64,000 nucleotides of DNA. Source: a virus. The stretch covers positions 1 to 64,000 of the IMG/VR virus record IMGVR_UViG_3300046536_000256; one strand, written 5' to 3'. The notes below the pieces were generated by a model, which did no database searches, was not told the DNA's origin, and saw only the letters and a program-made list of their open reading frames with translations. This document shows positions 1 through 64,000 of this stretch, piece after piece (the stretch's first letter is position 1; each line of letters starts with the position of its first letter). The position numbers were made by a program, and so were the translations under genes.

Positions 1-966
1 ATACCGACTGATCACCAGATCCCGTTGGATGTACGCGTAAGCTGCAATGCCGAACACAGCAACGATCATGATGTTGACTGCCCAGATCAACAGACGCAAA
101 CGAAGACGTTGACCGCGGAGTCGTTTGATTTCGGCCTTCTGTTCCATCAGCTCGCGTGCAGCAGCACCTTTGTCTTCTTGCACCGGATCTTCAGCAGGCC
201 GCTTAGTAGCCATTTCCAATACGTGATTGAGTTCGTCGTTGCTTTTCGCGCCAAACGTTTCCTCGTGTGTAATCCCCCATTCCTTCAGCAACTCGTAAGG
301 GAAGAAGATACATGTCCACACGTTACTCTTGTTAACCCAGAGCGCATCCTGCCAGTACCAAGCATCGTTTTGCTTGTAAGTATGAGGAGTAGGTAGAATT
401 CTCCCGGTCCACTTTCCGAGGACGGAAATCTGTTCCTCCGTGATAATCCGGGCGAGACGCTCTTTATCAGTTTCGATATGAACTACCTCAGCGTTTGGAA
501 GTGAAGGGGTGTTTGAGCCGATAACGTTTTGGTGTTCCCACTTCCCATCAAGCATTATCACGATGTGGCCTTTCCAGAACCAAGTATCCAGGTGGTTATA
601 CCCTTCAACGTCTGGGAACTCTTGGTCGTGCGGCCAGGTGCCCAAGAGATTAAGCGCGTTTGTTACTGTGGTGGGTTCGTCTACCAGCAGCCCCTCAGTG
701 TCGATCTCAGCCGGTTTGTCCTCAGACCAAGCCATCTCAGTGGTGAAGATCCATTGCTTCCCTAGCCAGGTTATGACGTCCCCTGGAACAGGAACAGGAA
801 CCTTTGTCAGTTCAAGTCCGTCATCCAAGCGACCGCGGAAGTTACGTTGTTGCACACCAGAAGCCAATTCAGCAAAGAACAGCTTCTTTACTTCGCTCCA
901 ATCAGGGTATTGCGGAGTGGAGGTCTTAGCGTTCAAATCAGTATCGTCTTGACTGCTAATGATCAT
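1..966 (-). CDS. Unknown membrane-anchored protein, cut by the left edge
   Basis: An open frame of 322 codons starts at ATG 966 and runs leftward off the window without a stop. An AAGGA ribosome site lies upstream of the ATG. The first 250 residues look soluble and Trp/Asp-rich. A charged, coiled-coil-like stretch (about residues 268-288) is followed by one hydrophobic segment (about 293-313), so the protein is probably tethered to a membrane by its C-terminal part. I recognise no family, and how much is missing is unknown. Confidence 0.75.
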   Translation of the reverse strand, partial: MIISSQDDTDLNAKTSTPQYPDWSEVKKLFFAELASGVQQRNFRGRLDDGLELTKVPVPVPGDVITWLGKQWIFTTEMAWSEDKPAEIDTEGLLVDEPTTVTNALNLLGTWPHDQEFPDVEGYNHLDTWFWKGHIVIMLDGKWEHQNVIGSNTPSLPNAEVVHIETDKERLARIITEEQISVLGKWTGRILPTPHTYKQNDAWYWQDALWVNKSNVWTCIFFPYELLKEWGITHEETFGAKSNDELNHVLEMATKRPAEDPVQEDKGAAARELMEQKAEIKRLRGQRLRLRLLIWAVNIMIVAVFGIAAYAYIQRDLVISRY

Positions 967-1008
967 AAGAAAATCCTTATTTCAGGCAAAAAGTAAAGTA
1001 GTCCCACC

Positions 1009-1037
1009 TACTCCATCAGGGGTCACCTAATGGAGTA
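1009..1037 (-). terminator. Hairpin downstream of the 1055-1633 gene
   Basis: TACTCCAT (1009-1016) pairs with ATGGAGTA (1030-1037). On the minus strand it is followed by a T-rich stretch ending in TTTTTG. It is a plausible but modest terminator between two leftward genes. Confidence 0.4.
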
Positions 1038-1054
1038 AATGGAGGCTAGGGTTA

Positions 1055-1633
1055 TCAAGCATCGATGATCCGTGTCAAATGAAACGGAAACATTACAACG
1101 GTGTCTTCGGAAAAGTTGTTGTAAGTCAACAGTCCGAATTCATGATGAGGGCTGAAGGTCTTAAGGCTGACCTGGAGGCTCTCGTTGTCAAGGGTGAGCA
1201 TGACCGAGTCGCGTTTGAACGCCTTGAGGACTACGGAGAAGGTCCGCAGGTAATCCCGGGTGAGGAATTCAACTATGTTCTGCATGGTTTCTACGCCCAC
1301 TGCACAACCGTACATCGATGGCTCATGCGCGCGTTTAGCGAAATCGTTGAACGTGCAAACAGCCGCCGAGCCGGTGTGGGAGATATCGGGTGTATTGAGT
1401 AGGCGGTTGTGCGGGAAGTTCGTGGTGCGGGTAATCTCTTTCAGCTCATCAAGAGCGAAAACAAATTCACGCAGTACATCAGTGTCGAGCAGGGTTTGGT
1501 TGAACTCTCTTACGAAGCCTATGTTGAGGGTCTTGTCGAGCTCCTCACGAGTGATAGGGGTTTCGTCTGGTTCAAGGTCGAGAGTGTTCATTCCATTGCC
1601 TGCCTCCGGTACTACTGCAAATGCAAGATTCAT
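1055..1633 (-). CDS. Unknown 192-aa protein
   Basis: The start at 1633 has an AAGGA site (TTAAGGACACCAATATG). The protein is soluble, with no signal peptide or membrane segment, and has alternating hydrophobic and charged residues typical of a globular fold. It is the first gene after the TATATTAC element at 1736-1750, which would give a leader of about 100 nt. I recognise no family or motif. Confidence 0.7.
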   Translation of the reverse strand: MNLAFAVVPEAGNGMNTLDLEPDETPITREELDKTLNIGFVREFNQTLLDTDVLREFVFALDELKEITRTTNFPHNRLLNTPDISHTGSAAVCTFNDFAKRAHEPSMYGCAVGVETMQNIVEFLTRDYLRTFSVVLKAFKRDSVMLTLDNESLQVSLKTFSPHHEFGLLTYNNFSEDTVVMFPFHLTRIIDA

Positions 1634-1735
1634 ATTGGTGTCCTTAAAAAAGAGCGGTAATGTTGCTATAAATAACTAATGCGGTTTTATTAAAAAACTT
1701 ATTACAAGGTTAGAACGCTCTGTTCATTCAACTTA

Positions 1736-1750
1736 GTAATATAGGTTTGA
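1736..1750 (-). promoter_or_regulatory. TATATTAC-type early promoter (phiKZ-like)
   Basis: The minus strand reads TCAAACCTATATTAC. Its core, TATATTAC, is the consensus reported for phiKZ early promoters used by the virion RNA polymerase. It lies in an AT-rich gap upstream of the gene at 1055-1633. Five nearly identical and one or two degenerate copies occur elsewhere, always on the minus strand and in gaps. Confidence 0.7.
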
Positions 1751-1766
1751 GTTTACCTAAGAGTTA

Positions 1767-1952
1767 CTAATGCAACACGATATTGTAGCGCCAGCCAATG
1801 ATTGCCCCAATAACCAGCGCGGTTACACACAAAGTGATGATTGCACGGAAGGTGCGACGTCTTCTACGTTCTTGCTTCTTGATGATGTCGGAATACATCT
1901 CTTCCATGAACGTAGATTCTTCTGGTGGTAGGTCACTTCCTGGTGTTGTCAT
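1767..1952 (-). CDS. Small single-pass membrane protein
   Basis: A 61-aa protein with an AGGAG site before ATG 1952. The N-terminal 25 residues are acidic and followed by an Arg/Lys-rich stretch (KKQERRRRR). One transmembrane helix (about residues 38-55) then leads to a short tail. The positive-inside rule suggests the N-terminus is cytoplasmic. It resembles the many orphan membrane peptides of phage early regions. Function unknown. Confidence 0.6.
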   Translation of the reverse strand: MTTPGSDLPPEESTFMEEMYSDIIKKQERRRRRTFRAIITLCVTALVIGAIIGWRYNIVLH

Positions 1953-2022
1953 GAGAATCTCTCCTGTTCCGGTTTGTCGGTAATAAATGCGTCTTCTTGT
2001 TAAATTGCAGATATGCGGCTAT

Positions 2023-2054
2023 AAAGGAAGAGCACCCGAAGGCACTCTTCCTTT
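2023..2054 (-). terminator. UUCG-loop terminator hairpin
   Basis: AAAGGAAGAG (2023-2032) pairs with CTCTTCCTTT (2045-2054). On the minus strand the inner part closes on a TTCG tetraloop with wobble pairs, just after the stop of the gene at 2066-2656. Confidence 0.7.
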
Positions 2055-2065
2055 AGGCGGGAACA

Positions 2066-2656
2066 TTACGAACCTTCTGGGTAGGTCAGCTGACCGTAAT
2101 CGGTATCAGGGATGGTGATGATCGCCTGAACACCCAGAGCAAATGGGATCTGACCGTAAATGGTCGGGCCGTCAACTGTTAGCTTGGCAGCGTCGGAAAC
2201 GATGTCACTACCCTGGATTACCACATGAACCGCGGTGGTAAATGCTACCTTGGCGGCAGCTTGCTGAGCGCCTACAGCGGTGCCGTACGGCAACAGAACA
2301 ATGATCTTGTCGGTGACCCCATCGACATCCTTGTAGGCATAAACCCCGGGAGTGCTTTGGGCTTTGACTGTGGCAAGGTCCGCCTGTACAACCGGATCAA
2401 CTAGGTCGTAGCCATCGGCGTTGTGCAGGTCGGCCGCATGGTAAGTTTGGTTGACCGCAATGAAGTTCCGAGTAGCGGATTTAACGGTTAGGGAACGGAC
2501 GTTGGTTCCGCTACCCGCGAGTAACTCAAACGATAGGTCACTTTCCGTCAGACCCGTAAACAGCGCCTTCATCGGAACGTCGTCCTTATAACGATCCAGA
2601 TTGAATTCGATGAAACGGTCAACGAAAAGACCCATACGGGTAGCTTTAGTGGCCAT
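2066..2656 (-). CDS. Unknown protein, paralogue of the 2800-3372 gene
   Basis: The start is placed at ATG 2656 (MATKATRMGL) because GGAG sits 8 nt upstream; a longer in-frame reading has no such site. The 196-aa product aligns along its length with the neighbouring gene at 2800-3372. Shared blocks include YKDDVPMKALFTGLTESDL against YKDKPEMLAKFDGLTLEDL, and STPGVYAYKD against TAPGVYAYLA. A hairpin separates the two, so they may be regulated separately. The Ala/Val-rich beta-type composition would fit a small structural or decoration protein, but that is a guess. Confidence 0.75.
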   Translation of the reverse strand: MATKATRMGLFVDRFIEFNLDRYKDDVPMKALFTGLTESDLSFELLAGSGTNVRSLTVKSATRNFIAVNQTYHAADLHNADGYDLVDPVVQADLATVKAQSTPGVYAYKDVDGVTDKIIVLLPYGTAVGAQQAAAKVAFTTAVHVVIQGSDIVSDAAKLTVDGPTIYGQIPFALGVQAIITIPDTDYGQLTYPEGS

Positions 2657-2742
2657 TGATGAAACTCCGGGAGGAAAGAGAATAGGGTACAGAGTAAAAA
2701 CCCTGTTACATAGTATCCAGCCGGAATTACGGTCAAGCATAA

Positions 2743-2783
2743 ATAACCCCTACCCCGGCCAATGACGGCGGGGTAGGGGTTAT
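2743..2783 (-). terminator. Strong 15-bp terminator hairpin
   Basis: ATAACCCCTACCCCG (2743-2757) is perfectly complementary to CGGGGTAGGGGTTAT (2769-2783). It lies between the stop of the 2800-3372 gene and the next leftward gene. On the minus strand it is followed by TTATTTATGCTTGA, a TATG-containing element. Confidence 0.85.
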
Positions 2784-2799
2784 CTGAGGCGCAATGGAC

Positions 2800-3372
2800 T
2801 TAGAGGTCCAGTACTTCTTCATCGTCCAGTGTCGCGACTGGAACGGCGGCGAGCACGTATTCAACGTCACCAACGATGGTGTCGCCGTTTACGGAGATCA
2901 CGCCGTCGCCCAGAGCGATCTGGTCAGCAGGGATGTCGTAACGCAGAGCAGCGTACAGAGCAACCGACGCGTCGGCAGCTTGGATTTCGGCGGCAGTGCC
3001 GGCGGCAATCACAACGATGTGTTTCATGCTGCCGTCTTCGGCCAGGTACGCGTACACGCCAGGGGCGGTCAGGGCTTCAACAGCCGCTTTGCTTTCCAGT
3101 GGCTCAGCAACGGTCAGGTCCAGGACCTTTTCGCTGTGAACGCTGGCTGGGCGCCATTTCTGGTCAGGACCGGAAGTGAAGCCACGGCTGGACGATTGAA
3201 CGTGGGCGCTGTGGATGCCGTTGGCTTTGGTGACAGCACCGATTTCCAGGTCTTCCAGGGTCAGACCGTCGAACTTCGCCAACATCTCCGGCTTGTCCTT
3301 GTAGATCGCTTGGTTCTTGGCCACGAATGGACCCAGCAGCAACAGCAGAGGCAACAGTTTTACAGTAGACAT
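2800..3372 (-). CDS. Unknown protein, paralogue of the 2066-2656 gene
   Basis: The 190-aa product starts at ATG 3372 with GAGG upstream; an upstream in-frame GTG at 3384 would add four residues and has no ribosome site. The N-terminus (KLLPLLLLLGPF) looks like a signal peptide. However, it aligns with the non-hydrophobic N-terminus of the paralogue and lacks a clear cleavage site, so secretion is doubtful. The C-terminal half is Ala/Val/Asp-rich with regular beta-strand periodicity. Function unknown; a structural role is possible. Confidence 0.75.
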   Translation of the reverse strand: MSTVKLLPLLLLLGPFVAKNQAIYKDKPEMLAKFDGLTLEDLEIGAVTKANGIHSAHVQSSSRGFTSGPDQKWRPASVHSEKVLDLTVAEPLESKAAVEALTAPGVYAYLAEDGSMKHIVVIAAGTAAEIQAADASVALYAALRYDIPADQIALGDGVISVNGDTIVGDVEYVLAAVPVATLDDEEVLDL

Positions 3373-3449
3373 AATTGGTAACACCTCAAGAGTAATTGAA
3401 TCGGAATGATTCCTGGGCTAGTCCCTAAGCATATAATCCAAGACAAGTG

Positions 3450-3668
3450 CTATAATAAAAGACCTTTTGCTCCTAAGCCGATAAGCATTAGCCAGAACAG
3501 GACTCCACCCGTCTTGTACGGAGGAAACCTGTTCACCAATACCAGCCCTGTATACCCTAGCAGTGTAAGAATGAAAATGTAGTTTTGGGTAGCCATCCCC
3601 AACATGAATACAACAAACATGAAGAAGACGCTTCGCGGGTCAAGCAACCGCTGTAGTTCTGGTGTCAT
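3450..3668 (-). CDS. Small membrane protein with two or three TM helices
   Basis: A 72-aa, very hydrophobic protein with an AGGGA site before ATG 3668. Hydrophobic helices span about residues 13-28, 29-45 and 54-71. It sits between the GroEL-like gene and the 2800-3372 gene. Size and topology would also fit a holin, but nothing else points to lysis here. Confidence 0.6.
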   Translation of the reverse strand: MTPELQRLLDPRSVFFMFVVFMLGMATQNYIFILTLLGYTGLVLVNRFPPYKTGGVLFWLMLIGLGAKGLLL

Positions 3669-3696
3669 GCTTGGTCCCTGAAAGACAAAAAAGAAA

Positions 3697-3721
3697 AGGA
3701 AGGGTCAACAACCCCCTTCCT
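3697..3721 (-). terminator. Terminator hairpin after the chaperonin gene
   Basis: AGGAAGGG (3697-3704) pairs with CCCTTCCT (3714-3721) directly after the stop of the GroEL-like gene. On the minus strand it is followed by TTTTCTTTTTTG, as in an intrinsic terminator. Confidence 0.75.
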
Positions 3722-3730
3722 AACCTAGAG

Positions 3731-5434
3731 TTAACGCTTCATCGGTACAGCGGACAACTTGTCGCCCAGCAGGATGCTGCTTGCGTTGGCCAAGATCTTG
3801 GCAGTTTGCAAGCCGCCCTTCAGTGCGGTGATGGTAGCGTAGGCGGTGTCGTAAACCCCCAGCTCCTCACTGGTACCCGTCTCCCCGGTTGCCAGGTTGG
3901 TGCATGGAGGAACCACGTCACCCTCTATAGAGTTCCAGCGGAGTTCTTTGAACGGGGATACCTCGTCAGATGTCTGCCGCATCAGGTGGTTGTGCGAGGC
4001 GTAGCACACCTCGGCAAGCGCGGAGATGATCATGACCTTGATGGCGATTTCACGCTCATGCGGGGTGTCGGTGCCATCCTTGAATGGATCCGGCAGTTCC
4101 CTGTACAAACGAGTCAGAACACGCTTGCCCGCCGTTACCAGCGACGACCCCACGCCTGGCAACACACCGTTCACCAGAGCGCTCTTGACTGCCTTCACAA
4201 CGTCCTCGAACCGGTCAATGCGTTCTTTTACGTCCGAGTAGGTTTCGCCACCCACAAAGATCGTGATGAGCTCACCGCGCAGGTTACGGATACGCGTCTC
4301 GTTGAACTTGGCCCGCACACTGAAACGGTCACCCATTTCATACGAACTCAGTTCTTGTGCCACCGCATCAGCCCGAGCATTCAGCAACGCACGGGTTTCG
4401 TCGGGGATGTTGCTCAGGATCGAGCGAGTCCCATTGACAGTCAGGGTGCTCTGAACGATTGGAGCTCCGTGACTATTCAGCACGTCTTCCAAGTTGGTGT
4501 AGATCGGCGCGCCAAACATGGTCGCGATATCTTGCATCAACAGAGTGCCGACTGAACCACCGGCGTTGGTGTTGATAGCAACAAAGAACGCCGCGGGAAC
4601 ACCTTCCGGTTTACCAGTAACCCGTTCTTTAGCGCGCTGCGCTGCGGTAGCCGCGTTGAGGCGAGCCATGATCTGGCAAGTATCGTGTTCAACCGAACGA
4701 CCGATGACCAACACGGTACGACCACCTAGGCACATCGACAAGTTGATCAGCGTTTCCGAAAGGTCAGCCCCACGCCCCACATTACCGTCAATGATCAACG
4801 GGGTGAAGTCGGTGAAGTCGGTATCCCCACCATTGCCGTTCTTGGCAAAGCCTGGGTTACTGAACCCCATCTGAATCGGCAGGCCATTGGTGTGGACCAC
4901 TTTGTCTTCAGCCGTCTGCCCTTCCTTGAGTTCGATCTCAGGGTAGCGATCACCCGACGCCTTATAGATGTCGGTGATGATCTTGCTGAGTTCTTCGTCG
5001 TTGTTGGAGGAAGTCAGCGCCAGCTTGAACAGGCGTGGGTCGTCAACCGTAACGTTAACAGTCATGGCTTTCAGTTCTTCGATCACTGCGTTCATGCAGC
5101 TCTCAATGTACTTCTGTTCACGGAAGGTTGGGTGAGCGATAAAGACGTTGTACAACAACGACGTCAGCATCACGGTGGTGGTAGTGCCGTCGCCGCATTC
5201 GTGGTCGGTTTTGATCGCCGCTTCAGTAATCACGCGGTTGATCAGTTCGTGGCGTGGATCATCGAAGCGAATCGATTTAGCGACCGTCACGCCGTCCTTG
5301 GTGACCTTTACCGCGGTGCCGTTGGCAATGAACGCCAGCTTGCCGTTAGGACCCATGGTCGCGACTACAGCGCGTTTCACTTGGTCCACTACTTCTTTAA
5401 CGAATTCTTGGGTGTTAGCGATTGTTAGCATCAT
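3731..5434 (-). CDS. groEL-like: GroEL-like chaperonin (Hsp60)
   Basis: The product is 567 aa; E. coli GroEL is 548. It carries the group I chaperonin nucleotide site. TMGPNG (26-31) matches GroEL TLGPKG, TKDGVTVAKSI (45-55) includes the equivalent of D52, and GDGTTTTV (81-88) the equivalent of D87. A late RFEDVVKAVKSALVNG block, followed by GVGSSL, corresponds to the region of catalytic D398 and the GGG loop. The Gly/Met-rich C-terminal tail of bacterial GroEL is absent. EL and OBP phages are known to encode such chaperonins, and EL's is reported to act without a co-chaperonin. No GroES-like gene is evident here. It has its own TATATTAC element (5491-5505) and terminator, so it is probably a one-gene unit. 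Confidence 0.93.
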   Translation of the reverse strand: MMLTIANTQEFVKEVVDQVKRAVVATMGPNGKLAFIANGTAVKVTKDGVTVAKSIRFDDPRHELINRVITEAAIKTDHECGDGTTTTVMLTSLLYNVFIAHPTFREQKYIESCMNAVIEELKAMTVNVTVDDPRLFKLALTSSNNDEELSKIITDIYKASGDRYPEIELKEGQTAEDKVVHTNGLPIQMGFSNPGFAKNGNGGDTDFTDFTPLIIDGNVGRGADLSETLINLSMCLGGRTVLVIGRSVEHDTCQIMARLNAATAAQRAKERVTGKPEGVPAAFFVAINTNAGGSVGTLLMQDIATMFGAPIYTNLEDVLNSHGAPIVQSTLTVNGTRSILSNIPDETRALLNARADAVAQELSSYEMGDRFSVRAKFNETRIRNLRGELITIFVGGETYSDVKERIDRFEDVVKAVKSALVNGVLPGVGSSLVTAGKRVLTRLYRELPDPFKDGTDTPHEREIAIKVMIISALAEVCYASHNHLMRQTSDEVSPFKELRWNSIEGDVVPPCTNLATGETGTSEELGVYDTAYATITALKGGLQTAKILANASSILLGDKLSAVPMKR

Positions 5435-5490
5435 TACAGATTACTCCAGAATACAAGGTTACAAAGTTAAAAGGTTAGGCTTACGTGTAA

Positions 5491-5505
5491 GTAATATAGG
5501 TCTGA
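5491..5505 (-). promoter_or_regulatory. TATATTAC-type early promoter for the chaperonin gene
   Basis: The minus strand reads TCAGACCTATATTAC, ending 57 nt before the chaperonin start codon. It has the full TATATTAC core and a one-base variant of the extended upstream block. Confidence 0.7.
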
Positions 5506-5521
5506 AAATATACAAATAAAT

Positions 5522-5548
5522 AAAGCTCTCCGGGTTAGGGAGAGCTTT
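5522..5548 (-). terminator. Terminator hairpin after the 5555-5860 gene
   Basis: AAAGCTCTCC (5522-5531) pairs with GGGAGAGCTTT (5538-5548), starting 7 nt past the stop. The minus strand continues with TTATTTATTTG. Confidence 0.8.
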
Positions 5549-5554
5549 ACTCAG

Positions 5555-5860
5555 TTACTTACGGACTACGGGTTCCAACTGCACCAGACAGAACTTACCA
5601 TTGCGGTCCCAGAACTCAAACGTCGAGCTCGAGATAAAGCGATGGTGCACGTCGAGGTCGATGGTCACTTCGAGTTCAACACTGGTGTTCTTCAAGGCGA
5701 CTACCGCACCGATCATGTCGTTGGCGTAGTCTGGAATATCGCCCTCGAATTCCATGTAGACCTGGAGATCCCCGTCTTGAATCTGGTCGAACACCCGGTT
5801 CAATTGATCCAGGGTCAGGTTGTTAACGCACTTAACCTGATCCAATGGTGGGTTAGCCAT
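5555..5860 (-). CDS. Unknown ~100-aa protein, paralogue of the next gene upstream
   Basis: A 101-aa acidic protein. Its ATG overlaps the stop of the 5860-6156 gene (TGATG), implying translational coupling. The two neighbours share size and a similar layout: a leucine-start helix (LTLDQLNRVFDQ against LSADSFKRLMDQ), a central strand with GAV/GRV, and a C-terminal F-FV/LVQ-LV block. They are probably a diverged tandem duplication. The size resembles GroES, but the mobile-loop and roof signatures are missing, so I do not call it a co-chaperonin. Confidence 0.65.
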   Translation of the reverse strand: MANPPLDQVKCVNNLTLDQLNRVFDQIQDGDLQVYMEFEGDIPDYANDMIGAVVALKNTSVELEVTIDLDVHHRFISSSTFEFWDRNGKFCLVQLEPVVRK

Positions 5861-6156
5861 CAGTGTCCTTCCTTACGTACCAGGTAGAACACGTTGGCCG
5901 GAGTTTGTACGAAGCGGAACTCGCCTTCGATCTTGCTCCTGCCATTCCAGTCTTTCAGCTCAAGGTAGACGTCCAGCTTTTTACCCAGGTTGTAAATCCC
6001 CTGAACCCGACCCAGCAGGTGATCGGTACTGACAGCTGCTACGGTTGGGTCAATACCGTAAACAACGTGGACACCCTCGTTCTTTTGCTGGTCCATCAAA
6101 CGCTTGAAACTATCAGCACTAAGTTTCTGAGCGAACTTCACGTTAGGCTGTGCCAT
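5860..6156 (-). CDS. Unknown ~100-aa protein, paralogue of the 5555-5860 gene
   Basis: A 98-aa protein, linked to both neighbours by one-base stop/start overlaps (TAATG at 6154-6158 and TGATG at 5858-5862), so three genes are probably translated together. It is predicted as an N-terminal helix (residues 12-25) followed by a beta-rich part. It matches the downstream gene in pattern but only weakly in identity. Function unknown. Confidence 0.65.
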   Translation of the reverse strand: MAQPNVKFAQKLSADSFKRLMDQQKNEGVHVVYGIDPTVAAVSTDHLLGRVQGIYNLGKKLDVYLELKDWNGRSKIEGEFRFVQTPANVFYLVRKEGH

Positions 6157-6701
6157 TACTCGGATTCCTTTTCAATGAGGTTTTGTTTCTGGATGTGGGT
6201 GAGGAGTTTCTCCAGAATGACATTGCCTTCTGGATATGAGAGTGGATCAAGGGGATCAACCGTTGCACCACTCTCAGTAAGGATAAAGGTGGGAACAACG
6301 CTAACGATTGGATACCGCCAACCGCGTAGTTCCTTGATCTCAGGAGTGGCCAAGAACGTCCAGGTGATCCCCATGCCGTTAAGGTTACAACGTGGATCAA
6401 ACAAACCAGCGTCTACCAATGCCTTCCACCGGGTATCAATCTCGAGCGGTGTTCTGGCGGTTACCCGTTCTACCATCTGGACGATGTCTTCGTCTTTGAT
6501 GTAAGTGTTATCCAGATGGGTGGTGGTAACGTTCCTGTGTGCCTGCCGAAGCTCTTCTGCTTCCCGGCGATGGCGGTTACCCGAGAACGTCATTTCCAAA
6601 CAACCGAAGGGTGCGTCACGAACTTCTTTAGTCCGAGTGTCACCACCCGAGCGTGTGACGCGTTCGCACAGCCACGCCCAACCTTTTCGCAACTGCTTCA
6701 T
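6156..6701 (-). CDS. Unknown 181-aa protein
   Basis: GGAG precedes ATG 6701, and the stop overlaps the next start (TAATG). The N-terminal third is basic and Arg-rich. The centre contains a Trp-rich block (GITWTFLATPEIKELRGWRYP) and the C-terminus is a charged helix. I recognise no motif. It is the first gene of a coupled trio with 5860-6156 and 5555-5860. Confidence 0.65.
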   Translation of the reverse strand: MKQLRKGWAWLCERVTRSGGDTRTKEVRDAPFGCLEMTFSGNRHRREAEELRQAHRNVTTTHLDNTYIKDEDIVQMVERVTARTPLEIDTRWKALVDAGLFDPRCNLNGMGITWTFLATPEIKELRGWRYPIVSVVPTFILTESGATVDPLDPLSYPEGNVILEKLLTHIQKQNLIEKESE

Positions 6702-6721
6702 TGCAGTGCTCCTTATTTACC

Positions 6722-7240
6722 TTAGGTGTGTTTAACTGCTTTCGGTAGCTTTACTACCTGCGTCTTGCCGCCGGTATGAGGGTCCATATCCTTGGCAAGC
6801 TTAAGCGCCTTCTTGACACTTTTCCCCATCCGCAAAGCAGTGTCCACGTAAATCCCTCCCGACCCAATGGCCGTTGGAGGAAGACACTGCGTTAGAATGA
6901 AACTGTCCGGGATGTTGGGACCTTGCTTATAAGCCCCTTGCAGTAACCACCCATTATGAAACTCGTCGATCACGATGGCTGTAAAGTTCAGCTTGGACGG
7001 GATCTTCAAGTCGGTTCGATGGGTAATACCTTCCTTACACGCCAGCGCCTCTGTAAGGAAGGGTTCCACTCCAGGCATGCCGGCGCGACCAAAGGCAATA
7101 ACTTTCCGCCCCATGATCTTCCATTCTTCGCCCTCAGCCGGAGTCAGAATCTTCCGCACTTTTGCGTTGACCTTGGTCCCGTTGCGCGTGCGCATCGAAT
7201 CGGAAACCAGTTTGCCTTTAACCCAAACTACAGTAGTCAT
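6722..7240 (-). CDS. Proteasome/HslV-like Ntn-hydrolase (putative threonine protease)
   Basis: The 172-aa product is the size of HslV (about 175). Met-Thr-Thr at the N-terminus would expose a catalytic threonine after Met removal, as in HslV and proteasome beta subunits. D14 and K27 or K30 fall where the family has D17 and K33. IGSGG (125-129) matches the conserved GSG loop, and D153-x-x-T156-G157-G158 matches the D166-x-x-S169-G170 site. A central TAIVIDEFHNGW strand pair fits the fold. No HslU-like unfoldase is visible. It may degrade host or phage proteins or process virion proteins; the substrate is unknown. The start overlaps the previous gene by ATGA. Confidence 0.75.
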   Translation of the reverse strand: MTTVVWVKGKLVSDSMRTRNGTKVNAKVRKILTPAEGEEWKIMGRKVIAFGRAGMPGVEPFLTEALACKEGITHRTDLKIPSKLNFTAIVIDEFHNGWLLQGAYKQGPNIPDSFILTQCLPPTAIGSGGIYVDTALRMGKSVKKALKLAKDMDPHTGGKTQVVKLPKAVKHT

Positions 7241-7845
7241 ACTGTCTTCCTTGCTCGTTCTGTTATTACGATCTTCTGAATGGTCTGGGAGTACAGCTTT
7301 GGCCAGCTATCCGGAATATCGTCGCGATTAAAAATGGTCAGGGGAAAATGACTGGCGCGAGGATCGTCGAAGCTCTCGAACTGGGCGTCCGGAATCTCTT
7401 CCTCGTCATCAGGTTCATCGTCGGGACCATGCGCGTCGAACCAGTCATCCTGAGCGTCTTGGTCATGCGACTTCTCTTGCTCATCCACCTCCAAACGACG
7501 GAGATGTTTAGGCAGAGTTTGACACTCTTTGCACACGATCTTGGTCCACTTCTCCCGGGGGTATTCATCCACGAAATAAGGGGTGTGGGAGATCGCGTCG
7601 CAACGGGGTACTTCTTTCCCGCAGTCAGAACAGTCGACTGGTTCAGTTCGACGCTCTTCCAAGTACTTCACGTAGCACGGGTTACAGAGCAGATACATCT
7701 CCGAACCCATGCTGTCGTTCTCAGAAGTATGACCGTAAGCTTGATCACCTTCTTTCAGGTGTTCGCAATTACCGCCCTCGCAAACACCACCGCTCTCACC
7801 GAACCCCACAGATTTGGAGGTGCGCCCGTGAGTCATCCAGTTCAT
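7237..7845 (-). CDS. Cys-rich, probable zinc-binding protein with acidic region
   Basis: The 202-aa product has four cysteine clusters in its first half: C-x4-C (GVCEGGNC), LLCNPC, DCSDC and VCKEC. Their CxxC spacing suggests one or two zinc ribbons. A very acidic linker (roughly residues 120-155) and a short globular C-terminus follow. Zinc ribbons in phage early proteins often bind nucleic acid or RNA polymerase, but no specific family is recognised. It is coupled to both neighbours by ATGA overlaps. Confidence 0.65.
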   Translation of the reverse strand: MNWMTHGRTSKSVGFGESGGVCEGGNCEHLKEGDQAYGHTSENDSMGSEMYLLCNPCYVKYLEERRTEPVDCSDCGKEVPRCDAISHTPYFVDEYPREKWTKIVCKECQTLPKHLRRLEVDEQEKSHDQDAQDDWFDAHGPDDEPDDEEEIPDAQFESFDDPRASHFPLTIFNRDDIPDSWPKLYSQTIQKIVITERARKTV

Positions 7846-7991
7846 ACCTTCTCCTTATCTTTGGAATGCGCCCTTTCGAATTCAGCGATCCCTTGGCGGT
7901 AATCCGCCTCCACGGTGAGGACCTCGAACCCTTTAGACAGTTTGTTAGCTACACGCTTTGCCCGAGCTTTCTTGTCTTTGACTTTCATCAT
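7842..7991 (-). CDS. Small basic protein (49 aa)
   Basis: This short frame runs from ATG 7991, with GAGGA 6 nt upstream, to a TGA that overlaps the next start (ATGA). The product begins MMKVKDKKARAKRV and has a helical, very basic N-terminal half followed by an acidic one. Tight coupling on its downstream side supports it being real. Function unknown. Confidence 0.6.
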   Translation of the reverse strand: MMKVKDKKARAKRVANKLSKGFEVLTVEADYRQGIAEFERAHSKDKEKV

Positions 7992-8012
7992 CGCAGTCCT
8001 CATCGAGTGACG

Positions 8013-8618
8013 TTACTGATACCGGAAGGTGGTATCAAGTGTAATACGGATCAACTGGCGGTTGGTGTCTTGACTAACCACATGACCCTCGTGGACAAAG
8101 GTGGAGTTGCCTAGGTAAACCACGTTTTCTTTTAGCCAGAAACTCTCCATCTTGGAAAGTTCAGGTCGCAGGTGCTCACAGTCACCACCATGACCAGCAG
8201 CACCATCAATGGTTCCAAGGAAACCTTCGCAAGCAATAAAGCTACTTGCCATGATAACCCCGCCGAGTTCTGACTGATATTGCAGACGGTGTTGGTCTTC
8301 TGTCAACATACGACCCGGAGTACCGTTTAGCCAACCACCACTGCTGCCCCAGCTGAATAGGTAGTTACCGTCAATATGCACGCCACCACGACGAAGTTTG
8401 TTGGACTTCTTCAGGAACTGTTCGTCGATGGTAACGTAAAACCCGGTGTGCTCCGGAATACCAGCGTTAGCGAGCATGGTATTCACAGCGTTATGATAGG
8501 TGTCTGGAACACCTTGCAACGGATGCCCCACAAGGTTACGCGCCATGTAAACATGCGCACCGGCGAACTCGGGAAAAGCGATCTCGCCCACAGGCCGAGC
8601 TTTGGAATGAAGCTGCAT
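8013..8618 (-). CDS. Possible 2-oxoglutarate/Fe(II) oxygenase-like protein
   Basis: The 201-aa product has AAGGAG before ATG 8618. GGVHIDGNY provides an HxD pair and FVHEGHVVSQ, close to the C-terminus, a distal His. An Arg follows 11 residues later (SQDTNRQLIRITL). This order, HxD...H...R in a beta-rich protein, fits the double-stranded beta-helix 2OG oxygenases, and a cupin-like fold is the alternative. In phages such enzymes may modify DNA bases or proteins. The call rests on motif order only. Confidence 0.4.
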   Translation of the reverse strand: MQLHSKARPVGEIAFPEFAGAHVYMARNLVGHPLQGVPDTYHNAVNTMLANAGIPEHTGFYVTIDEQFLKKSNKLRRGGVHIDGNYLFSWGSSGGWLNGTPGRMLTEDQHRLQYQSELGGVIMASSFIACEGFLGTIDGAAGHGGDCEHLRPELSKMESFWLKENVVYLGNSTFVHEGHVVSQDTNRQLIRITLDTTFRYQ

Positions 8619-8628
8619 AGCGAACTCC

Positions 8629-8982
8629 TTAATGAATGGAATGCGACTGGCTACCGGCTTTCTTCAAGGCCGCGGAGACCAAACTGTTCTGCCGGGTGTT
8701 GTCTTCGTTCATGAGCTTGAGCAGAGACGGACTGGCTTTAACCAACGGACTCATCTCCATCTCAAACCGACCACCCTTGCGGATATGCAGAACACCCAAC
8801 TGGTGACCGATCTCAGTGCTGGCGAATTCAATGAAATCGCCTTCGTTGCAGTAGGAGATGGCCAGCTGCAACATCCGGGGCATGGCGGTGTCGAAGTAAC
8901 TGAAGTAACGGACCATAATGACTTCTTTGGACTTACCACGAGTCATGGTGGCCACAACACGACGACGGTTAATAGTTTCCAT
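8629..8982 (-). CDS. Unknown 117-aa protein
   Basis: AAGGAG precedes ATG 8982. The N-terminus is basic (INRRRVVATMTRGKSK), followed by a helix with MLQLAISYC and a C-terminal charged helix. There is no membrane segment and no known motif. It sits in a closely spaced run of unknown leftward genes. Confidence 0.6.
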   Translation of the reverse strand: METINRRRVVATMTRGKSKEVIMVRYFSYFDTAMPRMLQLAISYCNEGDFIEFASTEIGHQLGVLHIRKGGRFEMEMSPLVKASPSLLKLMNEDNTRQNSLVSAALKKAGSQSHSIH

Positions 8983-8992
8983 GGCTCACTCC

Positions 8993-9400
8993 TTACAAAA
9001 ACATTATTAACAATTTATACTGATCGTTATCGAAATCAATCAGAAGCGATTCCAGTTTGTCTAGGTCGCTAAAGACGTACTCGTAACGAGGCCCGCTAAA
9101 CTTTTCAGCCCGATCCGCACGAACATCGGCAATAAAGGAAAGCAATTGGTCTTTACTGATGAGGCAGGTATTTTCAAACCCTATCTCACCAACATCGTCG
9201 TTCCAGAAATCGAACATAGCGGGGATGTGTTTCTTGAGGTAGTCCCCGCTGATCTCTACCCTCGGGCCCATCCAGAAGAGAGGTTCCTTGCAAAGAGGTA
9301 AGTCGCGATTAACCAAAGCACCGTCAAGTAAAACAACGAGCTCTTGGGTTTGCTTAAGTTCGGCGGTTGTAATTCTGGTAAGACACGGGTTAAGGGGCAT
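8993..9400 (-). CDS. Unknown 135-aa acidic protein
   Basis: AAGGAG precedes ATG 9400. The product is acidic, with a W/F-rich centre and a Leu/Asp-rich C-terminus. It resembles a small globular phage protein with no recognisable domain. Confidence 0.6.
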   Translation of the reverse strand: MPLNPCLTRITTAELKQTQELVVLLDGALVNRDLPLCKEPLFWMGPRVEISGDYLKKHIPAMFDFWNDDVGEIGFENTCLISKDQLLSFIADVRADRAEKFSGPRYEYVFSDLDKLESLLIDFDNDQYKLLIMFL

Positions 9401-9410
9401 TTGCTACTCC

Positions 9411-9851
9411 TTATCCGAGGATAATGATTTCGGCTTTAGGCGCGGCAACATCAACCGGCATTTTGTCGTCTGGCCAAACTTCGACACAAACACCCCTGTC
9501 ACCGTGCATGTCGGTGAGTTTGAAGGCCACCTCTCTTGGAATGGCCATTTCGTCGCTAGGGATGTAATGCTTACTGTTCTGGACAAGTAACCCGATCTTG
9601 ACTTCTTGCTCGATTGCGTTGGCTCGATCCATTTCAACAGCCAAAGCTTCTGGATCAACATCAGGAGTACGTGGGGTGGTCGTGAGCACACCAATACCAC
9701 CAGCCTTGACGCGAGCCTTGTTGAAGTCGTCCATCGACATGGTCTTCGTTGGCTCTTGCATCGACTGACGAATCATTTGCTGGAAAGCCAGTGCTTCTTG
9801 TTCCAGCGCCGCATTAAGACGACGGATAGCTTTTGCACGTTTACCGTTCAT
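9411..9851 (-). CDS. Unknown 146-aa protein
   Basis: The N-terminal 40 residues form a long Gln/Ala-rich helix. After a Thr/Pro-rich linker (TTTPRTPDVDP) comes a beta-rich domain ending in EIIILG. The start overlaps the end of the previous gene by 11 nt. No function recognised. Confidence 0.6.
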   Translation of the reverse strand: MNGKRAKAIRRLNAALEQEALAFQQMIRQSMQEPTKTMSMDDFNKARVKAGGIGVLTTTPRTPDVDPEALAVEMDRANAIEQEVKIGLLVQNSKHYIPSDEMAIPREVAFKLTDMHGDRGVCVEVWPDDKMPVDVAAPKAEIIILG

Positions 9852-10101
9852 TGTTCAAAGCCTTTTTGAATGGGGTAGGAATGGGACGAATCTGGTTGCG
9901 ACGGATGAGGTACGGAGTCAGAGTGTAAACGACCCCGTCCTTGTCCTTGTAGGTAAAATCAAAGACGAGGTAATCATCAAATTCTGGATTCGGTGCTGCG
10001 AAGAACTCCTTCGTAACTTCAGCCATGAGCTGGGAGCTATAAAGAGACATGGAAGGAGAATCAGCGGTCAACTGGATCTTTACGCGTTTGCTATTAGACA
10101 T
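9841..10101 (-). CDS. Unknown 86-aa protein
   Basis: GAGG lies upstream of ATG 10101. The product is small, with alternating strands and an aromatic-rich centre (DDYLVFDFTYKDKDG). It overlaps the next gene by 11 nt. Function unknown. Confidence 0.6.
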   Translation of the reverse strand: MSNSKRVKIQLTADSPSMSLYSSQLMAEVTKEFFAAPNPEFDDYLVFDFTYKDKDGVVYTLTPYLIRRNQIRPIPTPFKKALNNER

Positions 10102-10125
10102 ACCTCTACCTCAAAGCAGGGTTAT

Positions 10126-10172
10126 CGACACCAAGGAATAATTGGTTACAAGGTTGCTGATCCTTGGTGTCG
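10126..10172 (-). terminator. Long-loop hairpin after the 10183-10920 gene
   Basis: CGACACCAAGGA (10126-10137) pairs perfectly with TCCTTGGTGTCG (10161-10172), with a 23-nt loop, 11 nt past the stop codon. The T-tract is weak, so it may act as an RNA-stability element or regulator as well as a terminator. Confidence 0.55.
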
Positions 10173-10182
10173 TACAGGGTTA

Positions 10183-10920
10183 TTATTTCTTGGGCAACGA
10201 CAGCGTCTTACGCCCCTTAGTCCGTTCTTCCACACCGCCCAACATCATCAAGAAAGTCCTGGCGGCAGCAATAACTTCCCGGGCTTTAACAACAGACGGG
10301 TGGTCATGAGGGTGCTTCGTGTTGACCAAGAAGCTGGTATTGACCTCAATCGCCTTCTCTGCTTTCACCCGGGCTTCTTCAGCCGTGTCGATCTTTGGCA
10401 TTGGGTTACTACAACCCAGAAGCTCTTTAACAACACGTTCTTCCAACGCGGACACATCAGTTTCGTGGTAGGTGGTCTTCTGACCCCAGTGGACGTTCTC
10501 TTCTTTATAGCTGTCTTTAAAGGACAGAGGGTCGTGTCCCGTTTCCAGGATTGGGCCGCCGATAGGGGGGTTGTCAGGAAAGGTAACTTCCGCCGGCCCA
10601 CCAAACTCCGCTTTACCAAACTGTAGCCGACGAGGCTGGCGAGCGCCGTAGGGCAATTCCAACAACGGACCACCTCTTAGTTTAGGAAGCGGTGGTTCAG
10701 CCTGGATCTGTTTCTGTTTCAGTTCAGCGCACGAAGCGATTACGGCGTCGTGGAATTCCGCGGTAGTCTGGTCCGCACTTGCCCCGGTTAACTTGTCTGC
10801 CCACTCGTCAAACGCGTCATGAGCCTCATCGTGAGAGCACTCGTGAATCCCGCGGTACAGATCAATCCACTGTTCCATCGACTGGTGGAGAGATGCTGCT
10901 TTTCTGCTAACGTTGTTCAT
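10183..10920 (-). CDS. Unknown 245-aa protein with an N-terminal W-module
   Basis: The start is ATG 10920, overlapping the stop of the small upstream gene (ATGA); a longer frame opens with TTG and has no ribosome site. Near the N-terminus, QWIDLYRGIHECSHDEAHDA has the W-x(14)-AH spacing of the repeated W-module found in many genes at 17-28 kb. The middle is Pro/Gly-rich and the C-terminal third is helical and basic. Function unknown. Confidence 0.65.
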   Translation of the reverse strand: MNNVSRKAASLHQSMEQWIDLYRGIHECSHDEAHDAFDEWADKLTGASADQTTAEFHDAVIASCAELKQKQIQAEPPLPKLRGGPLLELPYGARQPRRLQFGKAEFGGPAEVTFPDNPPIGGPILETGHDPLSFKDSYKEENVHWGQKTTYHETDVSALEERVVKELLGCSNPMPKIDTAEEARVKAEKAIEVNTSFLVNTKHPHDHPSVVKAREVIAAARTFLMMLGGVEERTKGRKTLSLPKK

Positions 10921-11042
10921 ACCAAGTTTTCCAATTTGACCAGACCAAAACAAACGTACACAACGACGATTGCTAGCGATACGAGGGTTGCACCACCGAG
11001 GATAATGACCGCCTTACGGAGGTCTGCTTTGTTAGTGCGCAT
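10917..11042 (-). CDS. Small membrane peptide (41 aa)
   Basis: AAGGAG lies 5 nt before ATG 11042. The 41-aa product is a basic N-terminus (MRTNKADLRK) and one long transmembrane helix. The stop overlaps the next start (ATGA), and both neighbours are closely packed, which supports it as a real gene. Confidence 0.6.
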   Translation of the reverse strand: MRTNKADLRKAVIILGGATLVSLAIVVVYVCFGLVKLENLV

Positions 11043-11051
11043 GTTCACTCC

Positions 11052-11513
11052 TTAAAAGCGGAAAGTAGTTTTAACAACCCGACCTTGCTCGATCGAGGTG
11101 TCATACAACGGTTGAGGTTCATTCACCTTAGCCGGCTGATACAGGTAAGTGCAAGATGTGTAGATATCCTTCACATCCAAGTCTGATGGGTTACCAACGG
11201 TAACCGTGGCCATACCTTTACCGTCATCGGAGATAAACAGCATCCGATGACGACTGGCCTGATAATAGGCTCGCACTACACCCTTCAAGTCAGAGGCATC
11301 GGGGTTGACTGCCGTGTACGAGTTACCGCCATGAACCACCCCTGTGCCGGTCAGAATAAACCCATTGGTAATAGGTTGAATCTGAGTAACCCCTGGATCA
11401 CCCTGCCCTGTGGCGTGTTCGTACTCACCGCACAGGATACCGTTTGGAATGTCATCGGCTACAGCGGATAGCGACAACAGCGAAACTACTACGCCTACGA
11501 ACAACGATTTCAT
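11052..11513 (-). CDS. Exported protein with signal peptide
   Basis: The 153-aa product opens with a classic signal peptide (Lys, hydrophobic core VGVVVSLLSL, AVADD cleavage region near residue 20). The mature part has two or three cysteines and is beta-rich, so it is probably periplasmic. It shares length, signal peptide and layout with the gene at 12982-13443, and the two may be distant paralogues. A role in superinfection exclusion or envelope modification is possible but unproven. Confidence 0.65.
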   Translation of the reverse strand: MKSLFVGVVVSLLSLSAVADDIPNGILCGEYEHATGQGDPGVTQIQPITNGFILTGTGVVHGGNSYTAVNPDASDLKGVVRAYYQASRHRMLFISDDGKGMATVTVGNPSDLDVKDIYTSCTYLYQPAKVNEPQPLYDTSIEQGRVVKTTFRF

Positions 11514-12046
11514 GCAGCCTCTCCTTGAGATTTACGGATTAGTTCCTCCAGTTCAATTGCTTCGATTGCGCGCAAGTGATCGGCAATGGCTTTACGGAAT
11601 TCGTTCAGCTTCTGTTTAAAGGAGCTGGACTCACCGGCACGCTTGAAGTCCCAACGGATTTCAAAGTCGTACAGTCCTTCACCGAAGATTTGCAGAATCA
11701 ATGTCTCTTTCGATACAAAGCCATGGAAGAACAACGGCTTGTCTTGGCACAGCACGCGGCTGAAAGGTTCGGTCGGGTCGATGGTCGCCCAACGCTCGAT
11801 CTCTTCCAGCATGCCGATTTGTTCGTACAGATCTTGCTGGTACGCGTTCAGTTGTTTGTTGAAGAAGACCAGGTCATTGGTCGCAGGGATGTCAACACGG
11901 TTGGCCCACTTGCCGTGTTTACCGAAATCGAACTCAACCCCAAAACGCAGGTCGCTGTGTTTGTTACGATGAGCCTCGGACAGAATCACGATGGAACGGT
12001 TCAAGAACGAAGCAGCCAGTTTACGGTCGCTGAAGATTACAGACAT
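11510..12046 (-). CDS. Unknown 178-aa protein, first gene of an early unit
   Basis: GGAG precedes ATG 12046. The TATATTAC element at 12116-12130 lies about 70 nt upstream, so this is probably the first gene of that transcript. The protein is soluble, with aromatic-rich strands in the middle and a long helix at the C-terminus (FKQKLNEFRKAIADHLRAIE). The stop overlaps the next start (ATGA). No family recognised. Confidence 0.65.
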   Translation of the reverse strand: MSVIFSDRKLAASFLNRSIVILSEAHRNKHSDLRFGVEFDFGKHGKWANRVDIPATNDLVFFNKQLNAYQQDLYEQIGMLEEIERWATIDPTEPFSRVLCQDKPLFFHGFVSKETLILQIFGEGLYDFEIRWDFKRAGESSSFKQKLNEFRKAIADHLRAIEAIELEELIRKSQGEAA

Positions 12047-12115
12047 GGTGAAGCTCCTAATAATTCGAGTGCAGTTCTTTACACCCGGTAAAAAGTTTAA
12101 TTGGTGTTACGGCAA

Positions 12116-12130
12116 AGTAATATAGGTTTG
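12116..12130 (-). promoter_or_regulatory. TATATTAC-type early promoter
   Basis: The minus strand reads TCAAACCTATATTAC, identical over 15 nt to the elements at 1736, 23066 and 36990. It precedes the unit beginning at 12046. Confidence 0.7.
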
Positions 12131-12148
12131 AAACTTAATGTAAGTTAA

Positions 12149-12589
12149 TTAAGCTTCGGCCATCCCGATGGTAATTGCAACAAACCCCATGGATTGGTAG
12201 AAAGCTAAGGAACCTCGGTTCCCCATAATGGAATTAACCTTCAGCTTACCAGGGTTGAACTCTTTCAACTTTGTAACCAACTGCCGGGCAATCCCCTTGC
12301 GACGGTGGGTCTCCGCCACAAACAGCTCGGAGATGGATTCAGGGTCATCGTGGGAGATCGAAACAAACCCCACGATCCGGCTGCCTTCTTTCGCTAACAC
12401 GAGCTTGTCGATGTTAGCAAAGGCTTCCATGGTCATGCGCTCACGATCCTCAGCGGAGATCGGGAACTTATCCTTAAAGAAGCTGTAATCTAATTCAGCC
12501 AACTCCCGGTACAGCTCAAACAAACCCAGGAAGAAAATATTGGAGGAATCCACATTGGCCAACTGCGTGTAGCGGATAAGAGCAGACAT
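12149..12589 (-). CDS. GNAT-family N-acetyltransferase
   Basis: The 146-aa product has the GNAT acetyl-CoA site. The strand ISELFVAETH is followed by RRKGIARQLV (a Q/R-x-x-G-x-G/A loop), preceded by the SRIVGFVSIS strand and followed by the GNRGSLAFYQSMGF block typical of motif B. Length is normal for the family. It would transfer an acetyl group to an amine; the target, a small molecule or a host protein, cannot be inferred. Phages use such enzymes to modify host proteins. Confidence 0.85.
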   Translation of the reverse strand: MSALIRYTQLANVDSSNIFFLGLFELYRELAELDYSFFKDKFPISAEDRERMTMEAFANIDKLVLAKEGSRIVGFVSISHDDPESISELFVAETHRRKGIARQLVTKLKEFNPGKLKVNSIMGNRGSLAFYQSMGFVAITIGMAEA

Positions 12590-12660
12590 CGAAAAATCCT
12601 TAATCGATTAATGAACCGGACGACCGGTAACGTATGTGCAGCAAGGTAAAAATAAAGCAT

Positions 12661-12696
12661 ACTCAACCACAGAACCCGAAGGCCCTGTGGTTGAGT
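12661..12696 (-). terminator. Strong UUCG terminator hairpin
   Basis: ACTCAACCACAG (12661-12672) pairs with CTGTGGTTGAGT (12685-12696). On the minus strand the stem continues through wobble pairs to a C(TTCG)G loop and is followed within a few bases by TTTATTTTT. It ends the unit containing the gene at 12708-12968. Confidence 0.85.
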
Positions 12697-12707
12697 TAAC
12701 GTTAAGA

Positions 12708-12968
12708 TTACTGGATAGAGACAATATCGTCTTTAATACCGCGACCAACGAACTGCTGTCCGTTAAAGATAACAAACCCTTCCGGATCAACGTACACGTG
12801 CCCTGTTTGGCAGAGCTCACCATTGACACTTATGGTGCGGGCGCCACGGATGGATACACCCATCGCCACTAGGTAAGCAGAAATCGCTCGCGCAACTTCT
12901 TCGCCGGTCAGGTCAATACTTACCCCGGGACCGAACTTAGTCGTGCCATTGCCGTATCTAACTTCCAT
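12708..12968 (-). CDS. Unknown 86-aa protein
   Basis: Started at ATG 12968 because AGGAGG lies upstream; a longer in-frame reading runs into the previous gene. The product is beta-rich with several turns (VRYGNGTTKFGPG, VYVDPEGFVIFNG) and a short central helix. It is last in its unit, just before the terminator at 12661-12696. Function unknown. Confidence 0.65.
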   Translation of the reverse strand: MEVRYGNGTTKFGPGVSIDLTGEEVARAISAYLVAMGVSIRGARTISVNGELCQTGHVYVDPEGFVIFNGQQFVGRGIKDDIVSIQ

Positions 12969-12981
12969 TACCAAAGACCTC

Positions 12982-13443
12982 CTACTTGCTTGCAGTGCAG
13001 TCAGCCAGAACAATGAGGCCTTTGATAGGACCTACACCGTTTTCGGCTTCTGAATGGTTCGGGTCTTCAAACACGTAGGTGACGAAGTAAAGAGCACCAG
13101 GGGTGTCTTCTCGCTTCAACAGCAGTGTGGTTGGATCACCGGCCATCTCGGAAGCTTCACCGAGTTGGTTGTTGGTCAGGATATGACGATCGGGGAAGGC
13201 CGAACCCTTGTTGATAATGAAACCTTCTTTGGTCTGGATGACCGTGGTCTTGGCTACGACCGGTTTGTTGTCGGTAACAACTTTCTTACCCACGTACTTG
13301 TTGCTGGTGTACTTAGAGCAAACGAATGTGATGTCGCTCGAACTGCGGATGACCGGGTTAGGCTTGTTCTCATAAACCTGTTTGTTAGAGGCATGCGCAG
13401 CGAAAGTCAGTGCCAACAGTGCAAAGATACTAAGTGCTTTCAT
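12982..13443 (-). CDS. Exported protein with signal peptide
   Basis: The 153-aa product starts MKALSIFALLALTFAAHAS, a textbook signal peptide with an AHA-S cleavage site near residue 18. AGGAG precedes the ATG. The mature protein has two cysteines that could form a periplasmic disulphide, and is beta-rich. Same length and layout as the gene at 11052-11513. A probable periplasmic protein of unknown role. Confidence 0.65.
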   Translation of the reverse strand: MKALSIFALLALTFAAHASNKQVYENKPNPVIRSSSDITFVCSKYTSNKYVGKKVVTDNKPVVAKTTVIQTKEGFIINKGSAFPDRHILTNNQLGEASEMAGDPTTLLLKREDTPGALYFVTYVFEDPNHSEAENGVGPIKGLIVLADCTASK

Positions 13444-13481
13444 CTGTGTTTCTCCTAGTTACAAGTTGTATTGCTTAGTGC

Positions 13482-13799
13482 TTATTGTTTTGGGAAGTGA
13501 TGCCAGTTGCCGTCGCTATCTTGCATGCCGATGCCATCGAACAAGATGTTCGTGAAGTCAACACTAGTACCCAGCCCGTGGTGACGGACCATGTCTTGAG
13601 CGTAGCCGCGCTTGATCTCCTCCCACCGCTCAGGGGTACCGGTGAAGCCTTGTTGCCTAGCCTGCTCGATCGTGCATTCCTTCACCACAACAAAGGGTTG
13701 ACGCATTGGCATACCCGGGACGAGTGAGTCACACATCTTCGCCGTTACGGGAGCGCTTGGCATTGCCTTAACCAGGGTGTCACAGAGTTGCTTATTCAT
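13482..13799 (-). CDS. Unknown 105-aa protein
   Basis: The frame is open further upstream, but that part overlaps the real gene 13792-14331. The start is therefore set at ATG 13799 (MNKQLCDTL), with AAGG upstream and an 8-nt overlap. The product has Pro/Met-rich loops and a Trp/His-rich C-terminus (GNWHHFPKQ). No family recognised. Confidence 0.6.
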   Translation of the reverse strand: MNKQLCDTLVKAMPSAPVTAKMCDSLVPGMPMRQPFVVVKECTIEQARQQGFTGTPERWEEIKRGYAQDMVRHHGLGTSVDFTNILFDGIGMQDSDGNWHHFPKQ

Positions 13800-14331
13800 G
13801 ACGGTTAGCCTTCTGGTCGCCGAGGAACTCTTCCACCATGGCTTTCGACGCCCGGTTAAAGCTCTTGAGTGCTTTACGACGATGACGCTCCACTTTACCA
13901 AACGGACCTTCTTCAACCATACGCATCCTGAACTCAGGACTGATGGTGATAAAGTTGGCCACGCCCCGTAGTTCAGTTTCACCCAGAGAGCGGATAGCCT
14001 TTAGCCGACCCTCAACCATCGCCTGGCGAGCCTCGGATACCGGAATGTTGAGGTTAGTAGCAGCCTTCCCCAATGAAACTGGATCGAGGACCATCACTAG
14101 GCCGGGACCCATTGTTCTTCCCGCACGACCGCCAACACCGCCGAAGGTAACTTCCTGACCCTTCAATTGGTGAAGAGGGTTAACGGCCTTCGACGTTTCA
14201 AGAGAGATCGCAACATCCGAACGTGGAGGGTTTATCTGGTACGGGTCGAAAGCACCTTCCAGATGTTTCGGTAAAGGTCTTGCCAGAACTTCGGCAATAC
14301 GCTTATCAGCATACGAGGTATCACGTTTCAT
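13792..14331 (-). CDS. Unknown 179-aa basic protein
   Basis: First gene after the TATATTAC-like element at 14378-14392. The product is basic. Its centre has a glycine-rich turn (TFGGVGGRAGRTMGPG) and a helix-turn-helix-like stretch (LGKAATNLNIPVSEARQAMV, about residues 87-106). The C-terminal helix is Arg/Lys-rich. DNA binding is plausible from charge and the HTH-like stretch, but this is inference. Confidence 0.6.
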   Translation of the reverse strand: MKRDTSYADKRIAEVLARPLPKHLEGAFDPYQINPPRSDVAISLETSKAVNPLHQLKGQEVTFGGVGGRAGRTMGPGLVMVLDPVSLGKAATNLNIPVSEARQAMVEGRLKAIRSLGETELRGVANFITISPEFRMRMVEEGPFGKVERHRRKALKSFNRASKAMVEEFLGDQKANRHE

Positions 14332-14377
14332 ATTTCAAGTCCTTGTACAACAAGTTAAAAGGTTTACTTACCGACTA

Positions 14378-14392
14378 GTGATATAGACCCAA
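14378..14392 (-). promoter_or_regulatory. Variant TATATCAC early-promoter-like element
   Basis: The minus strand reads TTGGGTCTATATCAC, one base off the TATATTAC core, in the same position relative to the next start codon (about 47 nt) as the full matches elsewhere. Confidence 0.5.
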
Positions 14393-14409
14393 CGCGATCT
14401 ACAAGTTAA

Positions 14410-14538
14410 TTACTTGCTAACCGCAGTACCACTAGCACCTTTGTAATACACCAGCGTCAAAGCCCCGGCAGAACAACCACCGAAGACCAGAACCACCATG
14501 AGGATAATTCCCCGCATCAAGATAGAACGCTTAGCCAT
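14410..14538 (-). CDS. Small membrane peptide or lipoprotein candidate (42 aa)
   Basis: Runs from ATG 14538 to TAA 14410 and overlaps the previous gene by 8 nt. The product has a basic start (MAKRSILMRG), a hydrophobic core and FGGCSAGA, which resembles a weak lipobox around Cys21. A hydrophobic remainder ending in TAVSK follows. It could be a lipoprotein or a single-pass membrane peptide. Confidence 0.5.
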   Translation of the reverse strand: MAKRSILMRGIILMVVLVFGGCSAGALTLVYYKGASGTAVSK

Positions 14539-15334
14539 TACTTTTGCTCTTGAACCATTGATCTAGAGTTTTAGGTCGACGCTCCGGCATGTAGCCAACG
14601 GCGCCCATGTGGAAACCAAAGCGCCCAATCGGTTTGATCCGCGATTGGTTACAGATCTCCCGGAACCGATTACGAGATAGAGGAACACTCGGGCCATTGG
14701 TGTGGTCGATGACAAGATTGTCAAGGGCTGTTCTCTCAACCAGTGCCCGCATGACTTGTCTCAGTCCAACCGCAGTGAAACCTTTACCGAAGCCCTCCAA
14801 AGTAGCTCCGTCATGCAGAACGGCAAAGACTTTGATCTTGGGATAGTCGGTGTAGATTTCAATGCCTTCAGACGAGGAGGCCTTGATTAGCACCCAGTAT
14901 TCACGGATTACCGCTAGGACCGGGTAGTCCCTTTTGAACAAGCCATTGCTCGTAGCCTGCTTGAACATACGTTCGATTTCTGACGAATACATCTCGTGCT
15001 CCTTCTGGGTATTGCGAGAGCCGTCAACGCAGATTGGATGCGGAGTCAATTCTCCGGTGATCAACTTCTTGAGCGCCGCGCGCATTACATCTTCAGCCAA
15101 GCGGACGTGGTTAGTCCCGTCCGCTACAGGGAAGCCCATACCGACGTGGTCTTTCCCATACCTGTGAACACTCAGCATCACTTGGTTCTCAGAGTAGTCC
15201 GAATAGATAGTCAGACCGCCGTCAGCTGTTTTGTGGATCTTGACCTCATGCCCGCCCAGCAATACAACCTTTTCAATACCGTCAAACAGCCCGTTGTCGA
15301 CCAGCAAACCAAACAACTTGCGTAAAAGTTTCAT
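14531..15334 (-). CDS. Unknown 267-aa protein with two internal repeats
   Basis: The two halves align with each other. The first (about residues 14-95) has NGLFDGIEKVVLLGG and a GGLTIYSDYSENQVMLSV strand. The second (about 130-215) has NGLFKRDYPVLAVIR and EGIEIYTDYPKIKVFAVL. Both then run into a GMGF or GFGKGF turn and a helix ending MRALV or MRAAL. The gene thus arose by internal duplication of an approximately 80-residue alpha/beta unit. No known family. Confidence 0.7.
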   Translation of the reverse strand: MKLLRKLFGLLVDNGLFDGIEKVVLLGGHEVKIHKTADGGLTIYSDYSENQVMLSVHRYGKDHVGMGFPVADGTNHVRLAEDVMRAALKKLITGELTPHPICVDGSRNTQKEHEMYSSEIERMFKQATSNGLFKRDYPVLAVIREYWVLIKASSSEGIEIYTDYPKIKVFAVLHDGATLEGFGKGFTAVGLRQVMRALVERTALDNLVIDHTNGPSVPLSRNRFREICNQSRIKPIGRFGFHMGAVGYMPERRPKTLDQWFKSKSNG

Positions 15335-15351
15335 AGATCGTTCCTACTAAA

Positions 15352-15375
15352 CGCCTCCCCGGTTAGGAGGAGGCG
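15352..15375 (-). terminator. Short GC-rich hairpin
   Basis: CGCCTCC (15352-15358) pairs with GGAGGCG (15369-15375), just after the stop of the 15382-15978 gene. No long T-tract follows, so termination strength is uncertain. Confidence 0.55.
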
Positions 15376-15381
15376 CTATCG

Positions 15382-15978
15382 TTACTGTTGCTTACCGAAC
15401 TTGATCGGTTCTTGCTTGCCGGTATCGAATGCCGCCGCAGTCTTGGAGTCAGACACCACTTGACAAGACTTCTTCAGATCGAGACGAGGGAAGCCAGCAA
15501 AAGACAGGAGCTTGCCGCGCCAGAACCAGCCGAGCATGTTCTCGTACGTCCCACAGGCTTCCAGTTTTCGCGATTGGGCAATTTGGAATTCCTTCCGCCC
15601 ACCTTCGATCACGTCTTGTATTTTCAAGTAGAGTTTGCTGTTCAGTGTGGGGTTCTGTTCTTTGATCCACTGAACAACCGCCTTGTTCCCGTCAGGTCCA
15701 TTACGACTTTGGAAGGTCGTTCGCAACGTATCCTTCAAGTCGCCGGCATACATGCTGGCAACGCCGGCCGTTTCCTGGATGGTCAAGGTGACCGTACTCA
15801 GTACGTTTTCCGAGTCCTTGTCCAGCTTGGTGATGGTGGTTTCGGCGTTAACCGCCGAGTCGTGCGCGCTGGTGTACGTCCCCATAATCGTCACGCCGAC
15901 CAAAAGCAAACCAACCAACAGCACACCCAGGATACAACCTACCAGCATCCCGGCGGACATTTTCTTCGTAGTACTCAT
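15382..15978 (-). CDS. LemA-like membrane-anchored protein
   Basis: The 198-aa product has one N-terminal transmembrane helix (about residues 10-33), then a long helical outside region beginning YTSAHDSAVNAETTITKLDKD. This order, an N-terminal anchor followed by antiparallel long helices, and the length match LemA-family proteins, which occur in several jumbo phages. Sequence conservation is weak, so this is a fold-level guess. It overlaps the start region of the upstream gene by ATGA, which indicates a two-gene operon with the membrane protein 15975-17084. Confidence 0.5.
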   Translation of the reverse strand: MSTTKKMSAGMLVGCILGVLLVGLLLVGVTIMGTYTSAHDSAVNAETTITKLDKDSENVLSTVTLTIQETAGVASMYAGDLKDTLRTTFQSRNGPDGNKAVVQWIKEQNPTLNSKLYLKIQDVIEGGRKEFQIAQSRKLEACGTYENMLGWFWRGKLLSFAGFPRLDLKKSCQVVSDSKTAAAFDTGKQEPIKFGKQQ

Positions 15979-17084
15979 GCGAATCTTTCCTTAGTCTGAA
16001 AAACATCTTCTTTAATGAAGAAGTAAGTGATGGCACCCGTTACCGAAAGGTTCAGTAGCACCAGTAGAACAACCCACCAAGTTGGCGGGTCTATCGCTTC
16101 CGTCATGTAAGCGAAGTCTTCGTTTGGCACGCGATTGAAATCTTTCTTGATCAAAGCATACTGCTCTTTAACCACGTCGATTCCAAACGCACGCTCGTAC
16201 GTCAAGGTTTGCAATTGCTTCAACAGAATCTGGTTGTTCTGTCCATCGGCGAACGACATTGCCTTTGCCCATTGGATCTGCTCGTTGTCATCGACACCGT
16301 AAAACAAGATGACGTCGTTCTTCCGAGGACCCTTCCAGTACTCCATGAGTGCATAGAAATAGTCTGGACCGTTTTTGGTTACGACCAAGATTATGTTCAT
16401 TTGCTTTAGGACGGCATCTTTAGTCAGCTGGTTGTTCAGCCAAATGTTGATGTCGTCATAATCCTGCTTGGTATCGTCCACTACACGGTAGAAGTTGTAA
16501 TAGTCGTACGGCAACGGATAAGAAGGCAACACCCCCACATACTTCGCAGAGATGGTTGGGTCTGTCTTGAAGCGGTTATCATCGATCAGGAGGTAGTTTC
16601 GCACCATCTCCGTCTCAGACGCAGGATCACCCACTTCCACGTCGCTCCAGCGCGGCGGCTCGCCCAAGCCACGGCGGTCTATTCGGTCAATCGTGTATCG
16701 GGTACCCAACGAGGTACGCACGTCCCAGTCGACGTCATAGGAGTGCTCATGGCAATACTTCGGCGAGCACGACCGTGAGGTAGTTGCTTTGCCCTTCGAG
16801 TCACGAGAGGTTGACGTTGTACACGTTTCCCCGCACTGATACGAATGACTGCATGAAACCTCATCACGATCTTTGCTGGTTACGTAACCGTTGATCACAT
16901 CAAAGTCGTGTGACTTCATAACCCCCGCCATTGCCAGCAACCCAAGACACAGCAACGTGGATACACCCACTGCCCCCAGTTGGCACAGCCACTCTTTCCA
17001 GCAGATCTTGTGGCCCCAGAAGAACTTGCAAAACGTGATCAAAATAATGGAGGGTATAGCCATTATCGCAAGGTAGAATCCCAT
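15975..17084 (-). CDS. Large membrane protein with Cys-rich outside domain
   Basis: The 369-aa product has two N-terminal hydrophobic helices (about residues 2-18 and 35-55) and one near the C-terminus (about 335-357). Between them lies a large soluble part. Its start is Cys/His-rich (CSHSYQCGETC, CSPKYCHEHSY), a possible metal site or disulphide cluster. TAGGA precedes the ATG. It is co-translated with the LemA-like gene. In bacteria LemA genes often sit beside TPM-domain membrane proteins, and this may be the phage counterpart, but no TPM signature is clear. Confidence 0.6.
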   Translation of the reverse strand: MGFYLAIMAIPSIILITFCKFFWGHKICWKEWLCQLGAVGVSTLLCLGLLAMAGVMKSHDFDVINGYVTSKDRDEVSCSHSYQCGETCTTSTSRDSKGKATTSRSCSPKYCHEHSYDVDWDVRTSLGTRYTIDRIDRRGLGEPPRWSDVEVGDPASETEMVRNYLLIDDNRFKTDPTISAKYVGVLPSYPLPYDYYNFYRVVDDTKQDYDDINIWLNNQLTKDAVLKQMNIILVVTKNGPDYFYALMEYWKGPRKNDVILFYGVDDNEQIQWAKAMSFADGQNNQILLKQLQTLTYERAFGIDVVKEQYALIKKDFNRVPNEDFAYMTEAIDPPTWWVVLLVLLNLSVTGAITYFFIKEDVFQTKERFA

Positions 17085-17109
17085 TCCGGTTTCCTAATAG
17101 TCCTAAGGA

Positions 17110-17136
17110 AAGACCCCGGTGGTTAGCCGAGGTCTT
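17110..17136 (-). terminator. Hairpin between two leftward genes
   Basis: AAGACCCCGG (17110-17119) pairs with CCGAGGTCTT (17127-17136), with one non-canonical pair, downstream of the 17143-17769 gene. Confidence 0.55.
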
Positions 17137-17142
17137 CGAGGG

Positions 17143-17769
17143 TTACGCGTTTAGGACACCTTCGCCTTCACCGAACCCCAACAACCCCACACCCATGATG
17201 TGCGCTTGTTCAAACGTGACATCATGGCGGAAGCGCTGGTCGATTACCCACTCCAACGACGGCACATCCGGAACCACCGATTTGATTTCCGGTACTTCCT
17301 GTTCGAAGTCGAAGTCCTTGACGGTCAAACGGTTTATTGCGTACAGGATGAAGGTGAACAACGACACCAAGTGTTTCTGGCTGATACCTTCACGATCTGC
17401 GTAGGTTAACCCCCACAGCCGAACCCCCTCTGCGCTACCAGTGGTGGCAAACAACGAAGGATCGCCCTTGGCGATCAGCGTACGGTAATCCACCTCGCGA
17501 ATGGTCGTAAACAGATCAACCGCTTTCAGGTATTCCTGAATGTCACGTTTCAGCCCGGTCATTTGCGCGATGTACCCCGGCGTAGCACCGGGAACGTTCA
17601 TGGCCAAGTCGAACAGGGTCAACATGGTCCGCAGAGAGTCGTTGGCCTCGACAACCGCTTGGTCGTAGGTCAAACCCTTGGTGACTTGCAGTTCGGCCAC
17701 GTACGGCGACGACAGGGTCTTAGCGACTACATCGAAGATCCCGGTGATTGCTGGTGTATTGTTAACCAT
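17143..17769 (-). CDS. W-module protein (208 aa)
   Basis: The start is set at ATG 17769, overlapping the previous gene by 8 nt; the longer frame is that gene's shadow. The C-terminal part carries a copy of the repeated module (LEWVIDQRFRHDVTFEQAHI, W at about residue 174), with Ala 15 residues after the Trp and Gly four later. The rest is helical. Gene order and coupling with 17762-18286 suggest joint expression. Function unknown. Confidence 0.65.
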   Translation of the reverse strand: MVNNTPAITGIFDVVAKTLSSPYVAELQVTKGLTYDQAVVEANDSLRTMLTLFDLAMNVPGATPGYIAQMTGLKRDIQEYLKAVDLFTTIREVDYRTLIAKGDPSLFATTGSAEGVRLWGLTYADREGISQKHLVSLFTFILYAINRLTVKDFDFEQEVPEIKSVVPDVPSLEWVIDQRFRHDVTFEQAHIMGVGLLGFGEGEGVLNA

Positions 17770-18286
17770 TGATAAACTTCCCAAAGACACGTTGTTTTCT
17801 GATTCGGCGAAACAAGCCCGAAAACCCAAAGAAAGGGAACAAGGCAATCTTCCCTTTGAAATGTGTTACGTTGTTCTCGATCATCCAAGCCTCGATCAGG
17901 TTGTGCTGAATATCCAGCTCATCCTCGGGGTTCCAACGATCGGCTTGACGCAACCAGCGCGGGTTAGCTTTAATCCGCACTGGGCTGACCACATCACCCA
18001 CCACCATCATGCCGTGATCACCTTGGTCAATAAACTCCTGGATGATCTGCGGATACACCTCGGCCTGACGGAAACATTCTTGCACGTAACCAACAGGATC
18101 TTTGGTCATGGCAATCGAGGTAATCAACCCTACAACCGCCTCAGCAGAATGGTTCTTTGCTTCCCGAGCAGCCAACTTCTTTAGCTTCTTAGGATTCGTG
18201 GTGAAGTTCTCTTTCAGGAACTTAAGGAAAGCAGCTTCCTGCTGGAGGGGAGTCAGCTGCTCTTTTACATCGACTACTTCATCCAT
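17762..18286 (-). CDS. Unknown 174-aa protein
   Basis: Helical N-terminal half rich in Lys, Glu and Ala, then a central strand block (GMMVVGDVVSPVRI) and a Phe/Arg-rich C-terminus. A Trp-rich stretch (NPRWLRQADRW) resembles the start of the local W-module but lacks the Ala/Gly spacing. The ribosome site is weak. Function unknown. Confidence 0.6.
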   Translation of the reverse strand: MDEVVDVKEQLTPLQQEAAFLKFLKENFTTNPKKLKKLAAREAKNHSAEAVVGLITSIAMTKDPVGYVQECFRQAEVYPQIIQEFIDQGDHGMMVVGDVVSPVRIKANPRWLRQADRWNPEDELDIQHNLIEAWMIENNVTHFKGKIALFPFFGFSGLFRRIRKQRVFGKFING

Positions 18287-18292
18287 GCTGCT

Positions 18293-18898
18293 TTACACCC
18301 GGTGAGAGATCTGACGCTCGACGATGATTTCGTAAGGGAAGTACATCAATCCCTCGCGCTCTTGTGGAGCAGGACCGACATTCACCCACATCGAAATCCC
18401 CTTCTTGCTTTCAGGGGTTGGGAACAATCGCCTGACCGTAGCGTAGCCCGCCTGATTGATAGCACGGTCCTTGCTGGTGTCGGGGTTTACTTTCATGAAC
18501 CATTCGACCCAGTCCATGTTTACGAACCGACGATCATCAACAGCGCTGAACGGGGTGGGCTCGATGCCAAACTCAGGATGACTGCTTGGAAGCAGATGCA
18601 TCATGCTCTCTTCATGGTCCTTGAAGACTTGAAGACAAGCCTTGACACGGCTGGCTGGAAACTCATGCATCCCCAACCCAGATTCAAATGCCCGCAGACG
18701 CTCATGCAGCCAACGAAGACGTTCGGGGGTTGCACGCAAGATCTCAACGAGCCGGGCTGGGAGATCGGGATACTTATCGACTTCGTGATCGATAAAACCC
18801 TGGATAGTGTTGCCGAGACCGCAATCGTGAATATCACCCAATGGCAGGTCTTTACGCATTTGTTCTTTTTCAGCTTCGTAGTCAGTGCGAACGCTCAT
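18293..18898 (-). CDS. W-module protein (201 aa)
   Basis: AGGA precedes ATG 18898. The product has a helical N-terminal 110 residues. FVNMDWVEWFMKVNP then begins a W-module copy, with one extra residue before the conserved Ala. The C-terminal part is beta-type and ends in FPYEIIVERQ. It belongs to the family of neighbours at 17-25 kb that share this module. Confidence 0.65.
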   Translation of the reverse strand: MSVRTDYEAEKEQMRKDLPLGDIHDCGLGNTIQGFIDHEVDKYPDLPARLVEILRATPERLRWLHERLRAFESGLGMHEFPASRVKACLQVFKDHEESMMHLLPSSHPEFGIEPTPFSAVDDRRFVNMDWVEWFMKVNPDTSKDRAINQAGYATVRRLFPTPESKKGISMWVNVGPAPQEREGLMYFPYEIIVERQISHRV

Positions 18899-18929
18899 GG
18901 TTGTTATCCTTACAGGGTTATAATTGAGG

Positions 18930-19661
18930 TTAGTACTTCTGAACGGTGACCTTTGTGCCTTCGAGGTGTGCTTCGAGATAGTGAACCTTCTCGAAATACT
19001 TGTACCACACCACCCACTTCATGGACAGTACGGTGCGGTGGATGCCGGCCTTCTTGAACTCAGGTTCAGTGATCCACTTCTCCGGTGCTTCGATAACTCT
19101 TGGACGTGGCAATTCACGGTCCAGTTGTTGCATGATCTTGAGCGCGGCTTCATGGGCTTGGAGAATCCCGATACCCTGTTTATTCGAGTACCACAGCAGC
19201 CACTCGGTACTTGGCTGAAGACCACCATTATTACCGTAGATGCTTGGCTCGTCGCTAGCCGGCTCGTAGCGCGCGGTAGCGGCGATTTCTTTGAGTTCGG
19301 CGATCGACTGCTGCATCCGCTCGATTTGTTGCTCAACACAAATAGCCGCGTGTTCAGCTACCCGGGTAACGTCCATGTTGCGTTGAGTGGCGTAGTACTC
19401 GACCCACTCCCGATTGATATCACTTTTGGCACCCTGAAACAGGGAAGGAATGGGACCGAAGCCGGATTCTTCTGCCTTAGCCGCCAGCCAAGCAAACCGT
19501 TCCATGATGACTTGGATGGTAACTTCGTCACTTGCACCTTTGTTGACCCGTTCCAGCAACTTGGCGAGCTGGTCGATAACAATTGTGTCGGCCCACTCTG
19601 GAAGCTGGAGGTCTTTACGAGACTTGCGGGCTACTGATTCTGGCGAAATGATTTGGACCAT
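18930..19661 (-). CDS. Protein with three W-modules (243 aa)
   Basis: AAGGAA lies 6 nt before ATG 19661. Three module copies occur: REWVEYYATQRNMDV (one-residue insertion), TEWLLWYSNKQGIGILQAHE and MKWVVWYKYFEKVHYLEAHL. The last two keep exact W, W or Y, and Ala-His spacing. This gene shows best that the module is a repeat unit. The start overlaps the end of the previous gene by 47 nt, longer than usual here. Function unknown. Confidence 0.7.
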   Translation of the reverse strand: MVQIISPESVARKSRKDLQLPEWADTIVIDQLAKLLERVNKGASDEVTIQVIMERFAWLAAKAEESGFGPIPSLFQGAKSDINREWVEYYATQRNMDVTRVAEHAAICVEQQIERMQQSIAELKEIAATARYEPASDEPSIYGNNGGLQPSTEWLLWYSNKQGIGILQAHEAALKIMQQLDRELPRPRVIEAPEKWITEPEFKKAGIHRTVLSMKWVVWYKYFEKVHYLEAHLEGTKVTVQKY

Positions 19662-20307
19662 GGTCTAATTCCTTTGAAAATTCACGTTCTTGACGAAGCT
19701 GGTTAATACGTCTAACCGCTTCAAATACTTGCGGCGGGTACTTGGTCTCATCGAACCAACCCCCAATGTACACTTCCAGACAACGGGTGCTGCGCAAGGC
19801 CTCTTTAAAGACCAAATGAATCCCGTTATCTACTTTGAAACTGATTAGGAATTTCCCCATTCCAATCAGCGTCTTGATCGTATCCCCGAGTACAACATTT
19901 GTTAGGCTACAGATGGGAGTACGATACTTCAGGCGGTCAGCAATCACCGCATGAAATTCCCGGGTCACCCCCAACGAGTGGAGTTTGTTCCAAGGCAATT
20001 CTTCTTTTACAACACGCTTAACACTGAGGAAGACCCCTTCGTATTCCGGGGTCCGACTGACAACGCTAAACTCTGCTACCCCTTGGCGCTTACGAGGACC
20101 CTTCTCCCAAGTGAACCCAGAGAGGGCTAACACAGGGTTGTCCTTGTGACCGCTCTTCAGGACACGGTCAGCGTAAGCTTTAAAGAACGGAGAGATCCCG
20201 CACCCTTCACCGATTGATTCGGCTATGTAGGGGCGGAGGCTATCCAAAGTTTTATGCAAATCCTTCACCTGACGAACATTGCTTATTGGCGCAATTTTTC
20301 CGTTCAT
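19615..20307 (-). CDS. Unknown 230-aa protein
   Basis: The product is a mixed alpha/beta protein with basic stretches (KGPRKRQG, LRQERE). Its C-terminus overlaps the next gene by 47 nt. Codons and spacing are like its neighbours. No domain recognised. Confidence 0.6.
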   Translation of the reverse strand: MNGKIAPISNVRQVKDLHKTLDSLRPYIAESIGEGCGISPFFKAYADRVLKSGHKDNPVLALSGFTWEKGPRKRQGVAEFSVVSRTPEYEGVFLSVKRVVKEELPWNKLHSLGVTREFHAVIADRLKYRTPICSLTNVVLGDTIKTLIGMGKFLISFKVDNGIHLVFKEALRSTRCLEVYIGGWFDETKYPPQVFEAVRRINQLRQEREFSKELDHGPNHFARISSPQVS

Positions 20308-20352
20308 TACTGCTCTCTTATCCAGTCCATAGCGATTCCGGGTACAGTGGAA

Positions 20353-20709
20353 TCATCCCATAGACTCACGATCCCTTTCCATGTCCCGTCTGGTTTGCTC
20401 GTCCAGAGTAATGGTGTGCTGCTTGCACTTACCGCACTTGGACTCCTTAACCAGCTTGAACCCATAAGCAGAAATCAATACCGCTCGACCTTCTGCCATG
20501 ACTTGTGTAGTGATACACTGTCCTTTGCCTGGCAGTTTGACTTTGCGGAAGTTGTCGAATACCGACACACCAAAGGTAGCCAGCGCGTAGTCGTCGAAGA
20601 GCTCTTCTAAAGCTGCTTGGACATTCTCCTTGGGCAACCCCTCAAAGAACACGTCCAAGCGCTTACCGACCTCTTCAGCCACCTCATAATCGAATCGAGG
20701 TTCATTCAT
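20353..20709 (-). CDS. Unknown 118-aa protein with CxxC pair
   Basis: The acidic N-terminal half is helical. The C-terminal half has CGKCKQH, a possible half zinc site or redox pair. The start overlaps the previous gene by 8 nt. Function unknown. Confidence 0.6.
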   Translation of the reverse strand: MNEPRFDYEVAEEVGKRLDVFFEGLPKENVQAALEELFDDYALATFGVSVFDNFRKVKLPGKGQCITTQVMAEGRAVLISAYGFKLVKESKCGKCKQHTITLDEQTRRDMERDRESMG

Positions 20710-21427
20710 ACGGGAACATTCCGATGGAGCTTTGAAGGATAGAGACCAGACGTCTCAGATCGTTCTCACTGAAAATCCCCTCATCAGTGAAGGTGGCGAT
20801 TGCCTCGCCGTCAAGGATCCGGAGCAAGACCTCCCAGATATTGATGACGTCGGTCTTGTCATTGATACGGTAAATCGCCATTGTTCCGGTCAGATACCCC
20901 ATGACGACACGGAAGTCAGAAAACGTTTTACGTTCCTTATCCGTTACCATGCGGATTCTGATATCACCATCCAGTTGCAGCCACTCGTTAAAATTGGACA
21001 GGTAAACTTCCTGAGCTTCCAGAGTTTTACCCACTTTGGCCTTGATCACGTTGCCCTTCATCATCGCCTCGTAAGGCGTGATGTTGTCCCGCATACACTT
21101 ATCCATTACCCATTCCAAGGTAATGATCCGAGTGCCTTCGATAAACATCACCGGCGGCTCAGCAGGGAGGAACTTGGGGTCAGCCAAGTTCAGGGTCGTT
21201 TTAATTACACCAAGTGCCGCGGACCAACCACCGGTGACCCGACTCCTCAGATCAAAGATAGGCATCGCGTGATCGGTATTACCAGGGAACTTTTCTTTCA
21301 ACATCGCACGGTGTTGAGGGACGACAACCGTTTTCTTGTACCACTCGCCCCAAGCTTCTGGGAAGGCGTGCGGGTGGTCCATAAAAGGACTCGGCTCGTC
21401 TTTTCCAGGAACGTATTGATTTTCCAT
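20702..21427 (-). CDS. W-module protein with ENDL C-terminal domain (241 aa)
   Basis: Two W-module copies are visible: EAWGEWYKKTVVVPQHRAML near the N-terminus and TLEWVMDKCMRDNITPYEAM in the middle. The C-terminal third (from about residue 150) aligns with the small gene directly upstream (21427-21750). Both have a TD-x(2)-RK-F-DF block and end in FSENDLRRL or FNENDLIRL. The start shares a base with that gene's stop (TAATG). Function unknown. Confidence 0.7.
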   Translation of the reverse strand: MENQYVPGKDEPSPFMDHPHAFPEAWGEWYKKTVVVPQHRAMLKEKFPGNTDHAMPIFDLRSRVTGGWSAALGVIKTTLNLADPKFLPAEPPVMFIEGTRIITLEWVMDKCMRDNITPYEAMMKGNVIKAKVGKTLEAQEVYLSNFNEWLQLDGDIRIRMVTDKERKTFSDFRVVMGYLTGTMAIYRINDKTDVINIWEVLLRILDGEAIATFTDEGIFSENDLRRLVSILQSSIGMFPYE

Positions 21428-21750
21428 TATGAGATCATCGCCTTGAACACGTTAGCCAAACGAATGAGGTCGTTCTCGTTGAACTTCTCTTCGTAGAGAT
21501 AGTCGCAACGCAATTCCCCTTCCACTTCGTAGATCCGTGCGCGTGGCTGCTGGATCACGCCGATCGTTTCGTTAACCACGATCACCTTAGCCAGCGGTGC
21601 AATGGACACCAGGAAATCGGTGAACTGTTTACGCTGCGAATCGGTGTGCATGGAGACGTTAACATTCCAACCGCCGTGCTCAACCCAGACTTTCATTTCC
21701 GGGAACCACATACCAGCACCCAGAAGAGGTTTTTCCATTACTTGTGTCAT
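21427..21750 (-). CDS. Unknown 107-aa protein, stand-alone ENDL domain
   Basis: The frame is open further upstream, but AAGGA before ATG 21750 and the neighbour's end at 21761 set the start. Residues from about 25 on match the C-terminal domain of the next gene (20702-21427). This indicates duplication of that domain or gain of the W-modules by fusion. Translationally coupled through TAATG. Confidence 0.65.
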   Translation of the reverse strand: MTQVMEKPLLGAGMWFPEMKVWVEHGGWNVNVSMHTDSQRKQFTDFLVSIAPLAKVIVVNETIGVIQQPRARIYEVEGELRCDYLYEEKFNENDLIRLANVFKAMIS

Positions 21751-21760
21751 TGTTTGTTCC

Positions 21761-22603
21761 TTATTTGGATTCTTCAAACCAAGGATCGGTTGGATCCATT
21801 GGGTCGTGGTATTTGATTTTAACCAAGAGGGGATCACTTGGGTCCCATGGAAGGATCTCCACGTTCTTCCGCATCTTGCCGTGAGCAAACTCATTGTCAA
21901 TCATGGACTTAGCGCCCACTTCGAAAGCATGACTGTGGTTAACACCATACGTCTCAACACACCAGTCCAACCACTCCTTGTTCAGACGACGACGATTGAC
22001 GGTGTCCAGTAGACACGGTTCGTTCTTTGACGGACGCAGGTCCGCGATCATAACCGGCTGGGAAACGTTATCTATCACCAGTCGTGGAGTAAGCTGGGAC
22101 TTTACCAAGCCTTCGAGTTCCTCAAAGACCCTATCCATGTCGCTTCCAGGAACCCACCCACGGAGATAGGCTTCCAAAGGAGCAGGGTCCATAGGTGTAC
22201 GCCAGGTAACCTCGCTAGGATCTGGGATGTGAGAAGACATGATCCGATTACCTCGGAGATCGTGACCGGGTTCTGGTCCTATTGCGGTTGGCTTAGTTCT
22301 ACCGTAAAAGGCATCACGAACCGAATCGACAACTTTCTCGACAACAGCTGCGTCTTGAAGAGGGCGGTTACCTTGCCAAGGGTTCTGGGTAACCTCCCCA
22401 CACGACGCATTGGGGTCGGTGTACATCCCCAGCTGAGCCGCTCTCCGACACTCCGAGTGACCCACGTCCTTTTCTTTAGGACCTTGTCCCATGAAACCTG
22501 GGTTATGCGGCTCATCCAGAAAGTCGATTACTTCTTTGGATACTTTAACTGGCTTGTCCAAACCCAAGAACAAACGAACCCCTTTGTACAGTTGTGTGAA
22601 CAT
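21761..22603 (-). CDS. W-module protein (280 aa)
   Basis: AGGAG lies upstream of ATG 22603. The first half is Pro/Gly-rich and may be partly disordered. The module copy (NKEWLDWCVETYGVNHSHAF), preceded by NRRRL, is near residue 215, with Ala and Gly at the standard spacing. The C-terminus is Asp/Pro-rich (DPMDPTDPWFEE). Function unknown. Confidence 0.65.
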   Translation of the reverse strand: MFTQLYKGVRLFLGLDKPVKVSKEVIDFLDEPHNPGFMGQGPKEKDVGHSECRRAAQLGMYTDPNASCGEVTQNPWQGNRPLQDAAVVEKVVDSVRDAFYGRTKPTAIGPEPGHDLRGNRIMSSHIPDPSEVTWRTPMDPAPLEAYLRGWVPGSDMDRVFEELEGLVKSQLTPRLVIDNVSQPVMIADLRPSKNEPCLLDTVNRRRLNKEWLDWCVETYGVNHSHAFEVGAKSMIDNEFAHGKMRKNVEILPWDPSDPLLVKIKYHDPMDPTDPWFEESK

Positions 22604-22605
22604 GA

Positions 22606-23025
22606 TTACTCCTTAAGCTTATAAGAGAACACCGCGGGCTTAACTGACCAGTCTGACGGGAACTTGAGCGGGATGGCTTCGATAGAAGGCCACGATTCGA
22701 TCGGTTTGATGTGTCTTGGATCATTAATCAAATCGTTCAAAACCTTGGTGAATTCCTCAGCCCGCGTGCTCGACTTGATCATGGGTAATTCGATGATCCC
22801 GTCTTTACAGATCACCGGGTTAACTTCGCTAGCCAACTTGAGGATCTCTTCCACCGTGCCAAGTGGGGGCAAGGAAAAGAACTCCTTGCCCCACAATGCC
22901 ATCCAACGACTGATCGGGGTGTTCTTGTGTTCTTCAAACGTGAACTCGATCGCTGGTCGACGGTTAATGCGATAGATGCCTCCATCAGGGGCCACAGCGG
23001 TTCTAGGGGTATTTTCTTTTGCCAC
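22606..23025 (-). CDS. Unknown 139-aa protein with GTG start
   Basis: Starts at GTG 23025, with GGAGG 8 nt upstream. It is the first gene after the TATATTAC element at 23066-23080. The product has an RINRRP stretch and a Trp-rich segment (ISRWMALWGKEFF) loosely like the local W-module but without its spacing. Function unknown. Confidence 0.65.
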   Translation of the reverse strand: MAKENTPRTAVAPDGGIYRINRRPAIEFTFEEHKNTPISRWMALWGKEFFSLPPLGTVEEILKLASEVNPVICKDGIIELPMIKSSTRAEEFTKVLNDLINDPRHIKPIESWPSIEAIPLKFPSDWSVKPAVFSYKLKE

Positions 23026-23065
23026 GATACTAACCTCCTAATAAAAGAATTCGTTATTCACAGTA

Positions 23066-23080
23066 GTAATATAGGTTTGA
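23066..23080 (-). promoter_or_regulatory. TATATTAC-type early promoter
   Basis: The minus strand reads TCAAACCTATATTAC, about 41 nt before the GTG start of the 22606-23025 gene. It would drive the run of W-module genes to its left. Confidence 0.7.
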
Positions 23081-23110
23081 GTAATTGTAAAAATCAATTT
23101 AACGAACATA

Positions 23111-23143
23111 ACCCTACTCCGTCCTTTCGGCGCGGAGTAGGGT
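23111..23143 (-). terminator. Terminator hairpin after the 23150-24343 gene
   Basis: ACCCTACTCCG (23111-23121) pairs with CGGAGTAGGGT (23133-23143), 7 nt past the stop. On the minus strand TTATG follows immediately. Confidence 0.75.
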
Positions 23144-23149
23144 TAGTAC

Positions 23150-24343
23150 TTATGCCGCTTCTTTCAGCTCAGGGCACTCGTCACGCAATGCGTACGCGAT
23201 ATTGCCAACGGCGGAGTTCGTGATGTTGAGGAAGGTGAGAATACCGGATGTGGCGTTCAGGCTGCAACTGAGGTCGAACAGATCGTCGCTCAGCTCATCG
23301 TGCTTCTTCTCATCCTGGTTCTTGGTGATCTCGTCCTTCAGTTTGGCCATCTTGCTTTTCACGTCAGTATGAATCTCCTGGATCTTCTTCTTGCTACCCT
23401 CAGTCTGATCAAGGGCACGCTTACTGTCAGCGATCCAAGATTTGGCCGCACTGACACTCTTGAAGTAGTCAGGGTGTGTACCGTTAACAAACCCCTCGAG
23501 AGCTTCGATAACGGCACCGGTCCTGACAGACATCTCTGTGTAGATCTTTCGGGCGCGTTCGCTGAACGACTTATCTTCGGCGCTTTCAACGAAGGACTCT
23601 TTGCGGGTCTTGATGGTCGCGAGGGCCTTGTCGAGACTTTCGCAGTTTCTTTTGATGGCGGTGGCATTCAACACGGAGAGCTCGAACACCTCCTTAACCA
23701 ACTGAATAACCTGCGGGACCGCCTTTGCGACTTCGGCGGGAGTTGGTTTACCGGCTTCACCAGCGGGCTTGGAATCAGCCGACTTAGATTTGTCGTCAGA
23801 CCCGCTCTTAGCCGGCTCAGATTTGGACGAGCTTTTGCCGATCTTGAGATCTTCCTTGACTTCTTCGACCTTCTTTTCCAGCTTGGTCTTTTCCGGGCCA
23901 GCTGGAAGTTTTTCAACCTTGGCTTCAACAGCCTTCACGGCGGACACAACGTTAGCCGGAGTAACCTTTGGAGCCTCCATCGCTTTAACCGCCACTTCAG
24001 CCTCAGCAACGGTTGCCTTGATCTTTGCGTCCTTCTCAGCGGCCGGTTTACCGAAGAGGAATTCCCAGAGCGATTTGAACATCTTCTGGATGTATTCCCA
24101 CATCTTCGAGATGCCTTTACCGATGGTGCCGAACAACCCGCCTTCTTCGTTACCGGTAATTTCGTCGAGACCAGATTCCAGACCGGCGGCGTACATGACA
24201 CCGTGTACGTAGCGTTGCGCGGCAGTAAGGTTCATGCCCTCACTGCCGGTGACTGTGTCAATAAACCCGGTCATCACTTTTTCAACGTGACTTGGATCTG
24301 GAATTTCGTTGTAATCGTCAGCAAAATCAACAATATGGTGCAT
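23150..24343 (-). CDS. Coiled-coil, Lys/Ala-rich 397-aa protein
   Basis: After about 65 globular residues comes an amphipathic, aromatic-rich stretch (GKGISKMWEYIQKMFKSLWE, about 76-95). A long Ala/Lys/Glu helical region follows, with a low-complexity Ser/Lys/Asp linker near residues 165-200. A second helical domain has Cys residues near its end. Composition and layout resemble internal head or ejected virion proteins, which are often cleaved, but no known sequence is matched. A stand-alone unit: hairpins flank it on both sides. Confidence 0.6.
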   Translation of the reverse strand: MHHIVDFADDYNEIPDPSHVEKVMTGFIDTVTGSEGMNLTAAQRYVHGVMYAAGLESGLDEITGNEEGGLFGTIGKGISKMWEYIQKMFKSLWEFLFGKPAAEKDAKIKATVAEAEVAVKAMEAPKVTPANVVSAVKAVEAKVEKLPAGPEKTKLEKKVEEVKEDLKIGKSSSKSEPAKSGSDDKSKSADSKPAGEAGKPTPAEVAKAVPQVIQLVKEVFELSVLNATAIKRNCESLDKALATIKTRKESFVESAEDKSFSERARKIYTEMSVRTGAVIEALEGFVNGTHPDYFKSVSAAKSWIADSKRALDQTEGSKKKIQEIHTDVKSKMAKLKDEITKNQDEKKHDELSDDLFDLSCSLNATSGILTFLNITNSAVGNIAYALRDECPELKEAA

Positions 24344-24413
24344 ACATTTCCCCTGGTGTACCGAATAAGTTAATGACCTATAGCATTCGAGGAAACAAAA
24401 AAATAAAGTAAGG

Positions 24414-24445
24414 TAACCAACGGAGGCCGCAACCCCCGTTGGTTA
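24414..24445 (-). terminator. Intrinsic terminator after the 24450-24971 gene
   Basis: TAACCAACGG (24414-24423) pairs with CCGTTGGTTA (24436-24445). On the minus strand it is followed by a strong T-run, TTTATTTTTTTG. Confidence 0.85.
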
Positions 24446-24449
24446 TCTC

Positions 24450-24971
24450 TTATCGATGTATCGGTATTACTGTAGCGGTGCACTCTTTACCCCCATCCCT
24501 GCTTCCAATGCGGAAGCCGTTGTAACCGCCACCGGCCCGAGGGCCAAATAGCTCGCTGTACCCCATCGTGTAAGCCACCTGGAAACTTACCCCGTACCGA
24601 TGACGATAGTCCATTACAAAAGCCATGGACACTAAAGCTTCGTCAGCTAACGATACCGGTGGTAGTGGATCATCCAAATCGATGTAGCGTCGTGGTTCTT
24701 CTGAAAGGTGGTTATACAGCGCGGTACCGATGTTGACGGCCATGCTGTGACTCAGGCCGTATTTCATCATCGACCAACGCACCCAACGTGGATGCACTGC
24801 TCCCTCACCCCGTGTAAATAAACTAGGTTCTGTAGGTTCCGGTGTGTACTCCGACCGACCTGGTACCTTAAGCACCGGTGTAACGGTTTGGAGAATCCCG
24901 AAGAGCGGCATTGCCAAAGAACGCATTGCCCCTACGACCCCAAGACTTGCTGAAGTAGCTTTATTAATCAC
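24450..24971 (-). CDS. Protein with two W-modules (173 aa), GTG start
   Basis: The start is placed at GTG 24971 because GAGG lies 8 nt upstream; the frame extends to 25049 without a better site. The N-terminus is hydrophobic (LAMPLFGILQTVTPVL). Two module copies follow: PRWVRWSMMKYGLSHSMAVN and, near residue 130, MAFVMDYRHRYGVSFQVAYT with Phe in place of the first Trp. Both keep Y-G-V/L-S and the Ala/Gly spacing and give the clearest view of the consensus. Function unknown. Confidence 0.65.
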   Translation of the reverse strand: MINKATSASLGVVGAMRSLAMPLFGILQTVTPVLKVPGRSEYTPEPTEPSLFTRGEGAVHPRWVRWSMMKYGLSHSMAVNIGTALYNHLSEEPRRYIDLDDPLPPVSLADEALVSMAFVMDYRHRYGVSFQVAYTMGYSELFGPRAGGGYNGFRIGSRDGGKECTATVIPIHR

Positions 24972-25017
24972 AAGCTTTACCTCACGTACTTTATCGTTGA
25001 ATTGGTTTTCAGTTTTC

Positions 25018-25176
25018 CTATTGTTGCAGCAGCAGCTTGAACATATCACGGCGTTTTTCCTTAAGACGCTCGATGTCGATATGGTCTCACTTTACTTTCA
25101 ACGGAGATCTGTCCAACGATTGAATCAAGGCCTCTTTTGTCTGATTGAATCGTCCAAGGATATGTCCGTACACCAT
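25018..25176 (-). pseudogene. Possible 52-codon small gene interrupted by UGA
   Basis: From ATG 25176 the frame reads MVYGHILGRFNQTKEALIQS and on to a TGA at 25089-25087. The same frame continues with a typical charged helix (DHIDIERLKEKRRDMFKLLL) to TAG 25018. The part after the TGA looks coding, so this may be a small gene broken by a nonsense change (Trp TGG to TGA would restore it), or a readthrough case. No clear ribosome site precedes the ATG. It lies in an otherwise gene-poor gap. Confidence 0.35.
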
Positions 25177-25251
25177 TCACTGTTTACGCAGTGATTCCCA
25201 TGGGTAACTTCTGTAAGCTTACCTTCTCGTTATAATCCAGATAAACACTGG

Positions 25252-25422
25252 TTACCACAGCTCCAGTAGAACCGTGACCATTCTCTTAAACCAAGAGTAA
25301 TTCCGAGGTAATCGGTTGCGAGGACCAACTATGTATTGTTGGTAGTCGGCACTCCCCGAGGAATGGCCACGGTAGTAGCTGGAAGGCAGAGGCGTAATCG
25401 TGCGATTCGGTCTGTTCGACAT
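25252..25422 (-). CDS. Weak small gene candidate (56 aa)
   Basis: Runs from ATG 25422 to TAA 25252. The product is Arg/Tyr/Ser-rich, starts MSNRPNRTITPLPSSYYRG and ends in a short hydrophobic stretch. There is no good ribosome site (only GGA about 11 nt upstream). It is listed because the gap is otherwise empty and frames here are usually used. Confidence 0.35.
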   Translation of the reverse strand: MSNRPNRTITPLPSSYYRGHSSGSADYQQYIVGPRNRLPRNYSWFKRMVTVLLELW

Positions 25423-25477
25423 AATTAATAAGTCCGTTTAGTTAAATAATAAATTGGCCAAGCAAAAGAAACAAAGG

Positions 25478-25505
25478 CTAGGCCTGCCCAATTGGGCAGG
25501 CCTAG
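25478..25505 (-). terminator. Perfect 28-bp palindrome, terminator
   Basis: A fully self-complementary sequence centred on CCCAATTGGG lies just past the stop of the 25514-26836 gene. The minus strand then runs into TTTGTTTCTTTTG. Confidence 0.8.
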
Positions 25506-25513
25506 TTTATTGC

Positions 25514-26836
25514 TTAGCCCATGAGAGCGGCGATGGAAGCCGGCAGCGCAACCTGAGCGGAACCACCAGCTGGTGCTGGCAGACCGATAGGTGCGCTGTC
25601 AGTACCTTCCGACAGGTTGCTGGAGATTGCACCCTGAGCCAGACGACCCAGACCCGAACCCAGCGCACCAGCTGCCAGACCCAGAGTACCAGCAGCGGTG
25701 TACTTGCCGAACTGGTTGTCGATCACGCCTTCCAGCATTTCACCAGCGAAGAACGAACCGACGATACCGGCAACTGCACCGATACCACTGCCGACGCTCA
25801 GGCTGCCACGGTGACCAGTTTCCAGAGCAGCGCCCAGCAGAGCACTACCTGCGGCAACCCAACCAGCACGCACGCCGTCGTCACGTTCACCACGCAGGGA
25901 GAAACGCGAACGAGCTTCAGCCGACTGAATAGCCGGTTTGAAGGTCTTGGCGAATTCCTGGAACTTGGCGTTTGCTTCAGGCACCTGGCTGACGAAGGTG
26001 TGGAACTGTGCATCGTTGCTCAGACCTTCCGGTGCTGCTTTGGCGGTTGCCGAAGCTTGTGGTTGGAAGGCCAGGTTCTCGGACAGGAACACGTTGTACA
26101 GCTCGTCGCGTTGCGCTTCGGTTGCGTAACCAATAACCACCAGGTCAGCAACAAAGATTTCCAGAGCGGTTTTCGGTTTGGCTTCGTTGTTCATAACAGT
26201 CGACTCGTTGGTGGCGGTGGATGCGGCAGGCGCAGCGGTTTCAACAGCAGGAGTGTTAACAGCGGTCAAAGCGATCAGAGTAGTTTTCATGGTTGGTTGC
26301 TCCAGGGAAGTGTTAGAAGTGTTAGAAGTTTGTTCGGCGGTAGCGGCAGGTGCCACTTGTTCTTGTACAGCCACACCGGATACCGGCGCGGGTTCAAGCG
26401 TTGCATTTTGTTGCTGGCCATGATTCAGGATCCATTCTTCGGAACCTGGTTCACCGACCAGTTGATGCGTTTCAGAGTGCACAACGCTTTCTGGCGCTGG
26501 GGTCTGAATGTTGATTACCGATTCACCGTGCAGCTCGTCCACTGGGATCAGTGTACCTTCCAGGGCCGCAGTTGCAGGGGATGTTGCAGCAGCCAGCAGA
26601 GTTGGATCTGCTTTACGCACTTGGTTCATGCTGAAGCCAGTACCGAGTGCTTCGTTAACGCGTTTCAGGAAAGTCTGACGATGCTGCTTTTCCAGGAACG
26701 CTTCGTCGAACATCTTGGCCTTCAGTACAGCCTGGATGGTTTGTGCATCGCCGCCATTGCCTTTGATTGTTTTCAAAGCTTCGATGGTAGCTTCCAGAGC
26801 CAGTTCATAAACAGGGCGTTCAATTTGCGAATTCAT
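25514..26836 (-). CDS. 440-aa protein with glycine-zipper-like C-terminal domain
   Basis: The start is ATG 26836, with AGGAG 8 nt upstream; a longer frame has no site and covers the promoter. The N-terminal 75 residues are helical. A long Ala/Thr/Pro/Gln-rich, probably disordered middle follows. Residues about 330-410 are Gly/Ala-rich and hydrophobic with G-x(3)-G spacing (GSGIGAVAGIVGSFFAG, TLGLAAGALGSGLG). Such glycine zippers insert into membranes in outer-membrane and toxin proteins. A role at the membrane or in the virion is possible. Own promoter element and terminator. Confidence 0.65.
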   Translation of the reverse strand: MNSQIERPVYELALEATIEALKTIKGNGGDAQTIQAVLKAKMFDEAFLEKQHRQTFLKRVNEALGTGFSMNQVRKADPTLLAAATSPATAALEGTLIPVDELHGESVINIQTPAPESVVHSETHQLVGEPGSEEWILNHGQQQNATLEPAPVSGVAVQEQVAPAATAEQTSNTSNTSLEQPTMKTTLIALTAVNTPAVETAAPAASTATNESTVMNNEAKPKTALEIFVADLVVIGYATEAQRDELYNVFLSENLAFQPQASATAKAAPEGLSNDAQFHTFVSQVPEANAKFQEFAKTFKPAIQSAEARSRFSLRGERDDGVRAGWVAAGSALLGAALETGHRGSLSVGSGIGAVAGIVGSFFAGEMLEGVIDNQFGKYTAAGTLGLAAGALGSGLGRLAQGAISSNLSEGTDSAPIGLPAPAGGSAQVALPASIAALMG

Positions 26837-26909
26837 TGGGTGTTGCTCCTTGTCGGGAAAGTGTAATGTTCTGCGTAACACAAAGATATTTGTATTACTT
26901 ACTGTGATA

Positions 26910-26924
26910 GTTATATAGACCTGA
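26910..26924 (-). promoter_or_regulatory. Variant TATATAAC early-promoter-like element
   Basis: The minus strand reads TCAGGTCTATATAAC, one base off the TATATTAC core and with a conserved TCA start, about 74 nt before the start of the 25514-26836 gene. Confidence 0.5.
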
Positions 26925-26960
26925 AAAAGAATATAAGTTAAAAATAAACGCAATCAAACA

Positions 26961-26998
26961 TATACCCCTTATCCCGCATTAGCGGGATAAGGGGTATA
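26961..26998 (-). terminator. 17-bp perfect terminator hairpin
   Basis: TATACCCCTTATCCCGC (26961-26977) is perfectly complementary to GCGGGATAAGGGGTATA (26982-26998), with a four-base loop, directly after the stop of the Acb1-like gene. Confidence 0.9.
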
Positions 26999-27000
26999 AA

Positions 27001-27432
27001 TTACTTACCGAGGCTGTACGCTTCGTTGGTAAAGGTTAGTTTACGGCCCGCCCAATCGGTTAATACGGTTTGGCACGCCAGGATGTCATACTGGTTAAAG
27101 TCGTAGGTCAAACTCATGTGCGGAATGTAACCCGCATACGGAGTCTCGTAACCAGCGGCTTTAAGGCGGAGGTGTTCTTCTTGCAAGTCCTTACTGGTCA
27201 AACGAAAGATCAAACCGTCACCCAGAATCTCCAACGCCACGACATGCGCTTCGAAGATTCGTGTAGGGTCCAGAACAGCTAGGGGTTTATCGATATCCCG
27301 CTCATCGTAGATCAGCGTTGAGTGGAAGTCATGCTTGGGTGCAGGAGCGATGCCAGCAGCACTCAGAAGAGTAATCAGCTCTGCTTCGAAGTCACTGGTC
27401 AGTTCAACCGAGATGTAGCTGTAATCCATCAT
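27001..27432 (-). CDS. acb1-like: 2H phosphoesterase, Acb1-like (putative anti-CBASS nuclease)
   Basis: The 143-aa product starts at ATG 27432 with GAGG 6 nt upstream. Two H-x-T/S motifs, H37-S-T39 (HSTLIY) and H105-M-S107 (PHMSLTY), mark the 2H phosphoesterase fold and are 68 residues apart. T4 Acb1 is 152 aa with two H-x-T motifs at about the same spacing. It degrades the cyclic nucleotides that activate CBASS defence. The alternative is a generic 2H enzyme such as an RNA 2',3'-cyclic phosphodiesterase. Size, spacing and the Y-x-P-H-x-S/T-L-x-Y context favour Acb1. It is the last gene of its unit. Confidence 0.65.
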   Translation of the reverse strand: MMDYSYISVELTSDFEAELITLLSAAGIAPAPKHDFHSTLIYDERDIDKPLAVLDPTRIFEAHVVALEILGDGLIFRLTSKDLQEEHLRLKAAGYETPYAGYIPHMSLTYDFNQYDILACQTVLTDWAGRKLTFTNEAYSLGK

Positions 27433-27440
27433 CAGGCGCC

Positions 27441-28160
27441 TCAGGAAGGGAAGGGGGTGTCCAATACAATCCCTTGGTGGTTGTCGACGATGTCCAAACA
27501 ACGGAACACAGCAAAGACCCCCTTGTGTTCAGTCGACAGCCGGTTCGCTTCTTCCATCGCCAGCGCCTTGGTCTGATGACGATAAGGAACGTTGTGGATG
27601 TTGACCGCGCCGGTTTGGGTTACCTTACCGATAATGAAACGACCCAGCGTCTTGGCGTACTTCGGTTTGTAACTTGCAGTGCCAGCCAGCGTGAGTTTGT
27701 TGTGGTACATCTGGAAACCTTCCCAGCGTGCATTCACCCACTGCATGACGTACTTGTCGCGGGAATCACGGTCCAGTACCTTGGGATCGAACGAGCCTTC
27801 TTCAAACAGCAGGTTCTCGAACTCTTCCCGTAAGGTGCAGTTCTTGTTATCCGGACGAGCAGCCACCGGAGGCATGCCATGACCCTGTTGCAATTCGCGA
27901 GTAGTGCGGCGCGTTAGGGGAATGGCCACGACGTAAGGATCCGTGTCGTTAGCCGGGGTGTAGACCATTACTGGTGCATCTTCTTTGACATTTGGACCAA
28001 TGCGTTCGTGCAGGACTTCTACCGCTTCTAACAGAGCGGCTTCAACGTTAGGTTGCCCCAACTCTACGGTGCGCTTGTTTACCCATGCTTGATCAATTGC
28101 GCGCAGCGAGAGTGGTTCGGTGGACAAGAAATCCACCGGAGTCAGTTCTTGAACAGTCAT
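27441..28160 (-). CDS. Unknown 239-aa protein with W-module-like segment
   Basis: AAGGA precedes ATG 28160. AIDQAWVNKRTVELGQPNVE (about residues 21-40), followed by AALLEA, has the W-V, G and Ala positions of the repeated W-module. The centre is beta-type (VMVYTPANDTDPYVVAIPL) and the C-terminal half alpha/beta. It lies directly upstream of the Acb1-like gene in the same unit. Function unknown. Confidence 0.6.
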   Translation of the reverse strand: MTVQELTPVDFLSTEPLSLRAIDQAWVNKRTVELGQPNVEAALLEAVEVLHERIGPNVKEDAPVMVYTPANDTDPYVVAIPLTRRTTRELQQGHGMPPVAARPDNKNCTLREEFENLLFEEGSFDPKVLDRDSRDKYVMQWVNARWEGFQMYHNKLTLAGTASYKPKYAKTLGRFIIGKVTQTGAVNIHNVPYRHQTKALAMEEANRLSTEHKGVFAVFRCLDIVDNHQGIVLDTPFPS

Positions 28161-28180
28161 TGCTTATTCTTTCCTTGAGT

Positions 28181-28648
28181 TTATTCGTGGCTACCCGGTA
28201 CATCGAAGTTTGGTAGCCCTGGAAGGTCTCCGTCCAGAATCTCGGAGACCCAGCGACCGCCGGCCATTTCAATCGCACGCCAATCAGCAGTTCCGCCGAT
28301 TTGTTTGGCGTACTCGTTTAGCAAACGCGGGTGATAGTTGTGGTCGCCCATGAGACAATGGCCGAGGCGATCAGCGATTCTGGAAAGGTCATCGTGATCA
28401 GCACCTTCTACCCGACCATCCGGGTGCAGGACTTGGACGCCGTACCACTTGCAATAGTTTTCCATCGTCACAATGGGTTTGCCGAAAGTAGACGGCGACT
28501 GACACAGCAGCGGAATGCCGCGTTGACTTACGTAGACCTTTGTCTTCGGTTGCCCCGGAACTGTGACCCACTGGATGATGTGTGGGTCACTCTCTTTATT
28601 ACGCCCCGGAACTTCTGCGGGTGCTTCTGGTTGAATTTCGTTCGCCAT
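28181..28648 (-). CDS. Unknown 155-aa protein
   Basis: GGGGAG lies upstream of ATG 28648. The N-terminus is Pro/Glu-rich, and a His/Asp-rich stretch (GADHDDLSRIADRLGHCLMGDHNYHP) could bind metal. Its first 121 bases overlap the end of the 28528-28926 gene in another frame. No known family. Confidence 0.6.
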   Translation of the reverse strand: MANEIQPEAPAEVPGRNKESDPHIIQWVTVPGQPKTKVYVSQRGIPLLCQSPSTFGKPIVTMENYCKWYGVQVLHPDGRVEGADHDDLSRIADRLGHCLMGDHNYHPRLLNEYAKQIGGTADWRAIEMAGGRWVSEILDGDLPGLPNFDVPGSHE

Positions 28649-28926
28649 CTTTGTTTCTCCCCTGAAGAAGGTTGTTTAGGTCCGAATATCTTGTCGTGGA
28701 ATTTCATTGAAGCCACCATACCGAACGCAGCCCCACACCCCGCACTTATCCCAATGGTCCACTCCCCCTTAACTACTAGGGTAATAGCGGCTACGTCAAA
28801 CGCCGCCATTAAGAACGATGTGAAAAATACAGAGCGGGTGTGGTTACCTATTACGTTCTTGTACTGGAACCCTTTTAGAAACACCGCACAAAAAGACGAT
28901 CCAACACTAAGAGCATATAACAGCAT
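28528..28926 (-). CDS. Small integral membrane protein with long C-terminal overlap
   Basis: The 132-aa product has three or four hydrophobic helices (about residues 2-18, 31-52 and 57-75) and a basic C-terminal tail of about 50 residues. The ATG shares a base with the RNase HI stop (TAATG), which supports its reading. The last 121 bases overlap the next gene in a different frame, unusually long for this genome. Function unknown; a holin-like role cannot be excluded. Confidence 0.6.
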   Translation of the reverse strand: MLLYALSVGSSFCAVFLKGFQYKNVIGNHTRSVFFTSFLMAAFDVAAITLVVKGEWTIGISAGCGAAFGMVASMKFHDKIFGPKQPSSGEKQRWRTKFNQKHPQKFRGVIKRVTHTSSSGSQFRGNRRQRST

Positions 28927-29414
28927 TAGCTTAATCCGCTGTATTCAGTGTCATGGGTGGTAGGTTTGGCGGCAGCGTCTTTAGCGATCTGGTCCGCCTC
29001 TTCGTTATCAGGGATACCGGAGTGAGCCTTAACCTTAATGAACTTAACCTTATTCACCCTGAGCAACTCGTTCAGGATGATCCACAGGTCTTTGTTCTTG
29101 ACCATCTCGCCGTTGCGGGTAAGCCAGTCATTACGGTACCAGTTCTTGACCCACTTAGTCGAACCGTCAATGGTGTACTGTGAGTCGGTATAGATGTTGA
29201 TCCGGGCGTTCGGACCAAACTCCTCCAGCGTGGCAATTACTGCCATGATTTCCATGCGGTTGTTGGTAGTTAAGTAATAACCCTTGGAGAGTGTGACCTT
29301 CTGGTCTCCGCATCTCACCACAGCCCCATATCCGCCAGGCCCCGGGTTGCCCAAGGCGCTACCGTCAGTATGCACCTCGTAAACAATCACCGGAGCCTTC
29401 TTAGCTTTTGCCAT
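28926..29414 (-). CDS. rnhA: Ribonuclease HI
   Basis: A 162-aa protein with all RNase HI catalytic residues: D17 (TDGSALGNPGPGGYG), E55 (NNRMEIMA), D77 (YTDSQY) and D141 (NEEADQIA), plus the assisting H131 (VKAHSG). The usual basic protrusion (WVKNWYRNDW) is present. It cuts the RNA strand of RNA-DNA hybrids, so it would remove primers during phage replication. It is followed by a coupled membrane-protein gene and preceded within one base by the beta-helix genes. Confidence 0.95.
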   Translation of the reverse strand: MAKAKKAPVIVYEVHTDGSALGNPGPGGYGAVVRCGDQKVTLSKGYYLTTNNRMEIMAVIATLEEFGPNARINIYTDSQYTIDGSTKWVKNWYRNDWLTRNGEMVKNKDLWIILNELLRVNKVKFIKVKAHSGIPDNEEADQIAKDAAAKPTTHDTEYSGLS

Positions 29415-30353
29415 CTAACACACCGCGCTATGCCGTAAGTATTTCAAATGAAAGGCCTTCTCTATTATCTTCAATAGATCGACCCGAGAGTTAATGCAGT
29501 CCCGAATATACCGGAGTTGATCCAAGATTAATTCTTCGCCCCGTTCTTGCAGTATCCGGAACAGTTGGTCGTCAAAATTGGGATGACCGAATTCAATGTG
29601 AAAACGATTACCCCTGAGATCGGGCGCAACCGCCCAAGCATCTTTAGCCGTTTGAAAGGCATACAGGGTAGTCCGTGGCAGAGTGATCTCCAAGAAGAAC
29701 ATCCGGCTACGGATATACACTGTGGGTGCTGTTAACCGTACACTAGTCCAAAATACATCGGAAATGTATAACAGTCCTACACAGTTGACGTGGCTATTCG
29801 TTGCATTCACATGTGTAAGATCGATGTCGGCGTTAGTAAAGAATGTGCAGTGCTCCAGACTACAGTCTACGATACTGACAGTAGACTTGGTTGAAATCAC
29901 CGAACAGGATTCAATCCAACAGTTAGAAATCCAAGCATTTTTAGAGACGGCGGCATCTAAGAGCTCTACCTCGTCAAACGTTACCCCCGTGTAACTGTTT
30001 CGTTCTTTACCGTCACTGACAAGCACATCAGAGATGGTGTAGTTACACCCGATGCTGTAGATGTTGGCAACGGCGCAACGCCCGTGAAAGGTGTCGTTCT
30101 TACTCGTGCAGTTCTTGAGTACCACATCGCAGTACTCAAGGTCCTCAATATCCTCGTCCTCGTTCACCTGAAGTGACAGGTATTTGTTCGAGTCCACCTC
30201 CACGATGGATTCAGGACAGAGGCTGTATTTCAACATGTACTGCCCAATCGGGAAGTAGTAGCGGTCAACGCCCTCAATAGGTGCCGCGAGTTCCGGGAGG
30301 GGCATCGCGTTCAGCTTTACCCCGTCCAAATACAGACCCGGTTTTTGTGTCAT
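29415..30353 (-). CDS. Beta-helix-like protein, copy 1 of 3 (312 aa)
   Basis: AGGAG lies upstream of ATG 30353, and the start overlaps the previous stop (ATGA). The N-terminus (GLYLDGVKLNAMPL) matches copy 2 (GVYIDGHKLEPIRL). Residues about 75-205 show short repeats with Asn/Ser/Cys/Thr turns, as in right-handed beta-helices. A beta domain (TAPTVYIRSRMFFLEITLP) and a C-terminal helix (RYIRDCINSRVDLLKIIE) follow, both shared with copies 2 and 3. Cysteine content is high for this genome. Function unknown; polysaccharide or receptor binding is one idea. Confidence 0.65.
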   Translation of the reverse strand: MTQKPGLYLDGVKLNAMPLPELAAPIEGVDRYYFPIGQYMLKYSLCPESIVEVDSNKYLSLQVNEDEDIEDLEYCDVVLKNCTSKNDTFHGRCAVANIYSIGCNYTISDVLVSDGKERNSYTGVTFDEVELLDAAVSKNAWISNCWIESCSVISTKSTVSIVDCSLEHCTFFTNADIDLTHVNATNSHVNCVGLLYISDVFWTSVRLTAPTVYIRSRMFFLEITLPRTTLYAFQTAKDAWAVAPDLRGNRFHIEFGHPNFDDQLFRILQERGEELILDQLRYIRDCINSRVDLLKIIEKAFHLKYLRHSAVC

Positions 30354-31285
30354 ATTGGATCTCCTAACGTTCTTTCGAATTCAGCCCACAGGACCTGGAT
30401 GATTCTCCGGCGAGAACGAATGCAATCTACCACGTAATGATAGATGTCTTTCGGCAGAGCCAGTTCACAGTCAACCAATAACTCGGTCAACTTGGCCTCG
30501 AACTCTGGGTCATCCACCGGGACGTTAAACCCACCGCCTTGCCGGGTGATGGCAAACTCATCATTCCCCGTCTGATAACAGTACAGTGTCAGGTTAGGGA
30601 AATCCAAGCTGAAGAAGTACAAGCGGTTAGGGATGTGGCAGTCATCCACCTTCAGGTACATCTCGTTCAAACGGCTGTCGATTATCCGGATGAAATTCGC
30701 GGCATGTACACTGGCGTCGTTGAACTTACTCCCCTCCAGAACCAACGCTCCCTTAGAAGAGAACGACGAGTTCTTCATCGTGGACCCTTCGATACGTGCC
30801 TGACCCTCTGTGTGGACCGTGGAGTTGATGATTGACGAGTTGAGTACGAAGCTACCATCAGAGATCGTAGCGTTCTCCAAACGCGAGCTGATGACCGTCT
30901 GGTTGACTAACGGGTGCAGACGCGCGGTTTGCATCGACGAACGCGAGATATCCGAGTTCACGATGTTGCAAGCATTGGTCACCGTGTTGCTCAATACGCA
31001 GTTACCAGTAAAGGTATCGCGGTAACTGCTGCTGTTCGTGACGGTTACCCACGCGTGATTCTCGTCATCATTGTCCTCTTCGATTTCCAAGTCGAGGTAA
31101 GCAGCAGAGTCAATCTTGACCACCGAGTGTTCATCAAGAAAGAAGTGGAGTGTTAGGATCCCCACGGCTACTCGGTATTGATCGAAATCCCCAACACCGC
31201 CTTCATCGTCAACAGAGGGGTAAGTGTTTAGCCGGATAGGTTCCAGCTTGTGACCGTCAATGTATACGCCAGTTTCGTGTTCCAT
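30350..31285 (-). CDS. Beta-helix-like protein, copy 2 of 3 (311 aa)
   Basis: Begins at ATG 31285 with AGGAG upstream. The order is the same as copy 1: N-terminal YIDGHKLEPI, repeats with N/S/T-rich turns (LENATISDGSFVLNSSIINS), then IPNRLYFFSLDFPNLTLYCY and the helix YVVDCIRSRRRIIQVLWAEF. Copies 1 and 2 have almost the same length. A TATG motif after a hairpin lies just upstream. Confidence 0.65.
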   Translation of the reverse strand: MEHETGVYIDGHKLEPIRLNTYPSVDDEGGVGDFDQYRVAVGILTLHFFLDEHSVVKIDSAAYLDLEIEEDNDDENHAWVTVTNSSSYRDTFTGNCVLSNTVTNACNIVNSDISRSSMQTARLHPLVNQTVISSRLENATISDGSFVLNSSIINSTVHTEGQARIEGSTMKNSSFSSKGALVLEGSKFNDASVHAANFIRIIDSRLNEMYLKVDDCHIPNRLYFFSLDFPNLTLYCYQTGNDEFAITRQGGGFNVPVDDPEFEAKLTELLVDCELALPKDIYHYVVDCIRSRRRIIQVLWAEFERTLGDPI

Positions 31286-31310
31286 CAAAAAGCTCCTAGC
31301 AAAACATAAC

Positions 31311-31332
31311 CCACCGGAGTTTCCTCCGGCGG
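31311..31332 (-). terminator. Hairpin after the 31345-32808 gene
   Basis: CCACCGGAG (31311-31319) pairs with CTCCGGCGG (31324-31332), with one wobble. It is followed on the minus strand by TTATGTTTTGCT. Confidence 0.65.
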
Positions 31333-31344
31333 ATTAGTGTTCAG

Positions 31345-32808
31345 TTAGACTGCGTAGATGTCGTCCCAAGGCCTTGTGCGGTCACCAACTTCGCGGACAA
31401 GCTGTCTAGCTTCATCCAACAGGCGAACGACTTTCAAACGAGACGTGATCGAGTCAGTCAGGTAACTCGCGATGCTGCGAGTCAGTAAGGTTGGTTGTGT
31501 GTGAAACCCTTCAGGGTCCATTGACAACTGCATAGCAATGAACTTCTGAATATCTTCGTCCGGAGTATCCAGACGCATGCGCTCCATGCTGTGTTGCTGA
31601 GTGCCCAGATCGAAATCCCGGCGAGTGGAGCGAACGAAGTACAACTTGTGTTGCGGGGTATCCAGCTCCAGGTAGGAGAACTTGTTGGGAACGTACACCG
31701 ACGGAGCGCTGATGTGCACACCATTGAAGCGGGTGTGTTTCACCAACAACTCACCCTCAGCGATTACACCCGATTTGTTCAGGTGGACATCTTTGACGGT
31801 AATACGGGTACCGCGAACGTTGGCGTCGAACAACTGGCTACCGGTAACCGTGACGTACCCGCTGCCGCTGACTTGAGTGTCGTGGATTTGTGAGTCGCGG
31901 TAAACACCGTGGGACACTGCCGAGTTAAACACCGAGGTACGCTTGAACTGACCCTCTTTAACGTTCATGCGTTCACGGATGTCTTTCGTCGGCACAGCTG
32001 GCTCTTCGCTCAGGTGGTTAAAGCCATACCCGTAACGATGGTCCACTTCCTTGGTACGCGCCAGTACAGAATTGTTCAGCACGTTAAAGGAAGACTCGGT
32101 GTTCACCAACAGTGATTCACCGATTGGCAGATCCTCGTTGCTGGACGAGTTGATCAAGACCAGTGTGCCATGAATGGCGAGGTTGGTTGGAGCGTGGCTG
32201 TTATGACGCGTTTCACCGCCACCCAGGGTAACTGTGGAGTTACCGTCCAGCAAGTAGTACGATTCAATCCCGTTGTTCTTCAACAGATACAGCGAGAAGA
32301 CTTTGTCGGCGTACAACTGGCTGACCTGGTGTGGCAAGTAGAACGCCTTCGGCAACAGGCTGTTACGGATGCGGTTGTAATCGACTTTCAAGCCGGTCGC
32401 AATCGGTTCCTGCAACACGCCTTCAAACATGAAGGTACCGGTGGCCTGAACCGATTGCAGCGCGTTGGCCACCGCTTCGGAGATCTTGGCTTCCGGGTCG
32501 AGGCCAGCCGCCTTCAGCACCTTTTCGGCGTTACGGATCTGGCGGTCGGTTGGCACTTCTTCGGCAACATCGGTGCCCGCAGGGGTTATGTGAGGCGCGG
32601 TAAAGCTCTTAGGATTATCCGAAGTCTCTTGAGCGATAGTCCCGATAGGTTCTTTGAAGGCCTTTTCCAGGTTCTTCTCGAACAGACTGTTTGCGGCTTC
32701 CTGAGTGAAACCTACTTCCTTTGCGGTGTCTAACGCCTTGAGCGCTTCGGCCACAGGCTTCAGGGTAAATTTATCCCCGTTGGCTGGTTTCTTTTCCACT
32801 TTACTCAT
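31345..32808 (-). CDS. Beta-helix-like protein, copy 3 of 3 with N-terminal extension (487 aa)
   Basis: Start at ATG 32808 (AGGAG upstream; 8-nt overlap with the ligase gene). The first 165 residues are helical, including PVAEALKALDTAKEVG, and are absent from copies 1 and 2. Then come beta-helix repeats (VFNSAVSHGVYRDSQIHDTQ) and the domain common to all three (APSVYVPNKFSYLELDTP), ending in the helix YLTDSITSRLKVVRLLDEA. The extension resembles the N-terminal part of the 25514-26836 protein in composition only. Confidence 0.65.
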   Translation of the reverse strand: MSKVEKKPANGDKFTLKPVAEALKALDTAKEVGFTQEAANSLFEKNLEKAFKEPIGTIAQETSDNPKSFTAPHITPAGTDVAEEVPTDRQIRNAEKVLKAAGLDPEAKISEAVANALQSVQATGTFMFEGVLQEPIATGLKVDYNRIRNSLLPKAFYLPHQVSQLYADKVFSLYLLKNNGIESYYLLDGNSTVTLGGGETRHNSHAPTNLAIHGTLVLINSSSNEDLPIGESLLVNTESSFNVLNNSVLARTKEVDHRYGYGFNHLSEEPAVPTKDIRERMNVKEGQFKRTSVFNSAVSHGVYRDSQIHDTQVSGSGYVTVTGSQLFDANVRGTRITVKDVHLNKSGVIAEGELLVKHTRFNGVHISAPSVYVPNKFSYLELDTPQHKLYFVRSTRRDFDLGTQQHSMERMRLDTPDEDIQKFIAMQLSMDPEGFHTQPTLLTRSIASYLTDSITSRLKVVRLLDEARQLVREVGDRTRPWDDIYAV

Positions 32809-34768
32809 GAAGTGCTCCTGCTTTAATCTGTTGAATGAGTGCATCGATGCTCGAGGCAGCGGTTGCGTTAATCGTAGGGATATGCTGTTCAGCTGCTTTT
32901 AGTATCTTGCTCTGACCAGGCTTCTCCCCGATGAGGAGGTAATTGCAATCCTTGGTGAGTTTATCCACCAGTTCAATACCATGATCCCCGAAGTAGCTTT
33001 CCAGTTCTTCCCGGGCTTGACCGATGGTACCGGTGATGCAGACCTTCAGTTCCGTAATCGGACCCTCAGGCTCAACCAGAACATTAAGGTTCGCCAAGAT
33101 ACCTTCTGCGTTCTCCACGAACTCTTCACTTTCAAAGCTCAGGGCAATCGGGATAGACAAACCAGCAGAGAACCCTGGGATCTTGATCAGTTCGTCAGCA
33201 TTACCCAACCACTGAAGCAAGTTCACATTCCCCGGCCATGCGGCGGCCAGCTTCTTGGCACGCGTCAGATCAACACCAGGCAGACCCAGCGCCTTAATGA
33301 CACGGGACAACGGTTGACCTTTGCGCACTTCCTGAATGCGGTTGTAGATCTTCTCACCTACCACACGTTCATTTAGAAGAAGGATATCCACAGGCAACTT
33401 GATATAACCCTGTTCGATCAACTCGGCAACAGTCACAGGACCCAAGTCGTCGATATCCAGCGTGCGTTTGTGCGCAAGGTTCACGCAACGCAGCACAAGC
33501 TGTGCAGGACAGTCTGTGACGTTGGTACAGATGAGATCGGCACTCTGCTTGGTGATGCGCTTCTCCAGCGGCATGCAGCAGCTAGGGCACTCCTCAGGCG
33601 CTTTGAAGAGTTCACCTTCGCCATGTTCAATCACACGGTTCAGACGAGGGATCACATCCCCGTTACGAGTCACACCGATTACCGAACCTTTACGCAGCTC
33701 CACCGCTAGGAACTGTTTATAGTTGTCCAGATACGTGCGAGCACAGATCACCCCACCAATGCGGGTAGGAGCGTAAAGCCCCACCGGCACCACACGACCA
33801 GTACGAGTGGTATTCCACACGATATCGGTCAGAGTAGTAGCAACCTCCACATCTGGGTACTTGTACGCCAGCGCCCAGTTAGGGTACTTGTTGGTGACCC
33901 CCAGCTTTTCTTGCAATTCAAAGTCGTCGACCTTGATCACAATACCATCGGCTGGCCAGTCCTTGCTGTTGATGTTCTCCCGGATCGCTTCCAGCGACGC
34001 AACAGGCGCGCAATGGAAACCCAGCAGGGTCAGGTGGTTACGCAGTTCGCTGTACTTCTTCTTGCCCAAGGTACTGCTGCAATAGTAAGCGCCGAACCGC
34101 AGGATCCCTTTAACCGCGTGGTTCTGGTTCTCCGGCAAAGCACGAATCCAACCGCTGACTGCGTTACGAGGGGTAGCGGCTTGTTTAAGCGCTGTCTCGT
34201 TATACAGTTCAAAGTCGTGACAGGTGATGTGCCCTTCACCGCGGATGTTGACAGTGCCCGGGACAGGAACGTTGTTCAGGTCAGTCAGCATCCTTGGGAT
34301 GTTCAGACCGAACAAAGGCAAAGCATGGGTAACGTCTTCGCCCACCAGACCGGACCCACGAGTCACCATGGATATCAGTGGACCGTCGACATACGTCAGT
34401 TCCAACGCAATACCGTCCAGCTTAAGTTCATAGAAGAACAGAGTGTCTTCCGGGAACCGTGCGAGGAACTTGTCAACCGCGTCTTGGTTCAATCCCTTCT
34501 TCAAGCTCAGCATTGGGCTATCGAAGGTAACGGGTTTCAGGCCTTCATTAGTAGGCTCGTGGATTGGCACGGGTTTGCGAGCGGTTTCGAACAGTTCGGC
34601 AATTTCCGGGTGTTCCTCGGCCAACTCTTCGAAGCGCTCGACCATCTGGTCGTACAGATAATCTGGGATCTCAGACGTGTCCTTATTGAAATAAAGATCC
34701 GCGTGGTACATGATGTCACGATTTAAATCGTTCATCTCTGTGAAGATCGTTTTATGTTTTGCTTTCAT
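32801..34768 (-). CDS. ligA: NAD-dependent DNA ligase
   Basis: The 655-aa product is about the size of E. coli LigA (671). Starting at ATG 34768 (AAGG upstream), domain Ia (IPDYLYDQMVERFEEL...HPE) is intact, so it should use NAD. The adenylation site K116-L-D-G is followed by TRGSGLVGEDVTH, NIRGEG, DGIVIKVDD and NWALAYKYP. TGRVVPVGLY and RKGSVIGVTRNGDVIP mark the OB fold. A four-Cys zinc finger (CPSCCMPLEK...CTNVTDC), the HhH region and a C-terminal BRCT domain (KVCITGTIGQAREELE) complete it. It seals nicks in phage replication. Phages more often use ATP-dependent ligases. Confidence 0.95.
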   Translation of the reverse strand: MKAKHKTIFTEMNDLNRDIMYHADLYFNKDTSEIPDYLYDQMVERFEELAEEHPEIAELFETARKPVPIHEPTNEGLKPVTFDSPMLSLKKGLNQDAVDKFLARFPEDTLFFYELKLDGIALELTYVDGPLISMVTRGSGLVGEDVTHALPLFGLNIPRMLTDLNNVPVPGTVNIRGEGHITCHDFELYNETALKQAATPRNAVSGWIRALPENQNHAVKGILRFGAYYCSSTLGKKKYSELRNHLTLLGFHCAPVASLEAIRENINSKDWPADGIVIKVDDFELQEKLGVTNKYPNWALAYKYPDVEVATTLTDIVWNTTRTGRVVPVGLYAPTRIGGVICARTYLDNYKQFLAVELRKGSVIGVTRNGDVIPRLNRVIEHGEGELFKAPEECPSCCMPLEKRITKQSADLICTNVTDCPAQLVLRCVNLAHKRTLDIDDLGPVTVAELIEQGYIKLPVDILLLNERVVGEKIYNRIQEVRKGQPLSRVIKALGLPGVDLTRAKKLAAAWPGNVNLLQWLGNADELIKIPGFSAGLSIPIALSFESEEFVENAEGILANLNVLVEPEGPITELKVCITGTIGQAREELESYFGDHGIELVDKLTKDCNYLLIGEKPGQSKILKAAEQHIPTINATAASSIDALIQQIKAGALHE

Positions 34769-34839
34769 TGAAAAACCTTCAAGCATAAATAAGGTTAAGG
34801 TAGGAGCCTGAGGATACCTCCCCAAGCTCCATGGTATTC

Positions 34840-35172
34840 TTAATGAAGGGTGTGCTTTGGCTTATTGAGGAAGGAAGTCGTCGAGCCAACAATGACACCG
34901 ACTTTCATACGCTCAACATCCCCTACCAGCAAATGCGGATCCACCGACCGGAGGAATTGGAAAAGCATCGAAGGGTTGCCAGCCTCGTCGTCGATGATTT
35001 GTTTTACAAAACGGTGCGTAGAAGCCGGCAGAAGCATGGACAGCTTTTCTACCTCGTCTGCTTCGTCGTCGAGTACATCCATACACGTTTTATCGAGGAC
35101 GACGTCGTCAGGTTCCAAATCGAATGCAACCAGAAAAGCCCGGTACACTCTTAGCAATTCTTGTTTGGTCAT
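34840..35172 (-). CDS. Unknown 110-aa protein
   Basis: Started at ATG 35172 with GGGG upstream; a longer frame crosses a hairpin arm. The product is acidic and helical in the first 70 residues (FDLEPDDVVLDKTCMDVLDD), then alpha/beta. Function unknown. Confidence 0.6.
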   Translation of the reverse strand: MTKQELLRVYRAFLVAFDLEPDDVVLDKTCMDVLDDEADEVEKLSMLLPASTHRFVKQIIDDEAGNPSMLFQFLRSVDPHLLVGDVERMKVGVIVGSTTSFLNKPKHTLH

Positions 35173-35199
35173 CAAGTGACCCCTTGTACAGTTGGTGAA

Positions 35200-35250
35200 G
35201 TTTCCCATTACGATGACTGGTACAGTTCTGTTTAATGTGTAATGGGAAAC
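35200..35250 (-). terminator. Long-loop hairpin after the 35262-35735 gene
   Basis: GTTTCCCATTAC (35200-35211) pairs perfectly with GTAATGGGAAAC (35239-35250) around a 27-nt loop, 11 nt past the stop. Similar in design to the hairpin at 10126-10172. Confidence 0.55.
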
Positions 35251-35261
35251 CCCAGCCGGTT

Positions 35262-35735
35262 TCAGCCCTTGGCACGATCGGCCATGAACTGATTGAGCGC
35301 TGCAATGTCTTTCAGGTCCTGAGGTTCTCGGTGGGTATCAAGCCACTCGCGTTTCAGGCACTGTTTATACGTCAGCAACGTCATTGGATCAAAGCAGGTC
35401 ATGCCGTCAATTTCGACAGTATCGTGAGGAATGTCAAACGGCCGAACAATGCAATTGACCGACCAAAACAAGGTCTGTGATTTATCAAGCAGCCGGATAA
35501 TACCGGAACCCTCTTCACACCAGACTAGGCGTTGTTTTTCGTTCAGCTCCTTGAAACGTTCAGGGGAAACCCAAACGTTCAGGTCAAGTGTGCTTTCACG
35601 GATACCCATCGCCATGAGCGCGCCACCGCCGCCCAGTACGAGTTCACCTGGTTCGAACCACTTGGGGCCTTCAATAGCTGGCGCGTTGGTTGCCAGGTCG
35701 TACAGGCGCTTCAGTTGTTCTTTGTTCCAGATCAT
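35262..35735 (-). CDS. Nucleotidyltransferase-like protein, paralogue A (changed DxD)
   Basis: The 157-aa product has the start of a nucleotidyltransferase core: LVLGGGGALMAMGIRESTLD, followed by LNVWVSPE. The paralogue at 35735-36172 has DLDVDVSP at the same place, so here the second Asp of the DxD pair is Asn. The protein may be weakened or inactive. A later domain has CFDPMTLLTYKQCLKREW. The start shares a base with the upstream paralogue's stop (TAATG). Such folds transfer nucleotides to proteins, RNA or drugs. Confidence 0.6.
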   Translation of the reverse strand: MIWNKEQLKRLYDLATNAPAIEGPKWFEPGELVLGGGGALMAMGIRESTLDLNVWVSPERFKELNEKQRLVWCEEGSGIIRLLDKSQTLFWSVNCIVRPFDIPHDTVEIDGMTCFDPMTLLTYKQCLKREWLDTHREPQDLKDIAALNQFMADRAKG

Positions 35736-36172
35736 TACGCCATCCTCGCGGTAAGTCGGGGTGATCGCACTAGAGATTCGAGTTGGACAATTTCCATGAG
35801 GTCCCGTTCCCGCTTATTAGGTTTACGGTTCGGCATGGCCGCCAAGTGACGCTTCTGTTTCAGCATCTCACTTGGACTATAGATCCAGACGTTGTCCACG
35901 CAAACAATCCCAGTGGTGTCACTGAGTTCGTGCAGGTCAATGAAAGGATCGTACTCAATACGGGGTGAAACGTTTTCTTCAAGAAGTACCGGTTTGGACA
36001 TACCAACCCATTTGAACGTCATGGGGGATACGTCCACATCCAGATCCACGGTTTCTTCGCGGACGTCCATCATCACTAATGCACCACCGGCGCTCAGTAT
36101 CACCAAATGTGCCGGATCACCCAGAGCTGTTACCAGTGCTTTGTAGCGTGATATCACTTGATCCCTGTTCAT
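35735..36172 (-). CDS. Nucleotidyltransferase-like protein, paralogue B
   Basis: The 145-aa product has LVILSAGGALVMMDVREETV followed by DLDVDVSP, the GG...RExTxDLD pattern of MNT/AbiEii-type nucleotidyltransferases. Both metal-binding Asp residues are present. SPSEMLKQKRHLAAM matches the MTLLTYKQCLKRE helix of paralogue A. GAGG lies upstream of ATG 36172, which overlaps the previous gene by 56 nt. The target is unknown; a toxin, an antitoxin-like or a defence-modulating role is possible. Confidence 0.6.
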   Translation of the reverse strand: MNRDQVISRYKALVTALGDPAHLVILSAGGALVMMDVREETVDLDVDVSPMTFKWVGMSKPVLLEENVSPRIEYDPFIDLHELSDTTGIVCVDNVWIYSPSEMLKQKRHLAAMPNRKPNKRERDLMEIVQLESLVRSPRLTARMA

Positions 36173-36587
36173 CCTGTCGCCTCGACTGCGGTGTGATAAT
36201 TGCTGGGGCGATTGCCCTCAGTTGTTTAAAGAACTGCCCCGACGCCCAAGCATTAATGTTTTCGCGAACGTAACTGCCAAACAGTGATTCCTTGACGAAG
36301 TTCTCAAAGGCAACCTTTAAAGTTTCCTCAGAACTGCCGCTGCTTGGAACTAAACCTTTATCACGGATCTTCCGAACCGCTTCCGATAAACGGATACGGT
36401 CCAAGCTAATATCCATGATCCAGGCTGGATAACGTTTACGCAGCACAAAATACAAAGCGCCGTGTTCCTCTATAAAACCAAGAACAATCGTACTCTTTCT
36501 GTCTTCTGTTTCGGCTTCGATCAGAATTGGTTCGAAGGACCCATTAAAGAAGTCTGGGTCCAACTGGAAAAAAGACTTTAAGTTCAT
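36117..36587 (-). CDS. Unknown 156-aa protein
   Basis: AAGGG precedes ATG 36587. Beta-rich first half (PILIEAETEDRKSTIVLGFIE), helical second half, and a Ser/Gln-rich tail overlapping paralogue B by 56 nt. No known family. Confidence 0.6.
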   Translation of the reverse strand: MNLKSFFQLDPDFFNGSFEPILIEAETEDRKSTIVLGFIEEHGALYFVLRKRYPAWIMDISLDRIRLSEAVRKIRDKGLVPSSGSSEETLKVAFENFVKESLFGSYVRENINAWASGQFFKQLRAIAPAIITPQSRRQDEQGSSDITLQSTGNSSG

Positions 36588-36597
36588 GCACCCTTTC

Positions 36598-36876
36598 TCA
36601 GTGAGGCTGTTGTGTCAGGTAGTTGATGAGGTTCACCACACTCTGCTGAACCTGGTAAGTAGCGCCTGGGTTCAGGATGGTGTAGTTGATCGCACTACGA
36701 CCGGAATCGTCGAACTGAACCACCGCCTGGTTCGAACCGGCAAACGCGAGGATCGCAGTTTTAGGGTGACCAGGTTCCTGTTGGATATTAGCGCTGGCGA
36801 GACCAACACCACTTGGGTTGAAAGCGATAGAACCGTCGGGTTGTTCGGCGACGGGAATCTGGATGACGTTGTTCAT
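36598..36876 (-). CDS. Unknown 92-aa protein
   Basis: AAGGA lies upstream of ATG 36876. It is the first gene after the TATATTAC element at 36990-37004. The product is beta-rich and Gln/Asn/Val-rich, with a C-terminal helix (YQVQQSVVNLINYLTQQ). Function unknown. Confidence 0.65.
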   Translation of the reverse strand: MNNVIQIPVAEQPDGSIAFNPSGVGLASANIQQEPGHPKTAILAFAGSNQAVVQFDDSGRSAINYTILNPGATYQVQQSVVNLINYLTQQPH

Positions 36877-36989
36877 TACGGTGTTCCTTTAGTTCTTGAA
36901 AAGGTGATTATGTCTTTGTTCCATAAACATGAGGGTTTCAGGTACAAATACAACCCAGCTGATCAAGACCCTAAAGTCTGAACAACTAG

Positions 36990-37004
36990 GTAATATAGGT
37001 TTGA
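36990..37004 (-). promoter_or_regulatory. TATATTAC-type early promoter
   Basis: The minus strand reads TCAAACCTATATTAC, about 114 nt upstream of the 36598-36876 gene and just past the end of the Rad50-like gene. It is the rightmost copy and probably the start of a long leftward early transcript. Confidence 0.7.
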
Positions 37005-37009
37005 AATTA

Positions 37010-39475
37010 TTAAGCAATAATGCTGTCCTGATTTACTTCCCCCGTAAGAGTCAAACCTTCATACCGCATGGCGATTACGTTTGGTTTGTTAAACAATCCG
37101 TACTGGTTCACATAGTGCGAAACCATGAAGAGTTGTCGTGGTGACTTCTGCCGGGTGTATTCCTGAACGAAGCTAAAGAACCTGCCCCGATTAATCTCGT
37201 CCAAGTTAACCCCCACCTCGTCCATCAGCAACGGGTATTCAACCGGGTGGTACGAGAGCATCACAAACCGGAAAGCCCAGTCAATGAGGTCGCGTTCCCC
37301 TGCGCTGCAATCCGTAACGTCCGGCGTAGGCGAAGCATCCCCCACAATTACCGGGAACTTGTACGTCAGATCCCCGTTCTCTTTACTGCAAGGCTTAATA
37401 ACCAGAGGCTTGGCGTAGATCGTCTTGAACAAGGCGTTCATGTTGGTACACACCGCCTTGATGAAGTCACCCATCAGACGACCAATCAACCCCTTGTTCG
37501 GACACAACCCATCCATGTAGATGTCGACAATCAACAAACGTCGCTTCAACCGCTCGATGTCACCACTGATCGAGTTCACCACTGCTGTCAGGGAACGGTT
37601 CTTAATGATGGAGGTCATGTAGTGGTCTTTCTCCTCACTGAGGATACTGATCCGCTCATCCACCTTCTTCCGGAACTCGGCTTTCCCCTGATTACCCAAC
37701 CCGATCATGATCTCTTCCCGCAGCCCGTGTAACCGATTAACATCTCGGCTGTACGACACGATGTGATGCTGAGTCCGCTTCAAAGATTCCAGACGCTCTT
37801 TGTAGTGGGTGATCTGGTTGTTCTCGACCAACAATTCTTTCTCAACACTGGCCAAGTAGTGAGCGACGTCCAATGCGTTGTTTCTGTCCAGAAGCCCTAA
37901 GCGCGTGTCTAGGACGTTCTGTTCCATAAGCAACTCATCTTTCTTCGCCAACAGGCTAAACCGCTCAGAGAAGGCAAGCAGCGCGTTTAACAGTCGGTTT
38001 GAATCGGTTTTGCCGATGTCGTACTCTTTGATCAGGGTGGGCAAGATCCCGCAGTGGTTATTCTCACGGACAAACACAAACAGCTGGTTCATCCCCAAGT
38101 ACCAATCCGCGTCGTTCTCGATCTGACGCTTGACGTCGGCTTCTTCCTTCCTCAGGCGTTCGACCTTCGCCACCAGTGCAGCCTTCTGCTGTTTCAGGTG
38201 CTCGATCTCAGCCGGAGTAATACCGATCTTGAACGCATGCTCGCAATCAGGACATTCAACCGTTTCCGCTTTCTCATAGTGAGTCAGCTTGTGGGTCATA
38301 TCGTCCAACGACATGGTGGTGTGCCGCAGTTCGTTTGCCAGCTGATCTTGCAGCGTCAACCAACCCTTGTAGGTTGCCCCGTTGACCGCAGGATCGCTTA
38401 CCACGGTGATACGGCCCAAGAACTCACGGAAACCAGTGATCACCAGTTCTAAGTTGCCCAGCGGGATCTCAGGGTCATTGAACACCGGATACTGCTGCAA
38501 CAACACCGCGTACTGGGCCAGCTCTTGTTCCAACTTAGCCAAGTCCTCACGAATGTGATCCGCTTGAACCTGAAAGACTTCTGGGTCAGCCAAGAACTCT
38601 TCCAACCCGTCCAAGACCCCAGCGTGCTCAGCGATCACTCGCTTCAATACACCGGCTTGTTCTTGGTGACGGTTCATCAGTTCCGTGGTGAAATTAATCG
38701 CTTGGGCTACCTCTGGCTGGGTGTAGATAATCCCGCTCAGTTTATTTGTAGTCAATTGATCAACTAGGCGATTAAAGTCTTGGATCTTAACGGTTAAGTC
38801 ACGATCCACCGTAATGCCTTCCAGCCCGCCACGAACTAACAGTGAGTCCCGAAGTTCCCCTTCGATGGTCTTGATGCGGACTTCAAGTTCATCGATCCCG
38901 TACTCGTTAATCTCCGCGAGCTTACGGTTCTCTTCGGTGTAGCGTGCAATCTGATTCTTGATCGCCGCTTTCAACTCATTGCGTTCGTTCTTGAGTTTGG
39001 TCCACACCCCCAAGGCGTAGTCGGTGTCGTTCGGGTAGATCTGCATGAAGATCTCTTTTCGTTTACCGGGAGACATCAACGACAGCAGATCAACCACGCG
39101 CAAACCACTCAACACTTTATTGAGGGTAGAATCCAAGCGGAAATAACTCGACACCAATTCTTTCTGTGAAGCCCCCGTGCCGTTTGGATTGAGTTCCTTT
39201 CCATTCAGCTTAAAGCTATGACCGTTACCTTTACCGGTATACGAGTCTAGAGCGAAATGGCGGTCGCCGATTTGGATTTCGACATACTTGCGGCCGCCTG
39301 CTTCGTAGTTCCCATTTTCTGGGGGAAGCGGATTCATTTCTTTCAGAATGCTGGTCTTACCACTACCGTTCGTTGAAATGAACAGGTTAATCATGTGGGG
39401 AGTAGTCAGTTCAACTTTCTGGATCCCACTTTTCAACAAAGGAATGTATTGTTCCAGGATAAGTTTCAGCAACAT
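37010..39475 (-). CDS. Rad50/SbcC-like (T4 gp46-like) recombination ATPase
   Basis: The 821-aa product has an ABC-ATPase layout split by a long coiled coil. Walker A is at residues 34-41 (STNGSGKT, with Ser for the usual first Gly). A zinc-hook CPDC (VECPDCEHAF) lies in the middle of the coiled coil. The C-terminal part has a signature motif (CSAGERDLIDWAF), Walker B (PLLMDEVGVNLDE) and an H-loop (FMVSHY). With a nuclease partner (SbcD, gp47) it would process DNA ends for recombination-dependent replication. No partner is seen in the window. Length is within the range between T4 gp46 (560) and SbcC (1048). Confidence 0.9.
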   Translation of the reverse strand: MLLKLILEQYIPLLKSGIQKVELTTPHMINLFISTNGSGKTSILKEMNPLPPENGNYEAGGRKYVEIQIGDRHFALDSYTGKGNGHSFKLNGKELNPNGTGASQKELVSSYFRLDSTLNKVLSGLRVVDLLSLMSPGKRKEIFMQIYPNDTDYALGVWTKLKNERNELKAAIKNQIARYTEENRKLAEINEYGIDELEVRIKTIEGELRDSLLVRGGLEGITVDRDLTVKIQDFNRLVDQLTTNKLSGIIYTQPEVAQAINFTTELMNRHQEQAGVLKRVIAEHAGVLDGLEEFLADPEVFQVQADHIREDLAKLEQELAQYAVLLQQYPVFNDPEIPLGNLELVITGFREFLGRITVVSDPAVNGATYKGWLTLQDQLANELRHTTMSLDDMTHKLTHYEKAETVECPDCEHAFKIGITPAEIEHLKQQKAALVAKVERLRKEEADVKRQIENDADWYLGMNQLFVFVRENNHCGILPTLIKEYDIGKTDSNRLLNALLAFSERFSLLAKKDELLMEQNVLDTRLGLLDRNNALDVAHYLASVEKELLVENNQITHYKERLESLKRTQHHIVSYSRDVNRLHGLREEIMIGLGNQGKAEFRKKVDERISILSEEKDHYMTSIIKNRSLTAVVNSISGDIERLKRRLLIVDIYMDGLCPNKGLIGRLMGDFIKAVCTNMNALFKTIYAKPLVIKPCSKENGDLTYKFPVIVGDASPTPDVTDCSAGERDLIDWAFRFVMLSYHPVEYPLLMDEVGVNLDEINRGRFFSFVQEYTRQKSPRQLFMVSHYVNQYGLFNKPNVIAMRYEGLTLTGEVNQDSIIA

Positions 39476-39525
39476 GATATGGTTTCTTTATATTGACTAG
39501 TGGTCTACAGAATGAGGCAAGGAGT

Positions 39526-40521
39526 ATGAACTTAATCAACCATTTGGGTGTGGGCACTGTTGCCAGCACTAAGCAGACGAACACCAATGAGATCATGGTG
39601 TACCTGCCGAGCATGGCACCAGCCGCCGATGGTCGTGTGGTTGCCACTGCTAAGGAAGTCGAGAAGAAGAGCGAAAACGCCTATGGGGAGGAGACTACTA
39701 GCCGCGTACTGACGTCCAACACCTTCCCGGCGGTATGGCGTTCCATGGGGGACAGTAACCGGATTACCCCACCGGATGTGCGTGAAGGCTCTAAGGTTTC
39801 GATCTATCAGGTATCGGGCCAGAACACCTACTACTGGACCACCTTCGGCATCAACGCCGAAACCATGCGACTGGAAACAGTGGTCATGGGGTACCAGGCT
39901 AACCCGCAGCAAGATGAGAACACGCCGTTTAACATCGACAACTTCTACACCATGACCGTGTCGACCCACGAAGGGTTCATGGCGTTGAGGACCACCCAGT
40001 CTAACGGTGAGAAGGCAGCCTTTGAAGTTAAAGTCGATGGCATGAATGGTCGGATCATGATGGGTGGTAGTGGGGGTAACTTCCTCGTTAAAGATGATGT
40101 CGCTAAATCACTGACTTACGTGAATGCCGACAAGACCATCTTCCAAGTCGAAAAGAAGAACGTTAAGGTCTACGCTAAAGATTCGGTTACGTTTAACACG
40201 GACGAAAACTTTAACATCCTGACCAAGATGTTCAACTTGAAATGCAAGAACATCGCGATTGAAGCTGATACCGCGGATATCCGTATCGGTAAAACGAAAT
40301 GGACTGGTGATATCGATCAAACTGGGGATTACAAACAAGCCGGCGATTACGATCAAACCGGTGACTACACCCAGAAAGGTGATTACGACCAGACGGGCAA
40401 CATTAAGTCTTCTGGTACCATCCACGCAGATGTTGACGTAACATCCTTGGTGTCCTTGAACTACCACCTTACTTCCTTCGTTCAGAGTGGCAGTGGTGAA
40501 TCTGGTCCTCCTGTCCTTTAA
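39526..40521 (+). CDS. Baseplate/tail spike-tip protein
   Basis: The start is ATG 39526, with GAGGCAAGGAG upstream. The 331-aa product ends in a beta-helix-like domain: repeats GDYKQAGDYDQTGDYTQKGD, then IHADVDVTSLVSLNYHLTSF and QSGSGESGPPV. The end matches the tips of gpV/gp5-type spikes (HxH then GsGxSGPP). Here only the first His of the iron-binding HxH is kept (YHLT). It would sit at the centre of the baseplate and pierce the outer membrane. It is the only rightward gene between 37 and 53 kb. Confidence 0.75.
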   Translation: MNLINHLGVGTVASTKQTNTNEIMVYLPSMAPAADGRVVATAKEVEKKSENAYGEETTSRVLTSNTFPAVWRSMGDSNRITPPDVREGSKVSIYQVSGQNTYYWTTFGINAETMRLETVVMGYQANPQQDENTPFNIDNFYTMTVSTHEGFMALRTTQSNGEKAAFEVKVDGMNGRIMMGGSGGNFLVKDDVAKSLTYVNADKTIFQVEKKNVKVYAKDSVTFNTDENFNILTKMFNLKCKNIAIEADTADIRIGKTKWTGDIDQTGDYKQAGDYDQTGDYTQKGDYDQTGNIKSSGTIHADVDVTSLVSLNYHLTSFVQSGSGESGPPVL

Positions 40522-40529
40522 TAACCTTA

Positions 40530-40563
40530 CTACCTCCAGCCCCATTGCGGAGGCTGGAGGTAG
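40530..40563. terminator. Bidirectional terminator at a convergent junction
   Basis: CTACCTCCAGCC (40530-40541) pairs with GGCTGGAGGTAG (40552-40563). It lies between the convergent ends of the spike gene (+) and the first giant fibre gene (-), and is followed on the plus strand by TTATGTTTGCTTAG. Confidence 0.85.
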
Positions 40564-40576
40564 GGGTTATGTTTGC

Positions 40577-43465
40577 TTAGAACACGTCGCGATGCGTAAA
40601 GAACTGGTTAGGTCCATCCGCACCATCATCAACAAAGCAAGGGATCGCTGAACCGCGGCGAGTAGCACTAACAACGTGGTTACTCATCACCATGTAATCC
40701 TTAACCTGCTGAAGTACGCCGTTTACTGCAATGCCGAACATCACTTCATTGTTGGCGACCTCCCGACGGACATCAGAACCCAACACTGCAATAACGTCAC
40801 CGTAACGAACCAAGTAACAGTACGTGGTTCCCGCAGGGTTAACCTTGAGTGCAAATTCCTCACCCAAGACCATCGCTTTACCGCCAATCACCAACCGGCC
40901 GCCCGCAGGTACGCGAACCCACCCAGCTTCGTTGACGTTGAATGGATCAACCTTGGTCACACCACCCACTTCCAACATGGTGTTTGTGAAAGCCCCATTG
41001 GTTGCGTCGTATTGGAACACCCCCTTGTTAGGGATTAGAATCGGAGGAAGGAGTTCGTCCACCAAGTCAAACTGCTGGGTCCCTGGGTAGAGACGAACGA
41101 CGTTGGTCTTGACCGGTGTGAACGCCGGGAAGGTAGACCCCCCAAACCCAGCACAGGTAAAGCTGATGTCGCCGTAGTTGTTACCGAATGGACGGGTCAA
41201 CACAAAGCCGGTGGTGTTTGCGTCGATGTTGACGATTTGCAAGTCGGAGTAATCCATCCGCGTACCGTCACCCGAACCCGACTTCCGATTCCCTACAGCC
41301 ACAGGCCCGCTAGCCGCGGTTATCGGCTTCAACGCTACCCCGTTGGTCTGTTTAAAGTCCAACGTAAAGATGTTGTTGATCACCGAGTATCTTGCTGCTG
41401 CTGCTTCAGCGTAACTCACCCCGTCAGAGACCACCACGAGCGCCTTGGTGCCCGTTACCGCAAAGACCTGGATCTCTGGTACCCGGAGGGTTGGGTCAAC
41501 CCCTGGGTTGAGCACAGCAGCCCTGTCGGTTAGATCGCGCATTACCGCTTGCATACTGAGCATGCTTGCAACAGCCATCTCGACATCAGCACCGACTGTC
41601 AACACTTGGTTTGCGAACGTGACACTGGCTTTACCCACATGCCGGTTGGCCGACGTAAACGCCAACGCATTGTACCCAACACCCGCCGAGGCTTTGTTAA
41701 CCGCAACCGCCATCGACACCGGTATCAGTCCAATGTCATCCATTGGGGTTCTTACTTCCGGCAGCCTTACGCCAAACACACCATCACCCGTTTGAGTGCT
41801 AACGATGCTAGCGTTGTTCCACGTCAGCAACGACCAACTGAACAAACCAGTACCGGGATTCAACCCGTAAACCAGATGTTGAGTAACCGCCGCGTTATGG
41901 GTCACCGGGATAATACGCTCGGGCAATGGACCGAATGGTGCATGACGACTTGGGGCAAAGACTTCGGTTATTGCATCCGACGGGTCTGCCACAGGACGTT
42001 GAGCCAGCATCCAGTCGATCACACTGGTGTAATCCGTGCGGTAACGCTTAACCCGCATCGCCAGCTTAGAACTACGGGCTTTAACCATGAGCCCCGAGTT
42101 CAACAACACACCAGGCGACTGACTAATGTTGTTAAGATCGAATGGGTTGTTCACAGTGAAGAACGAAGACCCGGCCGTAGGCAACAAGTTCGCATCCAAG
42201 GTGTCCTTGACGCGACTCCCGATGGTTTTGAACAACGCTGTCCCACCGGCCACCAACGTACCCGGAATGATTGACTCGGTAAACGAGAGCACCAGCTTAC
42301 TGACCAATGCGCCTTGAGTGACAACCACCCCCACGCTGACGTTCAAGTACATCTCGAAGTCAGTGGAGTTCCACACCAACACAGTAACCGGATCAGGTCG
42401 AGCCGGGTCCCCGGCAATGGTAGCGCCAGCCGGCAAGGTGAGGAAGTCGGCAAGGTTATACGTGTGGAAGCCGTTAGCCGGACCCGGGGCGGGTGAGGCA
42501 CTTCCCATCTTGTCAAATGACGCCAGGTAAGAGCTGTTCACCAGTTCCGTCATGGATGGAGCCGTTGTCACGGCATTGACCGAGAAGAACCGATGATCAA
42601 TCCGCAACACACCCGCTGCCAACGCTACCGAGATCCCCAAGCCTTTATAGACCGCGTTGGCGAAGTTGTTGTAGAGGAGGTAGTTACGGTTAGCCGCTGG
42701 AAGAGGCAGTGTGGAAGCGAAGTTGTAAATCTTCTTATCGCCCAAGGGACGGAAGAACCCCACCTTACCGTCGGTTGTATCCCCGCCGGTCATGTTCCAG
42801 TTCGCCCCGGTGTAGCGCGCGGCTAGGTTAGTGACCTCACTGAGACGAGCACGGGACAAGCCTTTCAACGGCAACCCCACAAACAAACTCTGTTTACTGT
42901 AACGCCCTTCATCCGACCGTGGGGAATAGATCAGACGATCGCCATCAATCAGAATCGGCACCCGGCCATTGGACAGCAGATAACGGCTCGGTTCAGGTGT
43001 TGCTGGGAGAACCGTTTCGTAATCGTCCGGGTAGTAGTACGACGCGAACTGAAACACCCCGTTCTGCTGGTAAAGAGTGGGGTCGAAGTCAGCGGTGTTC
43101 GCATCCAAGGAGGCCTTGGCCCCAGCAGGCGTTACAAAGGCGTTTACGCTGGCGTAACTGATGGACTCAGCCAATGTAGCGGTTCGGAAGTTATCCTTCT
43201 TGTCGAGCCCCACAGTGTCTTTGGTCTCACCGTGCGCCGCACCCCGTATTGCCAAGTGTGCATCAATCGGGGCAATACTGCTGTTGATCCACTGAGTAAC
43301 GTGGGTATCGAGCCCATCCAGCTGATCTTTAATGCTCTTATTGAATTCGCGAACCCGGTCTTCAGCTTTAACCGTGAAGTCATTGAGCTTGTGGATCACC
43401 GCCCCAAAGGTAGGTTCCGGATTCTCAATGACAGGAGGTTCCGCTATAGGCCTGACAATAATCAT
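40577..43465 (-). CDS. Giant tail fibre, paralogue 1 (962 aa)
   Basis: GGAG lies upstream of ATG 43465. It lacks the N-terminal attachment part of paralogues 2 and 3. It keeps the shared block KKDNFRTATLAESISYASVN (about 95-115) and a Gly/Val/Thr-rich beta shaft, and its last 120 residues align with the others (VVSATRRGSAIPCF against ITETKRGNSIPAAS). Adsorption protein by paralogy and composition. It might join the other fibres rather than the virion directly, as it has no attachment domain. Confidence 0.75.
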   Translation of the reverse strand: MIIVRPIAEPPVIENPEPTFGAVIHKLNDFTVKAEDRVREFNKSIKDQLDGLDTHVTQWINSSIAPIDAHLAIRGAAHGETKDTVGLDKKDNFRTATLAESISYASVNAFVTPAGAKASLDANTADFDPTLYQQNGVFQFASYYYPDDYETVLPATPEPSRYLLSNGRVPILIDGDRLIYSPRSDEGRYSKQSLFVGLPLKGLSRARLSEVTNLAARYTGANWNMTGGDTTDGKVGFFRPLGDKKIYNFASTLPLPAANRNYLLYNNFANAVYKGLGISVALAAGVLRIDHRFFSVNAVTTAPSMTELVNSSYLASFDKMGSASPAPGPANGFHTYNLADFLTLPAGATIAGDPARPDPVTVLVWNSTDFEMYLNVSVGVVVTQGALVSKLVLSFTESIIPGTLVAGGTALFKTIGSRVKDTLDANLLPTAGSSFFTVNNPFDLNNISQSPGVLLNSGLMVKARSSKLAMRVKRYRTDYTSVIDWMLAQRPVADPSDAITEVFAPSRHAPFGPLPERIIPVTHNAAVTQHLVYGLNPGTGLFSWSLLTWNNASIVSTQTGDGVFGVRLPEVRTPMDDIGLIPVSMAVAVNKASAGVGYNALAFTSANRHVGKASVTFANQVLTVGADVEMAVASMLSMQAVMRDLTDRAAVLNPGVDPTLRVPEIQVFAVTGTKALVVVSDGVSYAEAAAARYSVINNIFTLDFKQTNGVALKPITAASGPVAVGNRKSGSGDGTRMDYSDLQIVNIDANTTGFVLTRPFGNNYGDISFTCAGFGGSTFPAFTPVKTNVVRLYPGTQQFDLVDELLPPILIPNKGVFQYDATNGAFTNTMLEVGGVTKVDPFNVNEAGWVRVPAGGRLVIGGKAMVLGEEFALKVNPAGTTYCYLVRYGDVIAVLGSDVRREVANNEVMFGIAVNGVLQQVKDYMVMSNHVVSATRRGSAIPCFVDDGADGPNQFFTHRDVF

Positions 43466-43527
43466 AGCTCTACTCCGTGTTGAATGTGGAAAGTCAAAGG
43501 GGAATTACTTCCCCATGACCGTGGTCG

Positions 43528-46500
43528 TTACGGCAACAGCTCAGCGTTATGCAGGAAGGCAAACGTACCTTCGTCCTGAGGGAACCCGGTACTGACTGGG
43601 ATAATGCCACCCTCACGCGTGTAACTCAGCTGATACTGTCCGACCATCAACGGCTGGTGCCGAGTAATCGAGAGGATCTGCTGGCTGTTGGTTACCACTG
43701 TTGCCGCTTTGAGCATGTTGCCGGATTTACGCATCTTGACTTCGGTCACAAGATAACGAGGTTTGTCGTCCTGTACCGTTGCGTAAATGTAGAACGTTTT
43801 GTTTTGTGGCGCTGGATCAATGTCACGCAAATCGATCGTCCCACCCTCCATGGCGTACGCTGTGCCGTTTACCAACATCCGGATGTTATCTTGCAGGAAG
43901 AGAGTCCAACCTGTTTCCGGATAAGCCGAGGCCACCAAGTAATAGTCGAGGCTATTATCCGGGTTGGTCTTCTTGATCAACGCACCCGCCCCGCCTGTGA
44001 GCATGTACGGCTGTGGGTTACCCGCCGAGATCGAGGTGCTGTCAGGTGTGTTGCCAGCAAGGGTAACGTCCGCCATCCCGATCTTAGGAAGCATGGTGAC
44101 AATGTCCCCTTGCGTCCAACTGGATGAACCGCCGTAAACACCGGTGACCTTGTTAGTTACTAGGTCAATGTCGAAAAGACACAGTTGTTTGGTGTTAATG
44201 GTCTGTGTGGTGACAGTCGAAAACGGACCCATCACGTACACTTTCAGCTTGCCATTGTCCCGGTACGCCGTGAGCAACGCTTTCTGTTTCAACGCGGTGG
44301 CGAGTAGCAGGTTAGCGTCGGCCATCTTCACGTTAACGCAGGTGCGTACATGAGGAGGGGCATCCAACACCGTGATGTCTTTAATCCAGAACACGCCCGG
44401 ATGATCAGCGTTGGGGGTTTCGACAACCGGGGTAAACAGCACCACTTGGGTACGGGTTTGCGAGAGGGTCGCGTCGAAGAAGTAGATCAGCGCGATACCA
44501 ATGTTAAGCCCGTTGAACATCCCTCCCGCTTCACTGCCCAGAACGTTCAAGCTGAAGCCCCAGTACTTAGTAGACTGGAACACAGCCGGGATCATCGCTT
44601 TAAGCTTGTCGATGATGTTCTGGCGAATGCCGTAGAACGAATCCGCGGCATACGTCGCTTTCTTCAATCCCGGGTCCAACGTTCGAGTAACCGTCCGTGG
44701 GAAAGAGATCAACACGTTGTTACCAGCGGGTGCTTTGAACAACGTATTACGCGGGAACGTTTGGTTAGCCGAAGAGTAAGACGCCCAACCGCAGGCACTG
44801 AAACTCGTGCTCCCACACTCCACACCCCCAGCCGCCAACTCAGCCGCAGAACCAGTCATACCGATGGTGAGGTCGTTATGTCCTAGGTTGGTCTCGTACA
44901 CCGCCCCTGTTAATGGGCGCGAGAAAATGTCCCCTATCGAGAGGTTGTTGACCCCCGGACGGACTTGATACCCACCCGTGACTAACCGCGTGTAAATTTT
45001 GCGGGTACCCGAGCTCTGTTCCACTGCCCCAAAGATCTCGCTGTCCGCGGTGTAGGTAACCGATCCTGGGTAGGTCCCGTTAAGAATCGGAGACTTCAGC
45101 ACGGGCTTCAAGATACGACGGAAGCTCAACTGAATCGCTTGAAGATCCAAACGACCACTTAACAGACTGGCATCCGATGTCTTGTTCTTGTAACGACTGA
45201 CCTCGGCAACCGACGGGAAGATGTTGCCATCCTGAATTGTCGAGGTGACGACGTCGCCGTTATCCAAAATCACCGTAGAGGCATTACTGGACTGGAAGGT
45301 GGCGTTGTAAAAATTGGTAAGGTACAGGTCCATGTACCCTGACCGTTCCGCTGGGGTGGAGTCCGTGAAGCCAACACTCAGCGCGGGTAATTTAGCGATT
45401 TGGGTCATCACCCCCGTAACACAGTTGAGCTCCCACCCGATGTCGGTCATCAATGTAATGTTGATGTTAACACCCGGCGCTGTGTAAATAGCGGCAAACC
45501 CCGGCATGATGTGGATGTAGTTGACGTTCGGCACACCCGGCTTCGGACACGAGACCACCATCGTCCGACCACTTTTAGACAGCGTAGCGATTGGCTGACG
45601 GAACGACCAAGGGCCGTACTTGATGATGGTGTTGTTGCCGTCCTTTGTGGTTGCGTTGGGTTGAACGTAACTGGCGTTGGTGAATGGGGTTCCATCCCAA
45701 TCCGTGTACGTTACCTTCAGCAGTTGCCAAGCCACAGCAAGACCGCTTTGAATATCCGACACCTTAACCCGGAAGAACGCATAGTTGTCAGCGTAAGCCG
45801 TCCCATAGTTCTGCACCAATACCAGATAGTCGCCCATGTGATGGATGGTGGCTCGGTTGTTGTTCACCCACGGGGCGCCAGCGAACAGTGCGTTAACAGC
45901 GGTCATGTCAACCCGGACATACCGATGCGCACTTGGATCAAAGGTGCCGTTGGTCAAGCAGACGAACCAGTCAGGGGTAGCAGGGTTGCCCACCATCATC
46001 GCCTTACCGTTACTGCCGGCAATAATCGCGGTGGGGTTAATCCCCAAAGCTACCAATGAAGCCGGAGCATACTTGTACCCGGTGTAAATGATCTTCCCCG
46101 CTGGCTGGTCATAGTTCTCTACGTATGAATAGTAGAGCCCTTGCTGACGACCGTCGTAGTGGTTGGTGAGCATCATCAACATCCCACTGTTTTCCATACA
46201 GAAACCAGAGGTGTCGTAGAGCGCGCCCAAACCTTCGAAGGACCCATCGATGTTCGGCGGAATGTAGCTGTCGCCCGCAAAACGGCTGAGCGGCATGATT
46301 CCCTGAAACATTGCTGCGTCAGTGTCAGCCTTATACGACTTGGCTAACTGACCCACACCCATCGGGGTACTGAAGACGTCACTACGAATCCCCGCCAGTT
46401 CTTCTGCCAGTGTTGCGGTGGCGAAGTTGTCGTGGTTCCCCATGGTGATGTCAAACTTGGTGGTCTGGTGGGGAACGTTGTAATTCTCGTCGTGGGCTTT

Positions 46501-47115
46501 CAGTTGGTTCAGACGAGTGGTCTTCCCCGTCTTTAAACGATCGAAGGCGAGGCGTGAGGCAGCGGTAACCTTATCGTTGGCAGCAGGGTCGCGTGAACTG
46601 GAGAGCTTTTCCAGGTAAACGAAAAACCAGGTCAGCTCATACCAGTCAGTGATCTCGGTTTTAATGCTGTGCGAATGCAGCGACGACGGCAGGGTCGGCG
46701 GCATGTTAAAGACTTTGTCCCAGGTCAGTGGGCGTTTGCCGTTCTGAATCTGGTCCATCCAGTTGACCAAGTCATTGCGCGGAACGAAGTACGCCCCGAT
46801 GCTTTGATAGTCAACCGAAACTTGGCTGTTAGCATCCAAGATGTTTTGTGGCAAACGAATGAACGTTTTGATAGAACGCCCGGTAACCTCGCAGAAAGGA
46901 ACAAACTCCTCTTCCAAGAAGTAATCCCGGTCAAGCACCATTACCGCGCCACGTTGGTCGTACACGGTTACAAGCGCGGGTTCAGCGAAGAAGGGTGCAC
47001 CGTTCGGGAGAACCCACGGACAAGTCTTGTCGGTGAGCGCAATGACTTCCCCGACAACAGTGTTGACGGGTTCAGTGCCATGAATGTCAAACTTTACCGG
47101 TCTGATAAGGTCCAT
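43528..47115 (-). CDS. Giant tail fibre, paralogue 2 (1195 aa)
   Basis: AAAAGG precedes ATG 47115. The N-terminal 180 residues match paralogue 3 and the 618-aa fibre: GAPFFAEP, LDRDYFLEEEF and PPTLPSSLHSHS. This is probably the virion-attachment domain. HDNFATATLAEELAGIRSDV is the common block. A long beta shaft follows, and the C-terminal domain (GGTIDLRDIDPAPQNKTFYI) is nearly identical in places to that of paralogue 3. The Gly/Ser/Thr/Asn richness is typical of fibres. Confidence 0.8.
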   Translation of the reverse strand: MDLIRPVKFDIHGTEPVNTVVGEVIALTDKTCPWVLPNGAPFFAEPALVTVYDQRGAVMVLDRDYFLEEEFVPFCEVTGRSIKTFIRLPQNILDANSQVSVDYQSIGAYFVPRNDLVNWMDQIQNGKRPLTWDKVFNMPPTLPSSLHSHSIKTEITDWYELTWFFVYLEKLSSSRDPAANDKVTAASRLAFDRLKTGKTTRLNQLKAHDENYNVPHQTTKFDITMGNHDNFATATLAEELAGIRSDVFSTPMGVGQLAKSYKADTDAAMFQGIMPLSRFAGDSYIPPNIDGSFEGLGALYDTSGFCMENSGMLMMLTNHYDGRQQGLYYSYVENYDQPAGKIIYTGYKYAPASLVALGINPTAIIAGSNGKAMMVGNPATPDWFVCLTNGTFDPSAHRYVRVDMTAVNALFAGAPWVNNNRATIHHMGDYLVLVQNYGTAYADNYAFFRVKVSDIQSGLAVAWQLLKVTYTDWDGTPFTNASYVQPNATTKDGNNTIIKYGPWSFRQPIATLSKSGRTMVVSCPKPGVPNVNYIHIMPGFAAIYTAPGVNINITLMTDIGWELNCVTGVMTQIAKLPALSVGFTDSTPAERSGYMDLYLTNFYNATFQSSNASTVILDNGDVVTSTIQDGNIFPSVAEVSRYKNKTSDASLLSGRLDLQAIQLSFRRILKPVLKSPILNGTYPGSVTYTADSEIFGAVEQSSGTRKIYTRLVTGGYQVRPGVNNLSIGDIFSRPLTGAVYETNLGHNDLTIGMTGSAAELAAGGVECGSTSFSACGWASYSSANQTFPRNTLFKAPAGNNVLISFPRTVTRTLDPGLKKATYAADSFYGIRQNIIDKLKAMIPAVFQSTKYWGFSLNVLGSEAGGMFNGLNIGIALIYFFDATLSQTRTQVVLFTPVVETPNADHPGVFWIKDITVLDAPPHVRTCVNVKMADANLLLATALKQKALLTAYRDNGKLKVYVMGPFSTVTTQTINTKQLCLFDIDLVTNKVTGVYGGSSSWTQGDIVTMLPKIGMADVTLAGNTPDSTSISAGNPQPYMLTGGAGALIKKTNPDNSLDYYLVASAYPETGWTLFLQDNIRMLVNGTAYAMEGGTIDLRDIDPAPQNKTFYIYATVQDDKPRYLVTEVKMRKSGNMLKAATVVTNSQQILSITRHQPLMVGQYQLSYTREGGIIPVSTGFPQDEGTFAFLHNAELLP

Positions 47116-47137
47116 TGTGTTAGCCTTTTAAAAGAGA

Positions 47138-47168
47138 GGGGAGGAGGGGTTCACCCTGCCTCCTCTCC
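47138..47168 (-). terminator. GC-rich hairpin between fibre genes
   Basis: GGGGAGGAGG (47138-47147) pairs with CCTCCTCTCC (47159-47168), with one wobble. On the minus strand it is followed by CTTTTAAAAGG. It may act as a partial terminator or a boundary. Confidence 0.55.
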
Positions 47169-47181
47169 AACACGTTGTTGT

Positions 47182-50100
47182 TTAAGGGAGAAGCTCACCC
47201 GCACGTAGCCATGGGATTTGACCTTCCGCGTTAGCCAAGCCAGAAGCCGCAGGGATAGAGTTCCCCCGCTTAGTCTCGGTAATCCGGTGGCCATCCAACG
47301 CAAACACGTTGTACCGTTCGATCGTGAGGATCTGGCGGTCGTTCGTGATTACTGTCCCCACCCACAGTTGGTAGTTAGTCTCCAACCGTTTTTCCTTGGC
47401 GATGTCATACCGCGGAACACCTTTATCCAGAATGGCGTAGATGTAGAACGTTTTCCACTGAGGAGCCGGGTCAATATCACGCAAGTCAATAGACCCCAAC
47501 GGCAAGACGTACAGTGTGCCGTAGAAGACCACGTTGATGTCAGTCTTGAAGAAGATGATCCAACCTACCTCAGGATACACCGACCCAATCAATGGGTAGT
47601 TAACGAGCCCTTCCGAGATAGTAGCCGCACCACCCGTCGACAAGTCCCACCCACGCATGACCTGAATCCCGTTATCCGGCGTCATGATCCAGCCACCACC
47701 TCGACTGGAGTGGTCCATTACGTTCAGACCGCTCCAAGCATGGGACGCGTCGCGGTTGTTGTACGTAAGGAGGAAATCCCGGGTGAATTGATCCCCTGGG
47801 GTTTGAGCCATCACCCCGCAGCCATGAAGCACACTGAGGACACTCCCGTTCAGGTAGTACTGAATCCGCATTGGACCCATGGTGCTTTGTGGCGTCTCGT
47901 AATCCCCAGAGTTGTAGACCCGCAGTATGTTCACGCCACAGCTCGGAGCCCTGTGGTGAGCGATGTTGATCACCGTGAACCCAGTTACTACGTATCGCCC
48001 GCCGCTGACCGCGTAGGTCGGTTGCAGGGTCATGATGGTTGTGAACAGCGTGAACTGATCAGGGGTTCCGTCAGCGTCCGTATACTGAACAGAACACGTT
48101 ACCGGCAACCAACCAAACTTGGCTGTCAGGTTAGAGAACGTCGGATCACACACGGTGACATGACGCGCGCGACCACGGTTCATGATCGCCGGAACTTCCA
48201 CTTGGGCCTTGATGCTCTCCACGATATACGCCGGGTACAGAATCTCCAGCGTAGGGACAATAGTAATCGTCCCATCGGTTTCAATGCGCTGGGTGTGTTG
48301 CTGTACCAGCACAATGTCACCGGCCGCTACACCGCCTGGCCAAGCGTTACCGATCAGCTCCCGGTTAAAGCTGCTCTTTTGTGAGTTCACGCAGAACTGG
48401 GATTCCCCTACATCAACCCCGTAAGTATCCAGTTTGGCCGAGGGCACAACAACAGTAGCCCCGCCCAGACCAGCGTTCGCATTCACTCGACGAATGTTGT
48501 TGGTCAATGGCCTAGAAACAATGTTGCTCATGAAAAGGTTCTGGATTTCCGATCGGACAGCGAACTTACCCGATACGGTTTTCCAGTACATCTTCAGGGA
48601 GGTTGCCACCGACCGGTGTGCCGCTACGTAGTACTCACCGCCCGGGTTGTACAACATTCCCCGTGGGTTAATCCCAGACTCGGTTGGAGCGGTCAACGTC
48701 TCCGCCAAAATACTCTTGGGTGAGACAACATCCTGCATGTTCCCGAAAAACTTGTTGACTGTAGCAAACCGGGTCTTAGCAGTCGGGAATGACATGCTAA
48801 TAGTCGCCCGGGGAAAGCCGGTAAAACCAAAAGCACCCGCCGAAATAAGCCGACCATCATCCAAGATGTTGGCACCTTGTGCTTGGTAGAAGAAGACAAG
48901 GTAATACATGAATATCGACTGGCGATACGGGACAGGGATCAAGTTGTCGGCCGATGCACCGAAGTTAACGTTAAACGGTGCGGTACGACTCTTCAACGTG
49001 AACACGCCCGTTACCGGGTTAAAGTCGTAGTTGATTTCCAGGGTGTTCCAAAATGCAGAGTTCACCGTTGGACTTACGTAAGAGGTGTACTGTCCCGCCA
49101 AGAACTTAACCGCATAACTCGCTGGGTTGTTAGGGTTCTGCGCCACCAGAGTCAGACAGCTTCGGTAGCACCCAAGGAATCCGTTAGACGGGTAAGGTGA
49201 AAACGTATGGTACCCTTTGGTAACGTTACCGCTACCGTCCCGCACCGTGGTGTACCAGCTGAAGTACGGCGAGTTGTTCCACTGCACCCCGTCGGCGTCC
49301 ATGAAGCTGACGTTCTGACGGGTTGCCACGACGTCCACCTGTGCCTTAATACTGGCGATCGGCACACGGAAAATGTGTTTGAACGACAGGTTCGAGTACA
49401 AGTCAGGGTCCAGCCCCTGGACCGGCGCTGCCACTGAAGCGGATAGGAAAATGTAAACCCAATCCCCCATCATGGCCACACTCACCATGTTAAACAGTTC
49501 GCTGACGGTATGAGCACCAGGGTTGTACTGAATGGCATCTACTAGGGGACGCAGGTTGATCTTCGAGTAAACGTGCTTAGCCGGGTCCAGGGAGCCGTTT
49601 GTCACGCCAACGTAAAAGATGTCCTTGAAACTGTCGCCTACCAGAATACATTCGTCACCACTACCTTGAGCGATCCGATCCACGTTAGCGTTGTCTGGAT
49701 CAAAGCGGGGGTGCTCGTACTTAAAGCCGGTGTATGTCAATAGCGCGTTGGGTGCATCGGGATCGGTCAAAACCGAGTAATACAGCCCACGGGTACGACC
49801 ATCCATACGGTTCCAGAGAACTGTAATGGAGTTATCGTTTTCCAGACACATCGCGCCTGTTTCAATCACACCCCCAAACCCTTCAAACGAACCATCAATG
49901 TTTGGGGGAATAAAGTTGGTGTTACCGAACTGGGCGATCGGCATGGTCTTGGCTTCGAGGAACTCGTCGGCGTTAAAGCCGTAGTGCTCGATGATGGTCT
50001 TCAGCTCCTGAGGACGCAGGTGCATGTCGTCACGCCCTTGCAAGACATCTGCAAAGGTAGCCGTAGAGAAGTTATCAACCTTCTCCAGCGCAACGTCGTT

Positions 50101-50754
50101 GGCTTTTAAGCCGTGGGCGTCGTAAGACTCAGCGTGGTTCTTCAGAAACAGATCCAGCATCCGGCCATACACACCGATGTACCAGTCAACCAACTCCATG
50201 AAGTGAGTCAGACGACGTTCAATGATGTCCATGCCGTTGCGCGCAATCAAGGCTTGCATGTCACCGAGGAACTCGATGGTGTCCTGGAACGCTACAATGT
50301 CGTACAGCACACTGTGGGCGTGCAGGGTAGGCGGGAACACAGAAGGCTTGTCGCGGAGGTTCTCCCAGTACACAGGCCGGTCGTCATTAATACAGTCGAC
50401 GATCAACCCCAGCATGGTGCTGTCCAACAGAGGGAATTCCCCGACGACGTGGTAAGAGATCGTACCCCCGGTGATCTCTGGCTTCTTCAGGGTGATCATG
50501 CACGCCACAGGCTGAGCCACCAGCTCTGTCAAACGGGGCATGATTTTGAAGATCTCGTAGTCTTCGTCCAAGATCATTGGCTCGCCGTTGGGGAACTTCA
50601 TCCGCAGGCTTTCTACAAAGAACGGGGCATGGCGGGCCACGATGACGCGAGTAAACACACCGGCATCTACCTTGAACGGTTCATCTGTGATCTCGTTCTC
50701 AGGATTCGTCCGGCGGGTATCGGTCTTGTACTCCTGAACAATGGGGAATTGCAT
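47182..50754 (-). CDS. Giant tail fibre, paralogue 3 (1190 aa)
   Basis: Start at ATG 50754 with AAGGAG upstream, not the longer frame to 50799. The N-terminal attachment region (RHAPFFVESLRMKFP, LDEDYEIFKIMP, PPTLHAHS) and the block VDNFSTATFADVLQGRDDM match paralogue 2. NTNFIPPNIDGSFEGFGGVI has a close counterpart there too. The C-terminus has SIDLRDIDPAPQWKTFYIYA. The two genes are clearly a duplication with a diverged middle, where receptor specificity may lie. Confidence 0.8.
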   Translation of the reverse strand: MQFPIVQEYKTDTRRTNPENEITDEPFKVDAGVFTRVIVARHAPFFVESLRMKFPNGEPMILDEDYEIFKIMPRLTELVAQPVACMITLKKPEITGGTISYHVVGEFPLLDSTMLGLIVDCINDDRPVYWENLRDKPSVFPPTLHAHSVLYDIVAFQDTIEFLGDMQALIARNGMDIIERRLTHFMELVDWYIGVYGRMLDLFLKNHAESYDAHGLKANDVALEKVDNFSTATFADVLQGRDDMHLRPQELKTIIEHYGFNADEFLEAKTMPIAQFGNTNFIPPNIDGSFEGFGGVIETGAMCLENDNSITVLWNRMDGRTRGLYYSVLTDPDAPNALLTYTGFKYEHPRFDPDNANVDRIAQGSGDECILVGDSFKDIFYVGVTNGSLDPAKHVYSKINLRPLVDAIQYNPGAHTVSELFNMVSVAMMGDWVYIFLSASVAAPVQGLDPDLYSNLSFKHIFRVPIASIKAQVDVVATRQNVSFMDADGVQWNNSPYFSWYTTVRDGSGNVTKGYHTFSPYPSNGFLGCYRSCLTLVAQNPNNPASYAVKFLAGQYTSYVSPTVNSAFWNTLEINYDFNPVTGVFTLKSRTAPFNVNFGASADNLIPVPYRQSIFMYYLVFFYQAQGANILDDGRLISAGAFGFTGFPRATISMSFPTAKTRFATVNKFFGNMQDVVSPKSILAETLTAPTESGINPRGMLYNPGGEYYVAAHRSVATSLKMYWKTVSGKFAVRSEIQNLFMSNIVSRPLTNNIRRVNANAGLGGATVVVPSAKLDTYGVDVGESQFCVNSQKSSFNRELIGNAWPGGVAAGDIVLVQQHTQRIETDGTITIVPTLEILYPAYIVESIKAQVEVPAIMNRGRARHVTVCDPTFSNLTAKFGWLPVTCSVQYTDADGTPDQFTLFTTIMTLQPTYAVSGGRYVVTGFTVINIAHHRAPSCGVNILRVYNSGDYETPQSTMGPMRIQYYLNGSVLSVLHGCGVMAQTPGDQFTRDFLLTYNNRDASHAWSGLNVMDHSSRGGGWIMTPDNGIQVMRGWDLSTGGAATISEGLVNYPLIGSVYPEVGWIIFFKTDINVVFYGTLYVLPLGSIDLRDIDPAPQWKTFYIYAILDKGVPRYDIAKEKRLETNYQLWVGTVITNDRQILTIERYNVFALDGHRITETKRGNSIPAASGLANAEGQIPWLRAGELLP

Positions 50755-50800
50755 ATCCCACTCCTTAGTTAGGGGTATTGTGTAATTAGCGGAAGTCAAA

Positions 50801-50832
50801 CAACTGATCTATGCGGTGGCATAGATCAGTTG
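50801..50832 (-). terminator. 14-bp perfect terminator hairpin
   Basis: CAACTGATCTATGC (50801-50814) is complementary to GCATAGATCAGTTG (50819-50832), with a four-base loop, 10 nt past the stop of the Tfa-like gene. Confidence 0.85.
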
Positions 50833-50841
50833 CGGGGCTGG

Positions 50842-51369
50842 TTATGGAGAGGTTGGCCAGTCAATGGTGGTTGGGTAACCGGCTTGTTGGTCGACCTTGC
50901 TCAACGCCAACTTGTAAGCCGCGTAAGCTTTAAAGGTCTTCGCGTCCGCATCGCTCAACAGTCCGGCAATGAAAGCATCCGCCATTCCGATCGTAGCTTG
51001 GTTGGCAACCCCCATCAACTGGTCACGTTGGGCCTGAGCGGCCAAAGACGCATCAAGAAGCCACACGGTACCATTCCAGGCGTAATGAACCCCAGGACAA
51101 GGAACCCGTGTATATTCACTAGGCAACTCCTCGAGGGTACGCCACTCCTTCGGAGCACCAGTGGTTACACTGTAGACCGTCCCACGTTGATCGATGACTT
51201 GGGTTGGAACCCCGTCAACGTTTACCCACACCTTACCGGCGTCTGCGGCCACCAACAGATCTTCCACCTCGATAGCGTTGCTCGGCAATGGGAAACCCAA
51301 CCCCGGAACTTCGCAAATGGTAATCGGTCCGTACAAAATACCCAGTTCATCGAATTCGTAAATATTCAT
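50842..51369 (-). CDS. Tail-fibre assembly protein (Tfa-like chaperone)
   Basis: The 175-aa product follows the Tfa layout. A beta N-terminal domain (DQRGTVYSVTTGAPKEWRTL) is followed by AWNGTVWLLD and a helical C-terminus (LAAQAQRDQLMGVANQAT). It ends YKLALSKVDQQAGYPTTIDW, then PTSP, like the Y-x(3)-L...V...YP...IxWPxxP end of Caudovirales Tfa proteins. It helps fold or trimerise fibres and sits between fibre genes, as expected. Confidence 0.85.
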   Translation of the reverse strand: MNIYEFDELGILYGPITICEVPGLGFPLPSNAIEVEDLLVAADAGKVWVNVDGVPTQVIDQRGTVYSVTTGAPKEWRTLEELPSEYTRVPCPGVHYAWNGTVWLLDASLAAQAQRDQLMGVANQATIGMADAFIAGLLSDADAKTFKAYAAYKLALSKVDQQAGYPTTIDWPTSP

Positions 51370-51376
51370 AAATACC

Positions 51377-53233
51377 TCAGATCATTTTAAACCGGCCAGG
51401 GTAGGCAACGTTTGTTGGACGTGTTTCATTGCCACCAGAATCACTTGTAACCCCAGGAACCCAGAGGGAATAGTTGTTATAACCACCGCCCATCATTTGC
51501 GTACCAAAACCACCTGCGCCTGGAATGTTGTGATGGTGATCCTCGTACATGTCGTCTTGCGTACTACCGCCTGCGCGACCACCATCGAGTCCTGCACCTT
51601 CGCTCAGGATACGTGTGAATCGACCACGGGTTTCTGGACCGCGGAAGGTAGTAGTACCGTTACCTTGAGTCCAACCACCTTCCATGCCACCACGAGCGGC
51701 TTCAGTGGTCAGCATTCCCGATGACTCCGCATGATCCCACAGCCATGGCAGGTCGGCACGTTGCAGGATAGGACCACTAACCGGACCATAGCCACCAGGG
51801 TTGAAGGAGTACGTGGTCTCCATGATCGGACGACCCAGAGGGGTACTGTCGAAACGGCTGATAGGAATCCAGTTACCCGCTCCGTCGCTGCGCAGGTGCC
51901 AGTAGTCGCCAGACCCCATGAGGACCAAGAACGGATAACCTTCCGCACGCAGGTGTGTGTGGAACTTGATTTTGTCCGATCCAGATGCAGCAACCTTAAG
52001 GGTGTTGCCGGTGTTGTCCGAACGGCGAACAATGAAGTCCGTCACACCCAAGGTAGAGTCGGATAGCGGCAACACGGTCGTAACGTTCGACCCCGAGGCG
52101 TCGATGATGACCACGCCATGCTGATCGCCGGTCAACGTAGTGTCAGTGTTGACATACGTGATGCCAGCGGTAGTTCCGCCGGCTTTGGCAAGTGTTACCG
52201 CGGTGCTAATCGCACTGCTGACCCCGCCAATAGAATCCACCGCCGTGGCAGAAATAGTGAGCAGTGTATCCGCCAGTACAGAGGGTACGCCGAACGTCAC
52301 TTGTTCGTTTGCCGCGATGTGCACGGTCTTGCTAAAAACCACCCCAACCGGGCCATCTTGGGTCAGCGTGTACGTAACCGGACCACCGTCATTCGCAGAA
52401 CCGCCACTCACAGTAACCGCGTAACCAGGGCCACCGTTCAGGGTGATCTTGGCCGCTGTTAGGCTGGTCGGAGGATTAGGAACCGGACCACCAGGACCGA
52501 TAACCAAGGTTCCGGCAATCAGTTTCCGGAAAGCCTCTTTCAATACCGCGATAGTTACGAGCTTGTTGGCACTGCTGCCTTCAAGGTCTTCGTTAGTAGC
52601 CGCGCCCATATTCGGCACGAAGTCCAAACCAATGCTGCTCGCGTCACCGAAGTGAGCCTCGATGAGGTCGGCCGCCATGTGTTCTTCTAACAGTGCTTTA
52701 ACTGTCAGACCCTGGCTCGGATCGATGTTGGCCAAGACCAAGCTACGAACAGCCGTCATGAACTCTTCGTAGTCGTAGGTTTGAGTCGCCGGGTGAGAGT
52801 GAGGATCGCTTGGGAACTCGACAGGAACACCTACCAGATCATCCCAGTCAGCGATACGAGGGCTGTTGACAATGTTGGCAACCAGGGTGGCGAAGGCAAT
52901 CTGATCCAGTACAAATGGACCACCGAGACTGGTGTAGTCAGACAACAGGACTTCGTTGTCCACCGGCTTCAGCATAATCACTGAGCCGAAGGCATTTCGT
53001 TTGTAGCCATTGACAAAACGACTGAACTCGTGACCAAAGCAGTAGTCGACACCCAATACCAACGGGGTGGCTGTGCCTTGGCGCCACAGCGTAAAGTTCT
53101 TGCTGAAGAAGGGCGCCGCGCGCGGTACCCACTCCACTCGAGTCGTTACGCCAGCGGTCTTGATGACTTCTTGTTTGATGTCGTTATCAACGCGTTCTTG
53201 AAAGGGGTTCCAGAGATAAGTGATCGCAGCCAT
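51377..53233 (-). CDS. Tail fibre with collar-like receptor-binding end (618 aa)
   Basis: AGGAG lies upstream of ATG 53233. The N-terminal 180 residues match the attachment domain of the giant fibres (RAAPFFSKNFTLWRQG, LGVDYCFGHEF, DPHSHP). A middle domain resembles an Ig/fibronectin-type fold (PNPPTSLTAAKITLNGGPGY). The C-terminus is a tail-collar type: RGRFTRILSEGAGLDGGRAG, then DHHHNIPGAGG and NETRPTNVAYP. Such ends often carry metal-binding His residues at the fibre tip. The Tfa-like gene follows 8 nt later. Confidence 0.85.
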   Translation of the reverse strand: MAAITYLWNPFQERVDNDIKQEVIKTAGVTTRVEWVPRAAPFFSKNFTLWRQGTATPLVLGVDYCFGHEFSRFVNGYKRNAFGSVIMLKPVDNEVLLSDYTSLGGPFVLDQIAFATLVANIVNSPRIADWDDLVGVPVEFPSDPHSHPATQTYDYEEFMTAVRSLVLANIDPSQGLTVKALLEEHMAADLIEAHFGDASSIGLDFVPNMGAATNEDLEGSSANKLVTIAVLKEAFRKLIAGTLVIGPGGPVPNPPTSLTAAKITLNGGPGYAVTVSGGSANDGGPVTYTLTQDGPVGVVFSKTVHIAANEQVTFGVPSVLADTLLTISATAVDSIGGVSSAISTAVTLAKAGGTTAGITYVNTDTTLTGDQHGVVIIDASGSNVTTVLPLSDSTLGVTDFIVRRSDNTGNTLKVAASGSDKIKFHTHLRAEGYPFLVLMGSGDYWHLRSDGAGNWIPISRFDSTPLGRPIMETTYSFNPGGYGPVSGPILQRADLPWLWDHAESSGMLTTEAARGGMEGGWTQGNGTTTFRGPETRGRFTRILSEGAGLDGGRAGGSTQDDMYEDHHHNIPGAGGFGTQMMGGGYNNYSLWVPGVTSDSGGNETRPTNVAYPGRFKMI

Positions 53234-53355
53234 TTAAAGCACTCCTAGTGGGGGTCCTGTGGGATATCTTATGACCTGCACCCCATAGTGATAACGGCGT
53301 CTACATACTGTTTATAGGGCCGAATTTTCATAGAATCGTAAGGAGTCCACCCCCT
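53234..53355. promoter_or_regulatory. Divergent intergenic region
   Basis: These 122 bases separate the leftward fibre block from the rightward cluster, so promoters for both are expected here. TATG cores, as reported for phiKZ late promoters, occur on both strands (plus TTATGACC near 53270; minus CTATGGGG and CTATGAAA). No TATATTAC core is present. AAGGAG for the rightward gene lies at its right end. Confidence 0.4.
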
Positions 53356-54594
53356 ATGTACACTTATCAAAGGGCTGTTGGCATTAACCAACTTGTCCCC
53401 AGAGGAGAAGAACTTTTAGATATTTCTGCTGTACAGACCAAAGATCTTTTTGCTTTGTACAGCGAGCTGGTCATTGTGGTGACGGATGCATTCGCGAAAC
53501 GTGACGTGGCCATTGTCGCAGTTACTTATCAAAACGAGCTGGGGCTGTTTGTTGGAACGATCCAGGAGTGGCTTGATACCAAGGCTACGGTCCCGTTGAT
53601 CACCAGCAACACCTTGCCAGGTACCGAATACCGCTTCGTGACCAGCCACGACATTCAGTACGAATGGTTCACCCTGTTACCCGGGGATGTGCGGCTTGCT
53701 GACGACCGTCAAGACCTGCTGACCAAAACATCGGCACCTGACATCCGGGTTACTAAGACCGACAACACTGAGGTGGATTACCAAGCCTTGGTTAGTCGTT
53801 CCTTGTGGACCATCAACGGTCACTTGACCCGGGCCATCAAAGGCACCCGCTGCATCTACCTGTTGAACGCTGGTAAGCACTTTAACGTCGACGATAACGT
53901 TCACGTTAACTCGCTGAACTTCAACACGGTGTCTACGCTCAACACGTATCCGGTTACCGCTGATCAAATAGAGTTTATAGACCATGGCACTTATCGCAGC
54001 CTGCGGTTGGATGCGCCGGTGTCGCTGGTCGGCAAGACTGTGTGGATGTCGATCGGTGGCCGGTTGTACCTGAACGATGTGGTTCAGGCGAATGGCGAGA
54101 AAGGTGTTACCATTCGCACGGAGAAAGTGGATTGGTTCAGTCGGGTGTTTGACTCGAAAGAACTGATCGATCTGACTTCGGTGATTGATAAGGATCGCCA
54201 GATTGTTGGCAGTGACTTCTTCCAGACTGAAGACTTCTTTACGAAGCTCCTGACGGACGTGTCCACGTTCTTCATCATTCTGGATAACCCGAACTTGTAC
54301 GTCACGCTGGAACCGGTGACGAAGTACAGTTATCCCTTTACGTTTCATACGGACGAAACGAGACGTATCCCGTTGATGGTTAGCAATGGCTTGCTGCCCA
54401 AATACTTCACTCGAAAGCTGCTGAACCGGAGGCTACTCGACATTGATATTGGCGTTAACAAGCGTTATCTCAACAAGACTACCGGTATCCACAACGAGGG
54501 GGAACTCTTTCATGGATACACCAATCGGTTTTCTCCAAGTACTCTCTCAGAAGGGTACCTACTTTACATTCGTGGTTTGATACAAGGGACCTAA
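53356..54594 (+). CDS. Probable virion structural protein (412 aa)
   Basis: AAGGAG lies 10 nt upstream of the ATG. The product is soluble and beta-rich throughout, with no cysteine cluster and no catalytic motif, and has long alternations such as KVDWFSRVFDSKELIDLTSV. It lies between the fibre genes and the lysis genes. The structural role is inferred from position and composition only. Confidence 0.55.
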   Translation: MYTYQRAVGINQLVPRGEELLDISAVQTKDLFALYSELVIVVTDAFAKRDVAIVAVTYQNELGLFVGTIQEWLDTKATVPLITSNTLPGTEYRFVTSHDIQYEWFTLLPGDVRLADDRQDLLTKTSAPDIRVTKTDNTEVDYQALVSRSLWTINGHLTRAIKGTRCIYLLNAGKHFNVDDNVHVNSLNFNTVSTLNTYPVTADQIEFIDHGTYRSLRLDAPVSLVGKTVWMSIGGRLYLNDVVQANGEKGVTIRTEKVDWFSRVFDSKELIDLTSVIDKDRQIVGSDFFQTEDFFTKLLTDVSTFFIILDNPNLYVTLEPVTKYSYPFTFHTDETRRIPLMVSNGLLPKYFTRKLLNRRLLDIDIGVNKRYLNKTTGIHNEGELFHGYTNRFSPSTLSEGYLLYIRGLIQGT

Positions 54595-54596
54595 CT

Positions 54597-55175
54597 ATGT
54601 TTGCTTTTTTCAGTGGTGCATTCTTCACGGATAAAGTCCGGGGAGTGATTACCATGTTCCTTCTGGTGTTACTGGTTGGACTGTGGGGTGCTCAGTATTT
54701 CTGGCCTCGTCATGCGAATACGCTCGACGACCAGACCATCGATGCTTTGAAAGACGTTCGTGGTCAGCTGGAGCGTGTTGCCAATAACCTGGACAAGTCC
54801 AGTGAGGCACAGACGGCGTTGAACCAGACATTGGCCAGACAACTGGACTCCGCCAAACAAGTACGGGATGAAGGCTATGCGAAACTGTTTAAAGAGTATG
54901 GGCTGGATCTGGGCGTTGCTCCTGTTGACCCCAATGATCCTTTCGGGCTGCGGGCACCAGACCACGATCTCGGAGGGCAACCTGTACCTCCAAGCTCAGG
55001 CTCAGCAGGTGCAGATCAATACTTACAAGAGTCAGCTCCAAGCAACCAAGGCAAGACTAACCCAAGTGGTGCCGGAGGTTCAAAGCCAAAACCAGGAGCC
55101 ACCTCGGGCGCTACTGGCGGATCTAACGGTGTACCTGACCCAGAACGACTGCACGTCGTTTCCCGCGGCAGTTAA
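54597..55175 (+). CDS. Inner-membrane spanin (i-spanin, Rz-like)
   Basis: The 192-aa product has one N-terminal transmembrane helix (about residues 18-35). It then has a coiled coil (TIDALKDVRGQLERVANNLD, to about 95) and a Gly/Ser/Pro-rich tail. This is the Rz layout: anchored in the inner membrane, crossing the periplasm. The outer partner is encoded in the +1 frame inside it (54868-55347). The low-complexity C-terminus is the part forced by that overlap. Confidence 0.75.
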   Translation: MFAFFSGAFFTDKVRGVITMFLLVLLVGLWGAQYFWPRHANTLDDQTIDALKDVRGQLERVANNLDKSSEAQTALNQTLARQLDSAKQVRDEGYAKLFKEYGLDLGVAPVDPNDPFGLRAPDHDLGGQPVPPSSGSAGADQYLQESAPSNQGKTNPSGAGGSKPKPGATSGATGGSNGVPDPERLHVVSRGS

Positions 55176-55347
55176 AGACCAGTGTTATAAGGCAACCCGG
55201 GTCAAGCTAATCGAAGTCACGCGTCTCCTTGATGAAACCAAGATGCGTGAATACGCCGGTCAGCGAACCATTGCCCAATTGATTTCCAGTATCGACGTCT
55301 TGATTGACGGGATGGCCACTCCGGAACCACTGAAGCCACCTGAATAG
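54868..55347 (+). CDS. Outer-membrane spanin lipoprotein (o-spanin, Rz1-like)
   Basis: The 159-aa product begins with a short basic stretch and a hydrophobic core ending in a lipobox (MILSGC), so Cys28 would be lipidated after signal cleavage. A helical periplasmic part follows (AQAQQVQINTYKSQLQATKA). It starts inside the i-spanin gene in the +1 frame, overlaps it by 308 nt and runs 172 nt past its end. This is the overlapped Rz/Rz1 arrangement, with an o-spanin longer than usual. The pair fuses inner and outer membranes at lysis. Confidence 0.75.
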   Translation: MKAMRNCLKSMGWIWALLLLTPMILSGCGHQTTISEGNLYLQAQAQQVQINTYKSQLQATKARLTQVVPEVQSQNQEPPRALLADLTVYLTQNDCTSFPAAVKDQCYKATRVKLIEVTRLLDETKMREYAGQRTIAQLISSIDVLIDGMATPEPLKPPE

Positions 55348-55366
55348 TAAAACGCGACATAATCCA

Positions 55367-55408
55367 CTACCCTCCCCTGAGCCCTTTCGAGGCGCCAGGG
55401 GAGGGTAG
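55367..55408. terminator. Bidirectional terminator at a convergent junction
   Basis: CTACCCTCCCCTG (55367-55379) pairs with CAGGGGAGGGTAG (55396-55408) between the spanin genes (+) and the membrane-protein gene (-). The plus strand continues GTATGTTTGCTT, as at 40563. Confidence 0.85.
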
Positions 55409-55429
55409 GGGTATGTTTGCTTGGATTAC

Positions 55430-55882
55430 TTACGCAGCAGGTGTAGGCGGGTCATCAGGAGGCTTTGGAGCAATGGCTCCTGCTACTCGACTACGTATCT
55501 TGTCGGCCATTGGAGCAAGCTCCATCAACGTAGACAAGATCTTGTTCGCGTTCATCCACGTCCAAGCCACAATGATCGGACCCACGTTCATGATAACCAT
55601 GGAAAGGTTACTGGGCCAAACCCCATGAACAGTGACCGAGACGTTAGTGGTCCAGGCGTTTGCTAGTGCTGCAAGGCAAAGAGTCCACACTGCAACCGCA
55701 CCAAAGATGTTGCGCAGTATGACACTCCATTTCCCAAACACTTCCCGTTCAATCCCACCAGGTATATGCGTGGAATCGACGAGAGTGACTGGGGCTACTT
55801 CTTTTTCTGGTTCAGGTGGTGGGAGAGGTCCAGGGCTCGGTGTTTCGCCTGGTCCGCTTCCGATAGGATCGACAGTGGCCAT
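55430..55882 (-). CDS. Two-TM membrane protein, holin candidate (150 aa)
   Basis: The Pro-rich N-terminus (SGPGETPSPGPLPPPEPE) is followed by two hydrophobic helices (about residues 55-76 and 93-112) and a Pro/Ala-rich end. Size and topology fit a holin, and the spanins lie next door on the other strand, but no holin family is recognised. The first 88 bases overlap the end of the RuvC-like gene in another frame. Confidence 0.5.
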   Translation of the reverse strand: MATVDPIGSGPGETPSPGPLPPPEPEKEVAPVTLVDSTHIPGGIEREVFGKWSVILRNIFGAVAVWTLCLAALANAWTTNVSVTVHGVWPSNLSMVIMNVGPIIVAWTWMNANKILSTLMELAPMADKIRSRVAGAIAPKPPDDPPTPAA

Positions 55883-56430
55883 TGTTGGTACACCCCATAA
55901 TCTTTTGCTATTTGTTCACAACGGTACAGGGCAATGGCGCCAGCGTCAGTGGTGTGTTCATCCATCAATGAGATATCAAAATCACCAGCTTCAAGCCCGC
56001 CGTATTCCTTAAGGCCTTTTTGTACATCTTCTTTGGTAGTACCCCGGAAGTTTGCTTTCACAATTTCCTTGGCTTGGTTCGGCAGCACATACGACAAGTG
56101 TACATCGTTTTCAGTGAAGGACTGCCGGAGTAACGCAACGCACTGAATCAACTGCTTGAACGTCAGAGGAGACATCCCCATGAAGTTATCTTCGCAGATC
56201 CCCGTGTCCGGTTGATGAATCTCAACCAAGGTCTTGAGGCTGCGATACAAGCCGTAGGTTCTTGCCAGGAGCTTGGTACCTGCCAGGTCATCGAACTGGA
56301 CGGGAATGTCGTAGAGCACCTTCTCACCGTAGATCGTGTTGGCGTAAACCAACTTAAACTTCTCCGACTTCTCAATGTTCACATCTACGACAAACACACC
56401 CATGTTGGTGGTTGAAGGGTCAATCCCCAT
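55795..56430 (-). CDS. RuvC-like Holliday-junction nuclease
   Basis: The 211-aa product begins MGIDPSTTNMGVFVVDV, the RuvC strand with the first catalytic Asp (D4). ICEDNF supplies Glu80, and the C-terminal DEHTTDAGAIAL supplies D157 and D162. TFKQLIQCVALLRQ corresponds to the helix after the second acidic residue. The start is set at ATG 56430 (AAGGG upstream); ATG 56469 would add 13 residues and overlap the previous gene. It would cut branched DNA before packaging. Related resolvases occur in other jumbo phages. Confidence 0.8.
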   Translation of the reverse strand: MGIDPSTTNMGVFVVDVNIEKSEKFKLVYANTIYGEKVLYDIPVQFDDLAGTKLLARTYGLYRSLKTLVEIHQPDTGICEDNFMGMSPLTFKQLIQCVALLRQSFTENDVHLSYVLPNQAKEIVKANFRGTTKEDVQKGLKEYGGLEAGDFDISLMDEHTTDAGAIALYRCEQIAKDYGVYQQWPLSILSEADQAKHRALDLSHHLNQKKK

Positions 56431-56453
56431 GACCCTTACTACACCAGGATGCC

Positions 56454-57068
56454 TTAGACCCTTAGGCATATGAAACCGAGCTTAGACCCATGCAGGATCT
56501 GAACCACGGCAACCATGTCAGAAGAGCTTAGCAAGAACTCTTCGGGGGCTTTGTCGGCGGTGCCTTTATACACGAGTTTAAAACCGCCCGTGCACAGGTC
56601 ACCGATGGTACCCGACTTCCATTGACCCACAACCCGGTAGGAGTTCAACAGGGTTGAGAGTTTCCAAGCTACGGTGTTGTCCGTGTTCTCGGTAGGGTAC
56701 GTGTTACCGACCCCTACTTCATCCAAGAACTCCAGCTCGTTGGCGCTGTGAACCGCAACGGGGGATGTTAGCCAAGAGTATTCATCGGAGGCGAAGGACA
56801 ACACATTACCAATCACCAATTCAGTGTCAGCCGCTTTAGCCGCTTCTGCTTTGTTGGTGAAGGTAACGATGACTTCCTTGGTATTGACGTTAATCAATTC
56901 CAAGTAGAGCTTACCGTCAGCAGCCCGGAAGGCCTGAGACTGTTTAAAGTCGCCAGCGTTCAGAGACGTCTGATAAAACATGTTGGCCATCGAGACGGCC
57001 TCAGAGGACAAAGTCCCTTCCATCAAGGGAAGGTGCACTTCCCCTTTCAGGATCGCTGGGGTTTCCAT
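56454..57068 (-). CDS. Unknown, probable structural protein (204 aa)
   Basis: The product is beta-rich (LYLELINVNTKEVIVTFTNK) with few cysteines and no signal peptide. It lies in a run of closely spaced leftward genes ahead of the portal-like gene, which suggests a virion or assembly protein. No family recognised. Confidence 0.55.
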   Translation of the reverse strand: METPAILKGEVHLPLMEGTLSSEAVSMANMFYQTSLNAGDFKQSQAFRAADGKLYLELINVNTKEVIVTFTNKAEAAKAADTELVIGNVLSFASDEYSWLTSPVAVHSANELEFLDEVGVGNTYPTENTDNTVAWKLSTLLNSYRVVGQWKSGTIGDLCTGGFKLVYKGTADKAPEEFLLSSSDMVAVVQILHGSKLGFICLRV

Positions 57069-57071
57069 GGG

Positions 57072-58019
57072 TTAGTTCCCTTGGCCGGTGGTGGTGTCAG
57101 TGGCGTTGGTGTGCAGCAGCATAGGCTCGCTGGCACCGTGGTCGTAAGCCAACTGGATCTTGGTGTTGGTGATAGCGTTGCGACCGTCACGTTCGGTCAC
57201 GTAGTGGCCAGCAACTGCGCTGAGCACTTCGGTGTACTTGATGGTTGCGCCGCCGGCAATTTGACCGTCGAACTGGGTGTCGATACCCCAAGCCACCATC
57301 ACTTCGTTAATAGAAGCGTAGCTGGTGTCGCCGAACTTGCCTTTACACGCCATGGCAATTTCGTTCAGGTCCTGCTGAGTCAGCGAGCAATCCAAGATCG
57401 CCGAGCTGTTCAGGTAGGTATCCGAGATTGGCACCGAGCCCACCGACGTAAAGTCCACCGGCTGAGGATTGAACAGGTCATCCTTGGTCGGTACGTACGG
57501 TTTGGCGTTCTCGTTACCGGCGTCGTCGCGGGTGATCTTGTTGACTTCCGGACTGTAGCTATCGAAGTTAATCAACTTAAGATAGTACACAGCGTAAGTT
57601 TCACCGTCATCCCAGACCTCGATCACCCGCATACGGTAGTTCAGGCGGTTGACGTTATCCAAGTCGCTGGAGAGCGGACGAGCGATGAACGGGATCGGGA
57701 CGAACAGGTTCATGTCAATCGGCTGATGCTGGTTGACCTTGAGCTTTGTAGTACCGATGGACGTTTTGCCGTCAGCGTCGGAACCGCGAATGCCGATACC
57801 GTAGAACTTCAGTTCGAAGTCACGACCGTTCTTCAACCCAATGGATTCGTCACCCATGATGTTGTAACGTTCGTTGAGGGTGGTGTACTGAGGCAGGTTG
57901 ATCTTCTGGTTGGTCGCGCAGCATTTACCAATCAGGTTACCGAAGGCGGTGTTTGTAACAGCTTGGGTAGGAACCTCCGAACGGTTCTGGTCTTGTACTT
58001 CAGCGCTAGAGATAGCCAT
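57072..58019 (-). CDS. Unknown, probable structural protein (315 aa)
   Basis: AGGA lies upstream of ATG 58019. Mixed beta protein with Asn/Asp/Thr-rich loops. It ends 3 nt before the next gene. Neighbours and composition suggest a tail or head component; no domain is recognised. Confidence 0.55.
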   Translation of the reverse strand: MAISSAEVQDQNRSEVPTQAVTNTAFGNLIGKCCATNQKINLPQYTTLNERYNIMGDESIGLKNGRDFELKFYGIGIRGSDADGKTSIGTTKLKVNQHQPIDMNLFVPIPFIARPLSSDLDNVNRLNYRMRVIEVWDDGETYAVYYLKLINFDSYSPEVNKITRDDAGNENAKPYVPTKDDLFNPQPVDFTSVGSVPISDTYLNSSAILDCSLTQQDLNEIAMACKGKFGDTSYASINEVMVAWGIDTQFDGQIAGGATIKYTEVLSAVAGHYVTERDGRNAITNTKIQLAYDHGASEPMLLHTNATDTTTGQGN

Positions 58020-58031
58020 CGAAAAAAGTTC

Positions 58032-58439
58032 CTATAAGAAATAGATAATGAAAGAGTTCTGAAAGCGCATAGAATTTGGGCTCATCACCACAGTCAGGCC
58101 GTTGTAAGCCAAGGACAACACCCCTATGTCTTCCGGAAGCAAATCCAGGTTAACTTGTTTGTTGATCCACGTTGTCACGCTCGTTTTATTGATCATGGCT
58201 TCGCGGTTGCCTTGTTGATCTTTCGGGAACCAAAGCGACTTCTGTTGGCTGTAAGGACTAACGTCTAGACGTTTATGTTCGTAGATCTCTGGTACCGTAC
58301 CGTCACGGCTCACCAAAAAGACCTGGTCCCCTGTAATACGATTCACACGCTGGCGGGCAAAGGTGACACTGTTAACGTCACTTATCTTGCGTTTATAACA
58401 ATAGTCCTTACGGATCAGGTTGATTTCCCGGGTAGCCAT
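58032..58439 (-). CDS. Unknown, probable structural protein (135 aa)
   Basis: AGGAGG precedes ATG 58439, which lies 1 nt past the previous stop. Basic, Arg/Lys-rich N-terminus (REINLIRKDYCYKRK), then mostly beta. It belongs with the operon 56454-60636. Function unknown. Confidence 0.55.
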   Translation of the reverse strand: MATREINLIRKDYCYKRKISDVNSVTFARQRVNRITGDQVFLVSRDGTVPEIYEHKRLDVSPYSQQKSLWFPKDQQGNREAMINKTSVTTWINKQVNLDLLPEDIGVLSLAYNGLTVVMSPNSMRFQNSFIIYFL

Positions 58440-58440
58440 G

Positions 58441-60636
58441 TCAACCTCCTGCCATCATCAAGGGATCGTGGGGGAAGTTCAGCTTGCCGTAGTACGTCCC
58501 TTCCGGAAGGTCGACCGGTGGCTTCGGAATGTCTGCCAATGGGAGCTGTCTGAAGTACGACGTGTCTGACATCCTTACTGCATACTTCCGCAGGTCGGTA
58601 TCTAGGTCCACAGACTTCAGGATATCCCCGGTGATGATCGTTGCGACGCCCTCCGAGTCCATCACCGCCTTCGGCCTGATCGCGTCTGTAATCGGGGTCA
58701 CAGACGCCATGTAGCGGATCCCGTCAATGTGACCACGGGTCAGCAGCTTAGCGTTCTCGAAGTCCCCGTAAGAACCGTTGCCTTTACCAATCCATTTCGG
58801 ATCGCCGATAAAGGTTTCGTTCTTCAGCTCCGTCAAGTCAATACCGTCGTCCATCTCCTTGATCACTTGAATGGTGTACGAAGACAACCCAGTCATAATG
58901 TCAATGAGATCGCTCTGCTTAACACGGAGTGATGGATGATTGTTACTGTCCCAACCGGTAATGCGCTTGAAGATGTCCCAGGCAAAGTTCCTGGCTTCAT
59001 CGGCAGAGTACTCCGAGAAGTCAAGTTCATAGCCGTCGATCAAGTCCTTGTACGACGTGTAGCTGGTCAGGGTATCCAGGAAGCCCGTCTCGTACATGTC
59101 CAAGCAAGTGTTCTTAACCCGCGCCCGCATGTTGAGGTCGTAGTACTTACTGAAGATCTTCCGGTGGTTCCACTGGGCTTGGTACACACCCGTGGCGTAG
59201 GTCATCAAGTATTCAGGGGCGATGAACGTATCCACCGGTATCCACTGATCCCGAATGCCCTTAGCGTCAGGCATGTTGATGAAGGCTGGTCCACCAATCC
59301 CAATCAGCTCTTCGATCGAAGGTGGCTTGATCTTCATGACGTTGGCGTACTGGACCGGCTCAATCGCCAGCGGTTCTTCACCGTAAGTCAAGTCAATCAG
59401 GTAACGCCAGATGTAGTAAGCATCGCCTACTGGCAAGCGCACCGAACGACCGTTCTTTGGATCAACCACTAGGATCTTGCCTTTAAACAGACCCTTACCC
59501 GCCAAGTAGATCCACTCGTTGTACACCGTGGACATCAAGGTATCGATGTGCCGGTTGGTGTAATCCCGCATTGTGGATTCGAGGGTCTTGGTAGGGAGTT
59601 CCGAATGCAGGCTGAACTGACCCTTCTGGAGTGCGTCTGCGTAGTAGATCGAGGTCTGGTCGTAGTTGTCCTTAGCAACGTTCTGCTGCTTGGTGATCAA
59701 CGCCTGGGTGTTAATAAAGGTAGCCGCTCGCCCGTAGTCCGCCATCAGGTTCATCTGAAGCTTACGGTAGACTGGGGTGGGGGTAACGTCGACCAACTGA
59801 GTCTCAGTGGTCTCCACCATGTCGTACTTGGCCAGAGGGATCGAGGCGGTTGTCAACATGTTGTCCATGAGCTTGCCGAAGGTGTACTGCTGCCCCGGGT
59901 TGTTCTTGACCCACGCGATGTTCCGATACAACCACATGATCTGGAAACGGCTAAGACTATTCTTATATCTGGAGAAGTCCCCGTAGGAGTCTATCCGCGC
60001 CCAAATGTAGAAGTCATGGACGTTTCTTGTGCCGATGGCTTCAAAGCGAATGGTGCAAATAGCTTTGATCAAATCCGCGTACAACTGCATAATCGCTACC
60101 GGCAACATCAAGTTGTCGGTGATCATGTAATCGTTTTCGAAGATGTGCGCCTGTTCAACCTTCACCCAGGTCTGGAGTTGAGGGATCAGTTGATCCTCGT
60201 TCCACAGCACCAAGCTCTGGTTGTACTTGAGGATCTTATAGTCCTCTGCCCCGATCGTCTCGGTATATGGGATCGGAGCCAATATACCGCGTATTAATTC
60301 TGACTGCGCGGGATACTTATCGTTCAGGCGTATAAACAGATCGCCACCGGAGTTGTACTCCCGGAAGGTGGCCAAGTGAACTTCCATGTTTACTTTGTTG
60401 AAAACGATGTCTTCGCCAGTGTCCACGGACTTGACGTACATCAATTCGTCTGTGGGGTGGTAATCCCCGTTCATGTTCATGTAGTAGCGCCAGGTGGTCT
60501 TGTCAGAGCTGACCGCGTACCCCGCATTTACCAGCATGTTGTTGTCGCGTACAGCAACTGCCTCGATTTTGATCACCATGGTTCGCGCTAAGCGGAACAC
60601 ACTGGTTAGATATGCATCCAATTCGATATTGTTCAT
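58441..60636 (-). CDS. Probable virion structural protein (731 aa)
   Basis: Large, soluble and aromatic-rich, with many Tyr/Trp (TTWRYYMNMNGDYHPTDELM) and no catalytic motif. It is next to the portal-like gene, with start codons only 21 nt apart on opposite strands. Size and position suggest a tail, baseplate or head-completion component; the exact role is not known. Confidence 0.6.
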   Translation of the reverse strand: MNNIELDAYLTSVFRLARTMVIKIEAVAVRDNNMLVNAGYAVSSDKTTWRYYMNMNGDYHPTDELMYVKSVDTGEDIVFNKVNMEVHLATFREYNSGGDLFIRLNDKYPAQSELIRGILAPIPYTETIGAEDYKILKYNQSLVLWNEDQLIPQLQTWVKVEQAHIFENDYMITDNLMLPVAIMQLYADLIKAICTIRFEAIGTRNVHDFYIWARIDSYGDFSRYKNSLSRFQIMWLYRNIAWVKNNPGQQYTFGKLMDNMLTTASIPLAKYDMVETTETQLVDVTPTPVYRKLQMNLMADYGRAATFINTQALITKQQNVAKDNYDQTSIYYADALQKGQFSLHSELPTKTLESTMRDYTNRHIDTLMSTVYNEWIYLAGKGLFKGKILVVDPKNGRSVRLPVGDAYYIWRYLIDLTYGEEPLAIEPVQYANVMKIKPPSIEELIGIGGPAFINMPDAKGIRDQWIPVDTFIAPEYLMTYATGVYQAQWNHRKIFSKYYDLNMRARVKNTCLDMYETGFLDTLTSYTSYKDLIDGYELDFSEYSADEARNFAWDIFKRITGWDSNNHPSLRVKQSDLIDIMTGLSSYTIQVIKEMDDGIDLTELKNETFIGDPKWIGKGNGSYGDFENAKLLTRGHIDGIRYMASVTPITDAIRPKAVMDSEGVATIITGDILKSVDLDTDLRKYAVRMSDTSYFRQLPLADIPKPPVDLPEGTYYGKLNFPHDPLMMAGG

Positions 60637-60657
60637 AATTTACTCATGAGGTTTACG

Positions 60658-63600
60658 ATGGCTAGGGAAAATCGTCCTGGTACGAGAGGTAATTTCCAGG
60701 TAGACTACACAGCCCTACGGGCCGACATTAACAACATCAACCCGGTCGTGAAGAGCACGCTACGTAACGCGGTTCCTCGCAACGGCCAAAGCCCTGAACG
60801 CGATGAGATGCAGGGCAAGACAACAGTTAACGCCCACAAGCTGGAGCGGCTTAGCAACATTATCAGTAACAACATCAACGCCGCTGTCGACTTGCGTACC
60901 ATCACACCTTACATCGGTAAGGCTGAACTGATTTGGGACGCTATCATGCTCTACCCTAACGGTAAGCAGGAGAAGACCCTCAACTACGACACCCGGCCAT
61001 CAAAGCTCAAGAATTCTAAGCTTCATGACGAACTTCGTGCGGTCTGGGATAACTACTACACGAACGACTATAAAATCGAGGCGGATCTGCGCTCGATGGC
61101 TCATGACATGCTTTGGAATACCGGCAGTTATGTTCTGTTCAACTTGAGTCGTCCTGGACTGGATTATCTGATCAATGGTTCTGAGCTGTTGCCGGAAGAC
61201 AAAAACGCTCGTCGGTCCGGTAACGAAGCTTACGACAACTACATGAACAAAGCGACGCAGGCGGTTAACGAGGAGTTCGTTAAGGACAGTGCGTCCGGCA
61301 AGTACCTCACGCGTAACCGTGGTCGTTTCGTTCGTGACCCCAATGCCAAGGACCAACCTAGCCAGGTAAGTGGTCTGGAAGCGATCATGAGTGGTCGCCA
61401 GACGTACTCGGGGAATGAGTTCCCGATCTTCGGCGGTGAAGCGTACAAGGACGACAAGGGTGAGCAGTTCAACTTTGGCATCACTCTGACCGATAACCCG
61501 TCCCTGCTTTATCTCCAGAAACTCAGCGCGGTTACTCGTCAGTCTGACGTTAACGCGGTCATGGGGACTGAAGACCTTAACCTGCACATTAGCTCGGCGA
61601 TGATTACCGCCGCGGCGCGCGCAGAGAAGGAAGAAGCCAAGAAGGGTGGTAAAGGACCTAAAGCTCCAAACGCCCAAACCAAGAACCTGACCGAGCAACA
61701 AGCGGACTCGATATCGAAGGACTTGTTTCCTAACCGTAACGTGGCTCACCAGTCAATTCAGTTCGTTAAACACAACGATGCATTGTCGGGTAACCTGTAC
61801 GGCCGCGGCCTGACCTGGCACGTTCCTTCTGAAGCGGTGATCCCAATCCACCGTCAAGGCAGTAACGGTAAGCACGAAGACTACATCTTCCTTCTGGACG
61901 ACGATGGTAACTTCCTCAAGAATACCGCGGATGCGGAGTTCTACCAGTCGATGAAGAAGAACGCCAACTCGATCGCTAACAAGCCTAAGGGCGGTAGCAC
62001 TGACAGCCTGATCTCCAACTTGAAGACTATTCAGGAAGGTAAAGACTGTGAGTTCGACATGTCTGAGTTTGCCGAGATGGCTAAAGCCAGTATTGTTCGT
62101 CAATTCATGTCGGCTATTATTAGCGGTAAGGGTGACAACATCTCGATCAGCATCGACGAGGAAACCAACAAGATCTTCTTGGCGCGGATGTTTAAGCGTC
62201 AGTCGGTCCGTTGCTTGTACGTTCCGGGTGAAAGTGTTACGTACATGGCGTTCAACTACAACCGTTTGGGTATTGGTCAATCCCTGACCCAAGCAGCCAA
62301 GATGCACATTGCCCGTCTGGCAGCCTTTGACGTCGCTGACGCCATGGCTAACCTGGAAGCAGCCCAACCCCACAGCCTGATGTCGATTAACATCGCTAAG
62401 GAGGATCCCGACCCCGCAGCCACCATCGCGATCGCTCGGTCTGTGTTCTTCGAGGCCAACCCTCGGATTCACAGCATTCTCTCAACGGCCCAACTCTCTA
62501 TACCCCAGATTGTGGACTCCTTGCGGGAATCGTCCTTGACGGTGAAGATCAATGCGGGGGAAAACCCTCATATGCCTACACCGGATATCGACATCTCCCA
62601 CATGGAAAAGCAGGTCTTCAAACCTGTTGACCAAGCCAGCCGTGAAGAGGTCCTTAACAAGATCTCCAACTACTTTGGTCTACCCCGCAGCTGGCTGGAC
62701 ATTGTGGACGGTGGCGAGAACCAGTTCCAAATTGAAGCGTTGACTGAGCACCAGATGCTCCTGAACCAAGGGGCTAATTGGCAAGATCAGTGGTGCGACA
62801 TGATCATGGACTTTGAGCGTAAGCACATGTCTGTGAACGGTCCTTTCCTAAATGACTTGGTTAAAGTCATTGTGGACAACAAACCTCTTTGGTCACCGGA
62901 CAGTAAGGAGCCGTTGGAAGGCTCTGACGAAGAGAAGATCAAGTTGATCCTCACTGACTTCGTCAACAACATCTATTGCTGGTTGCCTACCCCGTCTAGT
63001 ACCGAGAGCCATGCAAAGCTCAAAGACAAGCTGGACGCGGTGGACGCACTGGTGCAAGCGTGGACCGACCTGTCGGGCTACGAGAAGATGTTGCCGGTGG
63101 TGGCTACGGCTCTGGGGTTGGAAGACGGCGATTACAACGCAGACACGATTAAGGAAGCTCTCAAGGCAGCCTATGTCACGGAAGCGTTTAAGCGATTCAA
63201 CTTGCCGATGCCGTTCGATGAGATTATCAGCGAAGGCAAAGGCGGTGGCATGGCGTCGCTGGTTAACGCGGTTGTGCATCAGCGGGTTAACTTGGCTGAG
63301 TTCTTGGCGAAGTTCACCATTGACGTGGCTGGCGCTGACAAGAAGTTGATCAAAGAGCACCAAGCGAAAATCGCTAAGGCCTTGGCTGCGCTCGAAGAGA
63401 CCGTGAACAAGGTAACCGGCGGCGGTGATGATCAACAACAAGTCGATGGCGACGGTAACCCTATCCCTGGCGGTGACGACCAAGGTAATTTGGGCGGAGC
63501 CGGTGGTGACGACAGTGGGTTGACTGGCGGTGACGATAACGACCTGGGTGGTGGAGGTGGTGACGATGATCTGACGGACGATACTCCTCCGGCGGATGAC

Positions 63601-63732
63601 AAACCAGCTGACACTGACGAACCTGCTCCAGATGACGACACTGCCAAGAAAGGCGATGACGACAACGCGGACGGACTCGATCCAGCGAAGAATGACCCTG
63701 AAGAAGACCCTTTCACCACAGGGAAAAAATAA
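60658..63732 (+). CDS. Portal-like protein with acidic C-terminal tail (1024 aa)
   Basis: Start at ATG 60658 with GAGG 6 nt upstream, not ATG 60646. The middle (residues about 480-720) has VYVPGE-like and NYNRLGIGQS stretches. ISNYFGLPRSWLDIVDGGEN and a helix (QIEALTEHQMLLNQGANW) then resemble the crown region of large myovirus portals such as T4 gp20. After a helical stretch, the last 105 residues are almost only Gly, Asp, Pro and Thr (GGDDQGNLGGAGGDD). The portal call rests on size, position and this block only. Confidence 0.55.
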   Translation: MARENRPGTRGNFQVDYTALRADINNINPVVKSTLRNAVPRNGQSPERDEMQGKTTVNAHKLERLSNIISNNINAAVDLRTITPYIGKAELIWDAIMLYPNGKQEKTLNYDTRPSKLKNSKLHDELRAVWDNYYTNDYKIEADLRSMAHDMLWNTGSYVLFNLSRPGLDYLINGSELLPEDKNARRSGNEAYDNYMNKATQAVNEEFVKDSASGKYLTRNRGRFVRDPNAKDQPSQVSGLEAIMSGRQTYSGNEFPIFGGEAYKDDKGEQFNFGITLTDNPSLLYLQKLSAVTRQSDVNAVMGTEDLNLHISSAMITAAARAEKEEAKKGGKGPKAPNAQTKNLTEQQADSISKDLFPNRNVAHQSIQFVKHNDALSGNLYGRGLTWHVPSEAVIPIHRQGSNGKHEDYIFLLDDDGNFLKNTADAEFYQSMKKNANSIANKPKGGSTDSLISNLKTIQEGKDCEFDMSEFAEMAKASIVRQFMSAIISGKGDNISISIDEETNKIFLARMFKRQSVRCLYVPGESVTYMAFNYNRLGIGQSLTQAAKMHIARLAAFDVADAMANLEAAQPHSLMSINIAKEDPDPAATIAIARSVFFEANPRIHSILSTAQLSIPQIVDSLRESSLTVKINAGENPHMPTPDIDISHMEKQVFKPVDQASREEVLNKISNYFGLPRSWLDIVDGGENQFQIEALTEHQMLLNQGANWQDQWCDMIMDFERKHMSVNGPFLNDLVKVIVDNKPLWSPDSKEPLEGSDEEKIKLILTDFVNNIYCWLPTPSSTESHAKLKDKLDAVDALVQAWTDLSGYEKMLPVVATALGLEDGDYNADTIKEALKAAYVTEAFKRFNLPMPFDEIISEGKGGGMASLVNAVVHQRVNLAEFLAKFTIDVAGADKKLIKEHQAKIAKALAALEETVNKVTGGGDDQQQVDGDGNPIPGGDDQGNLGGAGGDDSGLTGGDDNDLGGGGGDDDLTDDTPPADDKPADTDEPAPDDDTAKKGDDDNADGLDPAKNDPEEDPFTTGKK

Positions 63733-63746
63733 AAGATAGACCTTAA

Positions 63747-63780
63747 TACTACTCCTCTAGCCTAGGCTAGAGGAGTAGTA
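63747..63780. terminator. Perfect 34-bp palindrome, bidirectional terminator
   Basis: TACTACTCCTCTAGCCT (63747-63763) is followed at once by its exact complement (63764-63780), between the convergent ends of the portal-like gene (+) and the next gene (-). TTTATGTTTGGTTAG follows on the plus strand. Confidence 0.85.
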
Positions 63781-63793
63781 CGTTTATGTTTGG

Positions 63794-64000
63794 TTAGTTG
63801 TCATCCCAAGGATCAGACTGAATAATCCAGCCCGGGTATTGGCGGTCGATCTCTTTCATTTGCTCAGAGAACGACAACAGATATTCCCGATCCACATGCG
63901 GGATATGGTCGATCATGTTTTCTGGGTGGCCGATGACCAGCATGAGGTTCTTCCCGGACATCATCCCAGGGTTCTCATGCGCTCTACCCACCAGTTGCTG
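63794..64000 (-). CDS. C-terminal end of a possible SF2 helicase, cut by the right edge
   Basis: The frame is open to the window edge, with 68 residues visible. It begins QQLVGRAHENPGMMSGKN, which resembles helicase motif VI (QxxGRAxR), though the last Arg is replaced, followed by a hydrophobic strand (LMLVIGHP). The final 35 residues are acidic and end DPWDDN. Only the C-terminus is seen, so the helicase call is tentative. Confidence 0.5.
   Translation of the reverse strand, partial: QQLVGRAHENPGMMSGKNLMLVIGHPENMIDHIPHVDREYLLSFSEQMKEIDRQYPGWIIQSDPWDDN

Follow-up and report, generated by a model that had tools for sequence, protein, structure and literature searches.

A repeated module of about 45 residues, apparently undescribed, in proteins of a jumbo phage lineage that includes Pseudomonas phage EL

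A giant bacteriophage genome (IMG/VR virus record IMGVR_UViG_3300046536_000256; positions 1-64,000, a 64-kb stretch referred to here as the window) raises the question of whether a W-x(14)-A-x(3)-G motif, picked out in several of its genes by a sequence-only reading, marks a single protein family and, if so, what such a family might do. Every peptide quoted in that reading occurs in the sequence, in each case on the minus strand, and on sequence comparison the module is a real, homologous, expanded family with a tandem architecture. Only half of the unit had been described: the motif covers the helical-hairpin part, and the repeat is not ~25 but ~45 residues long. Its consensus starts with [E/D]-P-x-(L/I/V)-(F/Y/L), followed by 5-10 residues and then by hydrophobic-(S/N)-x-x-W-V-x-W-Y-x4-G-V-S-x3-A-x3-G, with P, L/I, S/N, W, V, W/Y, G, A and G as the conserved columns; since the E/D-P-x-hydrophobic segment precedes the hairpin in the repeats, the flanks do not differ completely, as had been thought. 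Modules frequently form a tandem pair of ~100 residues, A followed by B (W-to-W distance ~55-62 residues in most), and are also found singly. They are fused to otherwise unrelated protein sequence, their location within the protein differs among genes, and they carry net charges of between -7 and +5. The window holds 12-13 modules, and at least six, probably seven, of its genes are tied together by the module profile; a further module pair lies outside the window, near 171.4 kb of the same genome.

How strongly the family stands out depends on how it is described. Window genes contain 11 instances of the bare pattern W/F-x14-A-x3-G/A where 3.9 would be expected, a weak enrichment that 5 of 1000 shuffles reach; for a fuller pattern that adds hydrophobic and aromatic positions there are 7 instances where 0.05 would be expected (highest count in 1000 shuffles, 1). 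When a 30-residue profile was built from the window copies alone and each was left out in turn, 6 of 13 were recovered at rank 1, so the motif as originally noted is marginal by itself; adding copies from relatives repaired this. A profile from distant phages only, containing no window sequence, matched five window genes with E values from 7e-8 to 0.004 (24450, 18930 three times, 18293, 20702 and 21761), and the best ORF outside those originally listed had an E value of 0.37. A profile HMM had been suggested as the means of telling the copies apart from other proteins, and leave-family-out profiles do so: seven window genes were recovered above every other window ORF (best, 3.1-4.0 bits), and none of 500 shuffles of each gene reached that gene's top match. 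Two comparisons that are independent of the motif, BLASTP among the genes of the window (E 1e-5 to 0.01) and profile-profile alignment (E as low as 3e-10), also found the tandem unit.

The individual copies, all on the minus strand, differ in how well they are preserved. Gene 24450-24971 carries a module A (24705-24833; TEPSLFTRGEGAVHPRWVRWSMMKYGLSHSMAVNIGTALYNHL; distant-only E 6.7e-8, leave-family-out 26.7 bits) and a module B (24546-24668; PLPPVSLADEALVSMAFVMDYRHRYGVSFQVAYTMGYSELF; leave-family-out 14.3 bits), and this pair aligns by BLASTP with the pairs of 18930 and 17143. Three modules are found in gene 18930-19661: a first one (19326-19454; PIPSLFQGAKSDINREWVEYYATQRNMDV...; distant-only E 1.9e-7, leave-family-out 7.0 bits), a module A (19122-19253; DEPSIYGNNGGLQPSTEWLLWYSNKQGIGILQAHEAALKIMQQL; 1.2e-6 and 30.4 bits) and a module B (18933-19070; TEPEFKKAGIHRTVLSMKWVVWYKYFEKVHYLEAHLEGTKVTVQKY; 0.004 and 14.1 bits). 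Single A-type modules are present in gene 21761-22603 (21890-22024; NEPCLLDTVNRRRLNKEWLDWCVETYGVNHSHAFEVGAKSMIDNE; distant-only E 0.0043, leave-family-out 23.3 bits, hhalign E 3.5e-5) and in gene 18293-18898 (18422-18562; EPTPFSAVDDRRFVNMDWVEWFMKVNPDTSKDRAINQAGYATVRRLF; 3e-4, 9.7 bits and 1.5e-4), the latter with one extra residue between W and A.

The remaining copies lie in genes 20702, 17143 and 10183. In gene 20702-21427, where two copies had been reported, module B (21035-21160; EPPVMFIEGTRIITLEWVMDKCMRDNITPYEAMMKGNVIKAK; leave-family-out 8.4 bits) is recovered by profile, and the A-B region aligns with the 24450/18930 profile at an hhalign E value of 3e-10; the first copy (21281-21400; DEPSPF...WGEWYKK...) is recognisable by position only, as the segment that profile-profile alignment places on module A, and has no profile match of its own (leave-family-out -3.4 bits) and one helix in a low-confidence model. 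Gene 17143-17769 has a module B (17167-17295; VPEIKSVVPDVPSLEWVIDQRFRHDVTFEQAHIMGVGLLGFGE; leave-family-out 14.9 bits; BLASTP of 24450 against 17143, E 1e-5). A module A at 17326-17463 (DPSLFATTGSAEGVRLWGLTYADREGISQKHL...) had been overlooked; the single-module profile gives no match to it, and it is identified from the A-B pair by BLASTP and by hhalign (E 3.3e-8 over 92 columns). The same gene has an N-terminal module (17620-17742; GIFDVVAKTLSSPYVAELQVTKGLTYDQAVVEANDSLRTML) in which W is replaced by Y and which reads SLRWLAEYEVKVGCTPAEAIAAANEGL in the orthologue L002:17531-18232; its profile E value of 2e-7 is obtained only when the module itself is included in the profile. The lone copy claimed in gene 10183-10920 (10789-10878; MEQWIDLYRGIHECSHDEAHDAFDEWADKL) is weak and only probable: it lacks the E/D-P segment and scores 8.3 bits by leave-family-out profile against 3.4 for the best other ORF, with 0 of 500 shuffles reaching it, and its orthologue retains the pattern at 40% identity.

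The helix-turn-helix proposed from sequence is predicted for all three copies in the model of one protein, 18930 (12 sequences, mean pLDDT 68). Helices span residues 84-93 and 98-129 in the first copy, 152-162 and 166-182 in A, and 214-224 and 228-242 in B; ten-residue mean pLDDT values are 55-83 for the first copy, and A and B reach 70-92. In the low-confidence 20702 model (mean pLDDT 45.6), tentative helices are placed at 104-113 and 118-129. In the proposed domain, the E/D-P-x-hydrophobic segment would lie ahead of a helix-turn-helix whose first helix would set its W, V and Y against the small A and G of the second. When the 18930 model was compared with viral folds (Foldseek), the top match was the independently predicted EL gp133 (probability 0.96, E 0.05). 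Against the PDB, the best fold match of the whole three-module model had an E value of 0.79, and the best sequence match, BamC (E 0.53), was rejected.

As the sequence-only reading had supposed, no described family accounts for the module: Pfam, PHROGs, NCBIfam and the PDB hold no significant relative. The PADLOC anti-phage-defence models gave no significant match, with only a weak one to HEC-01B for 20702 (E 0.0016), and the Rfam search gave none. This is apparently an undescribed phage domain of ~45 residues, present in many copies in otherwise different proteins. A lineage-specific domain expansion is known from another jumbo phage, Bacillus phage G, whose zinc ribbon is present in ~35 copies (PMC7824862); there too one small domain is multiplied in one phage genome, but the module described here has no zinc ligands and comes as a tandem A-B pair joined to protein sequence that varies.

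Nine related metagenomic jumbo phages carry the module, as does Pseudomonas phage EL, where gp84 (YP_418117) and gp133 (YP_418166) were matched at E values of 1.9e-6 and 1e-5 prior to their inclusion in the profile. Both are annotated as hypothetical proteins without any domain. EL gp84 has a single module following an N-terminal region, and gp133, at 89 residues, consists of two modules and little else; L079:4031-4357 is a further stand-alone two-copy protein. EL has only two module genes (three modules) ~46 kb apart, compared with the 12-13 modules in the window and the additional pair of the window genome. Eleven other named jumbo phages lacked the module in the profile search; phiKZ, 201phi2-1, PhiPA3, SPN3US and Goslar gave no match at E<=0.5, so the module is not a general feature of nucleus-forming jumbo phages. 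Of the phiKZ/EL/OBP-like phages among which relatives had been anticipated, EL has the module and phiKZ gave no match; a match in OBP (3738-3803; E 0.005) is judged spurious, since it covers only part of the profile (positions 1-21) and falls in a 90-residue plus-strand ORF near the left record end, opposite in strand to the annotated genes just ahead of it (OBP_001 and OBP_002, to 3117). Matches at G000 220,967-221,029 and in L036 are likewise spurious, lying in a low-complexity frame. Bacterial genomes searched with EL gp84 gave no match, a tblastn search of phage records with 18930 and 24450 gave none, and the window DNA from 10 to 30 kb matched phage records only at the RNase H of Erwinia phages; a literature search by accession found no paper naming gp133 or gp84. 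As far as searched, the module appears confined to EL and its closer relatives.

Module genes diverge faster than most neighbouring genes. Compared with the relative L002, five of the six are 33-68% identical and the sixth 92%, whereas among 13 other genes eleven are 76-99% identical, and the remaining two (71% and 39%) are members of another paralogous family. Within a protein, the module is not more conserved than the remainder; 24450 and, to a slight degree, 20702 are the exceptions. With dN/dS below 0.26, there is no sign of positive selection.

Most of the window copies lie in an apparent operon of ten minus-strand genes (17143-23025), defined by gene order, close or overlapping ends and a promoter at its head; five of the ten carry the module (21761, 20702, 18930, 18293 and 17143). 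The promoter (23066-23079, minus strand; CAAACCTATATTAC), ahead of the apparent operon from 22606 to 17143, is an exact match to the EL-type pattern, the EL site reading CAAACCTAYATTA. This pattern has 5 sites in the window against 0.22 expected and 12 in the genome, all on the minus strand, with none for the reversed-pattern control. The related OBP promoter has been judged early (PMC7058600), and the EL-type promoter is probably of the early class. The description of these products as early phage proteins is in keeping with the position of the apparent operon behind such a promoter, which makes early expression plausible. A terminator-like hairpin with a 14-pair stem (24414-24445, minus strand) follows gene 24450 and separates it from 23150. 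An anti-CBASS gene, Acb1 (27001-27501), is also found in this neighbourhood.

What might the module do? Tentatively, and with slightly less than even confidence, we infer a lineage-specific, fast-diverging, non-enzymatic protein-binding module carried on early host-takeover proteins. A few structural residues would fix its core, and variation at the remaining positions would give every paralogue a partner of its own, from host or phage; duplication and fusion would have carried the module across the early operon. The faster divergence of the module genes, the EL-type promoter and the neighbouring Acb1 gene favour this reading; that the module is in most cases no better conserved than the rest of its protein, and that positive selection is not seen, count against it. 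Conserved positions that appear structural, with the others variable, are more in keeping with a scaffold whose targets vary than with the common adaptor suggested by the sequence-only reading, which would bind a single partner. The more specific proposal that the hairpin pair is a new fold and an evolvable scaffold, duplicated in the early operon so that each paralogue catches a different host factor, seems to us rather doubtful. Were the variable-target scaffold correct, it would show how new host-takeover proteins can arise in a phage lineage when a single small part is copied. Most jumbo phage early genes are unnamed. Since the module profile connects at least six, probably seven, window genes, and the matching genes of nine relatives, with gp84 and gp133 of EL, a phage in cultivation, the binding question could be addressed with one 89-residue protein in a laboratory strain.

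Small helical hairpins are also used for oligomerisation and for nucleic-acid binding. The modules could be self-association elements through which the paralogues form one hetero-oligomeric early complex by A-B or B-B contacts, as the five module genes with close or overlapping ends in one apparent operon, the tandem copies within one chain and the two-module make-up of EL gp133 might suggest, but non-core positions differ among paralogues and EL has just two, widely separated module genes, and we consider this unlikely. Somewhat less likely still is a DNA- or RNA-binding helix-turn-helix of early regulators. Classical helix-turn-helix domains (POU, XRE) resemble the 18930 model in secondary structure, POU domains are among its weak, non-significant fold matches (helix-turn-helix proteins, E >=2.4), and EL gp133 and its relatives in L006, L008 and L011 are basic, with a net charge of +4 to +5 per module. 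However, no basic residue is conserved and net charge falls to -7 elsewhere, no helix-turn-helix model in Pfam, NCBIfam or PHROGs matches the module proteins, and the predicted unit has two helices, following the E/D-P segment and lacking a conserved basic face, whereas classical domains have three.

The same module on proteins otherwise unrelated in sequence could instead be an address tag that sends them to the phage nucleus, an early vesicle or the virion, and a published list of phages that encode chimallin includes EL (PMC10299810). This we regard as very unlikely, as non-core positions and the place of the module in the protein both vary, and the module is absent from phiKZ, 201phi2-1 and PhiPA3, which build the same compartment.

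That there is no single family, only chance or convergent amphipathic helices chosen by eye, is extremely improbable: the roughly threefold enrichment of the bare pattern and the window-only recovery would allow it, but the distant-only and leave-family-out profiles succeed, BLASTP and hhalign agree independently of the motif, and eleven other jumbo phage genomes lack the module. For 24450, 18930, 17143, 20702 and 21761 it is already refuted; for 10183-10920 it may hold, and for 27441-28160 it is the likely explanation, the copy claimed there having no match with the leave-family-out profiles. A match of 27441 to phrog_17352 covers its C-terminal part only, away from the claimed motif.

The peptides quoted in the sequence-only reading, which listed about 12 copies of a W-x14-A-x3-G motif in at least eight window genes, are present at the positions it gave. 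Enrichment of the bare fixed-spacing pattern (W-x14-A-x3-G/A) proved weak, whereas that of the fuller pattern lies far above chance. With a profile of the window copies alone, 6 of the 13 copies ranked first when held out. When the profile was built from twelve copies from distant phages, with no window sequence included, it matched genes 24450 (E 6.7e-8; genes are named by their left coordinates, and all lie on the minus strand), 18930 (three matches, E 1.9e-7, 1.2e-6 and 0.004), 18293 (E 3.1e-4), 20702 (E 0.0033) and 21761 (E 0.0043); 10183 came next (E 0.12), with noise from E 0.37. Using a combined profile that omitted each gene's own family, seven genes outscored both the best other window ORF and all 500 of their own shuffles. 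The copy claimed in 27441 had no match to this profile; residues 125-227 of that protein (27441-28160, minus strand) form a C-terminal domain whose relatives are phrog_17352 and proteins from Psa21, 201phi2-1 and EL-like phages.

As the distant copies were picked by motif likeness, these profile tests are not wholly selection-free. BLASTP and profile-profile comparisons are free of motif-based selection, and linked 24450 to 17143 (BLASTP, 1e-5), 18930 to both (2e-4) and 21761 to 24450 (4e-4), and the 24450/18930 group to the 20702 group (profile-profile, E 3e-10 over 104 columns) and to 17143 (E 3.3e-8 over 92 columns).

A repeated unit thus exists, but it is longer than the ~25 residues first proposed: an E/D-P-x-(L/I/V)-(F/Y/L) segment lies about 12-16 residues N-terminal to the W in nearly all aligned copies, which extends the module to ~45 residues. 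The P is found in 24/24 rows that reach its position, the rows having been hand-cut to include it. Two modules, A (DEPSxF, often N-P-x-W) and B (G-x-V-S-M-x-W-V), stand in tandem in 24450, 18930, 17143, 20702 and several relatives; 18930 and 17143 carry an additional copy ahead of the pair, and 21761 and 18293 have module A only. Pseudomonas phage EL gp133 and the metagenomic phage gene L079:4031-4357 consist of two modules with hardly any other sequence, and another A-B pair, near 171.4 kb of the window genome, is orthologous to L035/L073 and L075. The helix-turn-helix proposed earlier was modelled by AlphaFold, with 12 sequences as input, for all three modules of 18930 (residues 84-93/98-129, 152-162/166-182 and 214-224/228-242), the ten-residue mean pLDDT being 70-92 for modules A and B, and 55-83 for the copy ahead of them; the 20702 model was too poor to count. 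In BFVD, whose models were built independently of our alignments, the top fold match was EL gp133 (probability 0.96, E 0.05). Two other shared elements were seen in these genes: residues 149-236 (C-terminal) of 20702-21427 match residues 72-157 of its neighbor 21427-21900 (both minus strand; BLASTP 5e-8), and a RLRWLHERLRAFESGLGM-like element recurs in 18293-18898 (minus strand) and in L006, L007 and L081, the L006+L007 profile finding 18293 at E 8e-7.

The virus record, of which the window is part, spans 233,283 bases. At the DNA level the 10-30 kb region resembles nothing in the phage collection except the gene for RNase H in RisingSun and Joad, two Erwinia phages; at the protein level the window's relatives are EL and IMG/VR jumbo phages, the closest being IMGVR_UViG_3300028608_000006 (L002), with near-identical gene order across 14.5-31 kb. 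Seven remoter relatives (L005-L011) were reached via the neighboring gene 17762 (39-44% identity). A GroEL-type phage chaperonin is encoded at 3731-5434 (minus strand; phrog_5725, E 9e-128). By whole-genome search, the module is present in the genome to which the window belongs, in 9 of 10 IMG/VR relatives searched (all except G002, a 164-kb record) and in EL gp84 and gp133, which have orthologues in phiRU, MIZ-Pa99 and other EL-type phages. At E<=0.5 it was not found in phiKZ, 201phi2-1, PhiPA3, Psa21, SPN3US, Noxifer, Phabio, Miami, Goslar, SNUABM_20 or RisingSun, and a single partial OBP match was judged spurious; among the phiKZ/EL/OBP-like phages proposed for searching, EL was positive. 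The statement that no described family was known with this motif agrees with the searches: no sequence relative of the module proteins was found in Pfam, PHROGs, NCBIfam, PADLOC or the PDB, and literature searches by accession found no paper naming gp133 or gp84. A PDB fold search with the three-module model as query gave no significant match; likeness of a single module to a known fold is possible. Multiplication of a small domain within one jumbo phage has been described before (PMC7824862); what appears new here is the domain itself, together with its tandem arrangement.

Five of ten close-packed minus-strand genes running from 23025 to 17143 carry the module. Upstream of this run is an EL-type promoter, CAAACCTATATTAC (23066-23079), which also occurs at 1736-1749, 5491-5504 (one mismatch), 12117-12130 and 36990-37003, all on the minus strand. 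With up to one mismatch the genome holds 12 sites, all on the minus strand, and none of the reversed pattern. The motif agrees with annotated promoters in the EL record and with the published EL consensus WTTTYAAACCTACATTATY, and the related OBP promoter was classed as early from its location ahead of early operons (PMC7058600); from this promoter type we infer that the apparent operon with the module genes may be expressed early. Gene 24450 is set apart from the operon by a terminator-like hairpin (24445-24414) and gene 23150. The latter (23150-24343, minus strand) belongs to a separate expanded family, its N-terminal ~100 residues being common to EL gp165 and seven places in RisingSun. Ahead of 24450, at ~25050-25450 (minus strand), lies an apparent frame-broken gene remnant, intact in L002 at 9492-9950.

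Module genes outpace most of their neighbors in divergence, five of six showing 33-68% identity to L002 (18293 shows 92%), with dN/dS of 0.13-0.26 where computable; conservation of the module does not clearly exceed that of the remaining protein, 24450 excepted. The conserved positions are of the kinds expected to cap helices, to supply aromatics to the core or, as small residues (A, G), to allow packing, and charge is not conserved. Together with the fast divergence, these patterns are consistent with a small scaffold in which the core would be fixed and the surface changing. On this basis we tentatively favor a putative role in protein binding: the module, carried by proteins that are probably made early, would have different targets in different paralogues. 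It is preferred over putative assembly of the module proteins with one another, which we consider unlikely, and over nucleic-acid binding, which seems less probable still; that the module serves as a candidate address tag is the most doubtful of these readings. Nearby on the minus strand are an anti-CBASS Acb1 nuclease gene (27001-27501; Pfam PF23474, E 2e-13) and a paralogue pair, 29415-30353 and 30350-31288 (BLASTP 1.7e-32), of which L002 has more copies at 2484-5388.

Follow-up and report, generated by a model that had tools for sequence, protein, structure and literature searches.

An Acb1-family 2H phosphoesterase with an altered substrate-binding surface in nucleus-forming jumbo phages, a candidate factor against cyclic-nucleotide defence

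The window analysed here is a stretch of 64,000 nucleotides (positions 1 to 64,000 of virus record IMGVR_UViG_3300046536_000256) from a phage record of 233,283 bases. Its minus strand carries a short gene for a predicted 2H phosphoesterase, together with the genes and signals collected in Table 1. The 143-aa reading frame starts at the ATG at 27432, 8 nt from the upstream gene; a longer in-frame alternative starts with TTG at 27501, and close relatives start at the ATG position. The Shine-Dalgarno-like site overlaps the stop codon (TGA) of the upstream gene and the gap is short, so that the two genes are probably translationally coupled. At the other end, the hairpin has a perfect stem, TATACCCCTTATCCCGC-TAAT-GCGGGATAAGGGGTATA, and the 81-nt stretch around it has a dG of -36.6 kcal/mol (z -7); it probably marks the end of a transcription unit in which the Acb1-like gene is the last. 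Comparison with an 89%-identical relative (L009) gave a dN/dS of about 0.12, indicating purifying selection on the gene. Further downstream (25514-26866, minus strand) lies a gene for a protein of about 440-480 aa with a glycine-rich C-terminus, for which tblastn over 50,697 phage records found no match; only partial matches were seen, in the relatives L027-L029 and L033.

Table 1. Features of the 2H phosphoesterase locus, in window coordinates
Feature	Position	Strand	Basis
17-bp hairpin directly after the Acb1-like stop codon	26961..26998	-	folding
Acb1-family 2H phosphoesterase, 143 aa	27001..27432	-	Pfam Acb1 51.4 bits; AF2 pLDDT 90; top five PDB fold matches Acb1-type
Codons H105-M-S107, second catalytic HxT/S (= T4 H113/T115)	27112..27120	-	alignment to T4 57B
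Codons H37-S-T39, first catalytic HxT (= T4 H44/T46)	27316..27324	-	alignment to T4 57B
GAGG, Shine-Dalgarno-like site, overlapping the upstream gene's stop codon	27439..27442	-	sequence
Adjoining gene, 239 aa; homologues in Pseudomonas EL/phiKZ-like phages at other loci	27441..28160	-	
Adjoining gene, 155 aa, phrog_19982; common in phiKZ-like Pseudomonas phages	28181..28648	-	
Small holin-like protein, phrog_7045	28528..28926	-	
RNase H, syntenic marker upstream of the Acb1-like gene	28926..29414	-	Pfam RNase_H E 3e-41
Homologue of EL gp122, NAD-dependent DNA ligase; start of the conserved block	32801..34825	-	

The order NAD-dependent ligase, RNase H, 2H gene, all on one strand, is also found in EL, RisingSun, Aphrodite1, pTD1, Vibrio phage 2 and PDCC-1, and in Miami RNase H lies upstream of the 2H gene. 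Between RNase H and the 2H gene EL has a DHH phosphoesterase, RisingSun seven genes, Aphrodite1 a single small gene and the window phage three genes that are unknown or holin-like, and because of this varying content the two adjoining genes (27441-28648) look like exchangeable cargo in a variable slot. The original prediction had suggested that these two genes may be counter-defence factors as well, for which we found no support: no defence family or curated protein family (Pfam, PADLOC, NCBIfam) matches them, their homologues are all of unknown function, in phiKZ/EL-like phages, and the slot varies among phages. The model of the 28181-28648 protein (pLDDT 72) found no PDB fold match better than E 0.3. 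Between the ligase and RNase H (29415-32844, minus strand) stand three genes in a row (312, 312 and 499 aa) that seem to be paralogues and lack a Pfam match; EL has a single counterpart of them (gp123). The DHH/DHHA1 phosphoesterase of EL (gp125, L002:10512-11750) lies directly upstream of the EL Acb1-like gene. DHH/DHHA1 enzymes can degrade linear dinucleotides like those that Acb1 would release.

The gene was originally singled out by two motifs, H37-S-T39 and H105-M-S107, in a 143-aa protein whose motif spacing and size are close to those of T4 Acb1. These observations hold (His-to-His spacing of 68 residues vs 69 in T4, and 143 vs 152 aa). The motif pair alone is weak evidence, since 1.9% of composition-preserving shuffles also contain two HxS/T motifs 60-76 residues apart. 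The family match is nevertheless not due to chance and the protein belongs to the Acb1 family: (i), Pfam Acb1 (PF23474) scored 51.4 bits (E 1.2e-13, cut-off 27) and was the sole Pfam family above its cut-off, and 12/12 relatives in a first alignment matched the same model. (ii), profile-profile comparison with T4-type Acb1 (hhalign) gave a probability of 99.9 and an E-value of 1e-34. (iii), FBB1 Acb1 was the sole credible match of the single protein in the PDB (E 0.004), and the family alignment retrieved BCSR5 Acb1 (E 9e-10) and FBB1 Acb1 (E 5e-9). (iv), the catalytic tetrad H37, T39, H105 and S107 aligned with T4 H44, T46, H113 and T115; across 25 homologues the first three never vary, and position 107 holds either Ser or Thr. 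Two side observations concern the wider family. The C-terminal parts of some portal proteins (PDB 8hds, the Pam3 portal, and Rhizobium phage portals, hits H118-H120) weakly match the Acb1 profile, which suggests that a 2H-like domain is fused to some phage portals. A search of GTDB genome contigs based on the family alignment, resting on a single pattern, found no bacterial relatives.

The predicted structure points the same way. An AlphaFold2 model built with 21 relatives (pLDDT 90, pTM 0.83) was compared with solved structures, the original prediction having proposed a superposition on T4 Acb1, and proved closest to the solved Acb1-type enzymes. In Foldseek searches of the PDB the first five chains were all Acb1-type (BCSR5 phosphodiesterase, TM 0.76-0.81; FBB1 Acb1, TM 0.63-0.66), followed by the Arabidopsis cyclic phosphodiesterase, archaeal 2'-5' ligase-like proteins and LigT. 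On TM-score alone, FBB1 Acb1 comes no nearer than the plant enzyme (0.70), but the order of E-values (1.3e-7 for FBB1 Acb1, 4e-5 for the Arabidopsis enzyme and 2.5e-3 for E. coli LigT) speaks for Acb1, as do the sequence profiles. In a comparison with predicted viral structures, first place went to a RisingSun protein that bears the name 'Anti-CBASS protein Acb1' (TM 0.92). A better match to RNA-ligase-type 2H enzymes had been named beforehand as an outcome that would refute the prediction; by both profile and fold, the better match is to Acb1.

The ligand-binding surface departs from the T4 pattern. In T4/FBB1 Acb1 the stackers are Y12, W74, F107 and W147, E141 contacts the adenine, a C-terminal lid spans residues 145-152 (Hobbs et al., PMC9117128), and W74, E141 and the W147 lid contact the bases and close the pocket (PMC9117128). 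The window protein has Tyr at both the Y12 and F107 positions, the former being aromatic in 24/25 alignment rows. At the position of W74 (F in FBB1) it has Leu, and the whole jumbo-phage branch has Leu or Met. Opposite E141 the alignment places a Ser, and opposite T4 E138 a conserved Glu, in a tail whose register is uncertain. The lid is absent: the protein ends 3 residues past its last predicted strand, which is preceded by a helix (residues 114-123), and has no Trp at the tail end. The combination of Leu/Met at position 74, HxS in the second motif and nothing aligned to W147 unites 17 rows (the window phage, EL, RisingSun, the Aphrodite/pTD1 group, OBP/AH04, the Munch group, L030 and RaouZK), all with Ser at position 107, a conservative change from the T4 Thr. 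This jumbo branch groups apart from the T4-, KVP40-, Milchi- and BcepSauron-type proteins with moderate support (87/89), some deep branches being long and their placement unsure. In the tails of OBP, AH04, L030 and RaouZK a Trp lies a few residues before this position and might substitute for W147.

T4-type ligand-binding features are thus only partly present. Since the branch has not conserved the lid or, at one position or more, the base contacts, the substrate specificity is expected to differ from that of T4 Acb1. The argument from the missing lid is tempered by BcepSauron and Motura, relatives of the BCSR5 enzyme, which also lack the T4-type C-terminal Trp although both open and closed lids are described for the BCSR5 structure. 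The original proposal of an Acb1-type anti-CBASS enzyme has therefore to be divided: sequence profile, profile-profile comparison and predicted structure all place the protein in the Acb1 family, but W74 and the W147 lid, both ligand contacts in T4/FBB1, are not conserved and E141 is doubtful. It is most safely described as a 2H phosphoesterase of the Acb1 family, belonging to nucleus-forming phages and altered in its substrate-binding surface.

That the window phage is a nucleus-forming jumbo phage (Chimalliviridae) is predicted from its chimallin-type nuclear shell gene at G000:135029-136870 (minus strand; PHROG nuclear shell E 4e-133, phiPA3 PhuN E 2e-4). The shell protein is of the EL/AH04 type; a single AH04 query misses the phiKZ and PCH45 counterparts, showing how diverged the shell lineages are. 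The close homologues of the neighbouring genes are mainly in Pseudomonas phages, which suggests a Pseudomonas host. Surveyed with the Pfam Acb1 model and a branch-specific profile, the Acb1-like gene was present in the window phage, its relatives, EL, RisingSun, Aphrodite1, pTD1, OBP and, by the Pfam model, AD1, with 9/9 matching records above the Pfam cut-off. The same two models did not find it in phiKZ, PhiPA3, 201phi2-1, Goslar, RAY or PCH45, and in SPN3US detected only a fragmentary, stop-containing trace (E 0.0045). The Vibrio phages Eric and Ariel (phiKT1019, phiKT1028), reported to be nucleus-forming (PMC10587174), carry the gene. Such patchy presence in nucleus-forming phages fits an accessory (anti-defence) function.

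The main rival, and a real one, is that the protein is a housekeeping 2',3'-cyclic phosphodiesterase acting on RNA ends, or processes RNA or nucleotides together with RNase H and the NAD-dependent DNA ligase (in EL also with DHH gp125), with no role in defence. The gene order speaks for such a role, being fixed in EL, RisingSun, Aphrodite1, pTD1 and other Vibrio/Photobacterium phages with RNase H upstream in Miami as well, as do the DHH/DHHA1 neighbour in EL, the plant cyclic phosphodiesterase as next structural match and the partial lack of T4-type base contacts and lid. However, Pfam 2_5_RNA_ligase2 (PF13563) reached only 13.5 bits against a cut-off of 27, LigT (PF02834) appeared for 1/12 relatives at E 0.22, the fold is nearer to Acb1, and seven nucleus-forming phages do without the gene (counting SPN3US with its trace), which argues against a general need. 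We regard a housekeeping role as unlikely, while giving it serious weight.

Existing annotations deserve a comment. Records label EL gp126, RisingSun gp120 and Aphrodite1 gp165 'RNA ligase', and UniProt names the RisingSun protein Acb1. We rejected the 'RNA ligase' label of PHROG 755 as a functional description: T4 gp57B, the founding Acb1, bears the same product name. Acb1 homologues, including T4 gp57B itself (NC_000866 57B), are widely annotated in this way and so hidden from text searches. The original RisingSun record calls its homologue a 'putative structural protein', a label that we found unsupported and that would fit a degenerate or virion-associated protein with no catalytic function. 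As gp120 is absent from the text of the RisingSun paper, including its mass-spectrometry table (PMC6034870), and as the branch keeps the tetrad without exception and dN/dS is low, we consider a non-catalytic protein highly improbable.

The most likely function, and in our view a reasonably probable one, is that of a cyclic-oligonucleotide phosphodiesterase blunting CBASS-type signalling. The phage nucleus hides DNA from nucleases, not from small-molecule signalling or RNA-reading defences. A phiKZ-like nucleus-forming phage was stopped >10^5-fold by CBASS (PMC10889362), so nucleus-forming phages would profit from protection, and both 3'3'-cGAMP and cAAA are substrates of T4 Acb1 and of nine homologues (PMC9117128). 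The enzyme would act in the host cytoplasm and open small cyclic oligonucleotides, presumably CBASS cyclic di- and trinucleotides and possibly also cA3, the messenger in type III CRISPR-NucC defence. In this scheme a ribose 2'-OH, assisted by the two His and the Thr/Ser pair, would attack the neighbouring 3'-5' phosphate; cleavage would be metal-free and pass through a 2',3'-cyclic phosphate, and death effectors (nucleases, phospholipases) would thereby stay unactivated. Counting against an anti-CBASS role are the differences from the T4/FBB1 contacts at W74, at the W147 lid and, apparently, at E141, and the fixed site beside nucleic-acid enzymes with no evident anti-defence island. Our literature search found no report of an assayed jumbo-branch member.

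An Acb1 fold with shifted specificity, directed mainly at type III CRISPR rings (cA3, perhaps larger) or at other defence messengers rather than at CBASS dinucleotides, seems to us distinctly improbable. The nucleus does not shield phage RNA, and the nucleus-forming PCH45, which lacks the Acb1-like gene, is stopped by type III CRISPR via NucC (PMC13282480); T4-type Acb1 already cleaves cAAA, and the missing lid could open the pocket. Yet T4 Acb1 cannot cleave cA4 (PMC9117128), and a single sensitive phage without the gene proves nothing, raising only the cA3 hypothesis. It is correspondingly a long shot that one nucleus-forming group kept the lid-less branch to destroy type III CRISPR cyclic oligoadenylates (cA3, perhaps larger rings); were it so, the branch would close the gap that the nucleus leaves by exposing phage RNA in the cytoplasm, as an Acb1-fold anti-CRISPR ring nuclease.

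Databases already label relatives as Acb1, so the assignment itself is not new; what is new is the lid-less variant of the branch, its fixed gene order and context, and its own question of specificity. According to a 2026 review, no anti-defence protein other than Tad1 of phiKZ has been described from jumbo phages (PMC13282480). Our Acb2/Tad1 profile search found neither in the window phage, but the profile also missed phiKZ, said by a review to encode Tad1, so that nothing follows from the absence. If active, the enzyme would represent a second, enzymatic anti-defence strategy, in the EL/RisingSun/Aphrodite group, and its altered lid would reveal how the specificity of Acb1 enzymes is adjusted.

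Among known systems, the closest counterparts are EL gp126, RisingSun gp120 and Aphrodite1 gp165 (45, 44 and 38% identity), probable orthologues that share the gene order and differ in which genes separate RNase H from the 2H gene. T4 Acb1 (gp57B) and FBB1 Acb1 (PDB 7t26/7t27) share with the window protein the 2H fold, the HxT/HxT-type tetrad, the size and the aromatic equivalents of Y12 and F107; the window protein departs from them in its HxS second motif, its Leu for W74, the Ser tentatively aligned with E141, the absent W147 lid and the helix before the last strand, at about 16% identity. The Acb1-type phosphodiesterase of the Burkholderia jumbo phage BCSR5 (PDB 9q2g/9q2y) is the best fold match (TM up to 0.81, 18% identity), but it keeps W74, and its relatives keep HxT and fall in another branch of the tree. 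The 2'-5' RNA ligase/LigT/ThpR proteins and the plant cyclic phosphodiesterase have the 2H superfamily fold and motifs in common with the window protein, which they match less well than Acb1 does in both sequence and structure.
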